Source: a virus
Direction: 5' to 3' (one strand)
DNA length: 64,000 bases
IMG/VR virus record: IMGVR_UViG_3300030333_002570
Location: 62,001 to 126,000 of that record
Shown: positions 1 through 64,000 of the stretch, piece after piece
Layout of the letters: every line of letters begins with the position of its first letter
Numbering within the stretch: the stretch's first letter is position 1
Notes under the pieces: model-generated
What the model saw: the letters and a program-made list of their open reading frames with translations, nothing else
What the model was told of the DNA's origin: nothing
Database searches by the model: none
Position numbers and translations under genes: made by a program

Positions 1-2
1 TT

Positions 3-119
3 GTCTATTGGTTGAAGGTAAAAATTGATACACGAGCTGGTTTAGGTAAGAAAAAACTAAGACAGTTGAAGGGTGTTATAGTAGAGGCAATTAAAGAAGC
101 CAACAATGAGGGCAAATAA
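3..119 (+). CDS. C-terminal fragment of an unidentified protein (5' truncated)
   Basis: An open frame runs from the window edge to a TAA at 117-119 and gives about 38 residues, rich in lysine, ending in IKEANNEGK. It overlaps the start of the next gene (ATG at 106) by 14 nt, which suggests the two are co-translated. Position just before genes 25 and 6 would suit another baseplate or tail gene, but the fragment is too short to assign to a family. Confidence 0.55.
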   Translation, partial: VYWLKVKIDTRAGLGKKKLRQLKGVIVEAIKEANNEGK

Positions 120-732
120 AACTGATTTTAACCTGTTTCCTACTCCAGTAACCCACTGGAGAGGATTATTGAAGACTATAGAGGTTCAACCTATAGTCGA
201 TTTTTGTAAGAACTATAAATCAGGTCAACATAATATGTTAGAAGGGGACGCAGTATGCTCTAGTGGCAGTACTCGTCCTCTTTCTCATACAGACAGTATT
301 TTAAGAGAGATAGATAAAACCCTTGGTTTAGACCTTTCTGAGGCGTTAGAGGACGTTTTAAACAGGTATGCGAAGCAATATGGCATACAACCAGTAACTT
401 TGACTAATAGTTGGTTTAACCTCCAATCTGAAGGGAGTGTCTTGAGACAACATAATCACCCCTTTAGTGTAATATCTGCTGCATTATTTGTTAATGCACC
501 TAAGAATTGTAGTAAATTATATTTTGAAAATCCAAATCCTCATATAGAGTTTAATTATAGGTTGGATGAAAAAGGAAGAAATGAGAGTTTATATGAATAT
601 TGGCATTTTGAACCAGAATCAGGAGATTTAGTGATATTTCCATCATGGTTAAAGCATGGATCGATGTATGAAAAGAATAATAGTACTGATAGACTAGTCA
701 TAAGCGTAAATGCAGTTAGGAAAACCGACTAA
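106..732 (+). CDS. 2-oxoglutarate/Fe(II)-dependent oxygenase-like protein
   Basis: A 208-residue protein with the layout of a double-stranded beta-helix oxygenase of the TIGR02466 type. The visible motif is a His-Asn-His-Pro segment at residues 116-119, followed by a hydrophobic strand (SVISAALFVNAP). The distal part is SGDLVIFPSWLKHG with His184, then an arginine at 196 placed to bind 2-oxoglutarate. Family members use Fe(II), O2 and 2-oxoglutarate to hydroxylate a substrate; the substrate here is unknown. Cyanophages often carry such genes beside baseplate genes, so modification of a virion or host protein is possible but inferred. The first metal ligand pair reads HNH rather than the classical HxD, so which residue completes the iron site is uncertain. 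It overlaps the upstream frame by 14 nt. Confidence 0.8.
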   Translation: MRANKTDFNLFPTPVTHWRGLLKTIEVQPIVDFCKNYKSGQHNMLEGDAVCSSGSTRPLSHTDSILREIDKTLGLDLSEALEDVLNRYAKQYGIQPVTLTNSWFNLQSEGSVLRQHNHPFSVISAALFVNAPKNCSKLYFENPNPHIEFNYRLDEKGRNESLYEYWHFEPESGDLVIFPSWLKHGSMYEKNNSTDRLVISVNAVRKTD

Positions 733-735
733 ATA
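728..735 (+). promoter_or_regulatory. Late-promoter-like octamer ACTAAATA
   Basis: ACTAAATA resembles the T4 late promoter core TATAAATA, read by a gp55-type sigma factor. It contains the stop codon of the preceding oxygenase gene (TAA 730-732) and lies 21 nt before the GTG of the SET-domain gene. Assignment is by motif and position only. Confidence 0.35.
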
Positions 736-756
736 TAATTAGTTGTTATGTATTAA

Positions 757-1041
757 GTGACATATCAGGCTTTACCAGATGGATTATTCATTAATTCTAG
801 TCAAGTTGCTGGCCAAGGTATATTTACCAATAAAGCACTAGAGATAGGTACTGATCTAGGCATGTCACACCTTATAATTGGTGATGAGATCATTAGGACA
901 CCGTTAGGAGGGTTTATAAACCACTCTGACACTCCAAATTGTGAAAAATATATGATAGATAACCGTTATTATGTTCGAGTGATTAGATCGATTGTTCCTA
1001 TGGAAGAATTGTTTCTTAAGTACACCTTTTATACTGTATAA
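757..1041 (+). CDS. Small SET-domain protein
   Basis: A 94-residue protein starting at GTG; no in-frame ATG exists until codon 36. It has the core of a SET methyltransferase domain. GQGIFTNKALEIG near residue 19 matches the N-terminal GxGxFA strand, FINHSDTPNC near residue 53 matches the NHSxxPN pseudoknot motif, and EELFLKYTF near the C-terminus stands where the catalytic-tyrosine motif usually lies. SET proteins transfer methyl groups from S-adenosylmethionine to lysines. The domain is minimal, with no flanking pre/post-SET cysteines. The target is unknown; a phage structural or host protein is possible. Its TAA overlaps the ATG of gene 25 by 1 nt (TAATG), which favours translational coupling with the baseplate genes. 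Confidence 0.75.
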   Translation: MTYQALPDGLFINSSQVAGQGIFTNKALEIGTDLGMSHLIIGDEIIRTPLGGFINHSDTPNCEKYMIDNRYYVRVIRSIVPMEELFLKYTFYTV

Positions 1042-1460
1042 TGGCATTAAAAGAAGTTTCAGGAACTAATACTAATTTATCCCGTGCATTTAAAGATATT
1101 GCTATGGGATTTCGTCGTAATACAGTTACTAAGGATACTGGTATTGTTAAGAACGAAAATTCTATTAAGCAATCAATAAGGAATTTAATACTTACACAAA
1201 AAGGCGAGAGATTAATGCAACCTGATGTTGGGTGCGAAGTCTTTACCCTTTTATTTGAACCCTTAGACCCTATGACAGCTGACGCAGTTAGGGATGAGAT
1301 CATAAATACTATTAATCAATATGAGCCTAGAGTTAGTCTTATAGATGTTACTGTCAATACAGTTGAAATCTATAACAAATTCGATGTTACTGTAGAATAT
1401 CGCATTGTCGGACAACCTATTGTTGAAGAAGTCGATTTCGTATTAAAGAGACCTGAGTAA
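1041..1460 (+). CDS. 25: Baseplate wedge protein gp25 (GPW/gp25 family)
   Basis: A 139-residue protein of the GPW/gp25 family, close to the usual 130-140 residues. The conserved core is visible: NSIKQSIRNLILTQKGERL (about residues 36-54), then LLFEPLDPMTADAVRDEI and EPRVSLIDVTV. gp25 is part of the baseplate wedge around the central hub and is thought to nucleate the sheath near the baseplate by joining the gp6 ring. Start and stop codons overlap both neighbours (1 nt each), so genes for the SET protein, gp25 and gp6 are probably translated as a coupled set. Confidence 0.93.
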   Translation: MALKEVSGTNTNLSRAFKDIAMGFRRNTVTKDTGIVKNENSIKQSIRNLILTQKGERLMQPDVGCEVFTLLFEPLDPMTADAVRDEIINTINQYEPRVSLIDVTVNTVEIYNKFDVTVEYRIVGQPIVEEVDFVLKRPE

Positions 1461-3460
1461 TGCAACCAAATAATCTTACAGCATTAGATTTTACTGATGT
1501 AAAAGCTTCTATTAAGTCCTATTTACGGACCAGGGAGGAATTTACTGATTATGATTTTGATGGTGCAGCTTTATCATACTTAATAGATGTTTTAGCTTAT
1601 AATACGTACTATACCGCATTTAATGCCAATATGTCATTGAATGAGGCGTTTTTACCTTCCGCTACTGTTCGTGATAACGTAGTAAATATTGCAAAACTAC
1701 TAAATTATGTTCCACGTTCTATTATTGCATCACAAGCAACGGTAAATTTAACGATTCAAACTAAGCAAACGAGTAATTCTTATCCAAGTACTATTACTCT
1801 TGCGAAAGGACCAGTTCTTTCAGGTGGAAAATACTTCTTTAACGTTACTGCACCTACTACAGCATCTGTTGATTCTGTTACAGGAATAGCGAATTTAAAC
1901 AATCTTGTATGTAAGCAGGGATCTATTGTATCTTTCTCTTATATTGTCAATACTTTCCAACAACAAACTTATGTAATTCCTTCTCCTAACTGCGATATAA
2001 GCACTTTAACTGTTAGGGTAAAGGCAAACGAATCTTCCACAACATCAGATTTATATAATAGAGTAGATACTGTAACCAATCTTACCGCTACATCTAGGGT
2101 ATTCTTCCTTTCTGAAGGAGAGGATATGCGTTATGAGATTAAATTTGGTGATGATAGTATAGGGCGTGCGTTAAAAGATGGTGAAGTTGTAACTTTAGAG
2201 TACTTAGTAACGGATGGTTCTGAAGCAAATGATATTAATAGGCTCTCATTTATTGGTCAACTTAGCGATTCTTTAGAGGCATCATACACTTCTTCAGATG
2301 CTACGCTAACCGTAGTTAGTAAATCTCAACTTGGTGCGGATGCTGAGTCAGTTGAATCTATTAAATACAATGCTCCACGGTATTATTCTTCTCAATATAG
2401 AGCAGTTACCGCACAAGATTACGCATTAATTACTAAAAAAGTATATGATAATGCAGATTCTGTAGTTGCATATGGAGGAGATTCATTAACACCACCTATT
2501 TACGGAAAAGTATACATTGCTATTAGAACAAAAACGGGATCGTTACTTAATGATCAGACGAAAAAGACTATTGCTGCGTCACTTAGAAACTATGCAATGG
2601 CATCTATTGACCCTGTAGTCATTGATCCAGATAATATCTACATATATCCGAAAGTTTTTGTTACTTATGATACTGGATGCGGATCTGATACATCAACAAT
2701 TAAGACTAATGTATCAACAGCTATCACTAGTTGGGCTGGACAAACGCAGATAAACAATTTTAATTCAACCTTTAGATCACAAGAGTTTGAAAAGGCGGTT
2801 ACATTAGCAGATAGATGCGTAACTGATGTGTCACTTCAGACTACAATTTTAAGGTACATCAATCCAATTACCAATTCAACCAACACATATACTATTTCTA
2901 CGGGATCAGCACTTTATAATAGTGCTCCTAGTTCAACTGATTCTACAACAACTACGACAACTAAGGAACCTATTCTATTGTCTGGAACTTTTAGAACTTC
3001 AGATAGACCAGGTATTGATCAACAATTTGAGGATGATGGTTTTGGTAAATTAAAAACCTTCTATAATACTGGAACTAGAAAGGTTTACACTAATACTAGT
3101 GCGGGTACAGTAAATTATGACACTGGAACAATTGCTTTTGGACCAGTTAATATAATTGGATCTGGATCTAACGTATCTACAACTGCTGTTACAGTTACTG
3201 ATTCTACTACAGGTGTTGGTAGTGTCACGGATGCGTCACTTCTTCCTACTGGATTGCAAATTCCTGTTCAGTTTATCCCAGCAAACTCTAGCAGTATTCC
3301 TGCTTCTACACCAGGAACTATTATTAATATTGTTCTTCCAGAGATAACAGTTGCTGCAATTGGAACTACACCACCTCCCACTATACCACTAAATAGTTTG
3401 ACACCAACAATCTTTGATCAAACACCATCAACGGTTGCAGTCACATCCAGTTCATCATAA
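1460..3460 (+). CDS. 6: Baseplate wedge protein gp6 (baseplate J-like)
   Basis: A 666-residue protein, near T4 gp6 in length (about 660), directly following gene 25 with a 1-nt overlap (TAATG). The N-terminal part contains the typical LSYLIDVLAYNTYYTAFNAN and NEAFLPSATVRDNVVNIAK segments of cyanophage gp6. The middle resembles baseplate J-like proteins (YSSQYRAVTAQDYALITKK). gp6 dimers form the continuous ring that holds the wedges together. The last roughly 170 residues, starting at a Ser/Thr-rich stretch near residue 490, look like a low-complexity and beta-rich extension, probably exposed. Twelve nucleotides separate it from the giant gene. Confidence 0.9.
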   Translation: MQPNNLTALDFTDVKASIKSYLRTREEFTDYDFDGAALSYLIDVLAYNTYYTAFNANMSLNEAFLPSATVRDNVVNIAKLLNYVPRSIIASQATVNLTIQTKQTSNSYPSTITLAKGPVLSGGKYFFNVTAPTTASVDSVTGIANLNNLVCKQGSIVSFSYIVNTFQQQTYVIPSPNCDISTLTVRVKANESSTTSDLYNRVDTVTNLTATSRVFFLSEGEDMRYEIKFGDDSIGRALKDGEVVTLEYLVTDGSEANDINRLSFIGQLSDSLEASYTSSDATLTVVSKSQLGADAESVESIKYNAPRYYSSQYRAVTAQDYALITKKVYDNADSVVAYGGDSLTPPIYGKVYIAIRTKTGSLLNDQTKKTIAASLRNYAMASIDPVVIDPDNIYIYPKVFVTYDTGCGSDTSTIKTNVSTAITSWAGQTQINNFNSTFRSQEFEKAVTLADRCVTDVSLQTTILRYINPITNSTNTYTISTGSALYNSAPSSTDSTTTTTTKEPILLSGTFRTSDRPGIDQQFEDDGFGKLKTFYNTGTRKVYTNTSAGTVNYDTGTIAFGPVNIIGSGSNVSTTAVTVTDSTTGVGSVTDASLLPTGLQIPVQFIPANSSSIPASTPGTIINIVLPEITVAAIGTTPPPTIPLNSLTPTIFDQTPSTVAVTSSSS

Positions 3461-3472
3461 TTAGAGCATTAG

Positions 3473-6400
3473 ATGACAAGTATCAATAAGGTATCACAGG
3501 CAGTCGCTAGGCAGACTCCCGAATTTGTAGAGAACGATTATCCTCTCTTTACCAAATTTCTTGAATATTACTATCAATCTCAAGAAAAGACAGGTTTAGG
3601 TCAAAATATTCTTAATAACTTTCTTGGTTATTTGGATATTGATAAATTGGATATCAGTATATTAGATGGTGCAACAAAGGTAGTAGAAGCGATAAGTGCA
3701 ACGGATGATTCGATAGTTGTTGAAAGTATTGACCAGTTCCTTGATAATGATGGATCTGTTCTTATAGGTGATGAAGTAGTTTATTATGAAAAAGCGGTTC
3801 CTGGTCCTAATATTGCTCTAAGTCCAGGTGTTTCTTATGATCAAGTTAAATTAAAGTGGATTAACCTAGCAAGTCCTCTTTTAAGTTTTGATGATACTAC
3901 TAAGATATTCCCTTTAACATCTCAAGATAATCCTATTGCTCCACCTTCTGTACAACACTTGATTGTTAGTGTTTATGGTAAAGTTTTAATTCCTGGTACA
4001 GATTATAGTATTGAAGGAACAAATATTATATTTACGACTGCTCCTAGAACAAGAATTCCTGCTGATGATGCTTCTTCCACATATATTACCTATTTGAATG
4101 GTTTTAATGAGAATACAATCGTTCCTTTAGATAATATTTCTGGTAGTTTTGGTGAGAGTAAGAGACAATTTACTATTACTAGAAGTGGTGCAAGATATGA
4201 ACCTGTTGCTGATGAATATGTTCTTGCAGTTTATGATAATCGCCTATTAACTCCAAAAGTAGACTTTTTCCTTGATGGTGATCAGTTTATATTCTTAACT
4301 GCTCCATTAAACGGTAGATTCCTTTCATTGTATTCTATTGAAGCACCTATTCCTTCTTTTGGTGCTGGTGCAGTAGGTTATGCACGTATTAGTGACTCTG
4401 GAGAACTAACTGATATTTCTATCAGTAAAAATGGTTCTGGATATAAGTCTGAATATCCTCCACAAATTTCTATTAATACTGAAAATGGTAGTGGTGGTTC
4501 TGCAACTGCTCTTGTTAACGGTATTAAGTCAATATCTCTATTAGAAGGTGGTCAAGGTTATAGTAGTACCAACCCACCTGTAGTTCAAGTTCAAGCACCA
4601 ACTGCTCCTGGATCTACTGCTGCAACTGTAACTGCAACTGTAACTAATGGTGCTGTAAGTGACCTTAAAATCACTAATTCTGGTTCTGGATATACATTCA
4701 CACCTAGAATCACTTTCAAGCAACCTGGAGGTGCTGTATTAGGCGTTCCAACCATTACTAATGGACAAGTTACTGCTGTAAGTATTACTAATGCTGGTTT
4801 TGGATATACAACTGTTCCAACAATCTATATTGATGAACCAACTGGTACAAACCCAATTAAAGCAGCATTTCAGGCAGTTTTAAGTAGTCAAGGTGAAATT
4901 ACATCTATTAATATACTAAATGCTGGTCAAGGGTATACAACTACTCCTAGAATGGCAGTTATTGACCCAGTAGGTGCTCAAGTTCTTGAAACTACTGTTG
5001 ATAATCAAGGTAGAGTAATTAATATTGAATTATTAAGTGGTGGTGTAGGATATACTGATGTTCCTTCTGTTTATATTGTAGATAATAGAGTTGATGCTAC
5101 TGGTGGATATGCTGGTGGAACTGGTGCTGTAGCAACTGCATCAATCTTTAATGGACAAATTACAGATATTAATATTAGTGCTTTTGGTGGTGGATATAGT
5201 CAAACTTCTCCTCCTGTAGTTGTTATTCAAGCACCTCCTGCTGCTGAAGCATCTGCGGAGATTGGTTTGAATGAAGTTACTGGTTTTACAGTAAATCAAT
5301 CTGGTAGTGGGTATCAAAAGTCCCAATTAACTGGATGTGCTCGTGCTGCTTCGTCTATAACTTCATATACTGAAAGTGGTAACGCAGTATTTACAAATAA
5401 TACTAGTGCTGTTGCACATCCTGTAAATGAACCAATTAAGTGCTTAGATGCACTATTTGTTAAAAGATTACTCGATAAGTACACAGAACAGTATTTACCA
5501 GATGTTCCTACGTTAGATTATGCTAAAATTGACGTTAGAACAGCAATTAAGACAATTAAGGACTTTTATAGTTCTAAAGGAACATCATATAGTATTGGAT
5601 ACCTTTTTAAACTACTTTATGGTGAGACAGTAAGTATATCTTATCCTAAAGATCAAATTATCAAACCATCTGCTGCAACTTGGTCTATTGATACTATTTT
5701 GCGTGCTACTTTGGTTAGTGGTGATCCTACAAATATTCAAGATGGTCTTTTAACACAAGAAGCAGATATTGCTGACCTTAATGTTAAAGAAGCAAGTGCT
5801 CTTGTAGAAAATTATATTTCAATTAGAACTTCTGAAGTTACCATTTATGAATTGGTTCTTTCTGAAGAAACTATTGCTGGAACCTTTATTGTTCCATATA
5901 AGACAAAACTTGCAGAACCTTTAGGTAAAGAAGATAGTATTATTACAGTTGACTCTACTATTGGTTGGCCAGAAAGAAACGGTGAATTTATTATTGGAAG
6001 TTCAACTGATACTAGAGAAATTATTCAATATAAGGAAAAATCATTAAACCAGTTTATTGAGTGTACTAGATCAGTAAATGGTGTAGTTGAAGATTGGGAT
6101 TCTGCTACAGAGGTAAAATCAAACTTTAATGTTTATATTAATAAGGGAACTCCTCAAGAAGTAGTGATGAATATTGTTGGTATCGTTGATGCTCAACAAA
6201 CAACTCTTACTGATACTGGATCTTACTACTTACCAGGAGATAAATTAACAGTTTCTAAATTAGGTGGAACTGGAACTACTCCTGAACTTACAACTTGGTT
6301 GTATAATGTTAAAAAATTAATTAGTGTTACTAATGTAGCGTTTGGTGGTATTAATAACCAATCTGCAACTATTACTTGTGCTAATGATCACGGTCTTTTG

Positions 6401-9400
6401 GTAGGAGATCAGGTAACCATTTATGGTGCTAACCCAATTCTTTATAATGGAACATTCCTTGTAACATCTAGAGATAGTGATACTGTTTTCCAATATGCAC
6501 TACCTCAACCTGCAACAGTTATCCCACAGGGTAATATTCTTGTATCTATTGACCTTAATAAGGGTAAATCTACTAGTACTGCAATAAGCAATGCTATTAG
6601 TCCTTATACAACTAACGTTCAAAACTCATTCTTTAATGATAATTACGTTTATGTTGCTTCTACTGGTATTCCAAACTATAATATTGGTCCTTTCCCAGGA
6701 TCTGCTCTTCTTCCTGGTAACCAAAGAAAATTAACAAGATTCCCTAAAGTTCCGACTACTATATCAACTAAAGACCTTATTAGTTCTGGTCCTATTGGTA
6801 CATGGGTAAATGGTGTTTCTGTATGGTCATATAAGTCAAATTTAACTAAGACATTCGGTGCTGTAACAAGTATTGGTATTACAAATGCTGGTTCTGGATA
6901 TGATGCTGCATCTCCTCCTGCTATTACAATTGCTGGTGGAGGAGGTAGTGGTGCTACTGCTTCTGTAGTTGTTGATGGTTCTATTAGTGAAGTTACTGTA
7001 ACTGACGGTGGATCTGAATATACATCCTCACCATTGGTCTCTATAGTCGGTGGAGGAGGGTCTGGTGCTGCTGCAACCGCTATTATCACTAAAGGTGTTG
7101 TTTCACGTATTCTAATTAATTCTGGAGGATCTGGATACACCTCACAACCTCAAATTACTATTGTAGGTGGAGGTGGTTCTGGTGCTTCTGCTACTGCATC
7201 TGTTAGAGGTCCAATTAAGACTATTAATGTTACTTCTGGTGGTTCATCATATACATCTAATCCTACTGTTACTTTAAGTTCTGGTTCTGGTGCTGTTGCT
7301 CAAGCAATTGTACAGAATGGTCGTATTATATCGATTGCTATTATTTCAGCTGGATCTGGATATACTACTGCTCCTGAAATTACTATTCAAGGTGATGGTT
7401 TTGGTGCTGTTGCTAGAGCAACTATTGATGTTGATGGAGAAAATGCAGGTAGGGTTACTAATATTGAAATTATTAATAGAGGTATTGGATATCTTCAAGG
7501 AACCACTATTATTAATTTAAATTCAGTTGGATCTAGTGCATTATTCACTCCAAATGTATTTAAGTGGACTTATAACTTACAATCAACTGCAACTTTAGAT
7601 AGTGCAAAAGGTGGAGTATTTGAAGGATATAATAACCAGTATGGTGGTGAATATGCTCACCTTTCAAACCCACAAACATTAAGATATATTTTAGGTGACA
7701 ACCTTTTTGAATCAACTGGTGGTACAATATTAGAGAAAGAAGATTCTATTGTACACTCACCTATTATTGGTTGGGCGTTTGATGGTAACCCAATCTATGG
7801 TCCTTATGGATACTCTGATCCAACCGATCAAGGTTCTGTAATTACTAGATTGAGCACTTCATATAGAGTTAAAACTGCCCTTGTTTATGACGCTGCTACT
7901 AACCCATACCCAGTTAGGGCTGATGGTCCTTTACTCACAGATACGGATACTAATGGTACTCTATTATATCCAGCTGGTGCTTTCGTTGAAGATTATGAAT
8001 ATGTCTTTGGTTTAGGTGCATTAGATCAATATAATGGTCGTTTCTGTAAAACACCTGATTATCCAACTGGTAGATATTGCTATTTTGTCACTATTGACAA
8101 TACTACTGCTGGTAATCCTGAATTCCCTTATGTTTTAGGACCAAGTTTCAACTCTGTTGTAGATAAGTGGAATTTGAGTACATCTGCTGTTCAACAGAAT
8201 ATTCCTACTGGTGTTGTTCGTTATAGAGACCCATATGAAAATGTTGATATTGATGTAGATAGAGCACCTAACGTTTCTACTAATGCTTTAACAACTGAAG
8301 ATGGTGAAATACTATTATTTGAAGTAGAAGATGAAGATAGAAGTGGTGTTATAGATCAGGTAGAAATAGATGATCCAGATCAAATCTTTGAAGAATCACC
8401 TTTACAGTTATTTGATTACTTCCCTAAAGTAACATTTGATTCTAAAGTTGATATTGAAGTTGAAACTATTACTAAATTTGAAGATGCTTCTGTAACTGGA
8501 TTTACTATTGAAAACCCAGGTATTAACTATCAGGTTAATGACCGTTTAAACTTTGATAATGAAGGAACTGACGGTACTGGTGTTTCTGCTCGTGTTTCTA
8601 GAATTAAGGGTGAAGCAGTCGAAAGTTATACTTTTGAAAACATTAGTGGACAAAATTTCGGTGTTTTAAAGACTACAGAACCACATAATTTAGTAGTTGG
8701 AGATAGTGTTTTTGTAACTTATAATCCAATAATGAACAACACAAATAAAACTTTTGTTGTTCGTCAATTTAAAGGTATTGAAGAAATTGTTGTTAATCAA
8801 ACTGGTTCTGGTTATAATTCTGATATTCCTCCAACAATTACTATTGATAGTGCTACTGGAAGTGGTGGGGAATTACAAGCAGTTGTAACTTCTGTTGGAT
8901 CTATTGAAAATGTTAATATCTTAAATTCTGGTTCTGGATATACAACAAACCCTCGTGTTATACTTTCACATCCACAGGTCTTTAAGAAAGCAGATTACTA
9001 TGTTTCTAAGATTGATAATAATAATTACGTTAAAGTAAATGATGTTGTTGTTAATACAAACAAAGAAGTCTTTATTTGTGGTAAAACAAAAGATGCAAAT
9101 GGTAATAATGTTGGATTTGTTTCTAAATTATCTGCAACTGGTGTTAAAGAGTGGGAGAAAACTCTAGAACTTACTAGTGGACAACAGTACTGTGAATTTG
9201 AAAAACTTTATGTTGATGGAAATGATGTTTGGGTTGTTGGTAATAATAGACCAGAAAGCAATCTTTTAGATGCATATAACCCAGATGTTATTCTGGCAAA
9301 GTATACTCAAGCAGCAAATGGTCTTGCTGCTACATTGGCATTCCAGAAAGGATATGCTGGTATTTCAGGTTCTACTCGTGCTGATTCTGTAACTGCTATT

Positions 9401-12400
9401 ACTAAACTTTCTGATACCAGATTTGTTATTGGTGGTTATACAAATACAAACTCAACTGCTCCTTTTGATGGATATATTGCTCTAATTGATACAACTGGTA
9501 ACTTTGCAATTAAGAGAAAGGTTGCAGGTTCTAATACTTCAGAAAAAGTTACTGGTTTAGCAATTAATGCTGGTAATATTTACTTCTCATTAGAAAGTGC
9601 TGCAAGTCCTAATGCTACTGCTATTGATATTGGATTAGGTAAAGCAACAGTTGGTACTAGTACAATTACTATTGATTATGTTAAAACATATTCAAATACA
9701 GCATATTCATTCTTAGATTCTAGTCTTTGTATTGATGAATTTAATGAAGTTTATTTAACTGCAACTTGTAGACTTAAGGCAAATAATACAACTAAGAATA
9801 GTTTCTGGGTCGGTAAGACAGATATTTCTGGTAATTTAATTTGGAATTATCGTTATCAAATACCTAATGAAAGTGGAACTGAATATGATGTTCAAACAGT
9901 AAACAAAACTGTAATTGATGTTTTTGGTGATCTTAATGTTGGTGTTACCTTAACAAGTGGAATTAATAGTCTGAAGAGTGCAAGATCCTTTAAGATTGGT
10001 TATAGTGGTAATTTAAAAGAACATTCAGCAAATGTCTTTAATATTAATAATATTGAAGGTCTTACTATTCATTCATTAGATGCTGATAATTCTGGTGATG
10101 TCCATTTATTCGGTCAATCTGCTTGGAATAGAAATGAATTTATATTACCATTTACAGGTGGAGCAACAACAGATACAACTGGTCACTATACTCCAACTAT
10201 AGTAACTACAGGAGGTTCATTAAGTTATGAAAATACTGTCCAAGATGGATATGCCAAAATACTCGGATCTCAAACTGCAAGTCCAACTGTCTGGGAAAAC
10301 GCTTACATTAAGTTCGCAGCTGCGGACCTTGGGACTAAACTTGCTGAAGATTGGACTATAGAATTCTTTCTCTATAGAGATAGCACAAATACTAACGTAT
10401 TCAGTCAGAATGAAGAGACTTTATTCTCTATTGGTGATGCAACAGTTACTACTGGTGGTCTTTGGTGTTATATTAATCAAAGTGATGGAAAATTAGGATT
10501 TAGAGCAACTAATAGTACTACTGCATTAAATGCAGGATCTGCTTCATTATCTACACAATCTTCTTTATTCCCACTTAATACTTGGATAACAGTTGGTGTT
10601 AAGAAAGAAGGGGATGTCTTTAGCACATATGTTAATGGTATTGCTACAGGTAGCTGGACTATTGCTAGTACTTCATTAGGAAATAAGGATTTAATTATTG
10701 GTAATATCTCTGGTAGAAACGGAACTCTTAATAACTGGCGTTCAAATGAACAGGGACAATATCATATTGATAATTTACGTTTAAGAAATAGAGCAGTTAC
10801 ACCATCTGTTCCTTCTGATATTACTGTTGTTCCTGCTACTGGTCAATTCCCAATTGGATATAATTGGCAAGATGATGCTTGGTTTACTACTAACCTAAAC
10901 AAATTTGATTATATTGATTACACTGGTATTGGTATTAAAGTTGACAAAAATGCTGATGCATCAAGAATTGGCACTTATACAGAAAGAACTAACACTAAAT
11001 TAGGATTTGTTAGAACAGATGTAATAGGAACTACTATTACTCCTACTACAATGACTGTTGTAACAACAGGATTTGCATTAGCAGATGCTGGATTCCAAGG
11101 TTTAGACTTTGACGATGCTACTACAACAATGTCTCAAGATACTGAGACTATGACTTATACTCAGGATGTATGGAGTTCTAGAACTGCTACTGTTCCATCT
11201 CCAGGTTCTCAGAAATTATCTGTATCTGCTGTAGTTAAAGACAAGTATTACTTTAAAGTAACGAATACTGTTAAGATTGATAATGTTCAAGAACTTACTT
11301 TAAATCAGGCATTTAATTTTACCACAGGAACAAAATTAGTACTTAATAATGATGCAGGTACTTTTGTTAACAGTGGATATATTATTAGACAGGATGTTCC
11401 TAATAAGAAAATATATCTTGCTATTAATAATAATGCTTGGTCAAATGATTTAAATACAGGTAATTTAATTACAGAACAATTCAGTGAGCAGAGCACTTTT
11501 GGAATTGTCGGACCTATTCCTGCTGATATTAATGAAATATCAGGATATACGTTTGCTCAGGTTAATAATACAACTCCTGGTACATTTGATATTGACCTAG
11601 ACGACTATAACCTAGATGGCACTTATAATGCTGGTGGTAGTCAAGACCTCGATAGTTATGCTAAATTTAAACCTTATTCTGATGATGATTATTCAATAAG
11701 AATTGATGAAGTTACTACTGGATCACCATATATTGTTGGATCTGTTATTAATATCAATAGTGGTAATATTTCATATAATGCTGCTTATTCTACTGCTCAA
11801 ATAACTGGATTAACTGCTGTTACAAAGATAACTTTAATTGCTAATCTAACTAAGATTATGCAAGTTAGTGCAGTGTCTAATAGTGACGAAGTTTATGTAA
11901 TTACTGGAACAAGTCATTACCTAGATGCAGGTGATATGATCTATGTTGATGGTAACCCAACGGAAAATAGTCTTGATGAATATGATGGTGCATTTGCTGT
12001 TAATAGTGTTGTAAGTCCATTAGAATTTACATATAAACTAAAACAGGTTGCTACAACTTCTCCTGCTACAACTGCAGGTAATGTAAGTATATTTGTTAAA
12101 TCTCCTGTATTGAAGATGTATTATGGTCACCAGTACATCTTTGACATGAGTCATAGTTCATTACTTGGTGGAAACTTATCATTCTCTAAAGATAACTTAT
12201 TTAAACTAGAGTATTCATTTAACTCAATTGAAAGGACTGGAACTCCTGGTGTTAGTGGAGAAGGTGTTCCTACACCTATAGTTAAGTTAAAAGTTGATGA
12301 AAATATTTTAACTAATATATCATACTACTTTGATCCTTCAAGAATTGGAGATGATTCTCCAATTGATCCTAGCAGTTACTTAGATGTTACTGATTCTCCA

Positions 12401-15400
12401 TATAAAGGTACTTTCTCTATTAGTTCTGTTGCTGGTGCAACAATTACTCGTGGTGCTGATGTATTTAAATTCCCTCTATTAAATGAACCAGAGGGTAATG
12501 CTGAAGTATCTCAAACAACTTATAGCACAAGTTCTGTTAAAGCAGTTGGATCTATTTCTGATGTTCGTATTGTTAACTCTGGTGGATTCTATACTAGACT
12601 ACCAATTGTAAGCAGTATTACTTCAACAAGACAAATTGAAAGAGTTGCTATTGAGGATCCAGGAACTGAATATGCTGTAGGTGTGTATACTGGTGTTCCT
12701 ATTGCTGGAAATGGTGAAGGTGGATTTGTAGAAATTACTGTTGCTGATGGATTAGATAGTGAAGGTGTAACTATTCCTGGTCAAATTAACTCTGTTGTAG
12801 TTACATCACCTGGTAAAAATTATACTACAGCAACTATTGATATTGAATCAATACCTGGTATTCTCGGTGCAGGATTAACTGGATCTGGTGCTATATTAAA
12901 TGTTGTTATTCCTAATGCAGGTACTCAAGCATCTATATTTACCAAAGCAGATAAAGTTGGTAAGATTAAGAAACTTAAGAATAATAACTTTGGTTATGAT
13001 TATCCTCATGACTATACTTTACGTCCTGAGATTTCATTCCCAATTAACGCACAGTTAACATCTACAAGTATACTTTCTAGTATTACCGTTACTAATCCAG
13101 GTTCAGGATATTCACAAGCACCTGCTGTTGTAATTACAGGTGGTGGTGGATCTGGAGCAACTGCTGAAGCAACAATTAAGAATGGTAGATTAGATCAAAT
13201 TATAGTTAAGGATCCAGGTGCTGGTTATTCATCAACACCAACTGTTTCACTTAAATCTTCATTTAACTATGTTGTTAACCTTGACTTAGGTCTACTACAA
13301 TTTGCTTTCCCACACGGTATTACAAATGGTGCTGCTATAACTTTAAATGTAGTTGATACTGGAGATGGTGCTGATTTCCCACTTGCTGCTGGTGCTGTTG
13401 GTCGTTTAAATGGATCTACAACTTATTATGCTATTTCTGGTGCAGCAAATTCATTAGAAAATGATCAATTAAAAATTGCACTTACTGCTGCTAACGCTGA
13501 ATTGGGTGATGCTCTTTCCTTTGTTAACGCTGGTGAAGGTCGTCAACAGGTATTAACTGAATCATTTGGTGGTAGTGCTACTGCTAATGTTATTACTTCT
13601 ACCTTCTTAGAAGGAGAACTTGTTTATCAAGGTGAATCATTAGATACTGCAACTGCTACTGGATATGTTTCTACTAACCAAGGTTGGCAGATCGGACCTA
13701 GAATTCTTAAGATTGTTGATTATACGGGAACATTCTCAGAGACCCAAAAAGTTACGGGTGTAATTTCTAAGTCTTCAGGTACTATTAGTGATTTGAATAT
13801 TGCTCGTGGTGTTCTTGAGATTGGTTCTATTACCAAAACTACTGGTCAGTTTATCGATGATGTTGGTAAACCATCCGAAATTATTCAGAAGATTCAAGAC
13901 TCTTACTATTATCAAGACTTCTCCTATGCTATTAAGTCTGCTGTTTCTATTAGTGAGTGGAAGGAAATTCTTATTAAGAACGTTCATCCTGCATCATTTA
14001 AGGTATTTGGTGAGTTAAATCTATCTGATTATGGATTTATTCCAAATAAAGAGACTGATTTCCAACTTACTAAGTCTGTTGAACTTGCAAGAGAAGCAAT
14101 AGTTCCAAATATTCAAAGTTTTGCTCTTGTAGAACCAATTTATTCAGAATTTAATAACACTGAAGTTCTATTCCGTCAAAAGAGATTAACTTCTTCTGAG
14201 AACATTCTAACTTCTGTTGTACAAAGAATTGATGATATTTCTGATCAATTTGATGGTGAAAAGATTGCATTCCCTCTAACAGTTGATGGTAACACTGTTG
14301 TTGCTAACGCTAATCAGTTAATGATTGTTTTGAATGGTATTGTTCAGAACCCTGGAACTGCATTTGAGATTCAAGGTGATTCTATCGTCTTTAGTGAACC
14401 ACCACAACCACCTGCAAGTGTTAAGTATGTTAATATTGAAATATCACAAATTTCAATTGTAAGTAATACATTTACTAACCAAAGTGGTATTTTCCCAAAT
14501 CCAGGTAATATTTTAACTGGAACAAACTCTGGTGCTAAATTAACTGTTACTTCTGTTGTTGGTGATACTATATTTGGTTTTATTACAGAAGGAACATTTA
14601 TTGCTGCAGAAAACGTAACTGTTAGTGCAACTGGATTTAGTGCTAACCTTGATGTTCAAAGTAGTGTAAGTAATATTGGATTATTCCAGTACGGTGAACA
14701 AGTTAAGAACTTAACTAATGATACTGCTAAGGTTGAGCAAATCAACCTTCAGAGAGGTTTGGAGAATGCATTAGCAAAATTACGTTATACAGTTGGTCCT
14801 TCTACTCTTCAAATAGAAGTAGTTCCTCCAAATAGCACTACAGACGGTCCTGTTGCTACTGATACATTTACGGTTGATCAAAATTATCAACTTGGATCTG
14901 AAGTTGTTAAAGTTACTAATATTGTTGACGGTAATGATTCTACAACATTAACAGTTTCCAGAGCACAAAATGGAACTATTGCATCACAACATCAAGAAGA
15001 TTTCCCAATTTACGGAACTCTATTAACGGTGACAACTTCTCTTACTTTAAGTAAGACAGCTGGAACTTATAAGTCTACTCCTGGTCTATTTGATATTCAG
15101 TTAAATGATATCATTATTGGTGCTAAGTCTGGTGTTGTTGCTCGTGTTACACAAACAAGTGCATATCAAGATCCTACAACTCAAGAGTTTATAAGTCAGG
15201 TTAATATTTCTGAAGGTTCTTCCTTCTTTGGATTGTTGATGAACAGAATTACTTCTCAGACATATCCAAACGTTGTTCTTGATGATATTTCTAAATCTCA
15301 AGTTAGTGTTGTTCAGTACACTGATAATTCTACTGCTTTCAACTCACAGTTCCCTGCTAATGAACAGATTAATAACATCGTAGTTCCTTACGATAATCTA

Positions 15401-18400
15401 GTTGGTGGTCCTATTCAAGAGAATGAAACTATCAGAAATTACAAACTTAAGTATGGTGGAAATACTGGTGAATTTATTGCTGGAGAAAGTGCTAGAGCAA
15501 GAAAACTTTCTTATGTTAATCCTAAAGGTGATGGATTCTTTGCTACTGGTCAGGTAATTAGAACTCAAGATACAAAAGCAGAAGTTCTTGGATTTAATCA
15601 GGCAGATCAAGTGATTTACCTTGGTAAAGTTGGTAGAACTAAAGCGAATGGTCAAGATTATCATATCCCATCATTCTCTAATAGTGCTCAACTCGATACT
15701 ACAGTTAAGTACTATGGAACTGCTTCACTACAATTAGTAGCAGCAACTAATGATTATGTTACTATTCCTTCTTCAAGTGAATTTGCTTTTGGAACAGGTG
15801 CATTTACTATAGATCTAATGTTACGTCCTGCAGCAAGTTCTTTAAGTGGAACTGCTACTATACTTGACATGAGAGCATCTGCTGCAAATGAAGTTGCTGG
15901 TAGACTTTACTTAGAAGCTGGTCAAGTTCGTTGGAATGTTAGTAATGCTGATGTAGTTACTTCTGGTGCAACAACTCTTAGTGCAGATACTTGGGTTTTA
16001 ATATCCATTATGAAGTCTTCTACTACAACTAAGATTTTATTAAATGGAGTTGAAGCAGGTACTGCAACAGATAATACAACTTATATTGCAAAACCAATTA
16101 GATTAGGTTCTGATTATGCTGGTACTAATAGTTTTACTGGATTCATTGATGAGTTAAGAGTATCTAATACTAACCGTCATCAAACAATTCCATTTACTCC
16201 TCAGAATGGTATTTGGCAAGGTGATGCTCAAGCTAAGTTATTATTACACTTTGATGGTGCTGATGCTCAAACATGGGTTGATGATTGGTCTGGTGCAGAA
16301 GGATTTACTGCTGGTGAAGACTTTAATAATGATGCTATAATATCTTCAACTCGTTCTTCTAATGCTACTCCTGGTGGATTTACTGGTAACACACAAAGAT
16401 ATTATGATGCTGCTGATTTAATTCTTCTTAATAAGGAATTCCTTGCTCAAGAAGTTGTTTATATTCTAAAAGAAAGACATCCTCATCATACTGTTAAGGG
16501 TAGTGAAGTTGATTGTGAAGATGATGTTCGTGATGTATTAGATGCTGTTATTGATGACCTTCGTAATGGAACAAATAATAAGATTTGGGATGCATCTTCT
16601 TACTATGTTGATAGAACATCATCACCTATTGTATTGAAGTTTGTTTCTAATGAAGTTGATGAAGTAGTTTACACTTATGATAAACTTGAGGAAATGCTCA
16701 AGTATATTGTTAATAATACTCTTTGGGATGTTCAAGGTGATCATGGATTAGTACAAAAGACAGATTCTACTATTACAGAATCTAGTGGATTAACTACACA
16801 AACTTTCCAACCTACTGGAGCATCATATGATGCAGCAAGTGGTTATATGGTTTTAACTGCTTCTGGACACGGTATGAGATCAGAGAGAGCAATTACTGCA
16901 ACAGATGCTGCTTATACTGCAACAACAGGTATTTTACAATTAACAGTTGCTACCTCTACATTTAGTGTTTCTACTGCAACTTATGACCATACAACTGGTG
17001 TTATGGTAATAACAATTGGTTCTCATAGTTTGACAACCAATGATAATATTAGAATTGCTACTGGTGGAATCACATTTAGTTGTGACAATGGTGGAGTTAG
17101 TACTGGTGCATATCCTCGTTCATCTGGTGCTAATACAGAAAGTGGTGCTGACTATGCATACGATAGATGGCTTCCAATTCTTGCTGTAGGTGCAACAACT
17201 ATTACTGTTAATGTTAACGGTGGTAAGGGTGCTATTAGTCATGCCTTTGCACACACATATTCAACTTCTTCTGCAGGATGTATTACTGCTGGTCATGGTC
17301 TTAATGATGGAGATAGAATCAAGTTTGATCCTAATTCTCTTGTAATGAATTGCACCTCTGATGGTAATACAGTTAATCAGAGTTATCCAAGACCTGATGA
17401 TCCTGCTGCTCAAGGTTGGTTAGAAGTTACAGCAAATACTGGTACTACATTTGATGTAAATGTTGGTAAATCACCTACTGTGAATTATACAGCAACTGCT
17501 GGAACTTATAATGCTGATACTGGTTTCTTAACCATGAATATTGGTCAACATAATCTAAGAACTGGTAGAAAATATACTGCAACTAATGCTGAATATACTG
17601 CAGCTTCAGGTGTAATGAAGATTACTATTGGTGATAGTATTGATGTTTATGATGCAAGTTATACTGCTAAAAATGGTCTATTAAAATTAAATATTGGTCA
17701 TCATAACTTTAAAAAAGGTAGTTTAGTTAAGATTGCTCCTAACTCACTATTCTTTACTTGTAGTATGGATGATTATCAGTCAGTTCATGCATATCCAAGA
17801 TCAAGTGATCCTGTTTATAATGATGATATTGAAATTATTGATATAACTGATGAAACTATTACTGTTGATGTAGGAACTTCTCCAGAAGTTTCATATACAC
17901 CTACTGGTGCAACTTATGACATCAATACAGGTGATATGGTACTTACTATTGGTTCTCATAGTTTAGCAGTTGGAACTAGCATAAGACTTTTAGATGAATC
18001 TATATCATTTAGTTGTAGTTTTGGTAGTGGTGGTACTAGTGCATATCCTCGTCCTTTAGTTGATACTGCAAATATAAGCACAGCATCTTACAATCCTCAG
18101 ACTGGAATCTTCTCAGTAACAACTACTGCTGCACATAACTTAACTGGTCCTACTGCTAAAAATGTTACTGATGCTACTTACAATCCATCTACAGGTATTT
18201 TACAGTTAGAATCTGGAGGTCATAACTTTGCTGTTGGTGATAAGATAAGAATTAAGGATGATTCTTTAGTATTTACTTGCACTAAAGATGGAAATGCAAC
18301 AAACCATACATATCCAAGATCAACTGATCCTGTAAGTGGACAATGGTTAACTATTGTTGCTAGAGCAACTAATACTTTTGATGTTCAGGTTGGTGCTTCT

Positions 18401-21400
18401 AAGATTGGTTTAAATGAATTTGCTCATACATGGGCTGGTGGTACTGCAACTAATGCAGTTGAGAAAGCAAATGATGTAATTAAATTTGCTGATAATTCAA
18501 TGACATTTACTTGTGCATTGGATGGTGGTGCAACACAACATCAATATCCAAGGACAACTGATCCTGTAAGTGATAAGTGGTTGATTGTTGAAAATGTTGG
18601 ATCAACTACTTTTGATGTTCAAGTTTTAGATAACGCTCCTTCTACTAATACATCTGCACATACATTTGTTAGTGCAACAACTGGTGCTGTTAAGATTAAG
18701 AGAGATCCTGCTCAAGGAACTGCTCTTCCAATCACTGCTGTAGGTGCTACAACTATTACGGTTAATGTTACACCTATTACTTCTTATAGTTCATCATCTC
18801 ATACATTCCAATCTGCATCTCAAGGTGCTGTTAAGGTTGGTGGTGATTACACTCATAAATTTGTAGATGCTGCTTCTGGTGCTGTTATTCCTCATCACGG
18901 ATTCTATATTGGTGATAGAATAATGTTTGAGGAAGGATCATTAGTCTTTACTTGTGGTATGGATAGTGATGCTACTAGACATGCATATCCAAGAGAAAGT
19001 GATCCATTCTACAATAAATGGTTACCAATTAGTAGTGTAACTACAAATACCTTTAATGTTGATGTTGGATCAACTACTAATACAACATTTACTCCAACTG
19101 GAGGATCCTACGATGGAACCACAGGTAAGTTAAGTATTACTATTGGTGCTAATACACTTGAAGTTGGTCAGCATGTTAAGATTGCTCCTAACGGAATTTC
19201 ATTCACATGTGCAATGGATGGTGGTCAATCTGTTAAGTCCTATCCAAGAACAACTGACCCAACATATAATCAAACTCTTCCAATTCTTGAAAGAAGTGAT
19301 ACTGCTATTACTGTTGATGTTGGTAAATCACCTTATGTTTACTTTGATGTTTCTGCTGCTACCTACAACCCAACATCGGGTGTCATGGTACTTACAATCG
19401 GAGATCATGGATTAGCTGCTAATACAAGTATCAGACTTAAAGATAATTCATTAACCTTTAGTTGTGATCAAGGTGGAACTGTTGGAACTGGAACTTATCC
19501 TAGATCTGGTGGTGCAGACTACGTTTATCAGAAAGCAATTAATATTGATTCTGTAACTGATACTACAATCACAATTAATGTTAACGGTGGTCAAGGTGCT
19601 ATTACTAATACCAATGCTCATACATTCGTAAGTGCTATACCTGGTGCAGTTATTGCTGGTGGTGCTTGGGCTCATACTTATTCTACTGCTGCAGCAAATG
19701 CAGTTTCAGTTGGTGGTAACTATACTCATACGTTTAAGTCTGCTTCTCCTAATGGTATAACAAGAGCTGGTGAAACACTTAGAATTATTAAAGATGGTAT
19801 ATCATTTAAGTGTTCACAAGATGGATATCAAACAATTCATTCATATCCTAGAACAGATGATCCTGGATATAATACTTCTCTACCAATCTATAATGATGGT
19901 ACTGCTTATACTGCATCTAATGCAGCATATAATGCATCAACTGGAGAAATGGTCATTACTATTAATGGACATGGATTTACAACCAGTGATCAAATTAGAA
20001 TTGAAAATAATTCATTAACATTCACTTGTGTTAAAGATAGTAATACATCTACCCATAGTTATCCTAGAGATAATGATCCATTCGTTCGTAGATGGTTAAG
20101 AATTACTGCTGTTACTGAAAATACATTTACTGTAAATGTAGGTAAAGCATCTTCCTCAACTCAACAGTTCTCACATACATTTGCTTCTGCTACTAAAAAT
20201 GGTATTGTTAAACGTGATAATACTGTTACTGTTAACGTTGGTGCTATTCCAACTAAGAGTTTCACACCGACTGCATCAACATATAATCCTTCAACTGGTG
20301 CTTTAGCATTAACTATTGGATCACATAGTCTACCAGCTCCAACCACACATACACCAACTGATGTTGCGTACAATCCAACAACAGGTATTATGACTTTGAC
20401 TATTAATGGTCATAACTTCTCTAATGGTGAAAAGATCAAGATTGCTGATGGTGGATTGAAGTTAAGTTGTGCATTTGGTGGTGCTTCTGGTGCTGCTGCA
20501 CAGAAAGATTATCCACGTTCAACTGACCCAATTAGCGGTAAGTGGATTCCTATTAAGAATGTAACTACAAATACTTTTGATGTCCAAGTTCTAGATGTAA
20601 TACCTTCTACAAACACTGATGCTCATTCATTTGTATCTGCTGTTACTGGATGTATTAGTAAAGCAAATGCAACAGTTAAAATTGCTGAAAATTCATTAGT
20701 TTATAAGTGTGCTGAAGATAGTAATGCTACAGAACATGCTTATCCAAGAAGCAATGTTGCTACTCATACAGCTGGACCAGGGACAACTTATAATCCTGTT
20801 ACAGGTGTTCTGAAGCTTAGTGTTCCTACAGAAAGTCATACACCTTCTACAGCAACATATAATCCTTCAACGGGTGAGATGGTTCTAACTCTTGATTCAA
20901 CTTCTGGAGCATTTAACGTTTCTAATGCAACTTATAACACCTCTACAGGTGATATGGTACTTACCATTGGATCTCATAGTTTAACTACAGCAAATAGAAT
21001 TAAAATTAAAGAAGGATCTTTGAAGTTTGCATGTAACTTTGGTAATGATAATTATCAAACTCCAAAAGCATATCCAAGAGCTTCAGGTGCTAATACTACT
21101 AATGGTGCTGACTATGCATTTAATACATTCCTACCAATTACCGCAGCTGATGCTACAACTATTACTGTCAATGTTAATGGTGGTCAAGGTTCTATCAGTA
21201 ACAATAATCAGCATAATTTCTTAAGTGCTGATGCTGGTGCAGTTATTGTTGGTCATGGATTATCTGTTGGTGATAGAATTAAGATTGCTGATGAATCATT
21301 AACCTTCAGTTGTGATCAAGGTGGAACTGTTGGAAATGGTTCATATCCTAGATCATCTAATGACTATGTTTATCGTAAGTGGATTAGAATTAGAGCAGTA

Positions 21401-24400
21401 ACTGGAAATACTATTACTGTTAATGTTAACGGTGGACAAGGTGCTATTACTAATACCAATGCTCATACATTCGTAAGTGCTACTGCTAATTGTATAACCT
21501 CTGGTCATGGAATGACTAATGGTACTCCAATTAAGATAACTGATAGTTCACTATCATTCAGTTGTACTGAAGGTGAAGGTGGTACATATGCATATCCAAG
21601 AGCAACTGACCCAGTTTCTAAGAGATGGTTATTCATCAATAATGTAACTGATTCTTCATTCGATGTTCAAGTTTTAGATACAATTCCTTCAACTAATGTA
21701 ACTTCACATACATGGATTAGTGCTGTTGCTGATGGTATTGTTGAAGGTGATCCTATTGTTGGACAAGCAGTTCCTGTTGAATCTGTAACTTCTACATCTA
21801 TTACAATTAATCCTCTTGATGGTGATGTTCCAACTAACACATCTGCACATACATTTGAGAAGTTAAACACATATCAATTCCAACCATCTGCTATTACCTA
21901 CACTCCAACAACAGGTGTAATGTCAATAACATCTACATCTCATAAGATTGAAGAAGGTGATAAGATATTCATTAAAGATAATTCATTATCATTTAAGTGT
22001 AATATGGGTGATGATGCTGGTCTTCATACTTATCCTCGTGAGACAGATCCAGTATCTAATAAGTGGATTACTGCTACTAACGTAACAGCTAATACATTTG
22101 ATGTTAATGTTGGTTCAACACCTAATGTCTTCTATACTCCTTCGGATGCAACATATAATCCAACTACGGGTATAATGAGACTTACTATTGGTAACCATGA
22201 TCTTAGACCTGGTACTAGTGTTAAGTTAGGACAAGAATCATTAACATTTAAGTGTGCTCACGATTCTTATGCAACTAATCATTCATATCCAAGAAATACA
22301 ATATTAAGTCATACTCCAACTGATGCTGATTATCATCCTGATACAGGTATCATGACATTGACTGTCAATAATCATAAGATGGGTGATGGTGATTGGGTTA
22401 AGATTGCTGATGGTGCTGTAACATTTAAATGCACATATGGTGCTGGTATTCATACTTGGACTGGTGGAACTGCAACTGGTGCTGTTCAAGTTCAAGAAGC
22501 AGGTTTAGGAAACTTTGATGTTACTGCTGCTGACTATAATCCATTGACAGGTGATATGGAATTAACAGTCGGATCTCATTCTATTACAACTGGTAATACC
22601 GTTAAAATTGTTGCTAACTCATTAACCTTCAGTTGTGATCTTGATAATAATGCAACGAACCACACTTATCCTCGTGCAACTGACCCTGCATATGATACTG
22701 CTCTTGCAATATCTGCTGTAACTGGTACAACTATAACAGTTAATGTTGGTGTAAGTTCACCTGGAACTGCATATCCTCGTGCTTCTGATCCAGTTAGCGG
22801 TAAGTGGATTAAGGTCTTTAACGTAACTACAAATACATTTGACGTTCAACTTTTAGATATTGTTCCATCAACTAATACAAGTATTCATACATTTGTTTCT
22901 GCTGTTACTAATGGAATTAGTCAGAAGAAAGATAGTGCTTATGATTCTCCAGTTGAAATTGTTGATACTACTGCTACAACTATAGATCTTAAAGTTGTTA
23001 GAAAATTACCTTCTACAAATACAACAAATCACATCTTTGTGTCTGCTGCATCTAACGCAGTTATCTCAGGTGGTGCATATACACATACCTTTGTTACAGC
23101 AGACGCAGATGCTATTACTAGATCTATAGTACAAACTGGTGGTAATTATAATCATGTATTTGCATCAGCATTAACAGATGGTGTAGTTACTGGTGGTAAC
23201 TATGTTCATACTTTTGTATCTGCTGCAACTAATGGTATTAAGTGTGCTGGTGATGCAGTTTATCTTGCTCCTGGATCTCTTACATTTACATGTTCACAGG
23301 ATGGAAATGATAGACCTACTGCATATCCTAGAACTACAGATCCTTCTTATAATCAATTATTAGAGATTAAAGATGTAACTTCTGATACATTTACTATTGA
23401 TGTAGGTGCAGCTGCAGAGAAAGATCAATATACTCATTCATGGGTAAGTTCTTCTCAAGGAGCTGTTAAGAAATCTGATTACAATCTCAAAGATTGTACT
23501 GATGTTCATACTACAGTCGGTAACTTAATTGATATACTTACAGATACATTAACAAATGCTAATGTATCACCTACACCTGTTGATCATTTAGCAAGTGTTA
23601 CTAAGGTTCTACCACCATATAAGTTCTACGGTGCAACCGTTGACGCATATAATGATACTCCATTCCCTGTATCATATCATAGTGCTGCCAATGATCTTAT
23701 AGTTACTAATCAAATTGATGAAGATACTCAGTATAGATTCCGTGATGCTGCATACTTAATTCGTGCAAATAGTGGTGTTATCGTTGATAAAGCAGCATAT
23801 GACATGCTACAACGTTATCCAGATCTTGCTATTAGTATGCCAAGAAATGCTAATGGAACATCTACAGATGGTACTGTTCGTTGTAAGCAAGATTTACTTG
23901 AGTTTGTTAGTGCAATTGCTACTGACCTTGAAAATGGTGGTAATTTAAATACCATGAAAGCTGCTAAGTTCTATATTAGTCTTTCTGGTGGATTACAACA
24001 TATTCGTTTACAGGTATTCCAATCTGTTTATGCACATGATCGTTTAGGTGTATATCTTAAGCAAGCAGTTACTGGTGATTTAACATATGATAATACCGAT
24101 AATATCGTTGTTCGTGACTGGGGTATTACTGATAATAGTTCTAGTGGTAATTGTGCTAATGTTCAAACTGCTATTGACACATTAATTACATCAATTAATG
24201 ATTTGATCGCACCTACAGATAGTGACCATGCACTTGCTGCAGATAGATTATACTTCAATAAAGATTTCCTTGCTGAAGAAATTACTGGTCTTACAACTGC
24301 ATATTTCACTTATACATTAAACGGTGTTAATTACTCAGCACTTACATATCCTGGATCTACTGGAGAGGCTACATGTCAGAGAGATATTAAGTTAATTTTA

Positions 24401-27400
24401 GATGGTATTATTTCTGATCTACAAACTGGTGGTAATGAAAGTACTGTTATTGCAATGGAGAAATATCTAAGTGCTACACTTCAGATTGAACAAGTGGATG
24501 ATGAATTAGCAGCAACTATCTACGCTATTGATAGACTTAGACATCTTGGTCAATTTGGTATTAAGGATAAATTATTCTCACAAAATGAAGGATCAGGTGC
24601 TGCTGATGAATATGAAGCAGTTCATACTAATAGAGCAGAGTATAGAGATGGTTTAAGTGATGCTGGTGGTATGAATGCGGTTGTATATCGTTATCGTGAT
24701 CTATGTGATATTGCAATTAATATACTTGCTCCTGGTGGTAAGGCAGCAAGAAGTGCTGTTAAGCAACTTAAGTACAACCAAAATTACTATAAGGAAGAGA
24801 TAACCACACTTGTTAATACACAATTTGGAACTGGAACTTGGACTTATAATACATTCATTGATGAAATGGTTGGTAATACTGTTCATGATATTCTTACAAC
24901 TGACTTTAATAAAACAAGGACTGCTTATACAATAGAATTAACTAGTACATTCAATGATTATGTTGTTGGTGAAACTGTTGTTTCTAGTAATGGTGGTAAA
25001 GCAACTGTATTAGAATGGGATGATGATGAAGAAATTTTATATACTTCATCATGGACTGGTAATAAGTTTGAACCAACTCAAACATTAGTTGGTGGAAGTT
25101 CTGGTGCATATGGAACTATTGCTGCTAATGGTGTTAGTGCTCCTTATACTTGGTATACAGAACCTGCTAATATTAAATCACTTAACACTGCCAGATTAAT
25201 TACTTCTAATATTTCTGGTCAAGTTGCTGGAACTAATATAGCATCTAATCCAGAAAACTTTACAACTGGTTGGACAAACACTGGTATAACTACATCTGCA
25301 GATCAACTTGAATCACCAGATAGTACAACAACTTCAGATAAGTTAATTGCTGCTGCTGTTGCTGGTGAACATTATATTTCACAAAACTTTGCTATTAGTG
25401 CTTATGAAACATTTGATAGTGATACAGTTAAGTTTGATAGTGCTACTGAAACATTTGACACTGGTGCTCTTGGAACTCAAACAACTCAGCAATACACATT
25501 CTCAGTATTCTTGAAGAAAGGTGAATTTAATAGAGTTCGTGTTCAAATGGGTCTTGATACTGGAACTGTTGGAGAGCAATTAGCATTCTTCGATCTTAAT
25601 TTGAATGATGGTGTTATTGGTTCTATATTCACTCCTGGTAATGGTATTGTTATTGATGCATATGGTGTTGTTCCTTATGGTAATGGTTGGTATAGAGCAT
25701 ATATTACTGGAACATTCTCCTTCGGATTCTCTCAGATACGTCCAATAATCTTTGTTAGAGATGCTTCTGGTGCATCAACCTATACTGGAGATGCAAGTTC
25801 TGGTATTTACATCTGGGGTATGAAACTCTTTAAGGGTGTTCTCGATCCTTATCAATCTGTTGCTGGTCAAGTATTCTATGCTGATACAGAGTATAACATT
25901 AAGACTTATGCATTAGATCTGTTACAAGATTATATGATTAAGGCACTTACTGGATCTTTAATATCTCCTTCAACTAATGCAGGATTCTATGCATACTATG
26001 ACAATACAATTAATACTGATTATAAGTATCGTTCTATTGAAAGATTAGTAAGATATAATTTAAATATTATCCGTGAGCAATTAGCAGTAGATAGTTACTA
26101 CACTGGTATTATCTCATTAAATGGTGTTTCTGTTCCTACTAAGACTTATGGTACTAGAAGCATTCCTGCAGGTATACAAGGTGGTTTACAAAATTCAATT
26201 TATGTTTATGGTCTTCAAAGTAATGCTAATGCTGAAATTGAAACAATAACTGAAAATTCAGGTAAAGTTGTTCAAGTTTATCAGAGATTTAGAATTGATG
26301 GTGATATAACAGACGGACCATTTACTATGAATGAGACTGTTTCTAAACAGGGTGCTCCTTCTGTTACTGGTGTTGTTTATGGTTACTGGTCTGATGAAAA
26401 CTACAAGTACCTAGATGTTAAGATTACTGCTGGTCCTTGGGCGGTTACAGATACCATTGTTGGTGCTCTAAACTCAACAACTGCTCAAATTAGTTTAATA
26501 GAAGATAGACTTCATATTATTGATGTTAAGGGTGAATTTGAGAATGATATTCCATTTAAGGGATATACAAGTAGTGCTACAGCATCACCTACTGGATATA
26601 TTAAGGCAGAGGCATCTGTTATTGACAATACTGGTGGAACCTTAACAGTTGATACTGAAAGTCTAACAGGATCATTTGAATCAACTGCTGTTGTTTATCC
26701 ATCATCTTCTAGGAAATATATCGATGTTTCTAAGTATGCTGGTCTTGATATTACTGTTGGTGATAGAATTGCTTCTGGTGGATATAAGAGATTTGGTGTT
26801 TCTGTTCTAAGTGGACTTAATCAATTTACTCAAGGTAATAGACTTTATAAGGTTGTCTCTGGTATTCAAGATACTAACACATACGGTATTATCACCGAAG
26901 TTGATATTGATAATGGTTACATATATGTTGCGGAATATCAAGGATCATTTACTCAGGGTGATATTGTAGGTGACTATGGCACAAATGCTTCCTTCCCAGT
27001 TGGTTACGCATCAATTTTAACGATTGTTACTACTCAGGGTGCTGCAGCTGCATTAGTACAAGATGTTCGTGATATCGCATTGAATAAGAGATTATATCTA
27101 ACAGATATTGCAGGAACATTTGATGATAAAGATTATATCATCGGTCCTGATAATTATAGATCTGTAGTTGTTGGTATTACTGATCTTAAGGCACGTGTTA
27201 AACGTTCCTTCAAGGGATTTGATGGAACAACAACTACGTTCCCATTAACAATTAATAACGGAACCACATACTTACCTGACTCTGCAGGTCATATGTTAAT
27301 ATTCCTTAATGGTATATTACAACCTCCAGGTGCAACTAACGCATATACAGCGTTCTCTAACCAGATTCAGTTTACTGAAGCACCAGATTTAGGTGCATCC

Positions 27401-28126
27401 TTCACAGGATTCTATGTTGGTAAGTTGAGACAGTTAGATGATATATCCTTTGAGTTTGACTCCTTACGTCAGTCATTCAACCTTAAGCGTAATGAAGTAT
27501 TCTACTCACTAACTCTAACTGAAGGTGTTCAGTCCAGTACAATTCTCCCAGAAAATAACATTATTGTTTCACTAAATGGTGTTGTTCAGGAACCAGGCGT
27601 AGGTTTCGAGATCGTTGGTTCTAGAATTATCTTCTCTGAAATTCCTCGTGTGGGATCAACATTCGTTGCCTTCTCCTACGTTGGTTCTGAGGCAGACGTT
27701 GATGCTGCTGAAGTTGTACCACCAGTTGAACCAGGTGACTTTATTGACATCCAAGGTGAGACTTCAGATAGAGAAGTTGCTGTTATTGAATCTTCTAACT
27801 CCTTAATTACATTTGACTATCTTGGATCAGTCTTTGGTAAGGACGCACAAGGACAAGCAAATATTACTTCAGGAACTATTGAAACCGTTCAGGTAACTTC
27901 AGGTGGATCTGGTTATACAACTAGACCAACTGTTAGACTTGATTCTATATCTGGTTTTGATGGTAATGTTAAAGCACTAGTTGGTGTTGCTGGTGTTGAA
28001 ATTAATAATCCTGGAAGCGGTTATCAAAACCCTGCTGTTGCAGTAGAAACAGTTGTAGATGATAACTGGACTGCTCCTGACTTAAGTCTATACGGAGAGG
28101 AACCAGTTGACCCCGAAACACCATAA
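3473..28126 (+). CDS. Giant 8,217-residue virion protein at the gp7 position (mosaic baseplate/adhesion protein)
   Basis: One frame of 8,217 codons with no internal stop. It opens like baseplate proteins of marine T4-like phages (VENDYPLFTKFLEYYY, residues 18-33). A core segment follows at about 657-730 (DFYSSKGTSYSIGYLFKLLY), and a second at about 3470-3530 (YYYQDFSYAIKSAVSISEW, then VHPASFKVFGEL). In shorter homologues I recall these lying in one ordinary wedge protein. Other regions, by residue: GSGY-type repeats at 300-625, 1130-1353 and 3025-3260; a YHYH-like domain at 1432-1556; beta-propeller-like repeats at 1838-2220; LamG/ConA-like domains at 2253-2446 and 4070-4243; a helical cassette at 4310-4423 and more at 6670-7140; a 21-copy YPR array at 4445-6663; a carbohydrate-binding-like domain at 7253-7460; and beta modules (ILLNGxxQxPG type) at 7906-8217. 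Gene order supports a wedge-initiator (gp7) role plus host-binding extensions. No signal or membrane segments were seen. Function is inferred. Confidence 0.85.
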   Translation: MTSINKVSQAVARQTPEFVENDYPLFTKFLEYYYQSQEKTGLGQNILNNFLGYLDIDKLDISILDGATKVVEAISATDDSIVVESIDQFLDNDGSVLIGDEVVYYEKAVPGPNIALSPGVSYDQVKLKWINLASPLLSFDDTTKIFPLTSQDNPIAPPSVQHLIVSVYGKVLIPGTDYSIEGTNIIFTTAPRTRIPADDASSTYITYLNGFNENTIVPLDNISGSFGESKRQFTITRSGARYEPVADEYVLAVYDNRLLTPKVDFFLDGDQFIFLTAPLNGRFLSLYSIEAPIPSFGAGAVGYARISDSGELTDISISKNGSGYKSEYPPQISINTENGSGGSATALVNGIKSISLLEGGQGYSSTNPPVVQVQAPTAPGSTAATVTATVTNGAVSDLKITNSGSGYTFTPRITFKQPGGAVLGVPTITNGQVTAVSITNAGFGYTTVPTIYIDEPTGTNPIKAAFQAVLSSQGEITSINILNAGQGYTTTPRMAVIDPVGAQVLETTVDNQGRVINIELLSGGVGYTDVPSVYIVDNRVDATGGYAGGTGAVATASIFNGQITDINISAFGGGYSQTSPPVVVIQAPPAAEASAEIGLNEVTGFTVNQSGSGYQKSQLTGCARAASSITSYTESGNAVFTNNTSAVAHPVNEPIKCLDALFVKRLLDKYTEQYLPDVPTLDYAKIDVRTAIKTIKDFYSSKGTSYSIGYLFKLLYGETVSISYPKDQIIKPSAATWSIDTILRATLVSGDPTNIQDGLLTQEADIADLNVKEASALVENYISIRTSEVTIYELVLSEETIAGTFIVPYKTKLAEPLGKEDSIITVDSTIGWPERNGEFIIGSSTDTREIIQYKEKSLNQFIECTRSVNGVVEDWDSATEVKSNFNVYINKGTPQEVVMNIVGIVDAQQTTLTDTGSYYLPGDKLTVSKLGGTGTTPELTTWLYNVKKLISVTNVAFGGINNQSATITCANDHGLLVGDQVTIYGANPILYNGTFLVTSRDSDTVFQYALPQPATVIPQGNILVSIDLNKGKSTSTAISNAISPYTTNVQNSFFNDNYVYVASTGIPNYNIGPFPGSALLPGNQRKLTRFPKVPTTISTKDLISSGPIGTWVNGVSVWSYKSNLTKTFGAVTSIGITNAGSGYDAASPPAITIAGGGGSGATASVVVDGSISEVTVTDGGSEYTSSPLVSIVGGGGSGAAATAIITKGVVSRILINSGGSGYTSQPQITIVGGGGSGASATASVRGPIKTINVTSGGSSYTSNPTVTLSSGSGAVAQAIVQNGRIISIAIISAGSGYTTAPEITIQGDGFGAVARATIDVDGENAGRVTNIEIINRGIGYLQGTTIINLNSVGSSALFTPNVFKWTYNLQSTATLDSAKGGVFEGYNNQYGGEYAHLSNPQTLRYILGDNLFESTGGTILEKEDSIVHSPIIGWAFDGNPIYGPYGYSDPTDQGSVITRLSTSYRVKTALVYDAATNPYPVRADGPLLTDTDTNGTLLYPAGAFVEDYEYVFGLGALDQYNGRFCKTPDYPTGRYCYFVTIDNTTAGNPEFPYVLGPSFNSVVDKWNLSTSAVQQNIPTGVVRYRDPYENVDIDVDRAPNVSTNALTTEDGEILLFEVEDEDRSGVIDQVEIDDPDQIFEESPLQLFDYFPKVTFDSKVDIEVETITKFEDASVTGFTIENPGINYQVNDRLNFDNEGTDGTGVSARVSRIKGEAVESYTFENISGQNFGVLKTTEPHNLVVGDSVFVTYNPIMNNTNKTFVVRQFKGIEEIVVNQTGSGYNSDIPPTITIDSATGSGGELQAVVTSVGSIENVNILNSGSGYTTNPRVILSHPQVFKKADYYVSKIDNNNYVKVNDVVVNTNKEVFICGKTKDANGNNVGFVSKLSATGVKEWEKTLELTSGQQYCEFEKLYVDGNDVWVVGNNRPESNLLDAYNPDVILAKYTQAANGLAATLAFQKGYAGISGSTRADSVTAITKLSDTRFVIGGYTNTNSTAPFDGYIALIDTTGNFAIKRKVAGSNTSEKVTGLAINAGNIYFSLESAASPNATAIDIGLGKATVGTSTITIDYVKTYSNTAYSFLDSSLCIDEFNEVYLTATCRLKANNTTKNSFWVGKTDISGNLIWNYRYQIPNESGTEYDVQTVNKTVIDVFGDLNVGVTLTSGINSLKSARSFKIGYSGNLKEHSANVFNINNIEGLTIHSLDADNSGDVHLFGQSAWNRNEFILPFTGGATTDTTGHYTPTIVTTGGSLSYENTVQDGYAKILGSQTASPTVWENAYIKFAAADLGTKLAEDWTIEFFLYRDSTNTNVFSQNEETLFSIGDATVTTGGLWCYINQSDGKLGFRATNSTTALNAGSASLSTQSSLFPLNTWITVGVKKEGDVFSTYVNGIATGSWTIASTSLGNKDLIIGNISGRNGTLNNWRSNEQGQYHIDNLRLRNRAVTPSVPSDITVVPATGQFPIGYNWQDDAWFTTNLNKFDYIDYTGIGIKVDKNADASRIGTYTERTNTKLGFVRTDVIGTTITPTTMTVVTTGFALADAGFQGLDFDDATTTMSQDTETMTYTQDVWSSRTATVPSPGSQKLSVSAVVKDKYYFKVTNTVKIDNVQELTLNQAFNFTTGTKLVLNNDAGTFVNSGYIIRQDVPNKKIYLAINNNAWSNDLNTGNLITEQFSEQSTFGIVGPIPADINEISGYTFAQVNNTTPGTFDIDLDDYNLDGTYNAGGSQDLDSYAKFKPYSDDDYSIRIDEVTTGSPYIVGSVININSGNISYNAAYSTAQITGLTAVTKITLIANLTKIMQVSAVSNSDEVYVITGTSHYLDAGDMIYVDGNPTENSLDEYDGAFAVNSVVSPLEFTYKLKQVATTSPATTAGNVSIFVKSPVLKMYYGHQYIFDMSHSSLLGGNLSFSKDNLFKLEYSFNSIERTGTPGVSGEGVPTPIVKLKVDENILTNISYYFDPSRIGDDSPIDPSSYLDVTDSPYKGTFSISSVAGATITRGADVFKFPLLNEPEGNAEVSQTTYSTSSVKAVGSISDVRIVNSGGFYTRLPIVSSITSTRQIERVAIEDPGTEYAVGVYTGVPIAGNGEGGFVEITVADGLDSEGVTIPGQINSVVVTSPGKNYTTATIDIESIPGILGAGLTGSGAILNVVIPNAGTQASIFTKADKVGKIKKLKNNNFGYDYPHDYTLRPEISFPINAQLTSTSILSSITVTNPGSGYSQAPAVVITGGGGSGATAEATIKNGRLDQIIVKDPGAGYSSTPTVSLKSSFNYVVNLDLGLLQFAFPHGITNGAAITLNVVDTGDGADFPLAAGAVGRLNGSTTYYAISGAANSLENDQLKIALTAANAELGDALSFVNAGEGRQQVLTESFGGSATANVITSTFLEGELVYQGESLDTATATGYVSTNQGWQIGPRILKIVDYTGTFSETQKVTGVISKSSGTISDLNIARGVLEIGSITKTTGQFIDDVGKPSEIIQKIQDSYYYQDFSYAIKSAVSISEWKEILIKNVHPASFKVFGELNLSDYGFIPNKETDFQLTKSVELAREAIVPNIQSFALVEPIYSEFNNTEVLFRQKRLTSSENILTSVVQRIDDISDQFDGEKIAFPLTVDGNTVVANANQLMIVLNGIVQNPGTAFEIQGDSIVFSEPPQPPASVKYVNIEISQISIVSNTFTNQSGIFPNPGNILTGTNSGAKLTVTSVVGDTIFGFITEGTFIAAENVTVSATGFSANLDVQSSVSNIGLFQYGEQVKNLTNDTAKVEQINLQRGLENALAKLRYTVGPSTLQIEVVPPNSTTDGPVATDTFTVDQNYQLGSEVVKVTNIVDGNDSTTLTVSRAQNGTIASQHQEDFPIYGTLLTVTTSLTLSKTAGTYKSTPGLFDIQLNDIIIGAKSGVVARVTQTSAYQDPTTQEFISQVNISEGSSFFGLLMNRITSQTYPNVVLDDISKSQVSVVQYTDNSTAFNSQFPANEQINNIVVPYDNLVGGPIQENETIRNYKLKYGGNTGEFIAGESARARKLSYVNPKGDGFFATGQVIRTQDTKAEVLGFNQADQVIYLGKVGRTKANGQDYHIPSFSNSAQLDTTVKYYGTASLQLVAATNDYVTIPSSSEFAFGTGAFTIDLMLRPAASSLSGTATILDMRASAANEVAGRLYLEAGQVRWNVSNADVVTSGATTLSADTWVLISIMKSSTTTKILLNGVEAGTATDNTTYIAKPIRLGSDYAGTNSFTGFIDELRVSNTNRHQTIPFTPQNGIWQGDAQAKLLLHFDGADAQTWVDDWSGAEGFTAGEDFNNDAIISSTRSSNATPGGFTGNTQRYYDAADLILLNKEFLAQEVVYILKERHPHHTVKGSEVDCEDDVRDVLDAVIDDLRNGTNNKIWDASSYYVDRTSSPIVLKFVSNEVDEVVYTYDKLEEMLKYIVNNTLWDVQGDHGLVQKTDSTITESSGLTTQTFQPTGASYDAASGYMVLTASGHGMRSERAITATDAAYTATTGILQLTVATSTFSVSTATYDHTTGVMVITIGSHSLTTNDNIRIATGGITFSCDNGGVSTGAYPRSSGANTESGADYAYDRWLPILAVGATTITVNVNGGKGAISHAFAHTYSTSSAGCITAGHGLNDGDRIKFDPNSLVMNCTSDGNTVNQSYPRPDDPAAQGWLEVTANTGTTFDVNVGKSPTVNYTATAGTYNADTGFLTMNIGQHNLRTGRKYTATNAEYTAASGVMKITIGDSIDVYDASYTAKNGLLKLNIGHHNFKKGSLVKIAPNSLFFTCSMDDYQSVHAYPRSSDPVYNDDIEIIDITDETITVDVGTSPEVSYTPTGATYDINTGDMVLTIGSHSLAVGTSIRLLDESISFSCSFGSGGTSAYPRPLVDTANISTASYNPQTGIFSVTTTAAHNLTGPTAKNVTDATYNPSTGILQLESGGHNFAVGDKIRIKDDSLVFTCTKDGNATNHTYPRSTDPVSGQWLTIVARATNTFDVQVGASKIGLNEFAHTWAGGTATNAVEKANDVIKFADNSMTFTCALDGGATQHQYPRTTDPVSDKWLIVENVGSTTFDVQVLDNAPSTNTSAHTFVSATTGAVKIKRDPAQGTALPITAVGATTITVNVTPITSYSSSSHTFQSASQGAVKVGGDYTHKFVDAASGAVIPHHGFYIGDRIMFEEGSLVFTCGMDSDATRHAYPRESDPFYNKWLPISSVTTNTFNVDVGSTTNTTFTPTGGSYDGTTGKLSITIGANTLEVGQHVKIAPNGISFTCAMDGGQSVKSYPRTTDPTYNQTLPILERSDTAITVDVGKSPYVYFDVSAATYNPTSGVMVLTIGDHGLAANTSIRLKDNSLTFSCDQGGTVGTGTYPRSGGADYVYQKAINIDSVTDTTITINVNGGQGAITNTNAHTFVSAIPGAVIAGGAWAHTYSTAAANAVSVGGNYTHTFKSASPNGITRAGETLRIIKDGISFKCSQDGYQTIHSYPRTDDPGYNTSLPIYNDGTAYTASNAAYNASTGEMVITINGHGFTTSDQIRIENNSLTFTCVKDSNTSTHSYPRDNDPFVRRWLRITAVTENTFTVNVGKASSSTQQFSHTFASATKNGIVKRDNTVTVNVGAIPTKSFTPTASTYNPSTGALALTIGSHSLPAPTTHTPTDVAYNPTTGIMTLTINGHNFSNGEKIKIADGGLKLSCAFGGASGAAAQKDYPRSTDPISGKWIPIKNVTTNTFDVQVLDVIPSTNTDAHSFVSAVTGCISKANATVKIAENSLVYKCAEDSNATEHAYPRSNVATHTAGPGTTYNPVTGVLKLSVPTESHTPSTATYNPSTGEMVLTLDSTSGAFNVSNATYNTSTGDMVLTIGSHSLTTANRIKIKEGSLKFACNFGNDNYQTPKAYPRASGANTTNGADYAFNTFLPITAADATTITVNVNGGQGSISNNNQHNFLSADAGAVIVGHGLSVGDRIKIADESLTFSCDQGGTVGNGSYPRSSNDYVYRKWIRIRAVTGNTITVNVNGGQGAITNTNAHTFVSATANCITSGHGMTNGTPIKITDSSLSFSCTEGEGGTYAYPRATDPVSKRWLFINNVTDSSFDVQVLDTIPSTNVTSHTWISAVADGIVEGDPIVGQAVPVESVTSTSITINPLDGDVPTNTSAHTFEKLNTYQFQPSAITYTPTTGVMSITSTSHKIEEGDKIFIKDNSLSFKCNMGDDAGLHTYPRETDPVSNKWITATNVTANTFDVNVGSTPNVFYTPSDATYNPTTGIMRLTIGNHDLRPGTSVKLGQESLTFKCAHDSYATNHSYPRNTILSHTPTDADYHPDTGIMTLTVNNHKMGDGDWVKIADGAVTFKCTYGAGIHTWTGGTATGAVQVQEAGLGNFDVTAADYNPLTGDMELTVGSHSITTGNTVKIVANSLTFSCDLDNNATNHTYPRATDPAYDTALAISAVTGTTITVNVGVSSPGTAYPRASDPVSGKWIKVFNVTTNTFDVQLLDIVPSTNTSIHTFVSAVTNGISQKKDSAYDSPVEIVDTTATTIDLKVVRKLPSTNTTNHIFVSAASNAVISGGAYTHTFVTADADAITRSIVQTGGNYNHVFASALTDGVVTGGNYVHTFVSAATNGIKCAGDAVYLAPGSLTFTCSQDGNDRPTAYPRTTDPSYNQLLEIKDVTSDTFTIDVGAAAEKDQYTHSWVSSSQGAVKKSDYNLKDCTDVHTTVGNLIDILTDTLTNANVSPTPVDHLASVTKVLPPYKFYGATVDAYNDTPFPVSYHSAANDLIVTNQIDEDTQYRFRDAAYLIRANSGVIVDKAAYDMLQRYPDLAISMPRNANGTSTDGTVRCKQDLLEFVSAIATDLENGGNLNTMKAAKFYISLSGGLQHIRLQVFQSVYAHDRLGVYLKQAVTGDLTYDNTDNIVVRDWGITDNSSSGNCANVQTAIDTLITSINDLIAPTDSDHALAADRLYFNKDFLAEEITGLTTAYFTYTLNGVNYSALTYPGSTGEATCQRDIKLILDGIISDLQTGGNESTVIAMEKYLSATLQIEQVDDELAATIYAIDRLRHLGQFGIKDKLFSQNEGSGAADEYEAVHTNRAEYRDGLSDAGGMNAVVYRYRDLCDIAINILAPGGKAARSAVKQLKYNQNYYKEEITTLVNTQFGTGTWTYNTFIDEMVGNTVHDILTTDFNKTRTAYTIELTSTFNDYVVGETVVSSNGGKATVLEWDDDEEILYTSSWTGNKFEPTQTLVGGSSGAYGTIAANGVSAPYTWYTEPANIKSLNTARLITSNISGQVAGTNIASNPENFTTGWTNTGITTSADQLESPDSTTTSDKLIAAAVAGEHYISQNFAISAYETFDSDTVKFDSATETFDTGALGTQTTQQYTFSVFLKKGEFNRVRVQMGLDTGTVGEQLAFFDLNLNDGVIGSIFTPGNGIVIDAYGVVPYGNGWYRAYITGTFSFGFSQIRPIIFVRDASGASTYTGDASSGIYIWGMKLFKGVLDPYQSVAGQVFYADTEYNIKTYALDLLQDYMIKALTGSLISPSTNAGFYAYYDNTINTDYKYRSIERLVRYNLNIIREQLAVDSYYTGIISLNGVSVPTKTYGTRSIPAGIQGGLQNSIYVYGLQSNANAEIETITENSGKVVQVYQRFRIDGDITDGPFTMNETVSKQGAPSVTGVVYGYWSDENYKYLDVKITAGPWAVTDTIVGALNSTTAQISLIEDRLHIIDVKGEFENDIPFKGYTSSATASPTGYIKAEASVIDNTGGTLTVDTESLTGSFESTAVVYPSSSRKYIDVSKYAGLDITVGDRIASGGYKRFGVSVLSGLNQFTQGNRLYKVVSGIQDTNTYGIITEVDIDNGYIYVAEYQGSFTQGDIVGDYGTNASFPVGYASILTIVTTQGAAAALVQDVRDIALNKRLYLTDIAGTFDDKDYIIGPDNYRSVVVGITDLKARVKRSFKGFDGTTTTFPLTINNGTTYLPDSAGHMLIFLNGILQPPGATNAYTAFSNQIQFTEAPDLGASFTGFYVGKLRQLDDISFEFDSLRQSFNLKRNEVFYSLTLTEGVQSSTILPENNIIVSLNGVVQEPGVGFEIVGSRIIFSEIPRVGSTFVAFSYVGSEADVDAAEVVPPVEPGDFIDIQGETSDREVAVIESSNSLITFDYLGSVFGKDAQGQANITSGTIETVQVTSGGSGYTTRPTVRLDSISGFDGNVKALVGVAGVEINNPGSGYQNPAVAVETVVDDNWTAPDLSLYGEEPVDPETP
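4371..5350 (+). repeat. First block of glycine-rich 'GSGYT' protein repeats in the giant gene
   Basis: About eight units of roughly 35-45 residues share the pattern I..I.I.NSGSGYT..P.I.I, followed by a small-residue strand (G.G..A.A.V..G.I). Examples are KNGSGYKSEYPP, NSGSGYTFTPR, NAGFGYTTVPT, NAGQGYTTTPR and SGGVGYTDVPS. The same unit recurs in the giant gene at about 6860-7530 and 12540-13260, and in the neighbouring structural genes. The units look like short beta segments that form a stalk or spacer. Confidence 0.85.
6860..7530 (+). repeat. Second block of GSGYT repeats
   Basis: Six or so units with strong conservation of a GGGGSGA turn between strands (AGSGYDAASPP, GGSEYTSSP, GGSGYTSQP, GGSSYTSNP, AGSGYTTAP). 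The GGGGSGA motif repeats three times almost unchanged, suggesting more recent duplication than in the first block. It precedes the YHYH-like domain. Confidence 0.85.
12540..13260 (+). repeat. Third block of GSGYT-like repeats
   Basis: More divergent units (SGGFYTRLP, SPGKNYTTAT, NPGSGYSQAP, DPGAGYSSTP) with one GGGGSGA turn near 13140. The block lies between an adhesion-like region and the distal baseplate core segment of the giant protein. Confidence 0.75.
16805..23460 (+). repeat. 21-copy 'YPR' repeat array inside the giant gene
   Basis: About 6.6 kb encodes units of roughly 90-110 residues. The consensus order is: YNPSTGxMxLTIGxHxL, then xGDxIKIAxxSLxFxC, then a DGxAT..YPRxTDP motif, then a VTxxTFDVxVG strand, ending in HTFVSA. 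I count 21 YPR motifs. The middle position alternates between a TDPVS/TDPxYN type and a GADYxY type. A near-identical 60-bp stretch occurs at 19577-19636 and 21422-21481 with one mismatch. The units are probably repeated beta domains forming a long fibre or surface; ligand unknown. Confidence 0.9.
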
Positions 28127-28129
28127 ATA
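28122..28129 (+). promoter_or_regulatory. Late-promoter-like octamer CATAAATA
   Basis: CATAAATA differs from the T4 late promoter core at one position. It includes the stop codon of the giant gene (TAA 28124-28126) and lies 21 nt before the next start codon. It would allow the cupredoxin-domain structural genes to be transcribed independently of the 24.6-kb gene upstream. Confidence 0.5.
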
Positions 28130-28150
28130 ACTAAAAAATTGTAGCGAGTA

Positions 28151-29377
28151 ATGGCTAAACAACTATTAAGTCTTGGTACTAATGCTAACGACAACACTGG
28201 AGATACTCTCCGTGCTGGCGGTGATAAAGTTAATGACAATTTTAATGAATTATATACTGCTCTAGGTAATGGTACAGATTTAACCATTAGTCTCGCTTCT
28301 GCAGGTAGTGGTCAGGTATTGCGATATAATGGAACAAACTTTGTTGCGTCAGATTATTTAAATTTAACTTCTGCTTTAGATGTTAATAGTAATTCAATTA
28401 TATCATCATCTAATGGGAATATTAATATTGCTCCCAATGGAACTGGCAATGTAACTATTGGTAATGGAAGTATTACTAATACTTTCAATGGAACTGATGG
28501 AACAATAGATTTTCCAACGAAAGTAAAATATAAAAATGAATTTAGCACACTTGCTAGTGCTCCTGCTGCTGCGACATACACAGGATATTTCTTTACAGTT
28601 GATGGTGATGACAACCCATATGTAAATATTAATATTACTGCTGGTGGTGCAGGTGATGTGCAAGCAAAAGTTTTAACACAGTATTCTAGTGTTGATCTTT
28701 TAAAAGATATTGATATTACTACTGCAGCACCTACTGAAGGACAAGTCCTAAAGTGGAGTGTTAGTGGGGGTAAATTTGTTCCTGGTGATGATGCTGCTGG
28801 TGCTAGTCAACAAAACCTATGGGCAACTGTTGGTGGTGATACTGGTACAACAAGTGCTAATACTACAACAGATACATTAACTATTGCTGGTGGAACTAAT
28901 ATTACAACAGCAGTATCTGGTGATACACTCACAGTAAACTTTGATGGAACTCTTGTTACAACTTTAGCATCCTTAACAGATGTTGATGTTTCTAGTGTTG
29001 TTCAAGGTGATTCATTATTCTGGAATGGAACAAATTGGACTAAAACAAGAAGTCCTATTACATGGTGGGAATTAGGTTCTAACGGAAGCACAGACTATAC
29101 TATTGATGGACCTGGGTTTGCTTCTGCAACTAATGATCCAACTCTTTATGTAAGTAGAGGTTTTACCTATGCTTTTGACAATACTACAATGGGTGGTGCT
29201 CATCCTTTTAGAATACAGAGCACACAGGGTTTAACTGGAACTCCATATACTGCTGGTCAATCTGGTAGTGGAACTAGTGTTCTCTATTGGACTGTCCCTA
29301 TGGATGCTCCATCAACACTGTATTATCAGTGTACTCTCCATGCTGCGATGCAAGGACAAATTAACGTTGTAAGTTGA
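28151..29377 (+). CDS. Virion structural protein with C-terminal cupredoxin-like domain
   Basis: A 408-residue protein. The N-terminus (TNANDNTGDTLRAGGDKVND, residues 9-28, then NFNELYTALG) is a module common at the start of cyanophage tail and fibre proteins. The middle is beta-rich and Thr/Asn-rich, with an NGTGNVTIGNGSI-type fibre segment. The last 95 residues are cupredoxin-like: a DPTLYVSRGFTYAFDN strand pair, His351 in AHPFRIQS, and a ligand loop YYQCTLHAAMQG with Cys394, His397 and Met400. That is the ligand order of a type-1 copper site, although Met follows His by three residues rather than the five of plastocyanin. A structural role, with or without copper, is inferred. Just 5 nt separate it from the next gene. 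Confidence 0.7.
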   Translation: MAKQLLSLGTNANDNTGDTLRAGGDKVNDNFNELYTALGNGTDLTISLASAGSGQVLRYNGTNFVASDYLNLTSALDVNSNSIISSSNGNINIAPNGTGNVTIGNGSITNTFNGTDGTIDFPTKVKYKNEFSTLASAPAAATYTGYFFTVDGDDNPYVNINITAGGAGDVQAKVLTQYSSVDLLKDIDITTAAPTEGQVLKWSVSGGKFVPGDDAAGASQQNLWATVGGDTGTTSANTTTDTLTIAGGTNITTAVSGDTLTVNFDGTLVTTLASLTDVDVSSVVQGDSLFWNGTNWTKTRSPITWWELGSNGSTDYTIDGPGFASATNDPTLYVSRGFTYAFDNTTMGGAHPFRIQSTQGLTGTPYTAGQSGSGTSVLYWTVPMDAPSTLYYQCTLHAAMQGQINVVS

Positions 29378-29382
29378 TATAA

Positions 29383-32300
29383 ATGGCAAGAACTGTTCCT
29401 GGATCTGGTGCTGTAATTAACCCAATTTTCGATGAAACTTTTGGCGTTAAAGCAGTAGAAGTACTAAACGGTGGGTCTGGTTACTCGGTATCAGATCCTC
29501 CTAAACTTTCTGTAACTGGATGTGGAACTCCAGATACAGAAGCACTTCTTTATCCTATCATTGATGAAGATTCAGGAAAGATTATACATGTTAGGGTTCT
29601 GAATAGAGGTAGTGGATATGATCCTTTACGATTACAAATTATTCCACAGGATGAAACTCCTAATGTCGTAACTTCTTTTGATATCAATAGAATATGGCAA
29701 TCACATCCCAACTCTACAACTACTGGTGCATTTGTTAATTCTACTGATAGATTAGCTATTGCATCAGACAATCATCCAAAACCTACTTGGACACAAGCAG
29801 AGGCAGCTCCAGGTGGCGGACCTTTAGTAGATAGATCATTTAGTCAAACTTTTGTTTATAGAGGTGGTAAAGACGTTCCTAATCCTGGTACTAGAGAAAA
29901 TCAACCAGATAAGGTTCTTGGTATTTTAGCGAATGGTGGATTATTACATACTCCAGAATGGGGTCCAGATGGTAATGCTCCTCCAGGACATTCTATTGAT
30001 GCGGTTAAAAATAATTACGTTAAAAGTAACGATGCTTATGATGTTGTTACTGAAAATAATATCAAATATTATCATTCAAATAAACTTATTAATGAATTTG
30101 AATTAGATAATGGTGTATTTGATTGGGGTCTTTTAAGACCATTTACTTGGAATATTAAAGTAGAATATGATAATATTATGCTAACAGTTACTAATGTTGA
30201 TGAGACATTAGGATCTATTGAAGTTGGTAGATTAGTTGATGAAATTGCTGGAAATGCTAGAGGTGAAATATCTAAAGTTGTTAGAAATAATCAGGGTGTT
30301 GTAACAAGAGTATATCTTAGAGATCTTGCTGATTCTGCAACATTTTCTCAGGGTGATGGATGTTTAGGATCTAATGGATTTAACTTTACTATTAGTGAAC
30401 TTCCTAGAACATTTACAGATGGTGTTTTCTATATTGATTTTGGAACAGAAGCAAGTGAGTTTGGTGCATTTACTCCAGGAAAATATTATATGTCTCCTGA
30501 GAACATTAAAGTTCAAAGGAATTATTTGATTATTTGGAATCAATCTGATAGTTCTAATAGTCATGGTGCTGATGGTCATCCAATGAGATTCAGTACTACT
30601 CCAGATGGTCCTTTAAATTCAAGTCCTGGTACACTTTATTATAAGAGCACTGGAGTAACACAAGCACCAGCTGCTGATTATGAAAACATATATCAACCGT
30701 TATTCATAATGAATGCGGATGAGTCGGCAAAGATTTATTATCATTGTGCATATCACAGATATATGTCTGGATATGAAGGTGATGAAGGATATATGATTTT
30801 TGATTCTACAGTTGATAATACTGCTAGACCAAATACTTATTATACTGATAATTTTTATCAAAGTGATTCAAACGATCCTGCGACTATTGATCGTGCAAGA
30901 CATACAGATGGACATTCTAAGATCTTGGGTATGTCTTATGATGGATATCCCATTTATGGTCCTTATGGATATGGTTCAGGAACTGGTGTTCTTACTATAA
31001 CAGGGTATGGAGGAAATAATGGAATTGGATATGGTCAAAATAATTCTGCATTATCTACGGTAAATATATCGGCAGGTGGATCCACCCTTGGAACAGGATC
31101 AGGTCTTAAAGTAAAATGTACCTCAGTAGGTAGCAATGGAACAGGACTTGCATTTGAAGTTGTTGAACTAGGTTCAGGATATGCTGTTGGTGATAGATTT
31201 AAAATTATCCATGAAAATCCCAATGGAATTTTTAGTTATGGATATACAAGTGGTCAGAATGATGCAGCAAGAACTCCTGGAACATATAATGTAGATATTA
31301 CCACTGCTATGACTAGTGGAAATGGTAATTCTGCAAGAGCGTTAGTTGTAGTTGCTGTTGGTGGTAATACAGATGTTACATTCCCTAAAACTACTGAGGA
31401 TTGGACTGGTAGAGGAAGGGATTTTGCTGAAAATGAAACTATTACAATTCCTAATTCATTAATAGGTGGTGGTGCAGATATCGTCATTAATGTACAAGAT
31501 CTTATTGATGATGGTTGGCAGGCTATTAATGAAGTTACTGCTGTAGGTCAGGGTGCTTCAAGAGAAACTTCAGGATATCGTTTAAAAACATCTTTAGAAT
31601 TAGCTGGTAATAGACCTGTAGTTACAACAGCAAGCACAGTAAATTATACTGTCACTTCTTCTAATGGAAAATATCTCTTTAACGGATCTTCTCCATCGTT
31701 CTTAGGTTTAGAACGTGGTAAAACTTATGTCTTTAATTTAGATAGTGCTACTAATGATAGTCAGCAATTATTGATAGGAATAAATGAAGATGGTTGGCAT
31801 AGTCAAAACCCTGTTGTAATTGGAGATACTACACAGTTATTTGGTGGACCAGGTATTACCTATACTATAGATGGTTCTACAGTATCATATACTGGTTATC
31901 TAACTGGATTTAACGGAGCAACGACAAGATCAGTTACATTCCAAGTTCCTGCAACTGCACCAGCTGCATTGTACGTATTTGCATATACTACTGCTGGTTA
32001 TGGAGTTAGAACTGTTCAAGATGGTTATCTCTTAGGAGATTTGATTGATGATAATATATTTGATGAATCTGTTCTTTGGGATAGTGGAACTGCTTATGTT
32101 ATAGGTGAGACTGTTAAAAACTCATCTAATGTAATTTACGAAGCAACTGCTGCTATTAGTAGTGGAGGATCACAACCTGTTCATACTACTGGAACTACTA
32201 GTAATTGGAAGTTCCTTGGAACAAAAGGAACTTTAGATGCTTATAATGGTAAATTTGCAGTAACCCCAGAATATCCTAATGGAACATATGCTTATTATAT

Positions 32301-34284
32301 GATTGAGGATAGTAGTGGTAATCCTGTTTATCCATATGCTATCGGTCCTAGATTTTACGGGACACCTTTATTTGAGAATGATGCTGTTCCTCCAGCACCT
32401 TCAATATTCCCAACTATTGCAGAGGGTGATGTTGTTTTAAGTACTGATAATCCTGGACAAGTATCTTATATTAAGATGACTAAGAAAGGTGATAATTTCT
32501 TTGGTGCTGCTAATGCAAGAATACTTGGTGGAGAAGGAACGGGTGCTACAGGAACACCTACTGTTCAAACAGTTACTGGTCTTTCATTAATTAATCAAGG
32601 TAGAAACTATGCAACTCCTCCAACACTTATCTTTGAAGGTGGTGGTGGACAAGGTGCTCAAGGTGCTGCTGAAATTGATACATTAGGTAAAGTTACATCT
32701 ATTAGTATCGTAAATCAAGGTGAATATTATGATGAACCTCCTTATATTTTAATCACTGGTGGTGGAGGTATAGGTGCTAAAGCGGAAGCAACTGTATCTC
32801 AAGGTAAAATTATTGATATTACTGTTACTGAACCAGGTGAAAGTTATACTGGTTCTCCTAATGTTATCTTTACAAAACTTGTTAATCTTAAACGTAAGAC
32901 AAGAGCAAGACAGGCATTTAACTCATCTAATATATTCTTAACTGGTCTTACTAAAACAGTTTCACCATCAGATACAACGATATATGTTAATTCTACAGAT
33001 GCTTATCCAGGATCTGGTACTATTATTATTAATAGAGAAACTATTACTTACACTTCTAAATCAAGAGAAAAATTTACTGGTGTAACTAGAGGTGTTAACT
33101 TTAATTATGATCAGAGAATTATACTTGATGCTGGTCAGAATAATAACGAAGGTATTTCAACATACCAATTCCAAGTTGGTGATAGAGTTATTAGAAAGGT
33201 TGAAAATGCTGCAAACAAGGTTGCTAAAGTATATGACTGGAACCCTTCAACTAGAGAACTATTAGTTGTATTTGAAATTGATGAATTAGCATTTATTGAT
33301 GGTGGATTACCTTCTACAGAAGATGCAATAGTTCAGTTTGATGCTGGTGTTGCTGCTTCTGCTCCAAGTGGATTCCAACCTCATGTTGTTTTACAAACAG
33401 CAAATGAAGTAGGTCAAGTGATACCACTTTTAACTGCACCAACACTTACAACATTACAGGATGCAGCATTTGAAGATAATGATGAACAAGATGGTGCAGG
33501 TGATGGTATCGCTGATTTGGTAAATACTGGAACAGACTTTGAGAACCAAATCAATCTTGATGGTGGTATATACAGTTCTCTATATGGTATTGAAGCAACT
33601 CAGGGTGGTCAAAACACTACTCTATTCCAAGTTGGTGATAATATTAAGGATGGTTCAATACCATTTAAATATGCTACTGTAGGGACTGCAGGTGCTCTTG
33701 CAGATGGTGTAGACCATACAGCACTAGTAAAACTATACTTAGATGCTAATAATGCAAATGGTCAAAGTTTCAGTGTTAATGAAGTTGTAACAGGTAATAT
33801 TTCTGGAGTTATTGGAACTGTTGTTACTTGGGATCCTGTAGAGGTAAGTCTTACTGTTAAAGATATTGTTCCTTATAACACAGGTGATGTTAATGTTGGT
33901 GTAAATGGTTATTTACATAAATTCTCTGAGAAGGGTACTATAGTTGATTTCTATGTTCAAACAGCAGGTACTAACTATACAGCAGTTCCAACATTAGCAG
34001 TTGAAAATATTGGTGATATACAGGCAACTGGAACCGTTAATATGACTACTGCAGGTGACCAAGTTGCAAGTATTACTATAACTAACGGTGGTTATGGTAT
34101 TACACAATCTGTAGATGGATCATATAACCTTCATCCTACAGTAACATTTAATAATGCAGCAGGTGATACCACTGGTGCAGGTGCTAAAGCATATGCAATT
34201 ATGGGTGGAGAAAACATCGTTGGTAATGGTGGTGCAACTTATCGCATCAAATCAATTGAATATACTACACAGGTTCGTTCGTAA
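29383..34284 (+). CDS. Virion structural protein with cupredoxin-like and interrupted YHYH domains
   Basis: A 1,633-residue protein, probably tail or baseplate-associated from its context. It begins with two GSGY units (residues 26-85). A cupredoxin-like domain follows, with His399 (GHPMRFSTT) and loop YYHCAYHRYMSG carrying Cys455, His458 and Met461. A YHYH-type motif (MSYDGYPIYGPYGYGSG) lies at about 520-537, but its usual second half (YNGKFAVTPEYPNGTYAYY) appears only near residue 950. About 400 residues are inserted between them, including a second cupredoxin-like fold without Cys or His ligands (YLFNGSSPSFLGLERGKTY). Further GSGY units with GGGG turns, an RG-type module (INRETITYTSKSREKFTGV) and a beta-rich C-terminus follow. 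Function is not established. Confidence 0.7.
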   Translation: MARTVPGSGAVINPIFDETFGVKAVEVLNGGSGYSVSDPPKLSVTGCGTPDTEALLYPIIDEDSGKIIHVRVLNRGSGYDPLRLQIIPQDETPNVVTSFDINRIWQSHPNSTTTGAFVNSTDRLAIASDNHPKPTWTQAEAAPGGGPLVDRSFSQTFVYRGGKDVPNPGTRENQPDKVLGILANGGLLHTPEWGPDGNAPPGHSIDAVKNNYVKSNDAYDVVTENNIKYYHSNKLINEFELDNGVFDWGLLRPFTWNIKVEYDNIMLTVTNVDETLGSIEVGRLVDEIAGNARGEISKVVRNNQGVVTRVYLRDLADSATFSQGDGCLGSNGFNFTISELPRTFTDGVFYIDFGTEASEFGAFTPGKYYMSPENIKVQRNYLIIWNQSDSSNSHGADGHPMRFSTTPDGPLNSSPGTLYYKSTGVTQAPAADYENIYQPLFIMNADESAKIYYHCAYHRYMSGYEGDEGYMIFDSTVDNTARPNTYYTDNFYQSDSNDPATIDRARHTDGHSKILGMSYDGYPIYGPYGYGSGTGVLTITGYGGNNGIGYGQNNSALSTVNISAGGSTLGTGSGLKVKCTSVGSNGTGLAFEVVELGSGYAVGDRFKIIHENPNGIFSYGYTSGQNDAARTPGTYNVDITTAMTSGNGNSARALVVVAVGGNTDVTFPKTTEDWTGRGRDFAENETITIPNSLIGGGADIVINVQDLIDDGWQAINEVTAVGQGASRETSGYRLKTSLELAGNRPVVTTASTVNYTVTSSNGKYLFNGSSPSFLGLERGKTYVFNLDSATNDSQQLLIGINEDGWHSQNPVVIGDTTQLFGGPGITYTIDGSTVSYTGYLTGFNGATTRSVTFQVPATAPAALYVFAYTTAGYGVRTVQDGYLLGDLIDDNIFDESVLWDSGTAYVIGETVKNSSNVIYEATAAISSGGSQPVHTTGTTSNWKFLGTKGTLDAYNGKFAVTPEYPNGTYAYYMIEDSSGNPVYPYAIGPRFYGTPLFENDAVPPAPSIFPTIAEGDVVLSTDNPGQVSYIKMTKKGDNFFGAANARILGGEGTGATGTPTVQTVTGLSLINQGRNYATPPTLIFEGGGGQGAQGAAEIDTLGKVTSISIVNQGEYYDEPPYILITGGGGIGAKAEATVSQGKIIDITVTEPGESYTGSPNVIFTKLVNLKRKTRARQAFNSSNIFLTGLTKTVSPSDTTIYVNSTDAYPGSGTIIINRETITYTSKSREKFTGVTRGVNFNYDQRIILDAGQNNNEGISTYQFQVGDRVIRKVENAANKVAKVYDWNPSTRELLVVFEIDELAFIDGGLPSTEDAIVQFDAGVAASAPSGFQPHVVLQTANEVGQVIPLLTAPTLTTLQDAAFEDNDEQDGAGDGIADLVNTGTDFENQINLDGGIYSSLYGIEATQGGQNTTLFQVGDNIKDGSIPFKYATVGTAGALADGVDHTALVKLYLDANNANGQSFSVNEVVTGNISGVIGTVVTWDPVEVSLTVKDIVPYNTGDVNVGVNGYLHKFSEKGTIVDFYVQTAGTNYTAVPTLAVENIGDIQATGTVNMTTAGDQVASITITNGGYGITQSVDGSYNLHPTVTFNNAAGDTTGAGAKAYAIMGGENIVGNGGATYRIKSIEYTTQVRS

Positions 34285-34288
34285 CCTT

Positions 34289-34296
34289 CATAAATA
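34289..34296 (+). promoter_or_regulatory. Late-promoter-like octamer CATAAATA
   Basis: CATAAATA lies in the 38-nt gap between the 1,633-residue protein gene and the gp8-like gene, 27 nt before its ATG. This is one of the few places in the structural cluster with room for a promoter. Confidence 0.55.
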
Positions 34297-34322
34297 AACA
34301 AGAGGACAATAGTCACTAGGAA

Positions 34323-35855
34323 ATGGCAGCTCTATTAACTGATCAATTTAGAATTTTTTCAGCTCAAAAATTCATTAAAGCTCTTGAGGGTCCAGATGCA
34401 ACCCAGAGCGACACGGCTGCGGGTGCAACGAGAGATCGTTTGTACTTGTTTATTGGTAGACCACAAAGTTGGGATAATGAAAACTCGCCTCCACAGGCAG
34501 TTGACTCATTTGCCGAATTTTCTGGTGCTTATGATGATATGGTTTCTCTGAAGAGAGTCCTTGCTTCAGATACCGTTCAGGTGGTTCGTAGAATTGACTG
34601 GGTTTCCCCAGAACAAACTACTGGTGGATTAGGTTTTACCTATGACATGTATCGCCAAGACTATTCTCCTAGTAAAACTGCTGCATCTGGTGCTACTAAA
34701 CTATATGACTCTGACTTTTACGTTGTAAACTCTCAGTATCAAGTTTATAAGTGCATCTATAACGGAACTTCACCTTCCGATCCTAACGGAAAACCTTCAA
34801 CTGTTGAACCTACTGGAACATCTACTTCAATTATCACTACTGGTGATGGTTATCGCTGGAAGTATATGTATACTATTCCTGTTGCATCTGTTCTTAAGTT
34901 CTTCTCTACAGACTATATGCCTGTCTTTACTAATGATTCTGTAAAGACAAATGCTGTTTCTGGTGAGATTGACACCGTAGTTATTAATGCTGCTGGTTCT
35001 GGTTATAACAATGGAACATATGATAACGTTGCTATTAACGGCGACGGAACAGGTGGTCGAGTTTCCATCGTTGTTGACGGTGGTAAAGTTATTTCAGCAA
35101 CTGTTACATCTGGTGGTACTGGTTATACTTTTGGTAAAATCAGTGTTGACAATATTACTGGTATTGGCACAGGTCAAGGTGGACAAGTTGATGTTATTAT
35201 TCCTCCTCCTGGTGGTCACGGTGCTGACGCAGTTGTAGAAATTGGTGCTTTCCGAGTTATGATTAACGCCAAACTCTCCTATGATGAGGGTGCTGGTGAC
35301 TTCCCGATTGATAACGACTATCGTCGTATCGGTCTTATTACTAATCCTTTGAAGTTTGGAACTGCAGAATTGATTGCAGATTTGACTGTTTCTGCTACTA
35401 AAGCAGCAATTTTCTCACCTACTTTCCAAGGTAATTACGTTCCTGATGAAATTATTACTCAAACACGTGTTGTTGGTGGAACCAACGTTACTGCTCGTGC
35501 AAGAGTTATTTCATGGAATGCAACAACAAAAGTTTTGAAATACTATCAAAACTCAGTAGATGGTATCTTCCCTGAAGTTACTGGTACACAAAATGAGTTT
35601 GATGGATCTAATGTTATAAGTGGTGCAACATCTGGTGCTGCTGGTCAACCTGATGTTAATTTCCCTGCCGTCCCTAATTCCTCCTCTAGAACTATTAACA
35701 ACACTGAATATGACTTGGGTATGAAATTCAACAATGGTTATGCTAAACCTGAAGTTGCTTCAAGTAGTGGTTCAGTTGTTTACATAGATAATAGGAGATC
35801 TATTAGTCGTGCTAACGACCAGGTAGAAGATATTAAAATCGTAATCGAGTTCTAA
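34323..35855 (+). CDS. 8: Baseplate wedge protein, gp8-like
   Basis: A 510-residue protein. The N-terminal 200 residues resemble cyanophage proteins annotated as gp8: LTDQFRIFSAQKFIKALEG, RDRLYLFIGRPQSWDNEN, VVRRIDWVSPEQTTGG and YQVYKCIYNG. T4 gp8 (334 residues) is a dimer that links gp7, gp10 and gp6 in the wedge. Here GSGY-type repeats occupy about residues 220-300 (AAGSGYNNGTYDN, SGGTGYTFGK) and a GETV-like module near 370-440, which accounts for the greater length. The C-terminus (VVYIDNRRSISRANDQVEDI) is typical of wedge proteins in this group. It is followed after 3 nt by the DUF4815 gene. Assignment rests on recalled family patterns and gene order. Confidence 0.75.
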   Translation: MAALLTDQFRIFSAQKFIKALEGPDATQSDTAAGATRDRLYLFIGRPQSWDNENSPPQAVDSFAEFSGAYDDMVSLKRVLASDTVQVVRRIDWVSPEQTTGGLGFTYDMYRQDYSPSKTAASGATKLYDSDFYVVNSQYQVYKCIYNGTSPSDPNGKPSTVEPTGTSTSIITTGDGYRWKYMYTIPVASVLKFFSTDYMPVFTNDSVKTNAVSGEIDTVVINAAGSGYNNGTYDNVAINGDGTGGRVSIVVDGGKVISATVTSGGTGYTFGKISVDNITGIGTGQGGQVDVIIPPPGGHGADAVVEIGAFRVMINAKLSYDEGAGDFPIDNDYRRIGLITNPLKFGTAELIADLTVSATKAAIFSPTFQGNYVPDEIITQTRVVGGTNVTARARVISWNATTKVLKYYQNSVDGIFPEVTGTQNEFDGSNVISGATSGAAGQPDVNFPAVPNSSSRTINNTEYDLGMKFNNGYAKPEVASSSGSVVYIDNRRSISRANDQVEDIKIVIEF

Positions 35856-35858
35856 CGA

Positions 35859-38800
35859 ATGGCACAGAATACTAATTTAAACGTAACACCGTATTACGAC
35901 GACTTTGATAAAGCGAAGAACTTTTATCGAGTGTTATTCCGTCCTGGATTCCCAATACAGGCAAGAGAACTTACGAGTATGCAATCCATCCTGCAAAATC
36001 AGGTGGAAAATATGGGAACGCACCTATTTAAAGATGGTGCAATGGTCATTCCTGGACAAATTGGATATGACTTAGAAGTTGATGCGATTCAGGTTCAAGA
36101 AAGTTTCTTGGGTGCTGATGTAGAGAATTACCGTACTCAACTTACTGGAAAAATTATTACAGGTCTAACCTCTGGTGTTAAGGCCAAAGTTCTTTATAGT
36201 ATTTCTGCTACAGAATCTGAGAAAGGTTATATCACTTTATATCTAAAGTATATTGAATCTGGAACAGAAACAGGTGGTACAGATAATACACAACAAACAT
36301 TTATTGATAATGAACAGTTAGTTACTGATACTGAAATTACCTTTGGAACCACTTTGATTGAAGTTGGATCACCATTTGCTCAGTTACTTCCAACTGCTGC
36401 AGTCCAAACTGGATCTGCTGCATATGTCCAAAATGGTGTTTACTTTATTCGTGGATTCTTTGTAGACGTTCCTTATCAGTATATACTCCTTGATCAATAT
36501 GGAAGCACACCAAAATATAGAATCGGACTCGAAATTCTTGAGTCAATCATCACCCCAGAAGATGACTTATCACTCAATGATAACGCTGCAGGCACATCTA
36601 ATTATGCTGCTCCTGGTTCTCATAGATTCAGAATAACTACTAATCTAGTTAAGAAATTACTTACAGATGAAGCAGATAAAGACTTCATAGAATTACTGCG
36701 TATTAACGGAGATAAAGTTGAAAAACTTGTTGACCGTAGTGCATATGATGAATTAGAAAGATCCCTTGCTACCAGAACTTATGAAGAGTCTGGAGACTAT
36801 GTTGTAGATGATTTCCAGATCACTATGAGAGAAGGTCTTAGTGATGGATTTAATAATGGTGTTTATGACGCAGGTGATACTACTGCTGATGGTAATTCAG
36901 CTGCAGAAAATCTTTTTGCTGTTGAGTTTGGACCAGGTACTGCATACGTTAGAGGATATAGAATTAAAACTCTTGCTCCAACTTATGTTGACTTAGCAAA
37001 ACCAAGAGATACAAACTCTGCACAAAATACAATTATTCCTTTTGAATTAGGTAACTATTCTAAAGTAAATAATACTTATGGATTCCTAAACACATCTGGA
37101 TCTACTATTACTAATGCATATCAAACTTTAGAATTGCGTGATAACTTTACAGTAACTCCTGGTGATGCACAAGGTAATATTATTGGTTATGCACGTTCTG
37201 CATCGATAGAATTTTTAACTAATCCAGATGGAACATTTGGTAATGCTGATGATCAGTACAAACTACACATTTTTGATGTGCAAATGTTTACTGTCATTCA
37301 GATGGCAAGTGCTCAAACTATAACAACTACTGCTTCTGATAATAGAGGATCTCTTGTTGTTGGTAAAACATCTGGTGCTAGAGGTTTCTTAGTTAATCCT
37401 ATAACCAGTGCTACACATATGCAACTGTATCAGGTTGAAGGGATTTTCCAGAAAGGAGAAATGATTACTGTTGATGGATTAGATAAGGATGTTATTTCTA
37501 ATCTTCATACTTATCAATATTCAGATACTCGTCAAGTATGTGCTAGAGATGAAAGTAACAGTGCTGTAGAATTTACTGCTGATATAATTTTAGATGATAT
37601 AAGACCTTTACAAGGTATTACATTCACCTATGATGCTACGGGTGGTTCAGAGAAAATTACGGGAACAAATTCTAATTTTGCATCTGACCTACGTCCTGGT
37701 GATAGAATTTATTTTAATGAAACTAAGTATGTTGATGTTGACTTTGTAACTCCAACTAACTTAGCAACTGCTAATAATGCTACTATCTTTAACTATTCAT
37801 CTCAAGTAGTACTTGTTACCCCTGCTGGCGGTGGTGCTGCTCCTAGTGCAGGAACATATACTAATTTACTTCGGTATAGAGGTAAATTAACTGACATTGA
37901 TAAAGCAACATTAATTAAAGAAATGCCTAAACCTTATGTTAAGAGCATTTCTGATGAATCTATGATTGTTAGAAGAACATTTGATAATCAAACTGTCTCT
38001 ACTAATTCACTTTCTATTACTCTTCCTGAGAACGAACAGTTCCAAGCTATTACTGATGCAAATTATACTTTCACAGTAATGGGTGGAAGTAATCTTACAT
38101 ATCCTATTGGTGATCAATTACCTGTTGATACTGTAAACAGTGGTGGTGTAGGATATACAACTTTTGCTGATCCTTCTACTAAGACTACTCTTAATATTGC
38201 TAACTTAACAAATATTACTTCTGTTAAGGTTACAGCAACAATATCTAAGAACGTTACTACTAAGAAGTCTAAATCACCGACAAATATGTTTGTCTTGAAG
38301 GTTAATCAAAGTGTTCAAGACCTTGATAAGATGCCGTACGGACTGACTTATTCTGGTGTATATGGAACTAGAATTGAGGATAAAGATATATCTTTAGGAT
38401 TAACAGACGTATTCAATGTTCATGCTGTATATGAGTCTTTAGATGATAATGATCCTATAATTCCATCAGTTACTTTAGTTGAACCTGCTTTCTTTGCAAA
38501 TAAGAGTATTGTAGTTGGTAGAACTTCAAAGGCAAGAGCAAGTGTTGTTGATTTCAACTCAAGCACATTAAAATTAACTGTTGTTTATCTTGAGGGTAAA
38601 TTTGTTTCTGGTGAAACATTAGATGGATTTAATAGTAGTAATGTTGCTATTCAAGGTATTATTAATGATTCTGTAGGTTCTGTTATTGAAGGATCTAAAG
38701 TAATTACAGATCGTTATGTTTTACAAAATGGTCAAACTGATTTCATTTATGGAACATCTAAACTTGTAAGAGAAAAAGGTGTTGCATTACCTATTAGAAA

Positions 38801-41800
38801 ATTAAAGATTGTATTAGATTATTACGCACATGCTGCAACTGGTGATTACTTTGCTGGTCAATCTTATCTTGATACTAACTATGCAGATATACCTTTCTAC
38901 GATAATCTATTCTTACCTGATTTCCTAGACTTCCGTCCAGGTGTTAAGAATCTTTTCCAAGGAACAGGATCTGTTGCTTCTCCAGCATATGTTCAATTAC
39001 CAACTTTAGATTTTAAAGCAAGAATATTCCCAACTTCTGGTACACCTTCTGCAACTCTATTTGACGTTCCTCAAATTAATAGTGACTTTAGGTGTGATTT
39101 TGATTGGTATTTGTCAAGGGTTGATAAAGTATTTGTTCTTCCTACTGGTGAATTCCAAATCATTAAGGGTAAGTCTGCAGAGAATCCTACAGAACCAGAT
39201 GATTTACAAGATGGTATGCTTCTAGCAATTCTAAAGCATGATCCATATACATTCGATACTTCTGAAGATACTGTTATAGTAAAATCAGATAATAAGCGAT
39301 ATACCATGAGAGACATTGGTAATATCGAAGATCGTCTTAATAATGTTGAGTACTATACATCACTCAATATGCTTGAATCAGATACATTTAATTCTGAAAT
39401 TTTAGATGCATCTGGTAAGAGTCGTTTGAAGAATGGATTTATTGTAGATGACTTTACAGATCATTCTAAGTCTGATATGGATGAAGAAGATTATAGTGCT
39501 TCATTAGATTATGAATCAGGCACATGTCACGCTTCTCATTATACTACTAATGTTTCTTTATTAGTTGATGATTCATTATCACAAAATATTCAGCAAACTG
39601 GTCCTCTAATTACTCTTCCATATGTTGAGGAAGCATTAATTATACAACCATATGCTTCTAGAGTTGAGAATGTAAACCCATTCAACGTCTTTGCTTATAT
39701 TGGACGTATTGATTTAACTCCAGCATCTGATGACTGGGTAGATACTAATCGTCTTCCAAGAAGAGTTACAAGTATTGAAGGTAATTTCAGAGCAACGAGA
39801 AGAAGACTTAATGTAGACCAGAATGGATTTGCTCCAACTCAATGGAGAGCATGGAGAACCACATGGACAGGAACATCTCGTGGTAGATGGAGAAGATGGA
39901 GAGAGCATACATTTGCTAACTTTGTTCCAGGTAGAGGTCGTCGTGTTATGGGATCTAGAACAACTACCACAACTCGTCGTCAAACAAGATCTGGTATTAG
40001 AACTAGAGTTGTACCAAGAATTGATAGAAGGTCATTAGGAGATAGGATAGTATCTGAAACTTCAATACCGTGGATTAGGTCTAGGAACGTTGAGGTTGTT
40101 GTTGCTCGTATGAAGCCAAGAACTTCATTCTTCTCATTCTTCGATGGTCAGAAGATTGATGATTATATGATTCCTAAAGTTATTGAACTTATTAAGAACT
40201 CTTCTACTGATAGTAGAACTAACTCAACACCATTTGTGGTTGGAGAATTAGTTAGAGGTTTGACTAGTGGATGTAGATTTAGAGTTGCTGCACCAAATGA
40301 CTTCTTTAAGTACAATCAGTATGATGATACTGAGATGCCATCCTCTTATGCATCTACAACACCATTCTTGAATATTGATACTGAATCACTTGCTAGAAGA
40401 GCAGTAGGACGTTATTATGGTAACTTCCAAGTTGGTGAAGTTTTAATTGGTCAATCAGGTGCAAGAGCAGTTGTTAAAGATCGTAGACAAATTACAGATA
40501 GATTAGGACAATGGAAAGGAGCATTCTTCATTCCAAATCCTAGAAATAGAAATAATCCACGTTGGTCAACTGGTGATAGAACTCTAAGACTTACAACAAG
40601 TAAGACTGATTCTAGACTTCCAGGAAGTGTTGCTTCTTCTGCAGAGACTGAGTACTCAGCAAAAGGAACACTTAGAAGGGTTCAAGAAAACGTATTAGCA
40701 GTTAGAAATGCTAGACTTGTAAGAGATACAACAACTCAAAGAAGAACTAGGAGATCAACTAGAACTGAGACTCGTCAGGTTGGTTGGTGGGATCCACTAG
40801 CACAATCATTCTTAATAACAGAAGATGGTGGTACATTTATTACTTCAGTTGATATTTACTTCAACACGAAGGATACAAATATTCCTATCTCTATGCAGAT
40901 AAGAACAATGGAAAATGGTTATCCTACAACTACTATTCTTCCATTCTCTGATACCACATTAACTCCTGATCAGGTTCAGATCTCTGAAACTGGTGCTATT
41001 GCAACTAAGTTTACATTTAGAGCACCTGTTTATATCCCACAATCAATAGAACATTGTTTTGTTCTATTCTCTGATTCCAATACATATCAAGTTTGGATTT
41101 CAAGGATGGGTGAATTAGATATTTCTGGAGACAGAACTATATCCGAACAGCCTTATGCAGGTGTCTTATTCAAGTCACAGAACGCAACTACTTGGACTGC
41201 AGACCAGTATGAGGATATGAAGTTTATTGTTAATAGAGCGAAGTTTACTACTAATCTAAACTCTAGACTTACACTTACCAATGCTCCTTTAGATGTAGGT
41301 AACAATGGTAAGATTACTTTAGCACCTGATCCAATTCAAACTTATCAACCAGAGTTGCAACTTAATACTGCAGCATCTAATTTAACTGATACACCATTTA
41401 CTATAGGTGCTCGTGTTTATCAGAAACAGTCTCTTGCTCAAGGAACTATTACTGCAAAAGCAAATAAAGCTGGTAGTGGATTTACTCTAACCATTAATGA
41501 TATTAGTGGTACTTGGGTTGATGCACAAGCAATTGTGTCATCTAAGACTACTGGAACTATAACTCTAACAAGCACATCTGGATATGCAATTGGTGACCAA
41601 ATTACTGGTGGAACTAGTAGCACCACTGCTACAATTACTGAAGTAACTAATGCTACTACTTTAGCAGTTAATTATCTTTCTGGAATGTTTACAAACGGTG
41701 AGACAGTAACTGGTGATGGTGCAGGCGGTGGTACTGCAAGTCAACAGACAACAGTTCCTGGATCTGGAACAAATACGGTTCCTGCAGGAGACAGAGTGAG

Positions 41801-43073
41801 TTCTGCTACAGTTCAGGCAGCAACTCAATCAGGTGCTCCAGCATATGATACATCTAATAGAAAGATCAGAATTGCACATTCCGATCATGGTATGCATGAT
41901 TTAGATAATAATGTTATTATCGAAGGTGCTATATCTGAAATTTCAGATACTTATCTAACATCTGCTATATCAGCATCTGACACTGCTATTAATGTTAATG
42001 ATGCTACTGCATTCCATAAGATTATCAATGCTGCAGCAATTACTGCATCTAATGTAGGATACATTAAGATTGAAGATGAGATTATGTCTTATTCAGCAAT
42101 TAGTAATGATGGTAAAACTATTACAGTTCATGAAAGAGGACTTGATGGAACTACTGCTGTAACACATGCTGATGAAACAGTTGTTGAATGTTATAACTTA
42201 GATGGTATTCCTTTAACAGAAATCAATAAGACACATGCTGCTATTGCTTCTCCAACATTAGATGGTTATGAAATAGCAACTAATTCTCTTGGTAGATTGG
42301 GTATAAGATCTGGTGGTGAAACAATTGTTGCAACTCAGAATGTTCAGTATGAGATTTTGGTACCTCAAATTGAAAGAATGTTACTTCCTAAGACAGATAT
42401 TACTGCAAGAGTTAATACTATTACTGGTACATCTATTAATGATGGAACCACAATGGGACAAAACTCCTTTAGTAATACAGGAGAGTTTATAGATGTAAAC
42501 TTAAGTGAAGATAATCCTTTTGATTCTCCTCAGTTGATTTGTTCTGAACAGAATGAATCTGCAGAATTGAATGGTGCTAAGTCATTTAGAATGGATCTAA
42601 CTATGCTTAGTAACTTAGCAACAGTATCACCTGTAATTGATACTGATAGAATGTCCATTACAACTGTAAGTCAAAGGATTAATAATCCTACTAATGTTGA
42701 TAGTGCAAAACTTGCTGTTGGTGACGAACATGCTGCTGTTTATATTAGTAAGGTTGCAAGTCTTACTAATAATTCCACATCAATTAAATTGATGTTTGCT
42801 GGTTACCGTCCACCAAATACTTACATAAAACCCCTATATAGAGTACTTCCTGCAGGTTCTTCAGATCCTATAGAGTCCTATGGATTTGAATTCTTCCCAA
42901 CGGATACTGCTAAGATTCCTGAAACTACTGAGTTGGAACTATATAATGATTATGAGTATGAAGTTACTGGTTTAGACTTTACACAATATCAAGTTAAATT
43001 GGTATTTGTATCTGCAAACCAAGCATATGCTCCAACGGTTAAGGAACTTAGAGCAATCGCACTCGCTGTATAA
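35859..43073 (+). CDS. Large virion structural protein, DUF4815 family
   Basis: A 2,404-residue protein. The first 100 residues match the DUF4815 signature of cyanophage structural proteins (FYRVLFRPGFPIQARELTSM, QVENMGTHLFKDGAMVIPGQ). Around residues 1300-1420 is a strongly basic, Trp-rich stretch (RATRRRLNV, RWRRWREH, RGRRVMGSR). A later basic run (TQRRTRRSTRTETRQ) leads into GWWDPLAQSFLITEDGGTF and a conserved beta region with QIRTMENGYPT. Between about 1840 and 2120 are inserted modules, including an RG module near 2040-2110 (ISASDTAINVNDATAF, then HERGLDGTTAVTHADE). Homologues are usually placed in the baseplate or tail-fibre attachment region. The stop codon overlaps the next ATG by 1 nt. 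The exact T4 equivalent (gp9/gp10 position) is uncertain. Confidence 0.8.
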   Translation: MAQNTNLNVTPYYDDFDKAKNFYRVLFRPGFPIQARELTSMQSILQNQVENMGTHLFKDGAMVIPGQIGYDLEVDAIQVQESFLGADVENYRTQLTGKIITGLTSGVKAKVLYSISATESEKGYITLYLKYIESGTETGGTDNTQQTFIDNEQLVTDTEITFGTTLIEVGSPFAQLLPTAAVQTGSAAYVQNGVYFIRGFFVDVPYQYILLDQYGSTPKYRIGLEILESIITPEDDLSLNDNAAGTSNYAAPGSHRFRITTNLVKKLLTDEADKDFIELLRINGDKVEKLVDRSAYDELERSLATRTYEESGDYVVDDFQITMREGLSDGFNNGVYDAGDTTADGNSAAENLFAVEFGPGTAYVRGYRIKTLAPTYVDLAKPRDTNSAQNTIIPFELGNYSKVNNTYGFLNTSGSTITNAYQTLELRDNFTVTPGDAQGNIIGYARSASIEFLTNPDGTFGNADDQYKLHIFDVQMFTVIQMASAQTITTTASDNRGSLVVGKTSGARGFLVNPITSATHMQLYQVEGIFQKGEMITVDGLDKDVISNLHTYQYSDTRQVCARDESNSAVEFTADIILDDIRPLQGITFTYDATGGSEKITGTNSNFASDLRPGDRIYFNETKYVDVDFVTPTNLATANNATIFNYSSQVVLVTPAGGGAAPSAGTYTNLLRYRGKLTDIDKATLIKEMPKPYVKSISDESMIVRRTFDNQTVSTNSLSITLPENEQFQAITDANYTFTVMGGSNLTYPIGDQLPVDTVNSGGVGYTTFADPSTKTTLNIANLTNITSVKVTATISKNVTTKKSKSPTNMFVLKVNQSVQDLDKMPYGLTYSGVYGTRIEDKDISLGLTDVFNVHAVYESLDDNDPIIPSVTLVEPAFFANKSIVVGRTSKARASVVDFNSSTLKLTVVYLEGKFVSGETLDGFNSSNVAIQGIINDSVGSVIEGSKVITDRYVLQNGQTDFIYGTSKLVREKGVALPIRKLKIVLDYYAHAATGDYFAGQSYLDTNYADIPFYDNLFLPDFLDFRPGVKNLFQGTGSVASPAYVQLPTLDFKARIFPTSGTPSATLFDVPQINSDFRCDFDWYLSRVDKVFVLPTGEFQIIKGKSAENPTEPDDLQDGMLLAILKHDPYTFDTSEDTVIVKSDNKRYTMRDIGNIEDRLNNVEYYTSLNMLESDTFNSEILDASGKSRLKNGFIVDDFTDHSKSDMDEEDYSASLDYESGTCHASHYTTNVSLLVDDSLSQNIQQTGPLITLPYVEEALIIQPYASRVENVNPFNVFAYIGRIDLTPASDDWVDTNRLPRRVTSIEGNFRATRRRLNVDQNGFAPTQWRAWRTTWTGTSRGRWRRWREHTFANFVPGRGRRVMGSRTTTTTRRQTRSGIRTRVVPRIDRRSLGDRIVSETSIPWIRSRNVEVVVARMKPRTSFFSFFDGQKIDDYMIPKVIELIKNSSTDSRTNSTPFVVGELVRGLTSGCRFRVAAPNDFFKYNQYDDTEMPSSYASTTPFLNIDTESLARRAVGRYYGNFQVGEVLIGQSGARAVVKDRRQITDRLGQWKGAFFIPNPRNRNNPRWSTGDRTLRLTTSKTDSRLPGSVASSAETEYSAKGTLRRVQENVLAVRNARLVRDTTTQRRTRRSTRTETRQVGWWDPLAQSFLITEDGGTFITSVDIYFNTKDTNIPISMQIRTMENGYPTTTILPFSDTTLTPDQVQISETGAIATKFTFRAPVYIPQSIEHCFVLFSDSNTYQVWISRMGELDISGDRTISEQPYAGVLFKSQNATTWTADQYEDMKFIVNRAKFTTNLNSRLTLTNAPLDVGNNGKITLAPDPIQTYQPELQLNTAASNLTDTPFTIGARVYQKQSLAQGTITAKANKAGSGFTLTINDISGTWVDAQAIVSSKTTGTITLTSTSGYAIGDQITGGTSSTTATITEVTNATTLAVNYLSGMFTNGETVTGDGAGGGTASQQTTVPGSGTNTVPAGDRVSSATVQAATQSGAPAYDTSNRKIRIAHSDHGMHDLDNNVIIEGAISEISDTYLTSAISASDTAINVNDATAFHKIINAAAITASNVGYIKIEDEIMSYSAISNDGKTITVHERGLDGTTAVTHADETVVECYNLDGIPLTEINKTHAAIASPTLDGYEIATNSLGRLGIRSGGETIVATQNVQYEILVPQIERMLLPKTDITARVNTITGTSINDGTTMGQNSFSNTGEFIDVNLSEDNPFDSPQLICSEQNESAELNGAKSFRMDLTMLSNLATVSPVIDTDRMSITTVSQRINNPTNVDSAKLAVGDEHAAVYISKVASLTNNSTSIKLMFAGYRPPNTYIKPLYRVLPAGSSDPIESYGFEFFPTDTAKIPETTELELYNDYEYEVTGLDFTQYQVKLVFVSANQAYAPTVKELRAIALAV

Positions 43074-43291
43074 TGAACGTACCTGTTAAAGACCATGCTG
43101 GATGGTATCGTGATGATAACGGAGCCATCCAATGTTCTGATTCTTCTACATATGAAAAGTATATGAAGGGTTATAGAGCAGAACAACAGAAACAAAAAGA
43201 TTTTGTAGCTTTACAAAATGACGTTTCTGGGTTAAAATCAGATATGAGTGAGATTAAATCACTATTACTAACGTTAGCTGACAAATCATGA
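43073..43291 (+). CDS. Small conserved cyanophage protein with C-terminal coiled coil
   Basis: A 72-residue protein of unknown function. The N-terminus holds DHAGWYRDDNGAIQCSDSST; the C-terminal half (residues 38-70) is a likely coiled coil with hydrophobic residues in heptad spacing (DFVALQNDVSGLKSDMSEIK). Similar small proteins occur in this part of many cyanophage genomes. It overlaps the DUF4815 gene by 1 nt and the next gene by 4 nt (ATGA), so it is probably made together with both. A minor virion or assembly role is possible. Confidence 0.75.
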   Translation: MNVPVKDHAGWYRDDNGAIQCSDSSTYEKYMKGYRAEQQKQKDFVALQNDVSGLKSDMSEIKSLLLTLADKS

Positions 43292-43542
43292 CAACCACTG
43301 AACTGGAAAAGGTATCACAAGAAACGATGCTTTCTCAATTTAAGGAAAGATATCAAAAATGCATTGCTGATAATCAGCAATTAGCAGCAAAAATTAAAGA
43401 AAATGAAGTTACAGCACTCAAGCTTCAGGGTGCTATTGAAGCATTAGAGTATTATAACCCTCCTGTCGAAGGAACAGCACCAGAGCGGCCAGACATTCCT
43501 GCCGATGATGTAACGGATGGGTCTCCTGAATTAACTGAATAA
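43288..43542 (+). CDS. Small coiled-coil protein of unknown function
   Basis: An 84-residue protein: a helical, likely coiled-coil segment over about residues 1-55 (CIADNQQLAAKIKENEVTAL) and an acidic, Pro-rich tail (PERPDIPADDVTDG). It starts in an ATGA overlap with the previous gene. An intrinsic terminator follows 5 nt after its stop, so it ends the transcription unit that carries the baseplate genes. I do not recognise a family beyond small cyanophage proteins. Confidence 0.7.
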   Translation: MTTTELEKVSQETMLSQFKERYQKCIADNQQLAAKIKENEVTALKLQGAIEALEYYNPPVEGTAPERPDIPADDVTDGSPELTE

Positions 43543-43547
43543 TATCG

Positions 43548-43572
43548 AAGGGGGACGCAAGTCCCCTTTCTT
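43548..43572 (+). terminator. Intrinsic terminator with GCAA loop
   Basis: A 9-bp stem (43548-43556 with 43561-43569, one G-U pair) closes a GCAA tetraloop and runs into a T-rich tract (CCCCTTTCTT). It separates the baseplate unit from the fibre-like gene, which has its own promoter-like octamer just downstream. Confidence 0.85.
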
Positions 43573-43577
43573 AATGG

Positions 43578-43585
43578 CATAAATA
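43578..43585 (+). promoter_or_regulatory. Late-promoter-like octamer CATAAATA
   Basis: CATAAATA lies 6 nt after the terminator and 40 nt before the ATG of the fibre-like gene. The terminator-promoter pair gives the strongest positional support for this motif in the window. Confidence 0.6.
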
Positions 43586-43625
43586 ACTTGGAAGCATGTT
43601 CCCATAGAGTTGTCTTAAAAATAAA

Positions 43626-46600
43626 ATGGCAAATAGAATTCAATTAAGAAGAGGTGGTGCTCAAGATTGGGCTAACTCTAACCCAACCTTGGCACAAGGC
43701 GAATTAGGTATTGAACTTGATACTGGTAGATTTAAAATAGGTGATGGTGTTACCGCATGGAACACTTTAAGATATGAGCGTCCTGTTGAGTCTACATCTA
43801 ATACCGCAAATACATTAGTACAACGAGATGCAGATGGTAATTTCTCTGCAGGTACTATTACATCAACCATTATTGGTAACTCTTCAACTGCTTCAAGACT
43901 TGCATCTGCTAGACAGATAACTTTATCAGATGACATAGTAGGATCTGGTGTTTTTGATGGTTCTGCCAACCTCACTATATCTACTGGACTACAACTAATT
44001 TCAACTCTACCTCATTATGATGGAACTGCTGGTGCTTCTGCAACTTATACAAAGGTAACTGTAGACGCAAAAGGTAGAATTACAAATGCTTCAACACCTT
44101 CAACTCTTGCTGATTATAACCTTAATGGAACTGTAGAGGGATCATCAGCTCAACCATATGATTTAGACTTAGTTGCAATAGCAGGTCTTACTACTACTGG
44201 TATTATTGCTAGGACTAGTGGTGGTGCTATGTCAACCAGAACTATTACTGGTACTGCTACAAGAATTGGTCTGACCAATGGTAATGGTGTTTCTGGAAAC
44301 CCAACCATTGATCTTATTACTACTGCTGTAACAGCAGGTGATTATAATACAGAATCTTTAACTTCTGTTAGTGGTGCTGGTAGTGGTGGAGAACCTTTCG
44401 GAACTGAAACTGTAAACGCTACGAAATTTACAGTTGACGCATATGGTAGACTAACTAGTGCAACCAATGTGCCTATTGCAACAGCAGTAGAAGGAACAGA
44501 TGCAGCAGCATACAACGCAGCAACGACCTATTCCAGAGGTGATAGGATCACTAATGCATCGAAACTTTATCAAGCCATTGCAGGTATCTCGGCAGGAGCT
44601 GGAGCACCTACTCATTCAGATACTAGTGATGCTGGATCGTGGAGACACCTCGGTGCAGTTACGACAAAACAAAAAGGTCTCGCTTCCTTTGCTCAAGAAG
44701 ATTTTGATGTATCTGCAGGGGGTCACGTTAATATCGCTGCTGCTGGTGTTGACAATTCTCAATTACAAAACAGTCGAATTTCCTTTGCTGACGGCAACGC
44801 AAAAGAGGACTTTGACCTTGACCAAGAATTAACTGCTACTACAGGATATCGTGGATTCAATAAACTCAACTATATCAAGATTAATGATACAAGCGGTAAT
44901 CTACTGTTTGGTGCAAATAATACGGGTGATAGTGGTGCTGGAGAGGTTGATATTAACGTCAGATCCTATTTCAGTGATCCAGACATTACCCTCAACGCAT
45001 CGACTTCACAAACTTTAGACAAGATTGGTGATGGTAATCTAACATTTCAGACTACACAGAACTCATCTTCTGCTAGATCATTAAGTATACTTGCAACTAA
45101 CTCTGGTGCTGGTGCTAGTAATATTGTTATAACTGCTGAAGATAAGGTTACTATTACTGCTTCAGAAGGAACTAACGGTAAAGTACAAGTAGAAGACACA
45201 TACTTCCAAGGGGACTACATTGCTTCCTCTGCTGCCACTATGATCCTTGATCCTGGTGATGACAGGGCAACCAGTGGTAAAGTTCAAATAATGGGGGACT
45301 TACAAGTAGATGGAACGACTACAACAATTAATTCAACCGTTACTACGGTGGATGATCCTATCATTACTCTTGGCGGTGATACTGCTCCAGGTTCGGATGA
45401 CAATAAGGACAGAGGAGTTGAATTCAGATATTACGACGCTTCAGCAAAAATTGGATTCTTTGGTTACGATGATTCGGCCGCTGATCTTGGAGGACATACA
45501 GGAGCATTTACATTCCTCTACGATGCCACAAATACCTCAGAAGTATTCACTGGAACAGATGCAGGGATCATCGCTGGTAACTTAAAACTTACAACAAATA
45601 CTAACTCAACATCTAATACTACTGGAGATTTGGTAGTAGCAGGTGGTGTTGGTATTGGTGATGATGTTAATATTGGTGGACTATTAGATGTAGACGGTAC
45701 ATTCCGTGCTAATAGCACATCTAGATTTGATGATAATATTGTATTCCAAGGTGCTTCTAAGACTTTAGAACTTAAGAATGGTTCAGGAACTACTAAGACT
45801 ACACTTCATACCACAACAGGTAATGCAGAATTTGGTGGTATAGTAACAGTAACAGGTAACACAGATTTAAATTCAAACTTAAACGTAGCATCTCTAGTTC
45901 ATCTCGAATCAACTGATGAACCTAATATTGCTTTAAATGGTGGAACAAATCTTTATGAGATTCAAAGTTCTGACTATGGTGCATTAAGAGTAGATGGTGG
46001 TGGATACGTTGATAAAGATATTCTCTTTAATGGAGACATTTATATAAACGGTGATCTTAACCAGAGAGATAGTGGTACTGAGAGTTGGGGATTCAGGAAC
46101 TGGTTGCAGGTCAGATATAAGGGAAGATTTGGTTCAAGTGTTGCTTACAACCCAACTTATGCTACACATAACACTTCTAACTTAAGAGTGTATGGTGGTG
46201 CTGGTGTTGCTCAAAATTTACATGTTGGTGCTACAGGATCTGGAGAAGGTTTCTTTGTTGGTAAGAAAAACTCTGGAGACACAGTTAAGTTTAGTGTTCT
46301 AGGTGCTTCTGGTGATACAACTATTGTTGGTGATCTTACAGTTAACTCTGCTGTTGACTTTGACACTACTTTAAACGTTGATGGTGCTGCTACATTCCAA
46401 GATAATGTTACTATCAATGCTGATAATAAAATGTTTACTATCGAGAATAACTCGGCAGTAGACCAATTTACAGTTGATACAGATAATGGTAACACATATG
46501 TTGGTGGATCATTAACAGTTGATGATGCTGCTGAATTAAATTCAACATTAAATGTTGATGCTGGTGCTACATTCCAAGACAATGTTACGATTAACGCAGA

Positions 46601-49600
46601 TAATAAATTCTTCAAAGTCCAGAATAATTCAAGTGTTGACAAGTTTACCGTTGATACAGATAACGGCAACACTGTTATCGCTGGCACTCTTGACGTTACT
46701 AGTAATGTCGGTATCGACGGAAACTTTGATATTGCTACTTCTAAGTTTACTGTTGCTGCTTCTACTGGTAATACTGTTATTGACGGAACTGTTGATATAG
46801 ATGAGCAACTTACAGTTACTTCTGGAGTCACAATAAATGACGCTAATAAAACATTTACGATCCAGAATGGGGCTGGTACTCCTGTTACTAAGTTTGAAGT
46901 TGATACTGACAACGGTAATACTAACATCATTGGTACACTCACCGTTGGTGATGCAACTCAAATCAATGATACCTTCGGTGTTTCTGGTGTAGTAACAGCA
47001 ACAAATAACACAGAGCAAACTCTAACAGGTTCATATGCTGCTGATGGTGCTGGAAGATTCTCTGGTGGTATTGGTCTTGCTAAGAACCTTGCGGTTGGTG
47101 GTAGTGCTAGAATATATGGTAACACTGAATTAACAGGATCACTTGATCTTAATAGTAGTGCTGATATATCTGGTGCTTTAGTATGTAATGATAATGTGAA
47201 CATCAAAGCAGACAATAAGATGTTTACTATTGAGACTGCTGCTGGTGTAGATAAGTTTACAGTTGATACCGACAATGGTAATACTGATATTCGTGGAACA
47301 TTAGATGTTGGTGGAGATATAACTGCTGAATCTAATTTCACTGTTACAGGGAATCTTACAGTCAATGGAACAACAACACAAGTCAATAGCACAGTTACCA
47401 CTTACGACGACCCTATTATTACTTTGGGTGGTGACACAGCACCAGGATCTAACGATGGTAAGGATAGGGGTGTTGAATTCCGCTATTACGATGGCTCTGC
47501 AAAAATCGGGTTCTTCGGATATGACAGATCAACCTCCGAATTTGCATTCTTAACAAGTGCATCTAACTCTTCTGAAGTATTAACAGGAACTGATGGTGCT
47601 TTAAGAGTTGGATCAGTTCATGTAACTGGTGCAGGTACTTCATTAGATGTAGATAATAATTTAAATGTAGATGGAACAGCAACAATAGATGGTCAAATAA
47701 CTTCTAATCTTGCTGATGGAACTGCTCCATTCGTTATTACATCTACAACTAAAGTTAATAATCTAAACGTTGACCGTTTGGATAATATGACAACTGCAAG
47801 TGCAAACACTGCATCTACAGTTGTTAACAGAGATTCTTCTGGAGACTTTGCTGCTAATCAAATTACTGCTGCTAGTGCTGCTGGTGCTGGTGCAGGTTTC
47901 TTAGGTAATGCATCTTCTGCTGATGTTTGGAAAACTGCTAGAACACTCACTATTGATGGTGTAGTAGATGGTTCGGTTTCCGTCACTGGTGGAGCAGACT
48001 TTACGGTTACTACTACCTTTAATGACGCTGATATTACTGCCTTGGCAGCGATGAGTGGCACAGGATATGTTGTAAGAACTGCTGCAAATACATACGCACA
48101 AAGAACACTTGCTGTAACAGCATCCTCTGGTATTACTCTTACTAATGCTGATGGAGTTGCTGGTAATACAACTATTAACGTTGCTTCTGCAAGCACAAAC
48201 GCTGCAAATAACTTAGTCATACGTGACGGATCTGGTGACTTTGCTGCTAATGAGATTACTTCAGACTTAGTTGGTAACCTTACAGGTGCTACTTCTACTG
48301 CTAAGAATCTTAACCCTGCTGCTGATAGCACATACGATCTTGGAACTAATACAGTTCGTTGGCAAACTTTATATGCAGATACTGTAAATGCAACCACATA
48401 CGTTGGTTCTCTTACAGGTACTTCTTCTGATGCTGCTGCGATTACGGTTGCTGATGAGTCTGCTGATACATCATGTAATGTGGTATTTGTTACTGCAGCT
48501 ACTGGATCACTTCCTCCTAAGACAGGAACTAATTTAACCTTTAATTCTAGTACTGGAAATCTTGCTGCTACTACCTTTACAGGTCTTGTAGTTGGTGATG
48601 TTACAGGTGATGTTACAGGTAATGCTGACACCGCAACTCTTGCTTCAACAGTTACTGTTGCTGACGAGTCAACTGATACTTCATGTAATGTTCTTTTCAC
48701 AACTGCTGCTACTGGTTCTCTTGGAGTTAAGAGTGGAACTAATCTAACTTTTGATTCTGCAAATGGAGTTTTAACTACTACTTCTGTAACTGGAAATCTA
48801 ACTGGTAATTTAATTGCTACAACATCTACTGCTAAGAATATTAATCCTGCTTCTGATAGTGCTCATGATCTAGGATCTAACACTGTTCGTTGGCAGAATG
48901 TGTATGCAGATGCTGCTAATATCACTGCTATAACAGGAACCTTAACTGGTACTGCATCCAGTATTGCTAATCATGATACTGATGCACTATCTGAAGGATC
49001 AACTAATCTATACTTCACTAATGAGCGTGTAGATGATAGATTGAATGATGTTATCGTTGCTGGTACAGGTGTTACTAAGGTTTACGATGATGCTGCTAAC
49101 ACATATACTTTATCTGTTACTCAGGCAGACATTGATACTGATAACATAACAGAAGGAGGTAACAATTTATTCTTCACTAATGAAAGAGTAGATGACAGAC
49201 TTAATTCTGTTATTATAGCAGGTACTGGTGTTACTAAGGTTTATGATGATGCTGCAAATACTTACACATTATCTGTAACTCAAGCAGACGTTAACTCTGA
49301 TAACATAACTGAGGGATCAACAAATCTCTTTACAACTGCTGCAAGAACAAGAACACACTTTACATATGGAACTGGTATTACTCATAGTACTGGAACTTTA
49401 TCGGTCACACAGGCAGATATTAATACAGACAATGTAACTGAAGGATCTACAAATCTATTCACAACTGCTGCTAGAACTAGAGGACACTTTACATATGGCA
49501 CAGGTATTACACATAGTTCAGGTACTCTTAGTGTTACTCAGGCAGACATTAATACTGATAATATAACTGAAGGATCTACAAACGTATTCTTTACTAACAC

Positions 49601-51449
49601 TCGTGCAGACGCAAGAGTGGCTGCTGCTACTGGTGCAAACTTAGATCTATCAAGTAAGTCTACAACTGACCTTTCTGAAGGAACTAATCAATACTATACA
49701 GAAGCAAGAGTTCAAGCAAAACTTGACAATGCTTATGAACAACTAAGAGCAATGTTGAATAACCTTGCTACTGCAACAACACTAAAACTAAATCTATCTG
49801 GAGATCCAACTCCTGGTGCAGTTGTAACTCTTGGATCTATCTCTAATGGTGGTCTTGGTGGATACACTGCTGGAACAAATGTTGCTACTACAGGTGGAAC
49901 TGGATCGTCATTAACAGTTGATACTACAGTAACAAATGGTGCTATAACTGGAATTGCTTTAAACACTGCAGGTACTGGTTATCTTATTGGTGATACAATC
50001 ACAATTACTAACCCTAATCTAGGTGGTGTTAAGACACTTAACCTTGGATCACTATCTAACGGTGTTGGTGGATTTACTTCTGGAACTGCTGTTGCTACTT
50101 CATCCTCTGGATCAGGAACTAATTGCACAGTTGATACAACTGCTGATGGCAACGGTGCTATTACTAACGTAGTAATTAACGCTGCAGGGTCTGGTTATGC
50201 CATTGGAGAGACCTTAACCATTACTAACCCTAACGCAGGTGGTGTAGCAACCGTAGACACGCTTGTAGGTGGCACAGGATATGCTAATGGAACTGCTATT
50301 GCTACTACAGGTGGTGGAGGATCAAATTTAACACTTGATCTTACAACCTCTAATGGTGTGGTAACTGGAGCAACAATTAATGCTGCTGGTACAGGATACG
50401 CTGTAGATGACACAATCACTATTGTAAATGCTAATGCAACTGGTATTAGGACTCTTGGTTCTATAGCAACTGCTGGAACAGGATATGCTAATGGAACTGC
50501 TATTGCTACTTCTGCTTCTGCTTCTGGATCTTCTGCAACTGTTGACATTACAGTTGATGGATCTGGTGCTGTAACAGGTGTCACAATTAATGATGATGGA
50601 ACAAACTATGCTGCTTCTGAAGTATTAACAATTACTAACGCTAATGCATCTGGAGTTAAGACTCTTGGAACTATCTCTGCTGCTGGTACTGGTTACACTG
50701 CTGCAAATGGAGTTGCTACAACTTCATCTGGATCAGGAACAGGATTGACTGTTGACATTACAGTTTCTGCTGGTGGTGTTGCTACTGTCGCAATTAATGA
50801 TGATGGATTAAATTATGCAGCATCTGAAGTAATTACTATCACTAATGCTAATGCAACTGGTGTTAAGACTCTTGGATCAATCACTGCTGCAGGAACTGGA
50901 TATACAGAAGGAACTACTACTGGAGTTGCTACAACTTCATCTGGATCAGGAACAGGACTAACAGTCGATGTTACTGCTGATGCATCAGGAAATGTCACTG
51001 GAGTTGCAATTAATGATGATGGATTGACTTATGCAGCATCTGAAATTATAACTATATCAGGTAGTGGTAATGGTGATGCAACCATAACGGTATCTGCTAT
51101 TCATGGAAATGGAGCACAGATTCCAGTATCCGCTATACATGGTAATGGATGCACAATTCCTGTATCTGCTATTCATGGAAATGGAGCAACAGTTGATGTT
51201 GCTACAATCTATGCTAATGCAACAGTTAATACTTCTACAGTATTCACTAATGCAACCTTTGCACTTGCTGACATCACAACGATGGAAATTGGTGCAACAG
51301 TAACTGGAGCAACCTCTGGTACAACTGGAGTTATAACTGCTATGGATGCGACTTCAGTCACAGTTGATAATGTTGATGGTTTCTACAAAAAAGGAGAAAC
51401 CGTTGGTGCTAATGATGTCACTAATCTGACTATAAGTTCATTCGGATAA
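43626..51449 (+). CDS. 2,607-residue repetitive tail-fibre-like protein
   Basis: The N-terminus (NRIQLRRGGAQDWANSNP, then LAQGELGIELDTGRFKIGDG) is the short attachment module found at the start of many tail fibres and the Mtd tropism protein. Repeats follow. A long module containing DDPIITLGGDTAPGS appears twice (about residues 562-615 and 1247-1300). ADNKxFxIxNxxxVDKFTVDTDNGNT units occur at about 930-1240, TADESxDTSCNVxF units at about 1600-1700, and xNLFFTNERVDDRLN/VTQADINTDN units at about 1785-2025. GTGY-type units run over about 2065-2480, then three SAIHGNG units and a C-terminal GETV module. No chaperone or enzymatic domain is visible. It is probably a trimeric fibre or whisker contacting the host surface. 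It stands alone between a terminator and the neck genes. Confidence 0.8.
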   Translation: MANRIQLRRGGAQDWANSNPTLAQGELGIELDTGRFKIGDGVTAWNTLRYERPVESTSNTANTLVQRDADGNFSAGTITSTIIGNSSTASRLASARQITLSDDIVGSGVFDGSANLTISTGLQLISTLPHYDGTAGASATYTKVTVDAKGRITNASTPSTLADYNLNGTVEGSSAQPYDLDLVAIAGLTTTGIIARTSGGAMSTRTITGTATRIGLTNGNGVSGNPTIDLITTAVTAGDYNTESLTSVSGAGSGGEPFGTETVNATKFTVDAYGRLTSATNVPIATAVEGTDAAAYNAATTYSRGDRITNASKLYQAIAGISAGAGAPTHSDTSDAGSWRHLGAVTTKQKGLASFAQEDFDVSAGGHVNIAAAGVDNSQLQNSRISFADGNAKEDFDLDQELTATTGYRGFNKLNYIKINDTSGNLLFGANNTGDSGAGEVDINVRSYFSDPDITLNASTSQTLDKIGDGNLTFQTTQNSSSARSLSILATNSGAGASNIVITAEDKVTITASEGTNGKVQVEDTYFQGDYIASSAATMILDPGDDRATSGKVQIMGDLQVDGTTTTINSTVTTVDDPIITLGGDTAPGSDDNKDRGVEFRYYDASAKIGFFGYDDSAADLGGHTGAFTFLYDATNTSEVFTGTDAGIIAGNLKLTTNTNSTSNTTGDLVVAGGVGIGDDVNIGGLLDVDGTFRANSTSRFDDNIVFQGASKTLELKNGSGTTKTTLHTTTGNAEFGGIVTVTGNTDLNSNLNVASLVHLESTDEPNIALNGGTNLYEIQSSDYGALRVDGGGYVDKDILFNGDIYINGDLNQRDSGTESWGFRNWLQVRYKGRFGSSVAYNPTYATHNTSNLRVYGGAGVAQNLHVGATGSGEGFFVGKKNSGDTVKFSVLGASGDTTIVGDLTVNSAVDFDTTLNVDGAATFQDNVTINADNKMFTIENNSAVDQFTVDTDNGNTYVGGSLTVDDAAELNSTLNVDAGATFQDNVTINADNKFFKVQNNSSVDKFTVDTDNGNTVIAGTLDVTSNVGIDGNFDIATSKFTVAASTGNTVIDGTVDIDEQLTVTSGVTINDANKTFTIQNGAGTPVTKFEVDTDNGNTNIIGTLTVGDATQINDTFGVSGVVTATNNTEQTLTGSYAADGAGRFSGGIGLAKNLAVGGSARIYGNTELTGSLDLNSSADISGALVCNDNVNIKADNKMFTIETAAGVDKFTVDTDNGNTDIRGTLDVGGDITAESNFTVTGNLTVNGTTTQVNSTVTTYDDPIITLGGDTAPGSNDGKDRGVEFRYYDGSAKIGFFGYDRSTSEFAFLTSASNSSEVLTGTDGALRVGSVHVTGAGTSLDVDNNLNVDGTATIDGQITSNLADGTAPFVITSTTKVNNLNVDRLDNMTTASANTASTVVNRDSSGDFAANQITAASAAGAGAGFLGNASSADVWKTARTLTIDGVVDGSVSVTGGADFTVTTTFNDADITALAAMSGTGYVVRTAANTYAQRTLAVTASSGITLTNADGVAGNTTINVASASTNAANNLVIRDGSGDFAANEITSDLVGNLTGATSTAKNLNPAADSTYDLGTNTVRWQTLYADTVNATTYVGSLTGTSSDAAAITVADESADTSCNVVFVTAATGSLPPKTGTNLTFNSSTGNLAATTFTGLVVGDVTGDVTGNADTATLASTVTVADESTDTSCNVLFTTAATGSLGVKSGTNLTFDSANGVLTTTSVTGNLTGNLIATTSTAKNINPASDSAHDLGSNTVRWQNVYADAANITAITGTLTGTASSIANHDTDALSEGSTNLYFTNERVDDRLNDVIVAGTGVTKVYDDAANTYTLSVTQADIDTDNITEGGNNLFFTNERVDDRLNSVIIAGTGVTKVYDDAANTYTLSVTQADVNSDNITEGSTNLFTTAARTRTHFTYGTGITHSTGTLSVTQADINTDNVTEGSTNLFTTAARTRGHFTYGTGITHSSGTLSVTQADINTDNITEGSTNVFFTNTRADARVAAATGANLDLSSKSTTDLSEGTNQYYTEARVQAKLDNAYEQLRAMLNNLATATTLKLNLSGDPTPGAVVTLGSISNGGLGGYTAGTNVATTGGTGSSLTVDTTVTNGAITGIALNTAGTGYLIGDTITITNPNLGGVKTLNLGSLSNGVGGFTSGTAVATSSSGSGTNCTVDTTADGNGAITNVVINAAGSGYAIGETLTITNPNAGGVATVDTLVGGTGYANGTAIATTGGGGSNLTLDLTTSNGVVTGATINAAGTGYAVDDTITIVNANATGIRTLGSIATAGTGYANGTAIATSASASGSSATVDITVDGSGAVTGVTINDDGTNYAASEVLTITNANASGVKTLGTISAAGTGYTAANGVATTSSGSGTGLTVDITVSAGGVATVAINDDGLNYAASEVITITNANATGVKTLGSITAAGTGYTEGTTTGVATTSSGSGTGLTVDVTADASGNVTGVAINDDGLTYAASEIITISGSGNGDATITVSAIHGNGAQIPVSAIHGNGCTIPVSAIHGNGATVDVATIYANATVNTSTVFTNATFALADITTMEIGATVTGATSGTTGVITAMDATSVTVDNVDGFYKKGETVGANDVTNLTISSFG
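48982..49710 (+). repeat. Tandem fibre repeats (FTNERVDDRLN / SVTQADINTDN)
   Basis: Five or six units of about 40-50 residues, alternating between FTNERVDDRLN with VTKVYDDAANTYTLSVTQAD and TTAARTRxHFTYGTGITHS with GTLSVTQAD. Units share an xDNxTEGxxNLF linker. The last unit ends in LSEGTNQYYTEARVQAKL. This repeat class is common in marine phage fibres. Confidence 0.85.
49815..51065 (+). repeat. Tandem GTGY / ITNANATGVKTLGSI repeats
   Basis: About seven units of roughly 55-60 residues, each with TLGSIxxAGTGYxxG, then VATTSSGSGTGLTVD, then VAINDDGLxYAASE, then TITNANA. The last three or four units are the most alike, suggesting recent expansion at the 3' end of the block. Confidence 0.85.
51088..51198 (+). 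repeat. Three short SAIHGNG repeats
   Basis: Three 12-residue units (VSAIHGNGAQIP, VSAIHGNGCTIP, VSAIHGNGATVD) in direct succession. The first and third are nearly identical in DNA (TATCTGCTATTCATGGAAAT). They place a His in each unit at regular spacing, reminiscent of the metal-binding HxH positions of fibre needle tips, though here each unit has a single His. Confidence 0.8.
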
Positions 51450-51455
51450 TAAGAT

Positions 51456-52262
51456 ATGTCTGCTACTAGACCCGCTTCTAAAACAGAATTAAGGGATTAT
51501 GCTCTTCGTAGGTTAGGTTATCCTACGATAGACATCAACGTTGCGACTGAGCAATTAGATGATCTAATAGAAGAAGCAATCGATTACTACCAAGAATATC
51601 ATTATAATGGAAGTTATAAAACTTTCATGAGAATTGAAGTAACCGATGCAATTCAAACTGCTGCACAAGCATTTACTCAAGAAGGTTCTACTGCATGGTA
51701 TGGTTTAGATAACTATGTTTCTACACCACCAGGAATGTTGGGTGTTAATCATGTTTATACAGGAATCGGTGCATCGAGTATAGTACCAGGCAATATATTC
51801 AATATCAAATATCAGATCTTCTTGAATGACATCTATGCTATGACGCATGGTCATATCTTACATTATTTCCTTACATCTCAATATCTTGAGACTCTTGATT
51901 GGGTAACTAACTCACAAGCAAACCGTAGAGTTAAATGGAATGAACATCAAAATAGATTATATCTCGATTTTGATTGGGCAGATTTAAATGCGGGTGATTA
52001 TATAATGGTAGATATGCAGATGAGACAAGATCCTGTAACATACACCGATATGTTTAATGACAATTGGTTAAAAGATTATGTTGAAGCCTTGTTTCAACAG
52101 CAATGGGGTCGTAACCTAAGTAAATATGACGGCATTCAAATGTTGGGTGGTGTCACACTTAATGGTAGACAAATTTTAGAGGATGGTTCTAAATTCAAGA
52201 CTGATCTTGAAGAGGAACTTCGTGATCGTTATGAGATTCCACCAATGGACTTAGTGGGGTAA
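51456..52262 (+). CDS. 13: Neck protein gp13
   Basis: A 268-residue protein with the conserved cyanophage gp13 opening (SKTELRDYALRRLGYPTIDI, then EEAIDYYQEYHYNG) and a middle part containing LETLDWVTNSQANRRVKWNE. T4 gp13 (309 residues) joins gp14 to close the filled head and form the neck to which the tail attaches. It precedes gene 14 by 4 nt, keeping the T4 order 13-14-15. Confidence 0.9.
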   Translation: MSATRPASKTELRDYALRRLGYPTIDINVATEQLDDLIEEAIDYYQEYHYNGSYKTFMRIEVTDAIQTAAQAFTQEGSTAWYGLDNYVSTPPGMLGVNHVYTGIGASSIVPGNIFNIKYQIFLNDIYAMTHGHILHYFLTSQYLETLDWVTNSQANRRVKWNEHQNRLYLDFDWADLNAGDYIMVDMQMRQDPVTYTDMFNDNWLKDYVEALFQQQWGRNLSKYDGIQMLGGVTLNGRQILEDGSKFKTDLEEELRDRYEIPPMDLVG

Positions 52263-52266
52263 CTAA

Positions 52267-53193
52267 ATGACTTTTAGAAATACACCAGCACAAGATTACG
52301 TTCAATCCGATTATACGTCTTCATCCCGTTTACAAATAAACGGTTCTGCTCAAGAGCAGAAATTCATGGAAAACCTTATCGTAGAAAGCATTGAAATTTA
52401 TGGGCAAGACATATATTATGTACCGAGAACTATCGTCAATCGTGACACGGTTTTCGGAGAAGATTCGGACGGTAAGTTCGAGTCTGCAAAACCAATCCGA
52501 GCCTATGTCAATAATGTCGAAGGATGGGAAGGACAAGGTGAGTTACTTACAAAATTTGGAATACGCATCGAAGATAAAACGACGTTTATCTTCTCCCGTG
52601 AAAAGTTTAAAGAAAAGGTTGACGACTCTACAGTCCTTAATGTTGAAGGAAGACCAAACGAGGGGGATCTAATATGGTTCCCAATAACAAAGCATTTATT
52701 TGAAATACAATTTGTAGAAGTCGAACGTCCTTTCTATCAGTTAGGAAAAGGATACGTTTGGGAATGTCAGTGTGAACTCTTCGAGTACAGTGATGAAGAG
52801 ATCAATACTGGTATTACAGATCTTGATGCTATCGAGACTGCTTTTGCAAATGCTATTACAGTTGGTCTCGTAGCTGGTGGAAGTGGAGATTTTACTGTTG
52901 GAGAAACTGTTACTGGAGGATCATCAAATGTTACGGCTGAGGTTAAGTCTTGGGATTCTGCTACTAGGACTCTCATCGTTATCAATCGTTCTGGTATCTT
53001 TACTATCCCAGAGACAATTACGGGGGGAACCTCTAGTGCCTCTTGGACAACTGCTACATATAATACAATAGATAATAAGGCAGTTACCTATGATCAAAAT
53101 TATGAATTTGAAACTGCTGACGACGATATCATCGATTTCTCCGAATCCAACCCCTTTGGTTCAGTTGGAAACACTACTGACTTGACAATCTAA
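52267..53193 (+). CDS. 14: Neck protein gp14
   Basis: A 308-residue protein with the gp14 N-terminal features of cyanophages (EQKFMENLIVESIEIYGQDI, then YYVPRTIVNRDTVFGED) and LGKGYVWECQCELFEYSDEE near residue 170. It forms the neck with gp13. An inserted beta module at about residues 203-265 contains two GETVTGG/PETITGG motifs, the same module found in several tail proteins of this window. The C-terminus (FSESNPFGSVGNT) is typical. It shares 1 nt with gene 15 (TAATG). Confidence 0.9.
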   Translation: MTFRNTPAQDYVQSDYTSSSRLQINGSAQEQKFMENLIVESIEIYGQDIYYVPRTIVNRDTVFGEDSDGKFESAKPIRAYVNNVEGWEGQGELLTKFGIRIEDKTTFIFSREKFKEKVDDSTVLNVEGRPNEGDLIWFPITKHLFEIQFVEVERPFYQLGKGYVWECQCELFEYSDEEINTGITDLDAIETAFANAITVGLVAGGSGDFTVGETVTGGSSNVTAEVKSWDSATRTLIVINRSGIFTIPETITGGTSSASWTTATYNTIDNKAVTYDQNYEFETADDDIIDFSESNPFGSVGNTTDLTI

Positions 53194-54224
53194 TGCTAGG
53201 AACTTACTCGTATAACGAAATTTTTCGTAAAACTATTATTGCCTTTGGTACTCTATTCAATAATATTGAATTGAGAAGACAAGATGAGGTGATGAAAGTC
53301 CCACTTGCTTATGGTCCTAAGCAAAAGTTTTTAGCACGTTTAGATCAAAATCCAGATCCAACAAACAAAAGAGTTCAAATTACTCTTCCTAGAATATCAT
53401 TTGAAATATCTGGAGTCTCTTATGATTCTACAAGAAAAGTTTCTCCAACTCAAAAGATAAAAATTAAAAAGGATTCTAGCAAGAACTATAATACATTCAT
53501 GCCAGTACCATATAATCTTGATTTTGAGATGGCAATTATCTCAAAGAATCAGGATGATGGTCTTCAGATTTTAGAACAAATATTACCAAACTTTCAACCT
53601 CATTTTAATCTTTCAGTTAAACTATTATCTAGTATGCAGGAAGTTAAAGATGTTCCTGTAGTTTTAAATAACCTTGATTATGAGGATGACTATGAAGGAG
53701 ATTTTTCTAGTCGTAGAGCAATCATTTATACGTTACAATTTACAGTAAAGACATACTTATACGGACCAATATCCGAGTCTAAGACTATCAGAAAGGCACA
53801 GGTCGATTACTATACATCAACCAATCAAACTTCTGCACCAAGAGAAGTTCGTTATGCTGTTCAACCTCAATCCACTATTGATAGGGATGGAGTAGTAGTT
53901 ACACAAACAAGTGCTGCACTTGGATTAACTGCTACATCATTAACTGTTGCTGATGCTTCTAGTATTGCTCAGTGGGATAACATTTACATTGGTACTGAGA
54001 CAATGAGAGTATCTAAGAAGGTTTCTAATACTCTTACTGTTATTCGTGGTCATGCTGGAACTACTGCTGCTAGTCATGCATCAGGTGCTAATGTGTATAA
54101 GATAGATGCTGCAGATGATGCTTTACTTGAGGCAGATGACGACTTTGGATTTAATGAATTAACCAGTGTATTTACTGATATGAAGAAATATAATCCTATA
54201 AGTGGTAGTGATGAGGCAATCTAA
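53193..54224 (+). CDS. 15: Tail sheath stabiliser and completion protein gp15
   Basis: A 343-residue protein. The first 220 residues carry the gp15 signature (YNEIFRKTIIAFGTLFNNIE, VPLAYGPKQKFLARLDQNPD, LPRISFEISGVSYDSTRK). gp15 hexamers cap the tail and connect it to the neck. T4 gp15 is 272 residues; the excess is explained by an inserted 'RG' beta module near residues 250-305 (TSLTVADASSIAQWDNIYIG, then VIRGHAGTTAASHASG). The original C-terminal end (DDFGFNELTSVFTDMKKYNP) is preserved after it. It overlaps genes 14 and 16 by 1 nt each. Confidence 0.9.
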   Translation: MLGTYSYNEIFRKTIIAFGTLFNNIELRRQDEVMKVPLAYGPKQKFLARLDQNPDPTNKRVQITLPRISFEISGVSYDSTRKVSPTQKIKIKKDSSKNYNTFMPVPYNLDFEMAIISKNQDDGLQILEQILPNFQPHFNLSVKLLSSMQEVKDVPVVLNNLDYEDDYEGDFSSRRAIIYTLQFTVKTYLYGPISESKTIRKAQVDYYTSTNQTSAPREVRYAVQPQSTIDRDGVVVTQTSAALGLTATSLTVADASSIAQWDNIYIGTETMRVSKKVSNTLTVIRGHAGTTAASHASGANVYKIDAADDALLEADDDFGFNELTSVFTDMKKYNPISGSDEAI

Positions 54225-54646
54225 TGAAAGAATTCGACGGTCTTAATAATGCTTTTGGTGCTGAACCGTCAGAGTTACAAAAGCATGTAGAGAGTGTAAA
54301 ACCCAGTCTTAAAAAAAGTGAAGAAGGAGATGTAAAGCAAGACTATGAAATGAGTCGTGCTAACTTACATAATCTAGTAATGAAAGGCCAAGAAGCATTA
54401 GATGGTATCATGGATGTTGCACAGAGTAGTGATCATCCTAGAGCATATGAAGTTGCTGCTTTAATGATTAAAAACGTTGCAGATACAACAGATAAGTTAA
54501 TTGATTTGCAACGTAAAATGAAAGAATTAGATGCTGAAGAAAAGAAAGGACCGACAAATGTTACTAATGCAATGTTTGTTGGTAGCACTGCTGATCTTCA
54601 GAAGATGTTAAAAAATATAAATAATAACACAACTGAATCAACATAG
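54224..54646 (+). CDS. 16: Terminase small subunit gp16
   Basis: A 140-residue, mainly helical protein right after gene 15, as in T4. The central segments YEMSRANLHNLVMKGQEALD and AYEVAALMIKNVADTTDKLI are typical of gp16-type small terminases, which form rings that regulate the gp17 packaging motor. In T4 genes 16 and 17 are adjacent; here about 3.9 kb of other genes separate them. Confidence 0.85.
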   Translation: MKEFDGLNNAFGAEPSELQKHVESVKPSLKKSEEGDVKQDYEMSRANLHNLVMKGQEALDGIMDVAQSSDHPRAYEVAALMIKNVADTTDKLIDLQRKMKELDAEEKKGPTNVTNAMFVGSTADLQKMLKNINNNTTEST

Positions 54647-54654
54647 ACACGACA

Positions 54655-55188
54655 ATGACAGTTATAAACGTATTAAGTACTAACGCTATTGCAGCAGATG
54701 CGACAGAATATCAAGTTGTAAAGACTGGATTCTATCGTATTGTGGCTACCGCAGGCGATGCTACTGTAGCATTTAATGACGGACCAGCAATTACATTGAT
54801 TGGTGACGAGGCACTTTTAGTTAAAGGTGGTAAACCTGGACATGCTAAAGTAGTTAAGGCAGTAGATGATTCTACAGCAGATTATCAATTAGGATTACAT
54901 CTGCATGAAACATCATCACAACATCCTTTCTCTAGTGGCGATTATATCGCTGTTGAAGATGATAGTACTTCACCTGCTATTGATAGCAACTTCCTTTCTG
55001 CAGGCACTGTAGGTAAGAAGATAACAGCAGTTGTAAACAATACGATTTCTACAGATATAAATTCATCAAGTGCTTCTGCTGACTACACATATGCATCTGG
55101 TCCTCAAGCAGTTGTCAAACGTTGCGTTAAAGTCGCAGTGACTGGCAATGCAATTGTACTAGAGGAGATACAAGTAGTCGGAGGTTAA
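54655..55188 (+). CDS. Putative virion structural protein (unknown function)
   Basis: A 177-residue beta-rich protein with many Ala, Thr and Val and no charged or membrane segments of note. The opening (INVLSTNAIAADATEYQVVK) and FYRIVATAGDATVAFNDGPA resemble a small structural protein often seen between genes 16 and 17 of cyanophages. ALLVKGGKPGHAKVVKAVD follows. A head-decoration or neck role is possible, but nothing in the sequence settles it. Spacing to the next gene is 1 nt, so translation is probably coupled. Confidence 0.65.
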   Translation: MTVINVLSTNAIAADATEYQVVKTGFYRIVATAGDATVAFNDGPAITLIGDEALLVKGGKPGHAKVVKAVDDSTADYQLGLHLHETSSQHPFSSGDYIAVEDDSTSPAIDSNFLSAGTVGKKITAVVNNTISTDINSSSASADYTYASGPQAVVKRCVKVAVTGNAIVLEEIQVVGG

Positions 55189-55189
55189 T

Positions 55190-55852
55190 ATGCCAGCCGT
55201 CAATCAGGAAGCAGAACGTATAGTTCGAGGGATGAAGAACAAAAGTGCTCATCGCTTTAGAAAATTATATGGTAAACGTGACAAAGAAGTCATGTATGCT
55301 ACTGCTAATAAGCTCGCACAGAAGGAACAACTAAAAGTTATGTATTACGCTGATTTCATTAAACTAGTTGAAGGAAATCCCACCACTAGAATGTTAACCA
55401 AGTCTAAGACAAAAGTGACTGGTCACATAAGTGCTGATAGAGGATCTGATGAAAAGGCGAATCGTACAAAACGCAAGGGTTTAGAAAAAGATTTAAAAAA
55501 GAAAGGCATCGGATATAAAAAAGGTGTCGGAGAATACAAATACGACGATGGTAAGACAGGAAGAGAAGTATCCTATCAAACTACAAAACCAGATAAAATG
55601 AGCAAGAGACGTTTCGGAAAATTGACTCGTCGTCTTGGTCGTAAACATGGACAAGAATCTGTAATTACCAAAGACAAAAACAAACCCGCAAAGTTGCACT
55701 ATACTGATAAGAGTAAGAAAAAATCTGAGACTGTCGGAAAATCAAAGGCAGGGAAGCACCCAGATAGTTATGGTGAAACTTCAGGAACTAAGGTAAGAAG
55801 TGGAAAACTCCCCAAGAAAACTAACAAAGCAGCCTACCACTACAACAAGTAA
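55190..55852 (+). CDS. Lysine-rich protein with a leader typical of cyanophage virion proteins
   Basis: A 220-residue, highly basic protein. The first 45 residues (ERIVRGMKNKSAHRFRKLYG, then KEVMYATANKLAQKEQ) match a short helical leader I recall at the N-terminus of several cyanophage proteins. Residues about 80-170 form a separate domain: SADRGSDEKANRTKRKGLEK, a GIGYKKGVGEY turn, then LTRRLGRKHGQESVI. The GQESV ending of such a domain recurs in phage proteins of unknown function. The tail is Lys/Gly/Ser-rich and ends in AAYHYNK. It may be a nucleic-acid-associated or head-internal protein; this is inference. Confidence 0.65.
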   Translation: MPAVNQEAERIVRGMKNKSAHRFRKLYGKRDKEVMYATANKLAQKEQLKVMYYADFIKLVEGNPTTRMLTKSKTKVTGHISADRGSDEKANRTKRKGLEKDLKKKGIGYKKGVGEYKYDDGKTGREVSYQTTKPDKMSKRRFGKLTRRLGRKHGQESVITKDKNKPAKLHYTDKSKKKSETVGKSKAGKHPDSYGETSGTKVRSGKLPKKTNKAAYHYNK

Positions 55853-55958
55853 AGATAAAGATAATTTCCAAGAAATATTATTAAGAGAATTAGATAGACT
55901 ACAACAAGAGAAACTTTGTAGGAATACTGTCTCTCGTAATATGTTGGATCGGAAATAA
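55800..55958 (+). CDS. Possible small ORF overlapping the lysine-rich gene
   Basis: A GTG at 55800 opens a 52-codon frame that overlaps the 3' end of the lysine-rich gene by 53 nt in another frame and ends at TAA 55956-55958. The non-overlapping part encodes a charged, probably helical segment (NFQEILLRELDRLQQEKLCR). An AAGG lies about 7 nt before the GTG. It fills a gap otherwise empty of genes. It could also be chance; there is no family match I recognise. Confidence 0.35.
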   Translation: MENSPRKLTKQPTTTTSKDKDNFQEILLRELDRLQQEKLCRNTVSRNMLDRK

Positions 55959-55985
55959 ACTTAGGTATCTATACTTACGTCGCAC

Positions 55986-55993
55986 ACTAAATA
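55986..55993 (+). promoter_or_regulatory. Late-promoter-like octamer ACTAAATA
   Basis: ACTAAATA lies in a gene-free gap, 28 nt before the ATG of the 54-residue protein that starts the petE cluster. The sequence and spacing match the other variant octamers. An early or middle promoter for petE is not excluded. Confidence 0.4.
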
Positions 55994-56020
55994 ATCGAGT
56001 ACTGTGGAGTTGAAACTATC

Positions 56021-56185
56021 ATGTCCCACTATACCGTCGGTTATCACGACAATCAGAGACATATGCAGGAAATTTGCACATATGCACATGATGCATATGA
56101 AGCAATCCAAGACGTAAGGGAGGATGTATCGTACATACACGATCATCCTCATTCTATTGACTATGTTTTGCTCGATAGAGCATGA
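56021..56185 (+). CDS. Small conserved cyanophage protein (54 residues)
   Basis: A short gene. The protein begins SHYTVGYHDNQRHMQEICTY, continues with AHDAYEAIQDVREDVSYIHD and ends HPHSIDYVLLDRA. The arrangement (a YTxGYHD strand, then a helix with AHxAxEAIxxxxEDVxY, then HP) resembles a small protein family I recall from many T4-like cyanophages; function unknown. Its TGA overlaps the petE ATG (ATGA), so it is probably translated together with plastocyanin. WGAG-type spacing (TGGAG at 56005-56009) gives a plausible ribosome site. Confidence 0.8.
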   Translation: MSHYTVGYHDNQRHMQEICTYAHDAYEAIQDVREDVSYIHDHPHSIDYVLLDRA

Positions 56186-56562
56186 CATACATAAAAAAGA
56201 ATCATCAAATTATTACTATGTGGTTGACAAGGTTTATAGCATGGGTGCTAGTATTTGCATCATTAATAACGGTATCAGGAACAGCATATGCTGCTGATAC
56301 TATACAAATGGGTTCAGGAGGAAATCTAATCTTTGAACCTAATGAACTTACAGTTAAAGTAGGTGATACAGTTACATTCGTGAATGGTGAATTACCTCCT
56401 CACAATGTAGTATTTGCTGATCACGATGAGTTATCTCATCCCGATTTAGCATTTATGAGTGGAGAGCAATTTCCAGTTACATTTAATGAAGCAGGAGATT
56501 TTGAGTTTCAATGTGATCCTCATGCTGGTGCAGGTATGAAAGGAGTAATCCACGTTGAGTAA
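56182..56562 (+). CDS. petE: Plastocyanin
   Basis: A 126-residue precursor of the copper protein that carries electrons from cytochrome b6f to photosystem I in the thylakoid lumen. The type-1 copper ligands are all present: His74 (LPPHNVVF), Cys111, His114 and Met119 (CDPHAGAGMKG). A signal peptide with hydrophobic core (WLTRFIAWVLVFASLI) ends in AYA before ADTIQMG, so export to the lumen is expected. The first ATG lies in an ATGA overlap with the previous gene; a second ATG (56218, residue 13) would give a more compact signal peptide and cannot be excluded. Cyanophage petE is a known host-derived gene thought to sustain electron flow during infection. Confidence 0.95.
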   Translation: MTYIKKNHQIITMWLTRFIAWVLVFASLITVSGTAYAADTIQMGSGGNLIFEPNELTVKVGDTVTFVNGELPPHNVVFADHDELSHPDLAFMSGEQFPVTFNEAGDFEFQCDPHAGAGMKGVIHVE

Positions 56563-56755
56563 TACATTCACGTTTACTGACGAACAACTATTGTGTTTAC
56601 AAGTGTGCTTACAAAATGCACCAACACCATATCATATCTCTAAGAAGAAGATAGTAGGTGACCTTGAGGATATAATAGGTAAACCACCTGTGGTCAAACA
56701 TGAACCATTAAGGATGGCAAAGTATGACCTATCAAAGTATGGTATAAATGATTAA
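56555..56755 (+). CDS. Small conserved protein of unknown function, TTG start
   Basis: A 66-residue protein with TTG start. The choice is supported by AGGAG at 56541-56545, nine bases upstream, inside the end of petE; the two genes overlap by 8 nt. Residues include FTDEQLLCLQVCLQNAPTPY followed by ISKKKIVGDLEDIIGKPP. It looks helical and soluble. Similar short proteins accompany metabolic genes in cyanophages; role unknown. It ends 2 nt before purM. Confidence 0.7.
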   Translation: MSNTFTFTDEQLLCLQVCLQNAPTPYHISKKKIVGDLEDIIGKPPVVKHEPLRMAKYDLSKYGIND

Positions 56756-56757
56756 TT

Positions 56758-57681
56758 ATGGATTACAAAACTTCAGGAGTTGATATAGAAGCAGGTAATG
56801 CTTTTGTAGAAAGACTCAAAGAGAAAGCACCTGCTATAGGTGGATTTGGTGGTGCTTTTAGAATTCCTACTGGATATGAAAAACCAGTATTAATTTCTGG
56901 TGCTGATGGTGTAGGTACTAAAATTAATATAGCACAAGTATTTGGTGACTGGACAACTATTGGTATAGATCTAGTTGCAATGTGTGTTAATGATGTTATC
57001 TGTAGTGGTGCTGAACCATTATACTTTTTAGATTATATTTCTACTAAGAAGTTGGATGGTAGGGAAGATAAGATAATGGAAGGTATTATCAAGGGATGTG
57101 AGATAGCAGGTGTAGAACTTATTGGTGGAGAGACTGCTGAACATGGTCGTTTCGCTAAAGATATTGATCTTGCAGGATTTTGTACAGGTATAGTAGAAGA
57201 GAATGAAGTTATAGATGGTAGATTAATTAAAGAAGGTGATGTTGTAATTGGTATAGAAAGTAGTGGACTTCATAGTAATGGATTTAGTCTTATTAATGAT
57301 ATGCTATGGAGGCATAAAATTTATTATAAAGAAACACCAGAATTAATTACTCCAACTAGAATTTATGCAGATGCAGTTAAACGTTTGTTAGATGAAATAC
57401 CTATTCTTGGTATGGCACATATTACTGGTGGTGGTCTTTTAGAAAATTTACAACGATGTATACCAAAAGGATTGTCACCACATATTGATTGGAATTCTTG
57501 GCCAAGACCAGAAATCTTTACTAAGGTTAAGAATTGTGGCGAAATACTTGAAGAAGATATGAGAACCACATTCAATATGGGTATTGGATATTGTATAGTG
57601 GTACCACCAGAAGTGGTTAAGGATGCTTTGATAATGATTCATCACCCTTGCCAAGTGATAGGACATATATGCAAGAAGTAG
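56758..57681 (+). CDS. purM: Phosphoribosylaminoimidazole synthetase (AIR synthetase)
   Basis: A 307-residue PurM-family protein. The enzyme closes the imidazole ring: FGAM plus ATP gives AIR, ADP and phosphate, in purine synthesis. Visible signatures are YKTSGVDIEAGNAFVERLK at the N-terminus, SGADGVGTKI (about 47-56), MCVNDVICSGAEPLYFLDYI (about 75-94), LIGGETAEH (about 121-129) and ESSGLHSNGFSL (about 166-177). The HITGGGLLENL motif near 221 is also present. Bacterial PurM is about 345 residues; this copy is shorter, mostly at the C-terminus. Cyanophage purM is a known host-like gene thought to boost nucleotide supply. Low-GC base composition matches its neighbours. Confidence 0.93.
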   Translation: MDYKTSGVDIEAGNAFVERLKEKAPAIGGFGGAFRIPTGYEKPVLISGADGVGTKINIAQVFGDWTTIGIDLVAMCVNDVICSGAEPLYFLDYISTKKLDGREDKIMEGIIKGCEIAGVELIGGETAEHGRFAKDIDLAGFCTGIVEENEVIDGRLIKEGDVVIGIESSGLHSNGFSLINDMLWRHKIYYKETPELITPTRIYADAVKRLLDEIPILGMAHITGGGLLENLQRCIPKGLSPHIDWNSWPRPEIFTKVKNCGEILEEDMRTTFNMGIGYCIVVPPEVVKDALIMIHHPCQVIGHICKK

Positions 57682-57827
57682 TCTGGTCAATAAATATAAT
57701 GTGTGCTATACTGTTAATAGCAGTAGCTATTTCGATCTACTGGATCTTTAAATACGATGATTGGTATCCTAATCCCATTACTACTTCTGATTCCGACTCC
57801 TCTGAGAGCAGAGGATCAGATCATTAA
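57669..57827 (+). CDS. Small single-pass membrane protein
   Basis: A 52-residue frame beginning at an ATG inside the last codons of purM (13-nt overlap) and ending at TAA 57825-57827. One strong transmembrane segment spans about residues 8-27 (INMCAILLIAVAIS region, ending YWIF), followed by KYDDWYP and a Ser/Asp-rich tail. It overlaps the next gene by 71 nt in another frame. The clear membrane segment makes it likely to be real. Function unknown. Confidence 0.55.
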   Translation: MQEVVWSINIMCAILLIAVAISIYWIFKYDDWYPNPITTSDSDSSESRGSDH

Positions 57828-58026
57828 TCCTATCTACGGTCCAGAGATAGAGATGAAGGATCCTATCTTAGATTGGAGTGTTACAGACATGCATGAATTA
57901 CTTGATGCATTGAAAGATTATGAAGCGGCTAAAAATAGAACACCTATTGATGACATGCTAAATAAAGCTTTACTAGAGTATAACAATGGGAGCGATGACA
58001 CCGCCGAGCAGGAAGAGCTGCTATAA
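57757..58026 (+). CDS. Predicted secreted protein of unknown function
   Basis: An 89-residue protein with an N-terminal signal peptide (MIGILIPLLLLIPTPLRA, cleavage expected before EDQ). The mature part is acidic and helical (DMHELLDALKDYEAAKNRTP, then DDMLNKALLEYNN). No lipobox cysteine is present, so it is probably free in the periplasm or lumen. It overlaps the membrane-protein frame before it (71 nt) and the nuclease gene after it (41 nt). I recall similar sequences in other cyanophages but no function. Confidence 0.65.
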   Translation: MIGILIPLLLLIPTPLRAEDQIINPIYGPEIEMKDPILDWSVTDMHELLDALKDYEAAKNRTPIDDMLNKALLEYNNGSDDTAEQEELL

Positions 58027-58450
58027 TTTTAGAGTTACGAGTATAGATAAGGTATTAGATGGCGATACTATTGACGTTACTATTGACCTCGGCTTTGATT
58101 TATACAAGAAAGAAAGAGTTAGAATTGCAGGAGTTGATACGCCAGAGAAAAGAACAAGAGACTTGGAAGAGAAGGCACTAGGAATCGATGCAACAAACTG
58201 GCTCAAAGAAAAATTGGAAAGCACTCTGGCTGGCGATGATGAGCTCACTATTCGCACTGAGCTTCATGGTGGTGTCGGCAAGTACGGTCGGCTTCTGGGT
58301 TGGCTTTACGTTGGGGAGGAACCAATCTCACTTAATGAACAAATGATAAAGGAGGGTTATGCTTGGGAATATGATGGTGGCACTAAACAAAAAAACTTTG
58401 AAGAGCTACGTGAAATTAGGAGAACGTTTGGGACTTTGGACCAGTCTTGA
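57986..58450 (+). CDS. Staphylococcal-nuclease-like (thermonuclease) protein
   Basis: A 154-residue protein with an SNase (OB-fold) domain. It shows DKVLDGDTIDVTIDLGFDL (metal-binding aspartates), KERVRIAGVDTPEKR (the Arg and Asp-Thr-Pro-Glu core motif), GKYGRLLGWLYV and a NEQMIKEGYAWEYDGGTKQK ending. Family members are Ca2+-dependent nucleases that cut DNA and RNA. No signal peptide is visible, so it probably acts in the cytoplasm, perhaps in host DNA breakdown. The start may be ATG 57986 or the ATG three codons later. The N-terminus overlaps the previous gene by 41 nt. Confidence 0.85.
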   Translation: MGAMTPPSRKSCYNFRVTSIDKVLDGDTIDVTIDLGFDLYKKERVRIAGVDTPEKRTRDLEEKALGIDATNWLKEKLESTLAGDDELTIRTELHGGVGKYGRLLGWLYVGEEPISLNEQMIKEGYAWEYDGGTKQKNFEELREIRRTFGTLDQS

Positions 58451-58514
58451 TCAAAAAACACTAGATACTAAAGGAATAGTTGTTAATAGATTGATTATAG
58501 AATTTAAAAAATGA
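58371..58514 (+). CDS. Possible small ORF leading into the terminase gene
   Basis: A 47-codon frame overlapping the 3' end of the nuclease gene in another frame. Its TGA (58512-58514) overlaps the terminase ATG in an ATGA arrangement. The part beyond the nuclease reads LDQKTLDTKGIVVNRLIIEF, an ordinary-looking protein segment. The start is uncertain: ATG 58359, just after a GGAGG at 58351-58355, ATG 58371 and GTG 58410 are all possible. No family recognised. Confidence 0.4.
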   Translation: MMVALNKKTLKSYVKLGERLGLWTSLDQKTLDTKGIVVNRLIIEFKK

Positions 58515-60163
58515 GTAAATCACAAGAGATATACTTAGGTAATCCCAATCTTAAGAAAGCAAACGTTACTCAGGACTTTACTAAGAAACAAGTTTCTGAG
58601 TATTTAAAGTGTGCTAAAGATCCTGTGTACTTTATAAGAAAGTATATCAAGATCGTATCTCTTGATGAAGGTGTCATACCATTTAAAATGTATGATTTCC
58701 AAGAGGGGATGGTTGAGAAGTTTCATAAACATAGATTCAATATAGCGAAGCTTCCTCGTCAGTCTGGTAAATCTACAATTGTTACAGCATATCTATTATG
58801 GTATGTTCTTTTTAATGCTAATGTAAATGTCGCAATCCTCGCAAACAAAGCACCCACTGCAAGAGAAATGTTGGGCCGCCTACAACTTTCTTATGAGAAT
58901 CTCCCTAGATGGTTGCAACAAGGTATTCTCGGTTGGAACAAAGGGTCACTCGAATTGGAGAACGGAAGTAAAATCCTCGCTTCTTCTACTTCTGCTAGTG
59001 CTGTACGCGGTATGTCCTTTAACATTATATTTCTGGACGAATTCGCGTTTGTTCCGAATCATATTGCTGAACAGTTTTTTGCTAGTGTCTATCCTACTAT
59101 ATCTTCTGGTAAATCAACAAAAGTTATTATCATATCTACACCACATGGTATGAATCAGTTTTATAAACTGTGGCATGATGCGGAAAGAGGATCAAATAAC
59201 TATGTTGCAACAGAAGTCCATTGGTCTCAGGTACCTGGTAGAGATGCTAAATGGAAACAACAAACTATTGAGAATACATCTGAAGCACAGTTTAGAGTTG
59301 AGTTTGAATGTGAGTTTTTAGGATCTGTTGATACTCTTATATCACCTAGTAAATTGAGGATCATGCCCTATGAAGATCCGTTTAAAGAAAATAGAGGTTT
59401 AGCACTTTATGAACAAGTCATTAAAGACCACAATTATATACTTACAGTTGACGTATCTCGTGGCATTGGCGGTGATGCTTCAGCATTTTGCGTCATAGAT
59501 ACAACCACGTTACCATATAAAATGGTAGCAAGATATAAGAACAACCAGATTAAACCAATCGTTTTACCGAATATAATAGTTGAGGTAGCTAAGAATTATA
59601 ATAATGCATATATCCTTTGTGAGGTAAATGATATTGGTGGACAGGTAGCAGATATTATTCAGTTTGATTTAGAATATGAGAATCTTCTTATGGCAGCAAT
59701 GCGGGGAAGAGCAGGGCAACAATTAGGACAGGGATTCTCAGGTAAGAAAACACAGTTAGGTGTGAAGATGAGTTCAACTGTTAAGCAAGTTGGATGTTCT
59801 AATCTTAAAGCATTAATTGAAGATGATAAGTTGCTTATCCCAGACTATGACACCATATCAGAACTAACTACCTTTATTCAAAAGGGACAATCATTCCAAG
59901 CAGAAGATGGATGTCATGATGATCTTGCTATGTGTTTAGTTATTTTTGCATGGATGGCTATGCAAGAATACTTTAAAGAAATGCATGATAATGATGTACG
60001 AGCAAGAATATATGCAGACCAAAGAGATTCTATTGAACAGGACATGGCTCCATTTGGTTTTATTAGTGACGGACTAGAAGAAGATGTTATTGTAGATGCT
60101 CAAGGAGAGCGATGGGAACTCGCGGAATATGGAGATGTTCAGCACATGTTAGACTTTAGGTGA
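58511..60163 (+). CDS. 17: Terminase large subunit gp17
   Basis: A 550-residue packaging motor protein. The ATPase domain has Walker A LPRQSGKST (residues 81-89) and Walker B IIFLDEFAFV (about 172-181). The RNase H-like nuclease domain shows LTVDVSRGIGGDASAF near 311, ILCEVNDIGGQ near 367 and a HDDLAMCLVIFAW segment near 470, giving the expected acidic residues. It pumps DNA into the prohead through the portal and cuts concatemers. T4 gp17 is 610 residues; the length here is usual for cyanophages. The start overlaps a small upstream ORF by ATGA. About 64 nt separate it from gene 18. Confidence 0.96.
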   Translation: MSKSQEIYLGNPNLKKANVTQDFTKKQVSEYLKCAKDPVYFIRKYIKIVSLDEGVIPFKMYDFQEGMVEKFHKHRFNIAKLPRQSGKSTIVTAYLLWYVLFNANVNVAILANKAPTAREMLGRLQLSYENLPRWLQQGILGWNKGSLELENGSKILASSTSASAVRGMSFNIIFLDEFAFVPNHIAEQFFASVYPTISSGKSTKVIIISTPHGMNQFYKLWHDAERGSNNYVATEVHWSQVPGRDAKWKQQTIENTSEAQFRVEFECEFLGSVDTLISPSKLRIMPYEDPFKENRGLALYEQVIKDHNYILTVDVSRGIGGDASAFCVIDTTTLPYKMVARYKNNQIKPIVLPNIIVEVAKNYNNAYILCEVNDIGGQVADIIQFDLEYENLLMAAMRGRAGQQLGQGFSGKKTQLGVKMSSTVKQVGCSNLKALIEDDKLLIPDYDTISELTTFIQKGQSFQAEDGCHDDLAMCLVIFAWMAMQEYFKEMHDNDVRARIYADQRDSIEQDMAPFGFISDGLEEDVIVDAQGERWELAEYGDVQHMLDFR

Positions 60164-60174
60164 CGTTTCAAAAA

Positions 60175-60182
60175 TATAAATA
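60175..60182 (+). promoter_or_regulatory. Late promoter TATAAATA before the tail sheath gene
   Basis: A perfect match to the T4 late promoter core TATAAATA, in the gap between genes 17 and 18 and 45 nt before the gp18 ATG. An AGGAG lies at 60213-60217, ten bases before the ATG. Strong late expression of the abundant sheath protein fits. Confidence 0.75.
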
Positions 60183-60227
60183 ATCTTAGACAACCGATAA
60201 CGGCATTTTATCTAGGAGTATATAAAC

Positions 60228-62477
60228 ATGGCAGCCAATCAATCATCGCCAGGTGTAGTCGTACAGGAAAGAGATCTGACAACCGTCTCAACTGTATCTT
60301 CTGCAAACGTAGGCGTACTTGCAGCACCTTTTGAATCTGGACCCGTTGAAGAGATCGTAGAGATATCTTCTGAGCGTGCATTGGCAGAGAGATTTGGTGA
60401 ACCAAATGATGCAAACTATGAATACTGGTTTACAGCATCTCAATTCCTCGCATACGGTGGTCTTCTAAAAACTATTCGTGTTAACTCTTCAACTCTTAAG
60501 AACGCAGTTGACACTGGAACTGCTCCATTAATTAAGAATTTCCAAGACTACGAAACAACTTACGAGCCAGCAAACAACTCTTGGACATGGGCTGCTAAGA
60601 CTGCTGGAACAAAAGGTAATTCAATAGGTATATTTGTAACTGATTCTGGTGCTGATCATATTGCAATTCTTCCAGCTCCTAGTTCAGGTAACGAATGGGA
60701 GTATGTTGCTAATGCTGCTTTAACTGCTGCATCTGGTGCTGCTGGTAAAGTTTACAAGTATTCACTTCTTCTTGATATTGATACCATCGTTGGTTCATTT
60801 ACTCCTGGTGTTGCTACTACAATTAATATCGGTGGTTCACAAGAAAGTGTTAATGTTCTTGCATACGATGCAACTAATAAGAAATTAGAAATTGATCTTC
60901 CTAGTGGTGGTGTTACTGGTATTATTGCCAATGACCAAGCAATCACACAAGGAACAAACACTGCTGCTGTTAATACAACAATCGAGCGTCGTCTTTATAT
61001 TGTTAAGGATAAAGGAAGTATCGACTTTGCTACTAGTGATGTTCTTGCAGACACAAACTCCAACAACGCAACTGTTTCTTCCGTTCGCACTGAGTATGCA
61101 GAGCGTGAGTATCTTCCTGGTGTTAAGTGGATTAACGTTGCTCCCCGTCCAGAAACTTCACAGTATACAGATCAAGTAGGTGGACATCGTGACGAACTAC
61201 ACATTCTTGTAGTTGATATCGATGGTAAGATCACTGGTACAACTGGTGCTTTACTTGAGCGTTACATTGGTCTTTCTAAAGCATCTAATGCTAAGACTTC
61301 TGTTGGAGAAACAAACTACTACGTTGATGTTCTGAAGCAACGTTCACAGTATATCTACTGGGGTGAGCACGAGGGAACTACTTTCGCTGCTACTGCTACT
61401 GCTGCTGATGGTATTTGGGGACAAACTGCTGATGCAAGACAGTTTAACTTACTACAGAGTTCTACAGGTACTGTTGATTTCCCTGCTGGCGTAACAACTG
61501 TTGCTACTAAAAAGAATGCAACTTACTACTACCGTTTAGCTGGTGGTGCAGACTACGCAGTTTCTGGTGGACAGTATAGTGTATCAAACACAGATGTCAC
61601 AGGTGCATATCAACTAGTTGAAGATCCTGAGTCACAAACAATCGATTTCCTATTAACTGGTCCTTCTGGAACAGATGATCCTAGTGCAATTGCTAAGATT
61701 ACTGGTCTAGTTAATATCGCTGAAGAGCGTCGTGACTGCATGGTATTTGTTTCACCTCGTCGTGCTAACGTTGTTGGTCAAACTAATACAACTACAATCA
61801 CAACAAGTATTGTTGACTTCATGAAGCAACTACCAAGTTCTTCTTACTTGGTCTTTGATTCTGGTTACAAGTATATCTACGACAAGTATAGTGACGTATA
61901 TCGTTACATTCCTTGTAACGGTGACATGGCTGGTTTATGCTTACAGACAACTGAAGTTTCTGAAGCATGGTTCTCACCTGCAGGATTCCAACGTGGTGTT
62001 CTAAGAAATGCTATTAAACTAGCATATACACCAACTAAGACTCAGCGTGATAACTTATACGCAAATAGAGTTAACCCAATCGTAGCATTCCCTGGTCAGG
62101 GTGTGGTACTATTCGGTGATAAGACTGCTCTTGGATTTGCAAGTGCATTCGATAGAATTAACATTCGTCGCTTGTTCCTTGTTATCGAAAGAGTTATTCA
62201 AAGTGCTGCTAAGTCACAACTCTTTGAACAGAATGATGAGTCACAAAGATCACTCTTTGTTAATATCATCGAACCTTATCTAAGGGATGTTCAAGGACGT
62301 AGAGGTATTACTGACTTCATTGTTAAATGTGATAGCACAAACAACACTCCTGAAGCAGTTGACCGTGGAGAATTCTATGCTGAGATCTTCATCAAGCCAA
62401 CACGCACAATTAATTACATCACTCTAACCTTCGTTGCAACCAGAACTGGTGTTGCATTTACTGAGGTTGCTAACTAA
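60228..62477 (+). CDS. 18: Contractile tail sheath protein gp18
   Basis: A 749-residue sheath protein (T4 gp18 is 659). The N-terminus (SPGVVVQERDLTTVSTVSSA) carries the handshake strand typical of sheath proteins. The conserved C-terminal core includes FPGQGVVLFGDKTALGFASA, DRINIRRLFLVIERVIQSAA and the DVQGRRGITDFIVKCD strand. The middle (about residues 125-480) is beta-rich and variable, forming the outer surface domains. It polymerises around the gp19 tube and contracts on host contact. The gene is flanked by a late promoter and by an intrinsic terminator 25 nt after its stop. Confidence 0.96.
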   Translation: MAANQSSPGVVVQERDLTTVSTVSSANVGVLAAPFESGPVEEIVEISSERALAERFGEPNDANYEYWFTASQFLAYGGLLKTIRVNSSTLKNAVDTGTAPLIKNFQDYETTYEPANNSWTWAAKTAGTKGNSIGIFVTDSGADHIAILPAPSSGNEWEYVANAALTAASGAAGKVYKYSLLLDIDTIVGSFTPGVATTINIGGSQESVNVLAYDATNKKLEIDLPSGGVTGIIANDQAITQGTNTAAVNTTIERRLYIVKDKGSIDFATSDVLADTNSNNATVSSVRTEYAEREYLPGVKWINVAPRPETSQYTDQVGGHRDELHILVVDIDGKITGTTGALLERYIGLSKASNAKTSVGETNYYVDVLKQRSQYIYWGEHEGTTFAATATAADGIWGQTADARQFNLLQSSTGTVDFPAGVTTVATKKNATYYYRLAGGADYAVSGGQYSVSNTDVTGAYQLVEDPESQTIDFLLTGPSGTDDPSAIAKITGLVNIAEERRDCMVFVSPRRANVVGQTNTTTITTSIVDFMKQLPSSSYLVFDSGYKYIYDKYSDVYRYIPCNGDMAGLCLQTTEVSEAWFSPAGFQRGVLRNAIKLAYTPTKTQRDNLYANRVNPIVAFPGQGVVLFGDKTALGFASAFDRINIRRLFLVIERVIQSAAKSQLFEQNDESQRSLFVNIIEPYLRDVQGRRGITDFIVKCDSTNNTPEAVDRGEFYAEIFIKPTRTINYITLTFVATRTGVAFTEVAN

Positions 62478-62480
62478 ATA
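62473..62480 (+). promoter_or_regulatory. ACTAAATA overlapping the gp18 stop codon
   Basis: A variant late-promoter octamer that includes the gp18 TAA (62475-62477). It lies upstream of the terminator at 62502, so a transcript from here would be short unless the terminator is leaky; this weakens the case for function. Confidence 0.2.
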
Positions 62481-62501
62481 GTCACGAGTTCGAGATGGAT
62501 C

Positions 62502-62528
62502 AGAGACCCGCAAGGGTCTCTTTTTTTT
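62502..62528 (+). terminator. Intrinsic terminator after gene 18, GCAA loop
   Basis: A perfect 8-bp stem (AGAGACCC at 62502-62509 with GGGTCTCT at 62514-62521) with a GCAA tetraloop and a run of seven or more T. It ends the gp18 transcript. Confidence 0.92.
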
Positions 62529-62547
62529 GCGTGAAAATATTAATACT

Positions 62548-62555
62548 TCTAAATA
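62548..62555 (+). promoter_or_regulatory. Late-promoter-like octamer TCTAAATA
   Basis: TCTAAATA lies just after the gp18 terminator and 36 nt before the gp19 ATG. Since the terminator would isolate gene 19, a promoter is needed here; this octamer is the best candidate. An AAGGAG at 62563-62568 is too far from the ATG to be its ribosome site unless the leader folds. Confidence 0.45.
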
Positions 62556-62591
62556 TAATGGAAAGGAGTACTTCTAGTTTTTTATACTATC

Positions 62592-63170
62592 ATGGCAGAA
62601 AGAGGAACAATTGATGCTTTTAAGAGTAATGTCGCTGCGGATTTTGCTCGTCCCAATCTATTCCAAGTAGATTTAGCATTCCCGACAGAACTTAACGCAG
62701 CAGCTGATTTAACAAGACTTGGTAAATTCACAGTTAGAGCAGCAAATTTACCCTCATCACAGTTAGGTGTTATTGAGGTTCCCTTTAGAGGAAGAACATT
62801 AAAAATTGCTGGTGACAGAACGTTTGAACCTTGGACAATTACAGTAATGAATGACAGTGCATTTAGACTTCGCACAGTGTTTGAGAAATGGACTGCTTCC
62901 ATTCAGGCATATAACGAGAACTTTACTGCAGCTGCAGGTCTAGGTGATGACGATGATTCTACTGGTTACTTTGCTGATATGAAAGTACATCAACTTTCAC
63001 GCGGAGTAAAGTCTGGTGATTCACCACAAATTACTAAGAGTTATAAGTTCTTTAACTGTTTCCCAAGTAATATTGCTGCAATCGATCTTGACTTCGGTAA
63101 TAACGACGCAGTTGAAGAGTTTACTGTAGAGCTACAGACACAATACTGGACTCCAATAGCGTCTGACTAA
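62592..63170 (+). CDS. 19: Tail tube protein gp19
   Basis: A 192-residue tube protein (T4 gp19 is 163). Features of the family are FARPNLFQVDLAFPTELN near the N-terminus, VRAANLPSSQLGVIEVPFRG (about 48-67) and DRTFEPWTITVMNDSAFRLR (about 75-94). A C-terminal strand set follows (YKFFNCFPSNIAAIDLDFGN, then EFTVELQTQYW). Stacked hexameric rings form the channel through which DNA passes, inside the gp18 sheath. Confidence 0.95.
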   Translation: MAERGTIDAFKSNVAADFARPNLFQVDLAFPTELNAAADLTRLGKFTVRAANLPSSQLGVIEVPFRGRTLKIAGDRTFEPWTITVMNDSAFRLRTVFEKWTASIQAYNENFTAAAGLGDDDDSTGYFADMKVHQLSRGVKSGDSPQITKSYKFFNCFPSNIAAIDLDFGNNDAVEEFTVELQTQYWTPIASD

Positions 63171-63174
63171 CCCT

Positions 63175-63182
63175 ACTAAATA
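63175..63182 (+). promoter_or_regulatory. Late-promoter-like octamer ACTAAATA before gene 20
   Basis: ACTAAATA lies in the 39-nt gap between genes 19 and 20, 27 nt before the portal ATG. It matches the variant octamers at 728 and 55986. Confidence 0.4.
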
Positions 63183-63209
63183 GATCAGGACTAGTTATTT
63201 TATAACATA

Positions 63210-64000
63210 ATGGCACAACAGCTCTTCGGATTTTCATTACAAAGAGCGAAGAAGGTTCCCAAGGGGCCTTCTTTTGTTCAAAAAGATAGCCTAGATGGAT
63301 CACAACCTATCGTAGGTGGTGGTTACTATGGTTATTCTGTTGACTTTGATGGACAAATCCGAAATGAATATGAATTAATCACCCGATATAGGGAGATGGT
63401 TTTACAACCAGAATGTGATAGTGCAGTTGATGATGTGGTCAATGAAACTATTTGTGGTAACTTTGATGATGTACCAGTAGCAGTTGAATTATCTAACCTT
63501 AAGGTATCATCAAAAGTAAAAAATTTAATTAGAGAAGAGTTTGATGAAATTCTTCGTCTTCTTGATTTTGAGAACAGATCATATGAAATCTTCCGTCGAT
63601 GGTATGTTGATGGGAGACTTTTTTATCATAAAGTAATTGACCCAGATAAACCTAGAACTGGTTTAATTGAATTACGATACGTTGATCCACGTAAGATCCG
63701 TAAAGTTACTGAGTATGAATCAAAGAGTCCTGAGTTAATGAGAGGAGTAGATCTTAATACTGCTCTTAGTAGAAAGAGTGCAGATTACTTCTTATACAAT
63801 CCAAAAGGATTAAAGAACTCAACTAATCAGGGTATGAAAATTGCACCTGATTCAATAACTTATGTTCATAGTGGTATCCAAGACCTTAATAAAAATATGG
63901 TCTTATCACATATGCATAAGGCAATTAAGGCAGTCAATCAGCTAAGAATGATTGAAGACTCTCTGGTAATCTACAGATTATCAAGAGCACCAGAAAGAAG
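63210..64000 (+). CDS. 20: Portal vertex protein gp20 (3' end beyond the window)
   Basis: The first 263 codons of the portal gene; the frame is open to the window edge. It contains the conserved N-terminal gp20 segments used in cyanophage diversity work: YRRMxLxPExxxAxxDVVNE, here as REMVLQPECDSAVDDVVNET, then YVDGRLFYHKVID, LIELRYVDPRKIRKV and YVHSGIQDLNKNMVLSHMHK. The dodecameric portal sits at one head vertex, serves as the docking site of the gp17 motor and later binds the neck. T4 gp20 is 524 residues, so roughly half is missing. Confidence 0.95.
   Translation, partial: MAQQLFGFSLQRAKKVPKGPSFVQKDSLDGSQPIVGGGYYGYSVDFDGQIRNEYELITRYREMVLQPECDSAVDDVVNETICGNFDDVPVAVELSNLKVSSKVKNLIREEFDEILRLLDFENRSYEIFRRWYVDGRLFYHKVIDPDKPRTGLIELRYVDPRKIRKVTEYESKSPELMRGVDLNTALSRKSADYFLYNPKGLKNSTNQGMKIAPDSITYVHSGIQDLNKNMVLSHMHKAIKAVNQLRMIEDSLVIYRLSRAPER
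63250..63275 (+). terminator. Terminator-like hairpin inside the 5' end of gene 20
   Basis: A 10-bp stem with two G-U pairs (63250-63259 with 63263-63272, loop CAA) runs into TTTT, within codons 14-22 of the portal gene. In sequence it looks like an intrinsic terminator or attenuator, but it may simply be coding sequence (KKVPKGP). Confidence 0.3.

Follow-up and report, generated by a model that had tools for sequence, protein, structure and literature searches.

The window analysed here, a stretch of 64,000 bases, covers positions 62001-126000 of virus record IMGVR_UViG_3300030333_002570, which is 130,092 bases long. The source virus is classed as a cyanomyovirus by gene content, because a psbA-type fragment lies at the left end of the record, which also has T4-type cyanophage structural genes. 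An open reading frame of 8,217 codons lies directly 3' of the gene for gp6 and 5' of that for a gp9-type connector, in the following group of baseplate genes (window coordinates).

1041-1460, + strand: gp25, baseplate wedge (phrog_261, E 4e-62)
1460-3460, + strand: gp6, baseplate wedge (phrog_219, E 5e-222)
3473-28126, + strand: giant gp7-family baseplate wedge / virion structural protein, 8,217 aa (phrog_701 over nearly its whole length)
28151-29377, + strand: gp9-type baseplate wedge-tail fibre connector (phrog_677, E 9e-193)
29383-34284, + strand: baseplate wedge subunit of cyanophage type, 1,633 aa (phrog_708)
34323-35855, + strand: gp8, baseplate wedge (phrog_438, E 4e-231; same place in S-SM1 and P-SSM4)

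The order 25-6-[giant]-9-phrog_708-8 is common to the window, S-SM1 and P-SSM4. A 2OG-Fe(II) oxygenase gene is found at 106-732, just 5' of gp25.

The giant frame begins with ATG and runs for 24,654 bp without an internal stop, as the initial annotation had reported; it occupies 38.5% of the window, where that annotation gave about 38%, and 19% of the whole record. The predicted product has a mass of 877 kDa, within the 0.85-0.9 MDa first estimated, and a pI of 4.7. At the composition of the window, an open frame of this length would arise by chance with a probability of about 10^-267, and third-position GC content is low and even along it (0.11-0.21 per 1,000 codons), which indicates coding throughout. 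The frame is known here from the assembly of a metagenomic contig alone, so that several genes might have been fused by a chimeric join or by the loss of stop codons. However, an independently assembled contig of 87 kb (G001) carries the same gene in one uninterrupted frame of 8,214 codons; its protein is 91% identical to that of the window, with 5 gap positions over some 8,213 aligned codons, and dN/dS between the two is 0.08-0.27 in all nine windows of 1,000 codons, as expected under purifying selection. In 19 records that reach the C-terminus of the gene, G001 among them and some being near-duplicates, this position is occupied by a single frame of 6,374-9,131 codons; taken together with those of many isolates, the single frames there span 6,000-9,100 aa. 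The giant frame is real and intact, and we give practically no weight to an assembly artefact, since the second contig has the same frame and selection is purifying in every window.

Sequence similarity places the protein in an established cyanophage family (phrog_701; T4-GC 397/643/969). The 6,136-position profile of phrog_701, built of cyanophage virion structural proteins, covers nearly its whole length (aa 3-2800 align to profile positions 2-2775, and the alignment continues to position 6134 of 6136), and its N-terminus matches 352 phage records by tblastn. Lengths of the proteins at this position in isolates, read from annotated coordinates, are as follows.

P-RSM6: 8,573 aa
P-TIM40: 7,351 aa
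P-SSM4 and P-SSM3: 7,312 aa
P-SSM7: 7,124 aa
S-E7: 7,041 aa
P-RSM4 and S-TIM4: 6,603 aa
S-RIM2: 6,378 aa
S-SM1: 6,180 aa
S-SSM5: 6,171 aa
Syn10: 6,076 aa
ACG-2014a: 6,064 aa
S-H38: 5,512 aa
P-HM1: 4,446 aa

The window protein is thus at the long end of the known range and inside it. The longest relative that we found, in an uncultured phage (G009, IMGVR_UViG_3300020472_000035), is encoded by one frame and has 9,131 aa; with this protein and that of P-RSM6 at hand, an unprecedented size is rejected. The initial annotation had supposed cyanophage versions to have a few thousand residues at most, which is incorrect, as isolates mostly have about 6,000-8,600; compared with other proteins at the gp7 position the size is unexceptional, one isolate protein (P-RSM6) exceeding it.

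The closest isolate relatives, in S-SM1, P-SSM4, P-RSM4, P-SSM7 and S-TIM4 (annotated as gp7 or virion structural protein), have the same gene position and are colinear with the window protein, with identities of about 68-79% across most of aa 1-4092 and of 54-79% in the C-terminus. P-RSM6 CPXG_00128 and P-TIM40 AU107_gp099 also adjoin gp6 and have gp7 motifs similarly placed, but they form a separate group, with about 40-49% identity to the window protein and an extra structural gene downstream. The gp7 of P-HM1 resembles the window protein in both gp7 segments, in a YHYH domain and in repeated modules bearing a YPR motif, whereas it is shorter, adjoins gp8 and is missing a large share of the middle and C-terminal regions. 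P-HM1 has, at 25325-32602 and 33175-44205, a second gp7-annotated gene and a distinct tail-fibre gene that contains YPR modules, a layout that looks as if the parts of the giant were distributed among several genes.

Within the giant protein we distinguish the following segments.

5561-5644, + strand: gp7 motif I (aa 697-724), equivalent to T4 gp7 732-759 (hhalign, PDB profile search, PF23786)
5645-13924, + strand: insertion of about 2,760 aa (aa 725-3484) where T4 gp7 has domain V, flanked by motifs I and II
7565-8104, + strand: YHYH domain (aa 1365-1544), within the insertion (PF14240, E 2e-28)
13925-14011, + strand: gp7 motif II (aa 3485-3513), equivalent to T4 gp7 864-892 (hhalign, weak PDB profile match)
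15746-16177, + strand: LamG/concanavalin-like domain (aa 4092-4235; PF13385, E 1e-15)
16790-23422, + strand: length-variable array: 21 diverged YPR beta modules (aa ~4440-6650; phrog_1276/5342/18802, alignments, AlphaFold)
25439-25837, + strand: phage spike-fibre domain (aa 7323-7455; NCBIfam NF048003 GTA_spike_fiber, E 8e-17, above cut-off)
25970-28123, + strand: conserved C-terminal segment (aa 7500-8217; identity across relatives)

Homology to T4 gp7 is carried by the two motifs. Motif I aligns with T4 gp7 at 47% identity over 32 columns (hhalign, E 2.7e-6 for the pair) and motif II at 38% over 29 columns (E 8e-4 for the pair), and BLAST pairs the motifs of P-RSM6 and P-TIM40 in the same way as hhalign. 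PF23786 (Baseplate_wedge) is found at aa 685-729, above its curated cut-off, and a second fragment of it (profile positions 235-280), below cut-off, some 2,750 residues further on. When 13-phage profiles of the regions surrounding these two pieces were compared with the whole PDB, the first matched T4 gp7 best (E 5.9e-4) and then a second gp7, and the best match of the second was again a T4-type gp7, at a weak E of 0.23. In T4 gp7 (1,032 aa; PDB 5IV5, 5HX2), whose gene likewise adjoins gp6, the motifs flank domain V (residues 766-861), and the giant keeps this colinear order. However, about 105 residues separate the motifs in T4 versus about 2,760 in the window protein, which has a further 4,700 or so after motif II; T4 gp7 is eight times shorter, and no LamG domain, YHYH domain or YPR array was found in it. 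The Pfam domains PF21427, PF21456 and PF21428 (domains V, VI and helical), present in T4 gp7, were not found in the window protein, which is thus a divergent gp7 homologue and not T4-type throughout. Both motifs are short, at some 30 residues each, motif II is weak when taken alone against the PDB, and the N-terminal 120 residues gave no similarity to T4 gp7. Nevertheless, homology to gp7 and membership of the wedge are well supported, and a place in the wedge like that of gp7 is suggested by the sequence. The proposal of gp7 in the initial annotation therefore holds, by gene order and by two colinear motifs with a T4-type gp7 as best PDB match, and its companion claim of exceptional size falls to the isolate lengths.

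Outside the motifs, LamG was recovered as initially proposed, and YHYH and spike-fibre domains were found as well; the beta-propeller proposed with LamG was not found by Pfam in the window protein. LamG and GTA_spike_fiber are of carbohydrate-binding type, as far as domain type goes. Identity of the C-terminal segment is 63-90% in the S-SM1/P-SSM4 group and about 40% in P-RSM6 and P-TIM40. A PDB profile search with its alignment returned nothing convincing, and an AlphaFold model of these 718 residues, at pLDDT 37, was unusable.

The family alignment shows conserved ends (aa 1-4092 and ~6890-8217) around a variable middle of YPR modules. In 12 proteins, length followed 5,998 + 107 x the number of YPR units (R2 0.99), the units ranging from 2 in S-SM1 to 29 in the 9,131-aa uncultured relative; these proteins are related, with two near-identical pairs, so that the fit is a description and not a test on independent samples. 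The window protein has 21 units in its 8,217 aa, and the S-SM1/P-SSM4/P-RSM4/P-SSM7/S-TIM4 group, in most of which the YHYH signature is also seen, has 2-11 in 6,180-7,312 aa, with 11 in P-SSM4; P-RSM6 and P-TIM40 have YPR units too. By these alignments, the extra length of the window protein consists of more copies of one repeated, predicted beta-strand module. AlphaFold gave an all-beta fold for two units (pLDDT 89), from alignments whose rows came from the window and IMG/VR loci only. In the PDB nothing matched this fold at E <= 0.001, a phage endosialidase and other beta proteins being the closest of the weak hits, and a profile search there with the YPR alignment gave nothing convincing; the good matches of the fold in BFVD were mostly cyanophage structural proteins. 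Similar units also occur in cyanophage tail-fibre proteins.

In unit-level BLAST, in which overlap of neighbouring windows produces some 100% self matches, all 21 units had a close partner in G001, and most matched a unit of another phage better than any within their own protein. The units are thus old. Recent tandem duplication of the array is not supported, as Tandem Repeats Finder (TRF) reports no array there and most units are closer across phages.

Orthologues of the giant have been detected in virions. The S-SM1 gene at this position carries the annotation T4-GC969, and Sullivan et al. (2010; PMC3037559) list T4-GC969 among 41 proteins that mass spectrometry detected in purified S-SM1 virions. 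In S-SZBM1, the 'baseplate wedge initiator' S-SZBM1_208 (724 kDa, 6,619 aa) yielded 71 virion peptides, with 13.5% coverage and an emPAI of 0.41 against 0.23 for gp6 (PMC9146016, Table 1); its gene adjoins gp6, and it is 40-49% identical to the window protein over three long stretches and is without the YPR array. The initial annotation had named missing virion peptides as grounds for dismissing the giant; peptides have been seen for these two orthologues, which have little or no array (2 copies in S-SM1 and none in S-SZBM1, versus 21 in the window). The core of the giant is thus present in particles, virion presence having been shown for orthologues of this kind only.

In the T4 baseplate, six gp7 monomers each make contact with gp10, gp8, gp6 and gp9, and switching of the baseplate is accompanied by the outward swing of one gp7 domain (PMC3004832). 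The giant would be the cyanophage form of this protein, a single chain of about 877 kDa, probably also in six copies per virion. Its N-terminal region and motifs I and II would lie in the wedge core, in contact with gp6 and neighbouring proteins, and the core may act as T4 gp7 does. The loop of T4 domain V would have become the insertion that bears YHYH, and the part past motif II would comprise the lectin-like LamG domain, the roughly 21 YPR modules, the spike-fibre domain and the conserved end. Insertion and C-terminal arm could then place the YHYH, LamG and spike-fibre modules at the rim of the baseplate, with the array as a spacer of variable length that holds sugar-binding-like modules off the tail for contact with the host surface. 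We regard such a wedge gp7, with inserted carbohydrate-binding-like modules and a variable beta array reaching from the tail, as the probable reading; host adhesion and the extra tail structure foreseen in the initial annotation, like the geometry and position of the arm, are inferred. We put forward more tentatively, as a possibility, that the arm is length-tunable, gp7 being split at domain V and YPR copy number (2 to 29) setting arm length and so reach or host range.

The insertions of a gp7 wedge subunit might instead mainly brace or enlarge the baseplate without binding the host, array length tracking tail or baseplate dimensions. Over the greater part of the protein, at aa 1-4092 and the C-terminus, identity to S-SM1 is 67-79%, which resembles a scaffold more than a fast-changing receptor binder, and the separate YPR-bearing tail-fibre genes of cyanophages may encode the real adhesins; but domains such as LamG and spike-fibre typically go with glycan binding or with fibres, and an array that ranges between 2 and 29 copies in related phages would be unusual for a load-bearing core part, so that we consider bracing rather doubtful. 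Cleavage of the chain by a protease during assembly, giving a gp7 core and separate fibre-like pieces, would suit the modular layout and the partial peptide coverage in S-SZBM1. It is improbable, however, given that the two motifs of one wedge core stand 2,760 residues apart in a single chain and that all parts remain in one frame across the family.

The giant was already represented by annotated and virion-proven orthologues, that of P-RSM6 being longer; what this analysis adds is the T4 gp7 homology as two motifs split at domain V, and the rule that ties length to repeat number. Proteins of the giant gp7 type are widespread among the abundant myoviruses of the ocean and are established components of the virion. 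The motif split locates their growth at T4 domain V and past motif II, and the rule of 107 residues per unit provides a simple variable to compare with host, tail shape and adsorption.

Other structural genes of the window also show repeated or added sequence. Profiles of the giant, phrog_701 and phrog_460 among them, are also matched by the products of gp8, of gp14 (52267-53193) and of the phrog_708 gene; short modules, probably GSGY-type repeats, would thus be common to several of this phage's structural proteins. A gene for a 2,607-aa structural protein (43626-51449, phrog_697) has long tandem repeats in its 3' part (49005-51188), with periods of 159, 129, 207 and 36. The tail sheath (60228-62477) has 749 aa and spans the 496-position sheath profile phrog_23 from end to end, so that about 250 extra residues would lie inside it.

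Follow-up and report, generated by a model that had tools for sequence, protein, structure and literature searches.

A giant probable gp7 baseplate wedge protein with its conserved core distributed around large insertions

The window analysed here, a 64,000-nucleotide stretch of viral DNA, contains a single uninterrupted reading frame for a protein of 8,217 aa lying directly after two baseplate wedge genes, and raises the question of whether a protein of this size is an unrelated fibre or an enlarged component of the wedge. A preliminary description made from the sequence alone took two of its segments (here A and B) for conserved parts of one ordinary marine-phage baseplate protein. The genes and core pieces that bear on this are as follows (window coordinates).

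1041..1460, + strand: gp25-like baseplate wedge subunit (PHROG 261, E 3.8e-62)
1460..3460, + strand: gp6-like baseplate wedge subunit, the gp7 partner in T4 (PHROG 219, E 5e-222)
3473..28126, + strand: probable giant gp7 homologue (baseplate wedge initiator), 8,217 aa, ~877 kDa, single ORF after gp25 and gp6 (PHROG 701, Pfam PF23786)
3473..3640, + strand: core piece N, residues 1-56, N-terminal helices (six-short-form HMM 29.9 bits, E 1.8e-11; core HMM states 2-60)
5438..5956, + strand: core piece A and beta 'wing', residues 656-828, with the SSKGT...LFKLLY helix (A HMM 62.3 bits, E 1.7e-21)
13811..14035, + strand: core piece B, residues 3447-3521, QDSYYYQDFSYAI...VHPASFKVFGEL (B HMM 59.2 bits, E 1.3e-20)
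28151..29377, + strand: gp9/gp10-like protein, a wedge-fibre connector (PF07880 T4_gp9_10_N, E 2.7e-9; PHROG 677)
34323..35855, + strand: gp8 baseplate wedge subunit (PF09215 Phage-Gp8, E 4.8e-17)
35859..43073, + strand: VrlC-type protein (DUF4815), encoded separately and lacking N, A and B (PF16075, E 3.4e-64)

Three pieces of one core

The HMMs for N, A and B were built from six short-form proteins with the window sequence left out, and A and B each gave one match in the giant (residues 666-745 and 3473-3518 respectively), whilst the best scores among 42 shuffled or reversed controls were 1.1 bits for A and 2.0 bits for B. Piece A was also matched to short forms by blastp, and no match to N, A or B was obtained outside the giant in the other window proteins tested. 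Motifs SSKGTSYSIGYLFKLLY (residues 700-716, 5570-5620), YYYQDFSYAIKSAV (residues 3478-3491, 13904-13945) and VHPASFKVFGEL (residues 3504-3515, 13982-14017) lie where they had first been placed. Giant residues 2-60, 664-808 (piece A and wing, states 61-192) and 3410-3518 (piece B, states 178-276) cover, with hardly a break, a core profile derived from 38 short forms. Similarly, the Pfam Baseplate_wedge model PF23786 matched residues 1-3833 in three stretches with 39.9 bits, above its curated cut-off of 27 bits, and when the isolated pieces were scanned separately they scored 17-20 bits each and fell in profile order (N at 5-53, A at 177-221, B at 235-280). TIGR02242, a phage tail protein domain named in the phiM12 record, scored 15-26 bits against short forms, below its curated cut-off of 51.85, and did not match the giant pieces; by sequence its likeness to the gp7 core is a distant resemblance only.

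Both segments were matched, in the same order and with a shortest A-B linker of ~88 aa, in gp7-position short forms from BUCT-ZZ01, vB_OspM_OC, pf16, Moby, Melnitz-2, phiM12 and viral contigs such as L008 (the phiM12 B segment was placed by HMM coordinates, the MAFFT alignment having misaligned it). All 219 proteins having both segments carry them in one ORF, in this order and in single copy, and a search for complete ORFs with one segment alone found none, T4 aside. The assignment of A and B to one baseplate protein therefore held. That the giant is instead an unrelated fibre or a two-gene fusion, with A and B as promiscuous motifs, is hardly credible: its fibre-like domain content and nothing more speaks for this, whereas N, A and B occur once each, ordered, in one ORF at the gp7 position, the controls were negative, and both fold and sequence (below) point to T4 gp7. 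The co-occurrence of A, B and N in short forms refutes both fusion and unrelated fibre.

The preliminary description had also proposed one huge internal insertion and a C-terminal extension of 4,700 residues. The extension stands, but residues 1-60, overlooked there, belong to the same core, and therefore a first insertion of ~600 aa precedes A, so that there are two internal insertions (~600 and ~2,600 aa). Nor was the larger one a single event, since phages differ in a graded way in the size of the insertion and in a nested way in its domains. No earlier description of a split gp7 core was found in the open-access papers searched.

Relationship to T4 gp7 and place in the wedge operon

The 'ordinary' marine-phage protein is a homologue of T4 gp7. 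Searched against the PDB, the 38-sequence profile gave significant matches to T4-type gp7 only (E 1.1e-6 and 1e-5), and was needed for this, as a phmmer search of the PDB with one short form gave no match. With a predicted minimal form as query, Foldseek ranked T4-type gp7 chains 1-3 (E 7e-9 to 2e-6), and VIA placed model residues 82-265 on T4 gp7 722-887 with a Z of 10.3; global confidence of this model was low (pLDDT 64.5, pTM 0.29), with the wing >90. The T4 gp7 match to the B HMM was weak by sequence alone (7.2 bits), whilst the fold alignment covers B, and tblastn aligned 96% of the minimal core with Acj9 gp7 (E 1e-3), making the kinship detectable by profile, fold and plain tblastn. T4 gp7 (PDB 5IV5, 5HX2) and other Straboviridae gp7 proteins share the core order and the position after gp6. 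T4 gp7 differs in that its additional residues precede N (1-647) or follow B (897-1032), with N, A and B free of inserts, whereas the giant, eight times longer, has mass added at N-A, at A-B and after B. Taken together, sequence and modelled fold indicate that the giant core is homologous to T4 gp7 residues ~648-890. We consider it very probable that the giant is the gp7 wedge initiator, with a ~280-residue core (N helices, KGT helix, wing, HPAG helix) distributed over residues 1-56, 656-828 and 3447-3521; no evidence against this identity was found. This identity would account for much of the structural mass still unassigned in very abundant ocean viruses.

The N-terminal helices are predicted to be part of a three-chain core bundle. 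Judging from the T4, XM1 and T6SS structures, the three core pieces would come together in one fold and associate with two gp6 chains, this (gp6)2-gp7 unit making up the core bundle and trifurcation in all six wedges, and each insertion would run out from one loop of the wedge and return to its point of departure as a looped arm. Only ~1-4 (N-A) and ~20-90 residues (A-B) separate the insert ends in minimal forms.

The gene order is that of a wedge operon, with the giant straight after gp6 and gp8 downstream beyond two extra genes, and gp6-gp7 adjacency is kept in the phages compared (in L008 the same order was judged by ORF length). According to a published statement, cyano- and pelagimyophages lack gp7 and have VrlC in its stead (PMC7029224). 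This is contradicted by the presence of both genes, in the window and in Mosig; the window VrlC gave no match to the N, A and B HMMs and weak wing-like core matches (E 0.0076 and 0.015). Homologues of gp7 in GenBank bear four T4 gene-cluster numbers (107, 397, 507 and 826), whilst gp6 is always 106, and because of this spread gp7 looked missing or patchy. An essential protein reported as missing from marine phages is thus there in disguise, which corrects the published statement.

Growth at fixed sites

Proteins with this core range from about 400 to over 8,000 aa, with additions at the same sites, laid out in the giant as follows.

3641..5437, + strand: insertion 1, residues 57-655, ~600 aa, GSGY repeats (~100 aa at this site in most other cyanophages)
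5957..13810, + strand: insertion 2, residues 829-3446, ~2,620 aa (A-B gap 88 aa in L008 vs 2,725 aa in the giant)
7565..8104, + strand: YHYH domain in insertion 2, residues 1365-1544 (PF14240, E 3.1e-28)
9005..10129, + strand: beta-propeller in insertion 2, residues 1845-2219 (predicted fold)
10298..10804, + strand: LamG/concanavalin-like domain 1 in insertion 2, residues 2276-2444 (PF13385, E 6.7e-7)
14036..28123, + strand: C-terminal extension, residues 3522-8217, ~4,700 aa, with a second LamG and long repeat arrays (blastp self-similarity)
15746..16177, + strand: LamG/concanavalin-like domain 2 in the C-terminal extension, residues 4092-4235 (PF13385, E 1.9e-15)

The repeats (here recognised as GSGY repeats), YHYH-like domain, propeller and LamG that had been described between A and B were all recovered there. 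GSGY-type repeats apparently also occur in wedge, gp8 and neck proteins (PHROG cross-matches).

Short forms (Ochrobactrum OC 631 aa, BUCT-ZZ01 607 aa, Melnitz-2 896 aa, Mosig 874 aa) have N, A and B as in the giant, but the A-B gap in marine and soil short forms is 88-430 aa in most (795 in phiM12). A Pfam scan of six short forms found neither YHYH nor LamG, and in intermediate short forms the A-B stretch already holds one to three GSGY repeats. The cyanophage giants (P-SSM4 7,312, P-RSM6 8,573, S-SZBM1 6,619, P-SSM2 5,195 and S-PM2 3,048 aa) have the architecture seen in the window, with C-terminal extensions that differ in length; the P-SSM4 protein is 72-79% identical to the window giant over residues 1-3735. 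Smaller cyanophage classes have ~100 aa at N-A and 1,550-2,350 aa at A-B, and by blastp are without the propeller and first LamG block, the propeller being confined to the largest class, whilst giant residues 1211-1716, the block with YHYH, are common to nearly all other cyanophage gp7s. An assembly chimera was rejected, as an A-B spacing of 2,600-2,900 aa is shared by 45 proteins, the isolates P-SSM4 and P-RSM6 among them.

Since the domain blocks are nested and the sizes graded, gp7 growth was stepwise, and sequences and models indicate that the insertion sites, two internal and one C-terminal, are conserved with graded growth there. The reverse history, in which an ancestral large form gave rise to short forms through deletions at these sites, is highly improbable. 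The core tree is unrooted, and support for the branch separating large from small forms is only 86/92, which leaves some room for it; against it, N, A and B follow one another uninterrupted in T4-type gp7, the YHYH block is present in almost every cyanophage form whilst propeller plus LamG is restricted to the largest, and small forms are spread over many hosts. These proteins are a natural size series of one essential protein with fixed insertion sites, on which the gain of new host-recognition modules by contractile tails can be tested by comparison and cryo-EM.

Possible roles of the arms

Structures of virions with such a gp7 were not found in the literature searched. The S-SZBM1_208 protein (6,619 aa) has the same three pieces at residues 5-62, 670-813 and 3515-3582, and its detection in virions by mass spectrometry, with 71 peptides (PMC9146016), supports the gp7 identity. 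It is unlikely that such proteins are cut during assembly, leaving core and arms as separate chains in the virion. An assembly protease is a feature of T4-type phages, and the published 13.5% coverage of S-SZBM1_208 is compatible with cleavage, but the core pieces flanking insertion 2 must still be made as one chain.

The adhesin-like arms (GSGY, YHYH, propeller, LamG) and the C-terminal extension have nearly an even chance of being a peripheral baseplate in cis, binding or degrading host surface glycans and passing the contact signal to the wedge, tasks that fall to separate proteins in T4, XM1 and T6SS. With six copies, the baseplate would gain ~5 MDa. YHYH has been proposed as a metal-dependent hydrolase (PMC7824862). 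The AF2 model of the propeller and LamG segment had a pLDDT of 83.8, and the modelled propeller gave VIA Z values of 36.6 to CylK and 25-28 to many propellers.

An appreciable, though less than even, probability attaches to the same split-core gp7 having purely structural inserts (scaffold, spacer or fibre-attachment arms) without direct receptor binding or enzymatic action, and it may be that propeller and LamG have a structural role only. Much of the inserted mass consists of repeat arrays, GSGY-type repeats apparently occur in other structural proteins as well, and the gp7-like protein of XM1 and T6SS holds receptor-binding proteins without itself binding the host (PMC10457771, PMC6300606). 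Two LamG domains, YHYH and a propeller are, however, types frequent in carbohydrate-active proteins, and S-PM2 gp7 mutates during host coevolution: in chemostats of host and phage, mutations arose both early and late (PMC9910659) in S-PM2d081, the protein that we identify as gp7, with A at residues 158-243 and B at 1823-1868. The deposited records of original and passaged S-PM2 have identical gp7.

Papers on other contractile systems describe XM1 gp17, P2 gpI and T6SS TssG as gp7 equivalents; in XM1 and T6SS their loops or C-terminus hold receptor-binding-type proteins, but these equivalents are small, with adhesins bound in trans. In AlgoCIS, where the gp7-like portion of Alg12 has been termed an evolutionary hotspot, domain IV of the wedge protein Alg11 (residues 278-643) is additional mass that projects outwards (PMC8894135); this is one ~370-residue domain compared with two inserts totalling ~3,200 plus 4,700 C-terminal residues in the giant. 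We tentatively propose that in marine T4-type phages the gp7 core is a hub with three growth sites on which adhesin and enzyme domains accrue stepwise, in place of the spike, pin and short-fibre proteins that are separate in T4 and XM1; if so, a single polypeptide makes up both the wedge and the arms that sense the host.

Finally, weak matches resembling the beta wing (5-11 bits, none in controls) recur in several inserts and, at the sequence level, raise the possibility that inserts grew by duplication of the core's own wing.

A gp7 core in three pieces

The 130 kb source fragment, from an IMG/VR virus, carries a T4-type structural region; the window spans its bases 62001-126000, and gene order there is gp25, gp6, the giant ORF, a gp9/10-like protein, the 1,633-aa wedge protein, gp8, VrlC (a separate DUF4815-type protein) and then neck, sheath and tube genes.

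3473-28126: giant ORF, 8,217 aa
29383-34284: 1,633-aa wedge protein, YHYH match and repeat cross-hits
34323-35855: gp8, repeat cross-hits
35859-43073: VrlC
52267-53193: gp14-like neck protein, repeat cross-hits
60228-62477: tail sheath, 749 aa
56758-57681 and 106-732: two auxiliary genes, a purM-like synthetase (phrog_1207) and a 2OG-Fe(II) oxygenase (phrog_81), lying within the structural region or next to it

The motifs that the preliminary description had placed in the giant were found where it had put them. Using segment A (~160 aa) and segment B with downstream sequence (211 aa) as tblastn queries against 50,697 phage records, matches were obtained in 506 and 441 records respectively, the majority being cyanophages, the nearest of which shared a spacing of ~8.35 kb. 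Second places of the B query are probably due to a short module like 'IVLNGIVQNPGTAFEI' that recurs in the C-terminal extension of the giant (residues ~3618-3660, ~7935-7985 and ~8010-8070). Several distant phages carry A and B in a small gene immediately after gp6, six being named here: BUCT-ZZ01 (607 aa), Ochrobactrum OC (631 aa), pf16 (523 aa), Moby (503 aa), Melnitz-2 (896 aa) and phiM12 (1,007 aa). When these short forms were compared with the giant by blastp, A and B fell on one homologue in the same order, as had been proposed, with E-values of 5e-7 to 2e-18 for five of the six and just 0.009 for B of Moby. HMMs built from the six, with the window excluded, matched the giant once each (29.9 bits for the N-terminal piece N, 62.3 for A, 59.2 for B), the best of 42 shuffled or reversed controls scoring ≤2.0 bits, and no N, A or B match was found by profile search in the other tested window proteins. 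Pfam PF23786 matched the three pieces in profile order. Both A and B were present in 219 of 802 ORFs and named proteins surveyed, always (219/219) in one ORF, as single copies ordered A to B, and no complete ORF among the 802 had only one of them, except T4, whose B match was below the cut. The split is clearest from tiling of the 284-state minimal-form profile, where states 2-60 cover residues 2-60, states 61-192 residues 664-808 and states 178-276 residues 3410-3518: the giant core is one domain in three pieces with two gaps. Homology, order of pieces and insertion sites are computational results.

Relation to T4 gp7

The sole significant PDB matches of a profile made from 38 short-form sequences were T4-type gp7 proteins (T4 residues 648-758, plus a weak second stretch at 865-890; Klebsiella phage residues 653-839). 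The predicted structure of the minimal 449-aa form was of modest confidence (pLDDT 64.5), with >90 for the wing, the beta part of the core; its top three Foldseek matches were all T4-type gp7 chains, VIA aligned its residues 82-265 to T4 722-887 (Z 10.3), and plain tblastn of the minimal core reached Acj9 gp7. From these matches, the T4 core, unlike that of the giant, is uninterrupted and near the C-terminus, with other domains added outside it. One paper lists gp7 as a structural gene of the non-cyanophage core (PMC3037559), and another states that T4 gp7 is missing from cyano- and pelagimyophages, with VrlC in its place (PMC7029224); both gp7 and VrlC are present in the window and in pelagiphage Mosig. 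The name is not new for the giant, since the GenBank records of P-SSM4, P-HM2 and P-SSM2 already use it; in the open-access papers searched, neither the split core nor the size series was found described.

Graded insertions and their contents

In the gap table, N and A lie ~0-11, ~100-165 or 609-620 aa apart, and the distance from A to B is 88, 190-250, 320-430, 795, 1,550-1,800, 2,150-2,350 or 2,725-2,803 aa, with 17 to >4,800 aa following B. GSGY repeats already occur between A and B in forms of intermediate size; by blastp, giant residues 1211-1716 (repeats and YHYH) occur in nearly all cyanophage forms, and the propeller with the first LamG (1845-2444) in the largest class only. On the unrooted core tree large and small forms split with 86/92 support, and size classes cluster (6 changes vs 16.8 in shuffles). 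Whilst the proposed splitting of the core by inserted residues held, one huge insertion did not, given two gaps, graded sizes and nested blocks; stepwise accretion fits better. Weak extra wing-motif copies were seen in the N-A insert of Mosig gp7 (L262 8542-11166), also ahead of B, and in that of Melnitz-2 gp7 (L006 10189-12879), hinting that inserts may have grown partly through duplication of the core's own wing.

The giant has a YHYH domain (E 3e-28), proposed elsewhere as a metal-dependent hydrolase (PMC7824862), and two LamG domains, one in the A-B insert and one after B. Modelling supports a propeller in the A-B insert (pLDDT 83.8; residues 1-375 of the modelled segment match propeller structures, Z 25-37); a fold in common is no demonstration of function.

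Possible role and shared tail modules

In T4, XM1 and T6SS work, gp7-type proteins with two gp6-type chains build the wedge and hold receptor-binding parts (PMC10457771, PMC6300606, PMC8894135). We infer that marine phages may attach receptor-binding-type parts in cis on gp7: the three pieces would co-fold, the core would pair with gp6, and the inserts would act as arms. This reading is supported by S-SZBM1, whose giant gp7 has the same three pieces and was detected in virions (71 peptides; PMC9146016), and by S-PM2d081 (L254 8607-17753), identified here as gp7 (N 1-51, A 158-243, B 1823-1868). A coevolution study calls this protein hypothetical and exceptionally large, and it gained both early and late mutations in chemostats of host and phage (PMC9910659). 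The gp7 sequences of the two deposited S-PM2 records do not differ.

PHROG and Pfam cross-hits suggest that the giant's repeat blocks also occur in the 1,633-aa wedge protein, gp8 and the gp14-like neck protein, all encoded in the same operon, as if one repeat family were spreading among tail genes. VrlC (residues 490-549 and 1897-1956) and the neck protein (212-285) weakly match the wing in the core profile (E 0.006-0.015), and a small beta domain common to both and the gp7 wing is possible. The tail sheath matched 454 positions of a PHROG sheath profile spread over its whole length, which suggests inserted material there too.

Follow-up and report, generated by a model that had tools for sequence, protein, structure and literature searches.

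Do two baseplate proteins of a marine T4-like phage carry metal sites of the type found in blue copper proteins, and if so, what would a metal do in a phage tail? The question is raised by two consecutive genes in the window analyzed here, a 64,000-nucleotide stretch that corresponds to bases 62001–126000 of a 130,092-base IMG/VR virus record. In the initial annotation of this DNA, two proteins of the tail region were described as having complete cupredoxin-type His/Cys/His/Met sites. All eight residues were located as described (His351, Cys394, His397, and Met400 in a protein of 408 residues; His399, Cys455, His458, and Met461 in a protein of 1,633 residues), and both sites fall within cupredoxin domains. 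The best overall explanation, to which we assign a probability of about 0.6, is that these are cupredoxin metal sites, likely for copper, with a structural or adhesive role.

Genomic Context of the Two Proteins

The genes surrounding the site constitute the baseplate and tail operon of a T4-like cyanophage. The first of the two genes (28151..29377, + strand) encodes the 408-residue protein, residues 1–407 of which align with PHROG 677 ("baseplate wedge tail fiber protein connector") at an E-value of 9.1e-193. The N-terminus matches the Pfam family T4_gp9_10_N (PF07880) with an E-value of 2.7e-9 and a score of 37.8 bits against a cutoff of 25, and the gp9 and gp10 chains of T4 are matched by phmmer. 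The closest named relatives are the gp9 proteins of S-SSM5, S-RIM4, P-RSM4, and others, at 70–74% identity. From these matches the protein is assigned as gp9, the baseplate wedge–tail fiber connector, of a T4-like cyanophage. The N-terminal gp9/10 domain and the position of the gene are common to T4 gp9 and the gp9 of the window, whereas the C-terminal domains differ. Enterobacterial T4-like phages match the full gp9 query through its N-terminus, but none of them matches the cupredoxin domain alone.

The second gene (29383..34284, + strand) encodes a baseplate wedge subunit of 1,633 residues that contains a YHYH domain (PHROG 708, 2,320 bits; Pfam YHYH, PF14240, E = 2.6e-11). The genes downstream encode a wedge protein similar to gp8 and one with a DUF4815 domain. 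The placement of both proteins in the baseplate is assigned by homology. In the virions of S-SM1, 41 proteins are reported to have been detected (PMC3037559).

Fold of the C-Terminal Domain of gp9

The C-terminal domain of gp9 comprises residues 301–408 (29051..29374, + strand). Its structure was predicted with AlphaFold2 using an alignment built from the window and from IMG/VR loci. The model has a mean pLDDT of 95.5 and a pTM of 0.87, and its top matches in the PDB are cupredoxins, which confirms the cupredoxin-like fold proposed earlier for this domain. The best match is the N-terminal cupredoxin of a copper nitrite reductase (Z = 10.6, rmsd of 2.2 over 93 residues), followed by rusticyanin (Z = 9.5), auracyanin A (Z = 8.1), and small laccases (Z of about 8). 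In the numbering of the model, the strand formed by residues 91–96 ends at Cys96, the next strand begins at residue 103, and His53 stands directly before the strand formed by residues 55–58. This predicted layout of strands and ligands is the cupredoxin arrangement.

The same family was reached from sequence profiles. Divergent phage records were gathered with an iterated profile in order to reach past the close relatives of the window domain. From these, an alignment (A1) was assembled of 25 phage domains that are 25–80% identical to the one in the window, the rows being chosen for a complete-looking site. When the A1 profile was compared with all PDB sequences, the best 60 matches were cupredoxin-fold copper proteins. 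The E-values are 2.1e-8 for copper nitrite reductase, 1.1e-5 for plastocyanin, 1.4e-5 for amicyanin, and 3.1e-5 for rusticyanin; pseudoazurin and auracyanin are likewise among the matches. In these alignments Cys, His, and Met are in register with those of amicyanin, and all four ligands are in register with those of plastocyanin (2plt). A profile was needed for this result, as a phmmer search of the PDB that started from the gp9 domain as one sequence gave no match. The phage domains also fall below the Pfam and NCBIfam cutoffs for every cupredoxin family, which was counted against the assignment. On the combined structural and profile matches, the domain is almost certainly a cupredoxin by fold and family. 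Pfam matches to At5g54830, ribosomal L31, Filamin, and Ig families were set aside, being below the cutoff or scattered.

Proposed Ligands and Their Conservation

The codon for the upstream ligand of gp9, His351, is found at 29201..29203 (+ strand) as part of an HP motif, and in the profile alignment this residue falls on the upstream ligand of plastocyanin (2plt). Codons 394–400 (29330..29350, + strand) encode CTLHAAM, which supplies the putative ligands Cys394, His397, and Met400; these three residues occupy invariant columns in A1. The type 1 site residues His, Cys, His, and Met are conserved, in register, and at the ligand positions of cupredoxins. Cys394 is the sole cysteine of gp9, and His351 and His397 are its sole histidines; all three residues are proposed ligands. 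Among 81 gp9 orthologues, 73 have a single cysteine, and 48 have exactly one cysteine and two histidines.

Conservation of the ligands across homologues had been named beforehand as the principal test of the proposed sites, and the outcome was strongly positive, with all four residues kept in 243 of 263 complete unique domains. The first scan of viruses yielded 48 unique gp9 domains, and His, Cys, His, and Met are retained in all of them. The only invariant columns across the 25 domains of A1 are His53, Tyr94, Cys96, His99, and Met102, which correspond to the four ligands and one tyrosine. Because the rows of A1 had been selected for a complete-looking site, 194 unique divergent domains were scored without that selection. 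The upstream His is kept in 97% of these domains, Cys in 95%, the second His in 94%, and Met in 95%. The patterns used to gather the 194 domains contained Cys and the second His, and the percentages for the upstream His and Met are less biased because neither residue was part of the search patterns. At the nucleotide level the ligand codons differ synonymously (CAT/CAC and TGT/TGC), while the residues are unchanged in gp9.

Among the 20 domains that lack the full set, at least two ligands are absent from 18, and exactly one is absent from the other 2, compared with approximately 51 single losses expected among the 263 domains under independent loss, a contrast that is inflated by kinship among the sequences. 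The ligands are mostly lost together, and the direction of this contrast is clear. In one group of tandem domains both histidines and the methionine are all replaced by tyrosine simultaneously. Rare variants alter only the axial Met, which is Ser in L011 (CKNHAYS) and Gln in the inserted extra domain of L077. The axial Met is the position at which type 1 copper sites are known to vary. A minority of copies without ligands evidently persist, and this was counted against the metal-site explanation. An intact copper-type site in the gp9 connector appears to be near-universal among T4-like cyanophages.

The two motifs noted earlier around these ligands were found in both proteins of the window, and each description was amended. 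The spacing CxxHxxM, first presented as a departure from plastocyanin, is more than that, as it is the spacing of amicyanin itself. The upstream motif HPxR is present in both copies (HPFR and HPMR), but only HP is general: Pro follows the upstream His in 97% of the 194 divergent domains, whereas the fourth position among relatives is occupied by R, Q, W, Y, E, or K.

Related Domains in the 1,633-Residue Protein

The domain that carries the second site spans approximately residues 369–480 of the wedge subunit (30487..30822, + strand) and was identified by a profile search, by a profile–profile comparison, and from a model of moderate confidence. The upstream ligand, His399, is encoded at 30577..30579 (+ strand), and codons 455–461 (30745..30765, + strand) encode CAYHRYM with the putative ligands Cys455, His458, and Met461. 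All four residues are invariant in the alignment of this domain (A8); in rare relatives, L011 for example, Met is replaced. When the proteins of the same genome were searched with a phage-domain profile built without the 1,633-residue protein, the second domain was found with an E-value of 5.2e-7. The profile–profile comparison of gp9-type domains with A8 gave an E-value of 3.9e-9 with the ligands in register. Together with the matches to PDB cupredoxins (E down to 2.1e-8), these values place the residue pattern well outside what chance would produce. This comparison was used in place of an earlier one (A1 against A2, E = 8.8e-18) in which three rows were common to both alignments. The model of the second domain has a pLDDT of 68.5 and a best Z of 5.3, and the top matches are cupredoxin-fold proteins. 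Because this evidence for the fold is weaker than that for gp9, the second domain is assigned chiefly by its homology to the gp9 domain. The structural support for its cupredoxin fold is moderate, with a Z of about 5. Antibody matches obtained with a profile of the second domain only were rejected as spurious, since they were driven by a YYCA stretch.

The YHYH domain is located in the same protein, and identity of the second domain with YHYH was rejected, as the site-bearing stretch alone gave no YHYH match. A third, degenerate copy of the cupredoxin domain covers residues 752–878 (31636..32016, + strand). It was detected with the iterated profile and matched weakly by A1 (E = 0.0055), and none of the four ligands is present in it.

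Comparison with Known Copper Proteins

Amicyanin, in which the ligand loop is Cys92-His95-Met98, has the shortest natural loop among type 1 copper proteins, and its CxxHxxM spacing and cupredoxin fold are the same in the phage domain (TIGR02657; e.g., PDB 1sfd and 1aac). The NCBIfam model for amicyanin weakly matches 13 of the 25 phage domains; the window domain scores 12.8 bits against a cutoff of 110.2 bits. Amicyanin is an electron carrier for methylamine dehydrogenase with HN at the upstream ligand, whereas the phage domain is part of a virion protein and has HP. HP is the motif found at the upstream T1 ligand of multicopper oxidases, whereas HN is usual in small blue copper proteins. The presence of Pro in place of this Asn was counted against the metal-site explanation. 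Because the loop spacing is that of amicyanin and the HP motif is that of multicopper oxidases, the phage site mixes two known subtypes.

Plastocyanin shares with the phage domain the fold and the four types of ligand, and the upstream His and CxxH align. The plastocyanin loop, CxxHxxxxM, is two residues longer, however, and the protein is a soluble photosynthetic electron carrier, of which the phage encodes its own copy separately. The Pfam family PF00127 gave no match to the window domain at E ≤ 1, and the best value among its relatives is 5.7e-4. Closest in structure to the gp9 domain are the N-terminal cupredoxin of three-domain copper nitrite reductases (PDB 6tfo and 2dv6) and rusticyanin, which are approximately 20–23% identical to it in sequence and are enzymes or electron carriers rather than parts of virions. 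The T1 domains of multicopper oxidases (laccases) have the HP motif of the phage domain and match its structure with a Z of about 8, but these enzymes also have HxH motifs for the T2/T3 cluster and a longer Cys-His-Met loop, both of which are lacking in the phage domain. Membership of gp9 in the multicopper oxidases was rejected, since the protein, with only two histidines (His351 and His397), lacks the HxH motifs for such a cluster. Judged from sequence by the criteria of those families, the phage domain is not an amicyanin, a plastocyanin, or a multicopper oxidase.

Distribution of the Domain

A search with the gp9 domain alone matched 368 of 50,697 phage records. These are mostly Synechococcus and Prochlorococcus phages, together with Pelagibacter and Methylophilales phages, and the annotated records name the proteins as baseplate or hypothetical. 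The domain is found in the proximal tail fiber of P-SSM2, in a virion protein of S-TIM5, at the C-terminus of a subtilisin-like protein of S-H9-1, in the tail fiber of a podovirus, and in the tail fiber of Pelagibacter phage Mosig. There are at most four copies per genome in the phages checked. In most cases the domain forms the very C-terminal end of the protein that carries it, although some of the open reading frames may end at contig ends. In a scan of GTDB genomes, relatives were found chiefly in marine Bacteroidetes, and a Pfam scan of three of these relatives gave no family above the cutoff.

The phage plastocyanin gene, petE (56182..56562, + strand; Pfam Copper-bind, E = 3.6e-20), is separate from the tail domains and lies approximately 27 kb downstream of their genes. 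A profile comparison of its product with the phage tail domains gave an E-value of 7.7e-4 with the ligand His aligned. The initial annotation had read this gene as a sign of copper supply in the host. The gene is indeed present, but it is not a requirement, as the same domain occurs in Pelagibacter and Methylophilales phages. Its presence in these phages and in Bacteroidetes makes the domain independent of a photosynthetic host and of a plastocyanin gene of the phage itself.

Probable Metal and Possible Role of the Domain

In the preferred explanation, the C-terminus of gp9 and the internal domain of the wedge subunit are each a cupredoxin with an intact putative mononuclear site of type 1 copper make-up. 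The upstream His ligand precedes strand 4, and the short CxxHxxM loop that joins the last two strands contributes the other three. Each domain would hold one metal ion, most likely copper. The putative site very probably binds a metal in the virion, and that metal is probably copper. It may be acquired in the host, or from seawater once the virion has been released. Apo-cupredoxins readily take up copper, and loading would therefore be possible in seawater after lysis as well as in the host. The metal would pin the ligand loop and stabilize a small β-barrel, which would function as a terminal docking module where the baseplate meets the tail fibers and not in long-range electron transfer. Because the domain is mostly found at the extreme C-terminus and recurs in fibers and connectors, it is regarded as a module for docking or adhesion at the protein end. 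There is an even chance that its main role is structural or docking, and the terminal position fits metal-free adhesion equally well.

Two alternatives concern the content of the site. If the scaffold had been kept and the metal were whatever the cytoplasm offers, the site could hold zinc or another metal in place of copper and be purely structural. Copper is scarce in the bacterial cytoplasm, where virions are assembled and the level of free copper is very low, and this was counted against copper; zinc and iron are, moreover, the metals generally known from phage tail tips and fibers. The neighboring YHYH domain of the 1,633-residue protein belongs to a class predicted to bind Zn2+ (PMC7824862). 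The combination of one Cys, two His, and an axial Met is, however, the classic type 1 copper set, and Met is kept at 95%, where a zinc site would normally need none, which leaves zinc unlikely. It is more doubtful still that no metal is bound and that His, Cys, and Met are maintained for packing or hydrogen bonding in a cupredoxin-like sandwich that binds carbohydrate or protein. Such a reading would suit the appearance of the same mobile domain on many fiber and adhesin-like proteins and the degenerate, ligand-less copies inside the same protein. The four residues are nevertheless the sole invariants apart from one Tyr, they occupy the ligand positions of cupredoxins, and they are mostly lost jointly and not singly; packing alone predicts none of this.

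A third alternative keeps the copper and changes its role. At the cell surface the center would act as a sensor of copper or of redox state, or it would exploit host copper uptake for attachment, and it would help to trigger adsorption or contraction. Characterized small blue copper proteins have redox-active sites of this type, T4 gp9 is generally known to couple fiber binding to baseplate triggering, and the iron of the Ferrojan Horse idea offers a precedent for metal-mediated tail attachment. No redox partner, receptor, or conserved interaction patch was found, however, and hosts as different as cyanobacteria, Pelagibacter, and Methylophilales do not indicate a single copper receptor, which makes this role improbable. 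In its most elaborate form, marine T4-like virions would carry an array of redox-active type 1 copper centers that gate baseplate triggering during adsorption, with one center in gp9, one in the wedge subunit, and many per baseplate if the copy numbers of T4 hold. In this version the centers would also respond to copper or to the redox conditions met at the host surface, a form of redox control that is not known for any phage, and the version as a whole is highly improbable. The preferred reading is still a cupredoxin metal site, likely for copper, that is structural or adhesive in role.

Implications

No relevant paper on phage tails or virions with cupredoxin or plastocyanin-like domains was found in the open-access literature. 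The Ferrojan Horse idea reportedly builds on iron in phage tail proteins. With this and the Zn2+ predicted for YHYH domains, a role for metals in phage tails has precedent. T4-like cyanophages rank with the most abundant of ocean viruses. Were the site loaded, their virions would be copper-containing particles, which would bear on virion stability, on the effects of copper levels on infection, and on the copper held in or released from viral particles. Through the assignment, a domain name also becomes available for portions of many virion proteins now listed as hypothetical. A parallel family of small secreted proteins is further indicated in marine Bacteroidetes, as the relatives found there include small single-domain proteins with a signal sequence, a lipobox-like Cys, and the same HP...CxxHxxM site.

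Variants and Loss of the Predicted Metal Site

The third cupredoxin-like copy of the 1,633-residue baseplate wedge subunit (window 31636–32016) retains none of the four ligands, and its orthologues in other loci are likewise without them. The site has therefore been lost in one copy and retained in the neighboring copy. Several cupredoxin-like copies are arranged in tandem within each of the proteins of about 1,108 residues encoded by comparison loci L160, L163, L171, and L175. Three ligands are replaced by other residues, mostly Tyr, in one of these copies, and Ser or Ala occupies the Cys and His positions in another. Together, the tandem copies make up a natural series of site loss. An additional cupredoxin-like domain is inserted within the orthologous domain of comparison locus L077 (ORF from base 3270, residues about 410–533). 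The axial Met of this inserted domain is replaced by Gln (CHYHTGQ), the axial residue type found in stellacyanin.

Relatives of the Phage Domains

The HP...CxxHxxM site of the phage domains is shared with small secreted single-domain proteins, often lipoprotein-like, from loci L270, L272, L274, L290, L298, L304, and L308. They are encoded in marine Flavobacteriia and in some Acidobacteria and Bdellovibrionales. A Pfam scan of three proteins from this set gave no match that reached the cutoff, and the family is so far without a name. Fold similarity to the gp9 cupredoxin domain (TM 0.66–0.70) extends to the BFVD entries A0A481Z6J5, A0A481YWX9, and A0A481Z7Q7, which are labeled "Beta-sandwich proteins" and originate from metagenome genomes of Pithovirus and Marseillevirus.

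Annotation of gp9 and Large ORFs

The gp9 of Synechococcus phage S-ShM2 (L089) is annotated as two overlapping ORFs (7079–7480 and 7377–8321), and the split looks like a frameshift, either in the gene or in the sequence. A single ORF of 8,217 residues (24.6 kb, window 3473–28126) accounts for about one-fifth of the 130-kb record, contains many repeat units, and matches PHROG 701 "virion structural protein" and tail-fiber families. The start of a 2,607-residue protein (window 43626–51449) matches PF18454, the Major tropism determinant N-terminal domain, at E = 1.4e-12.
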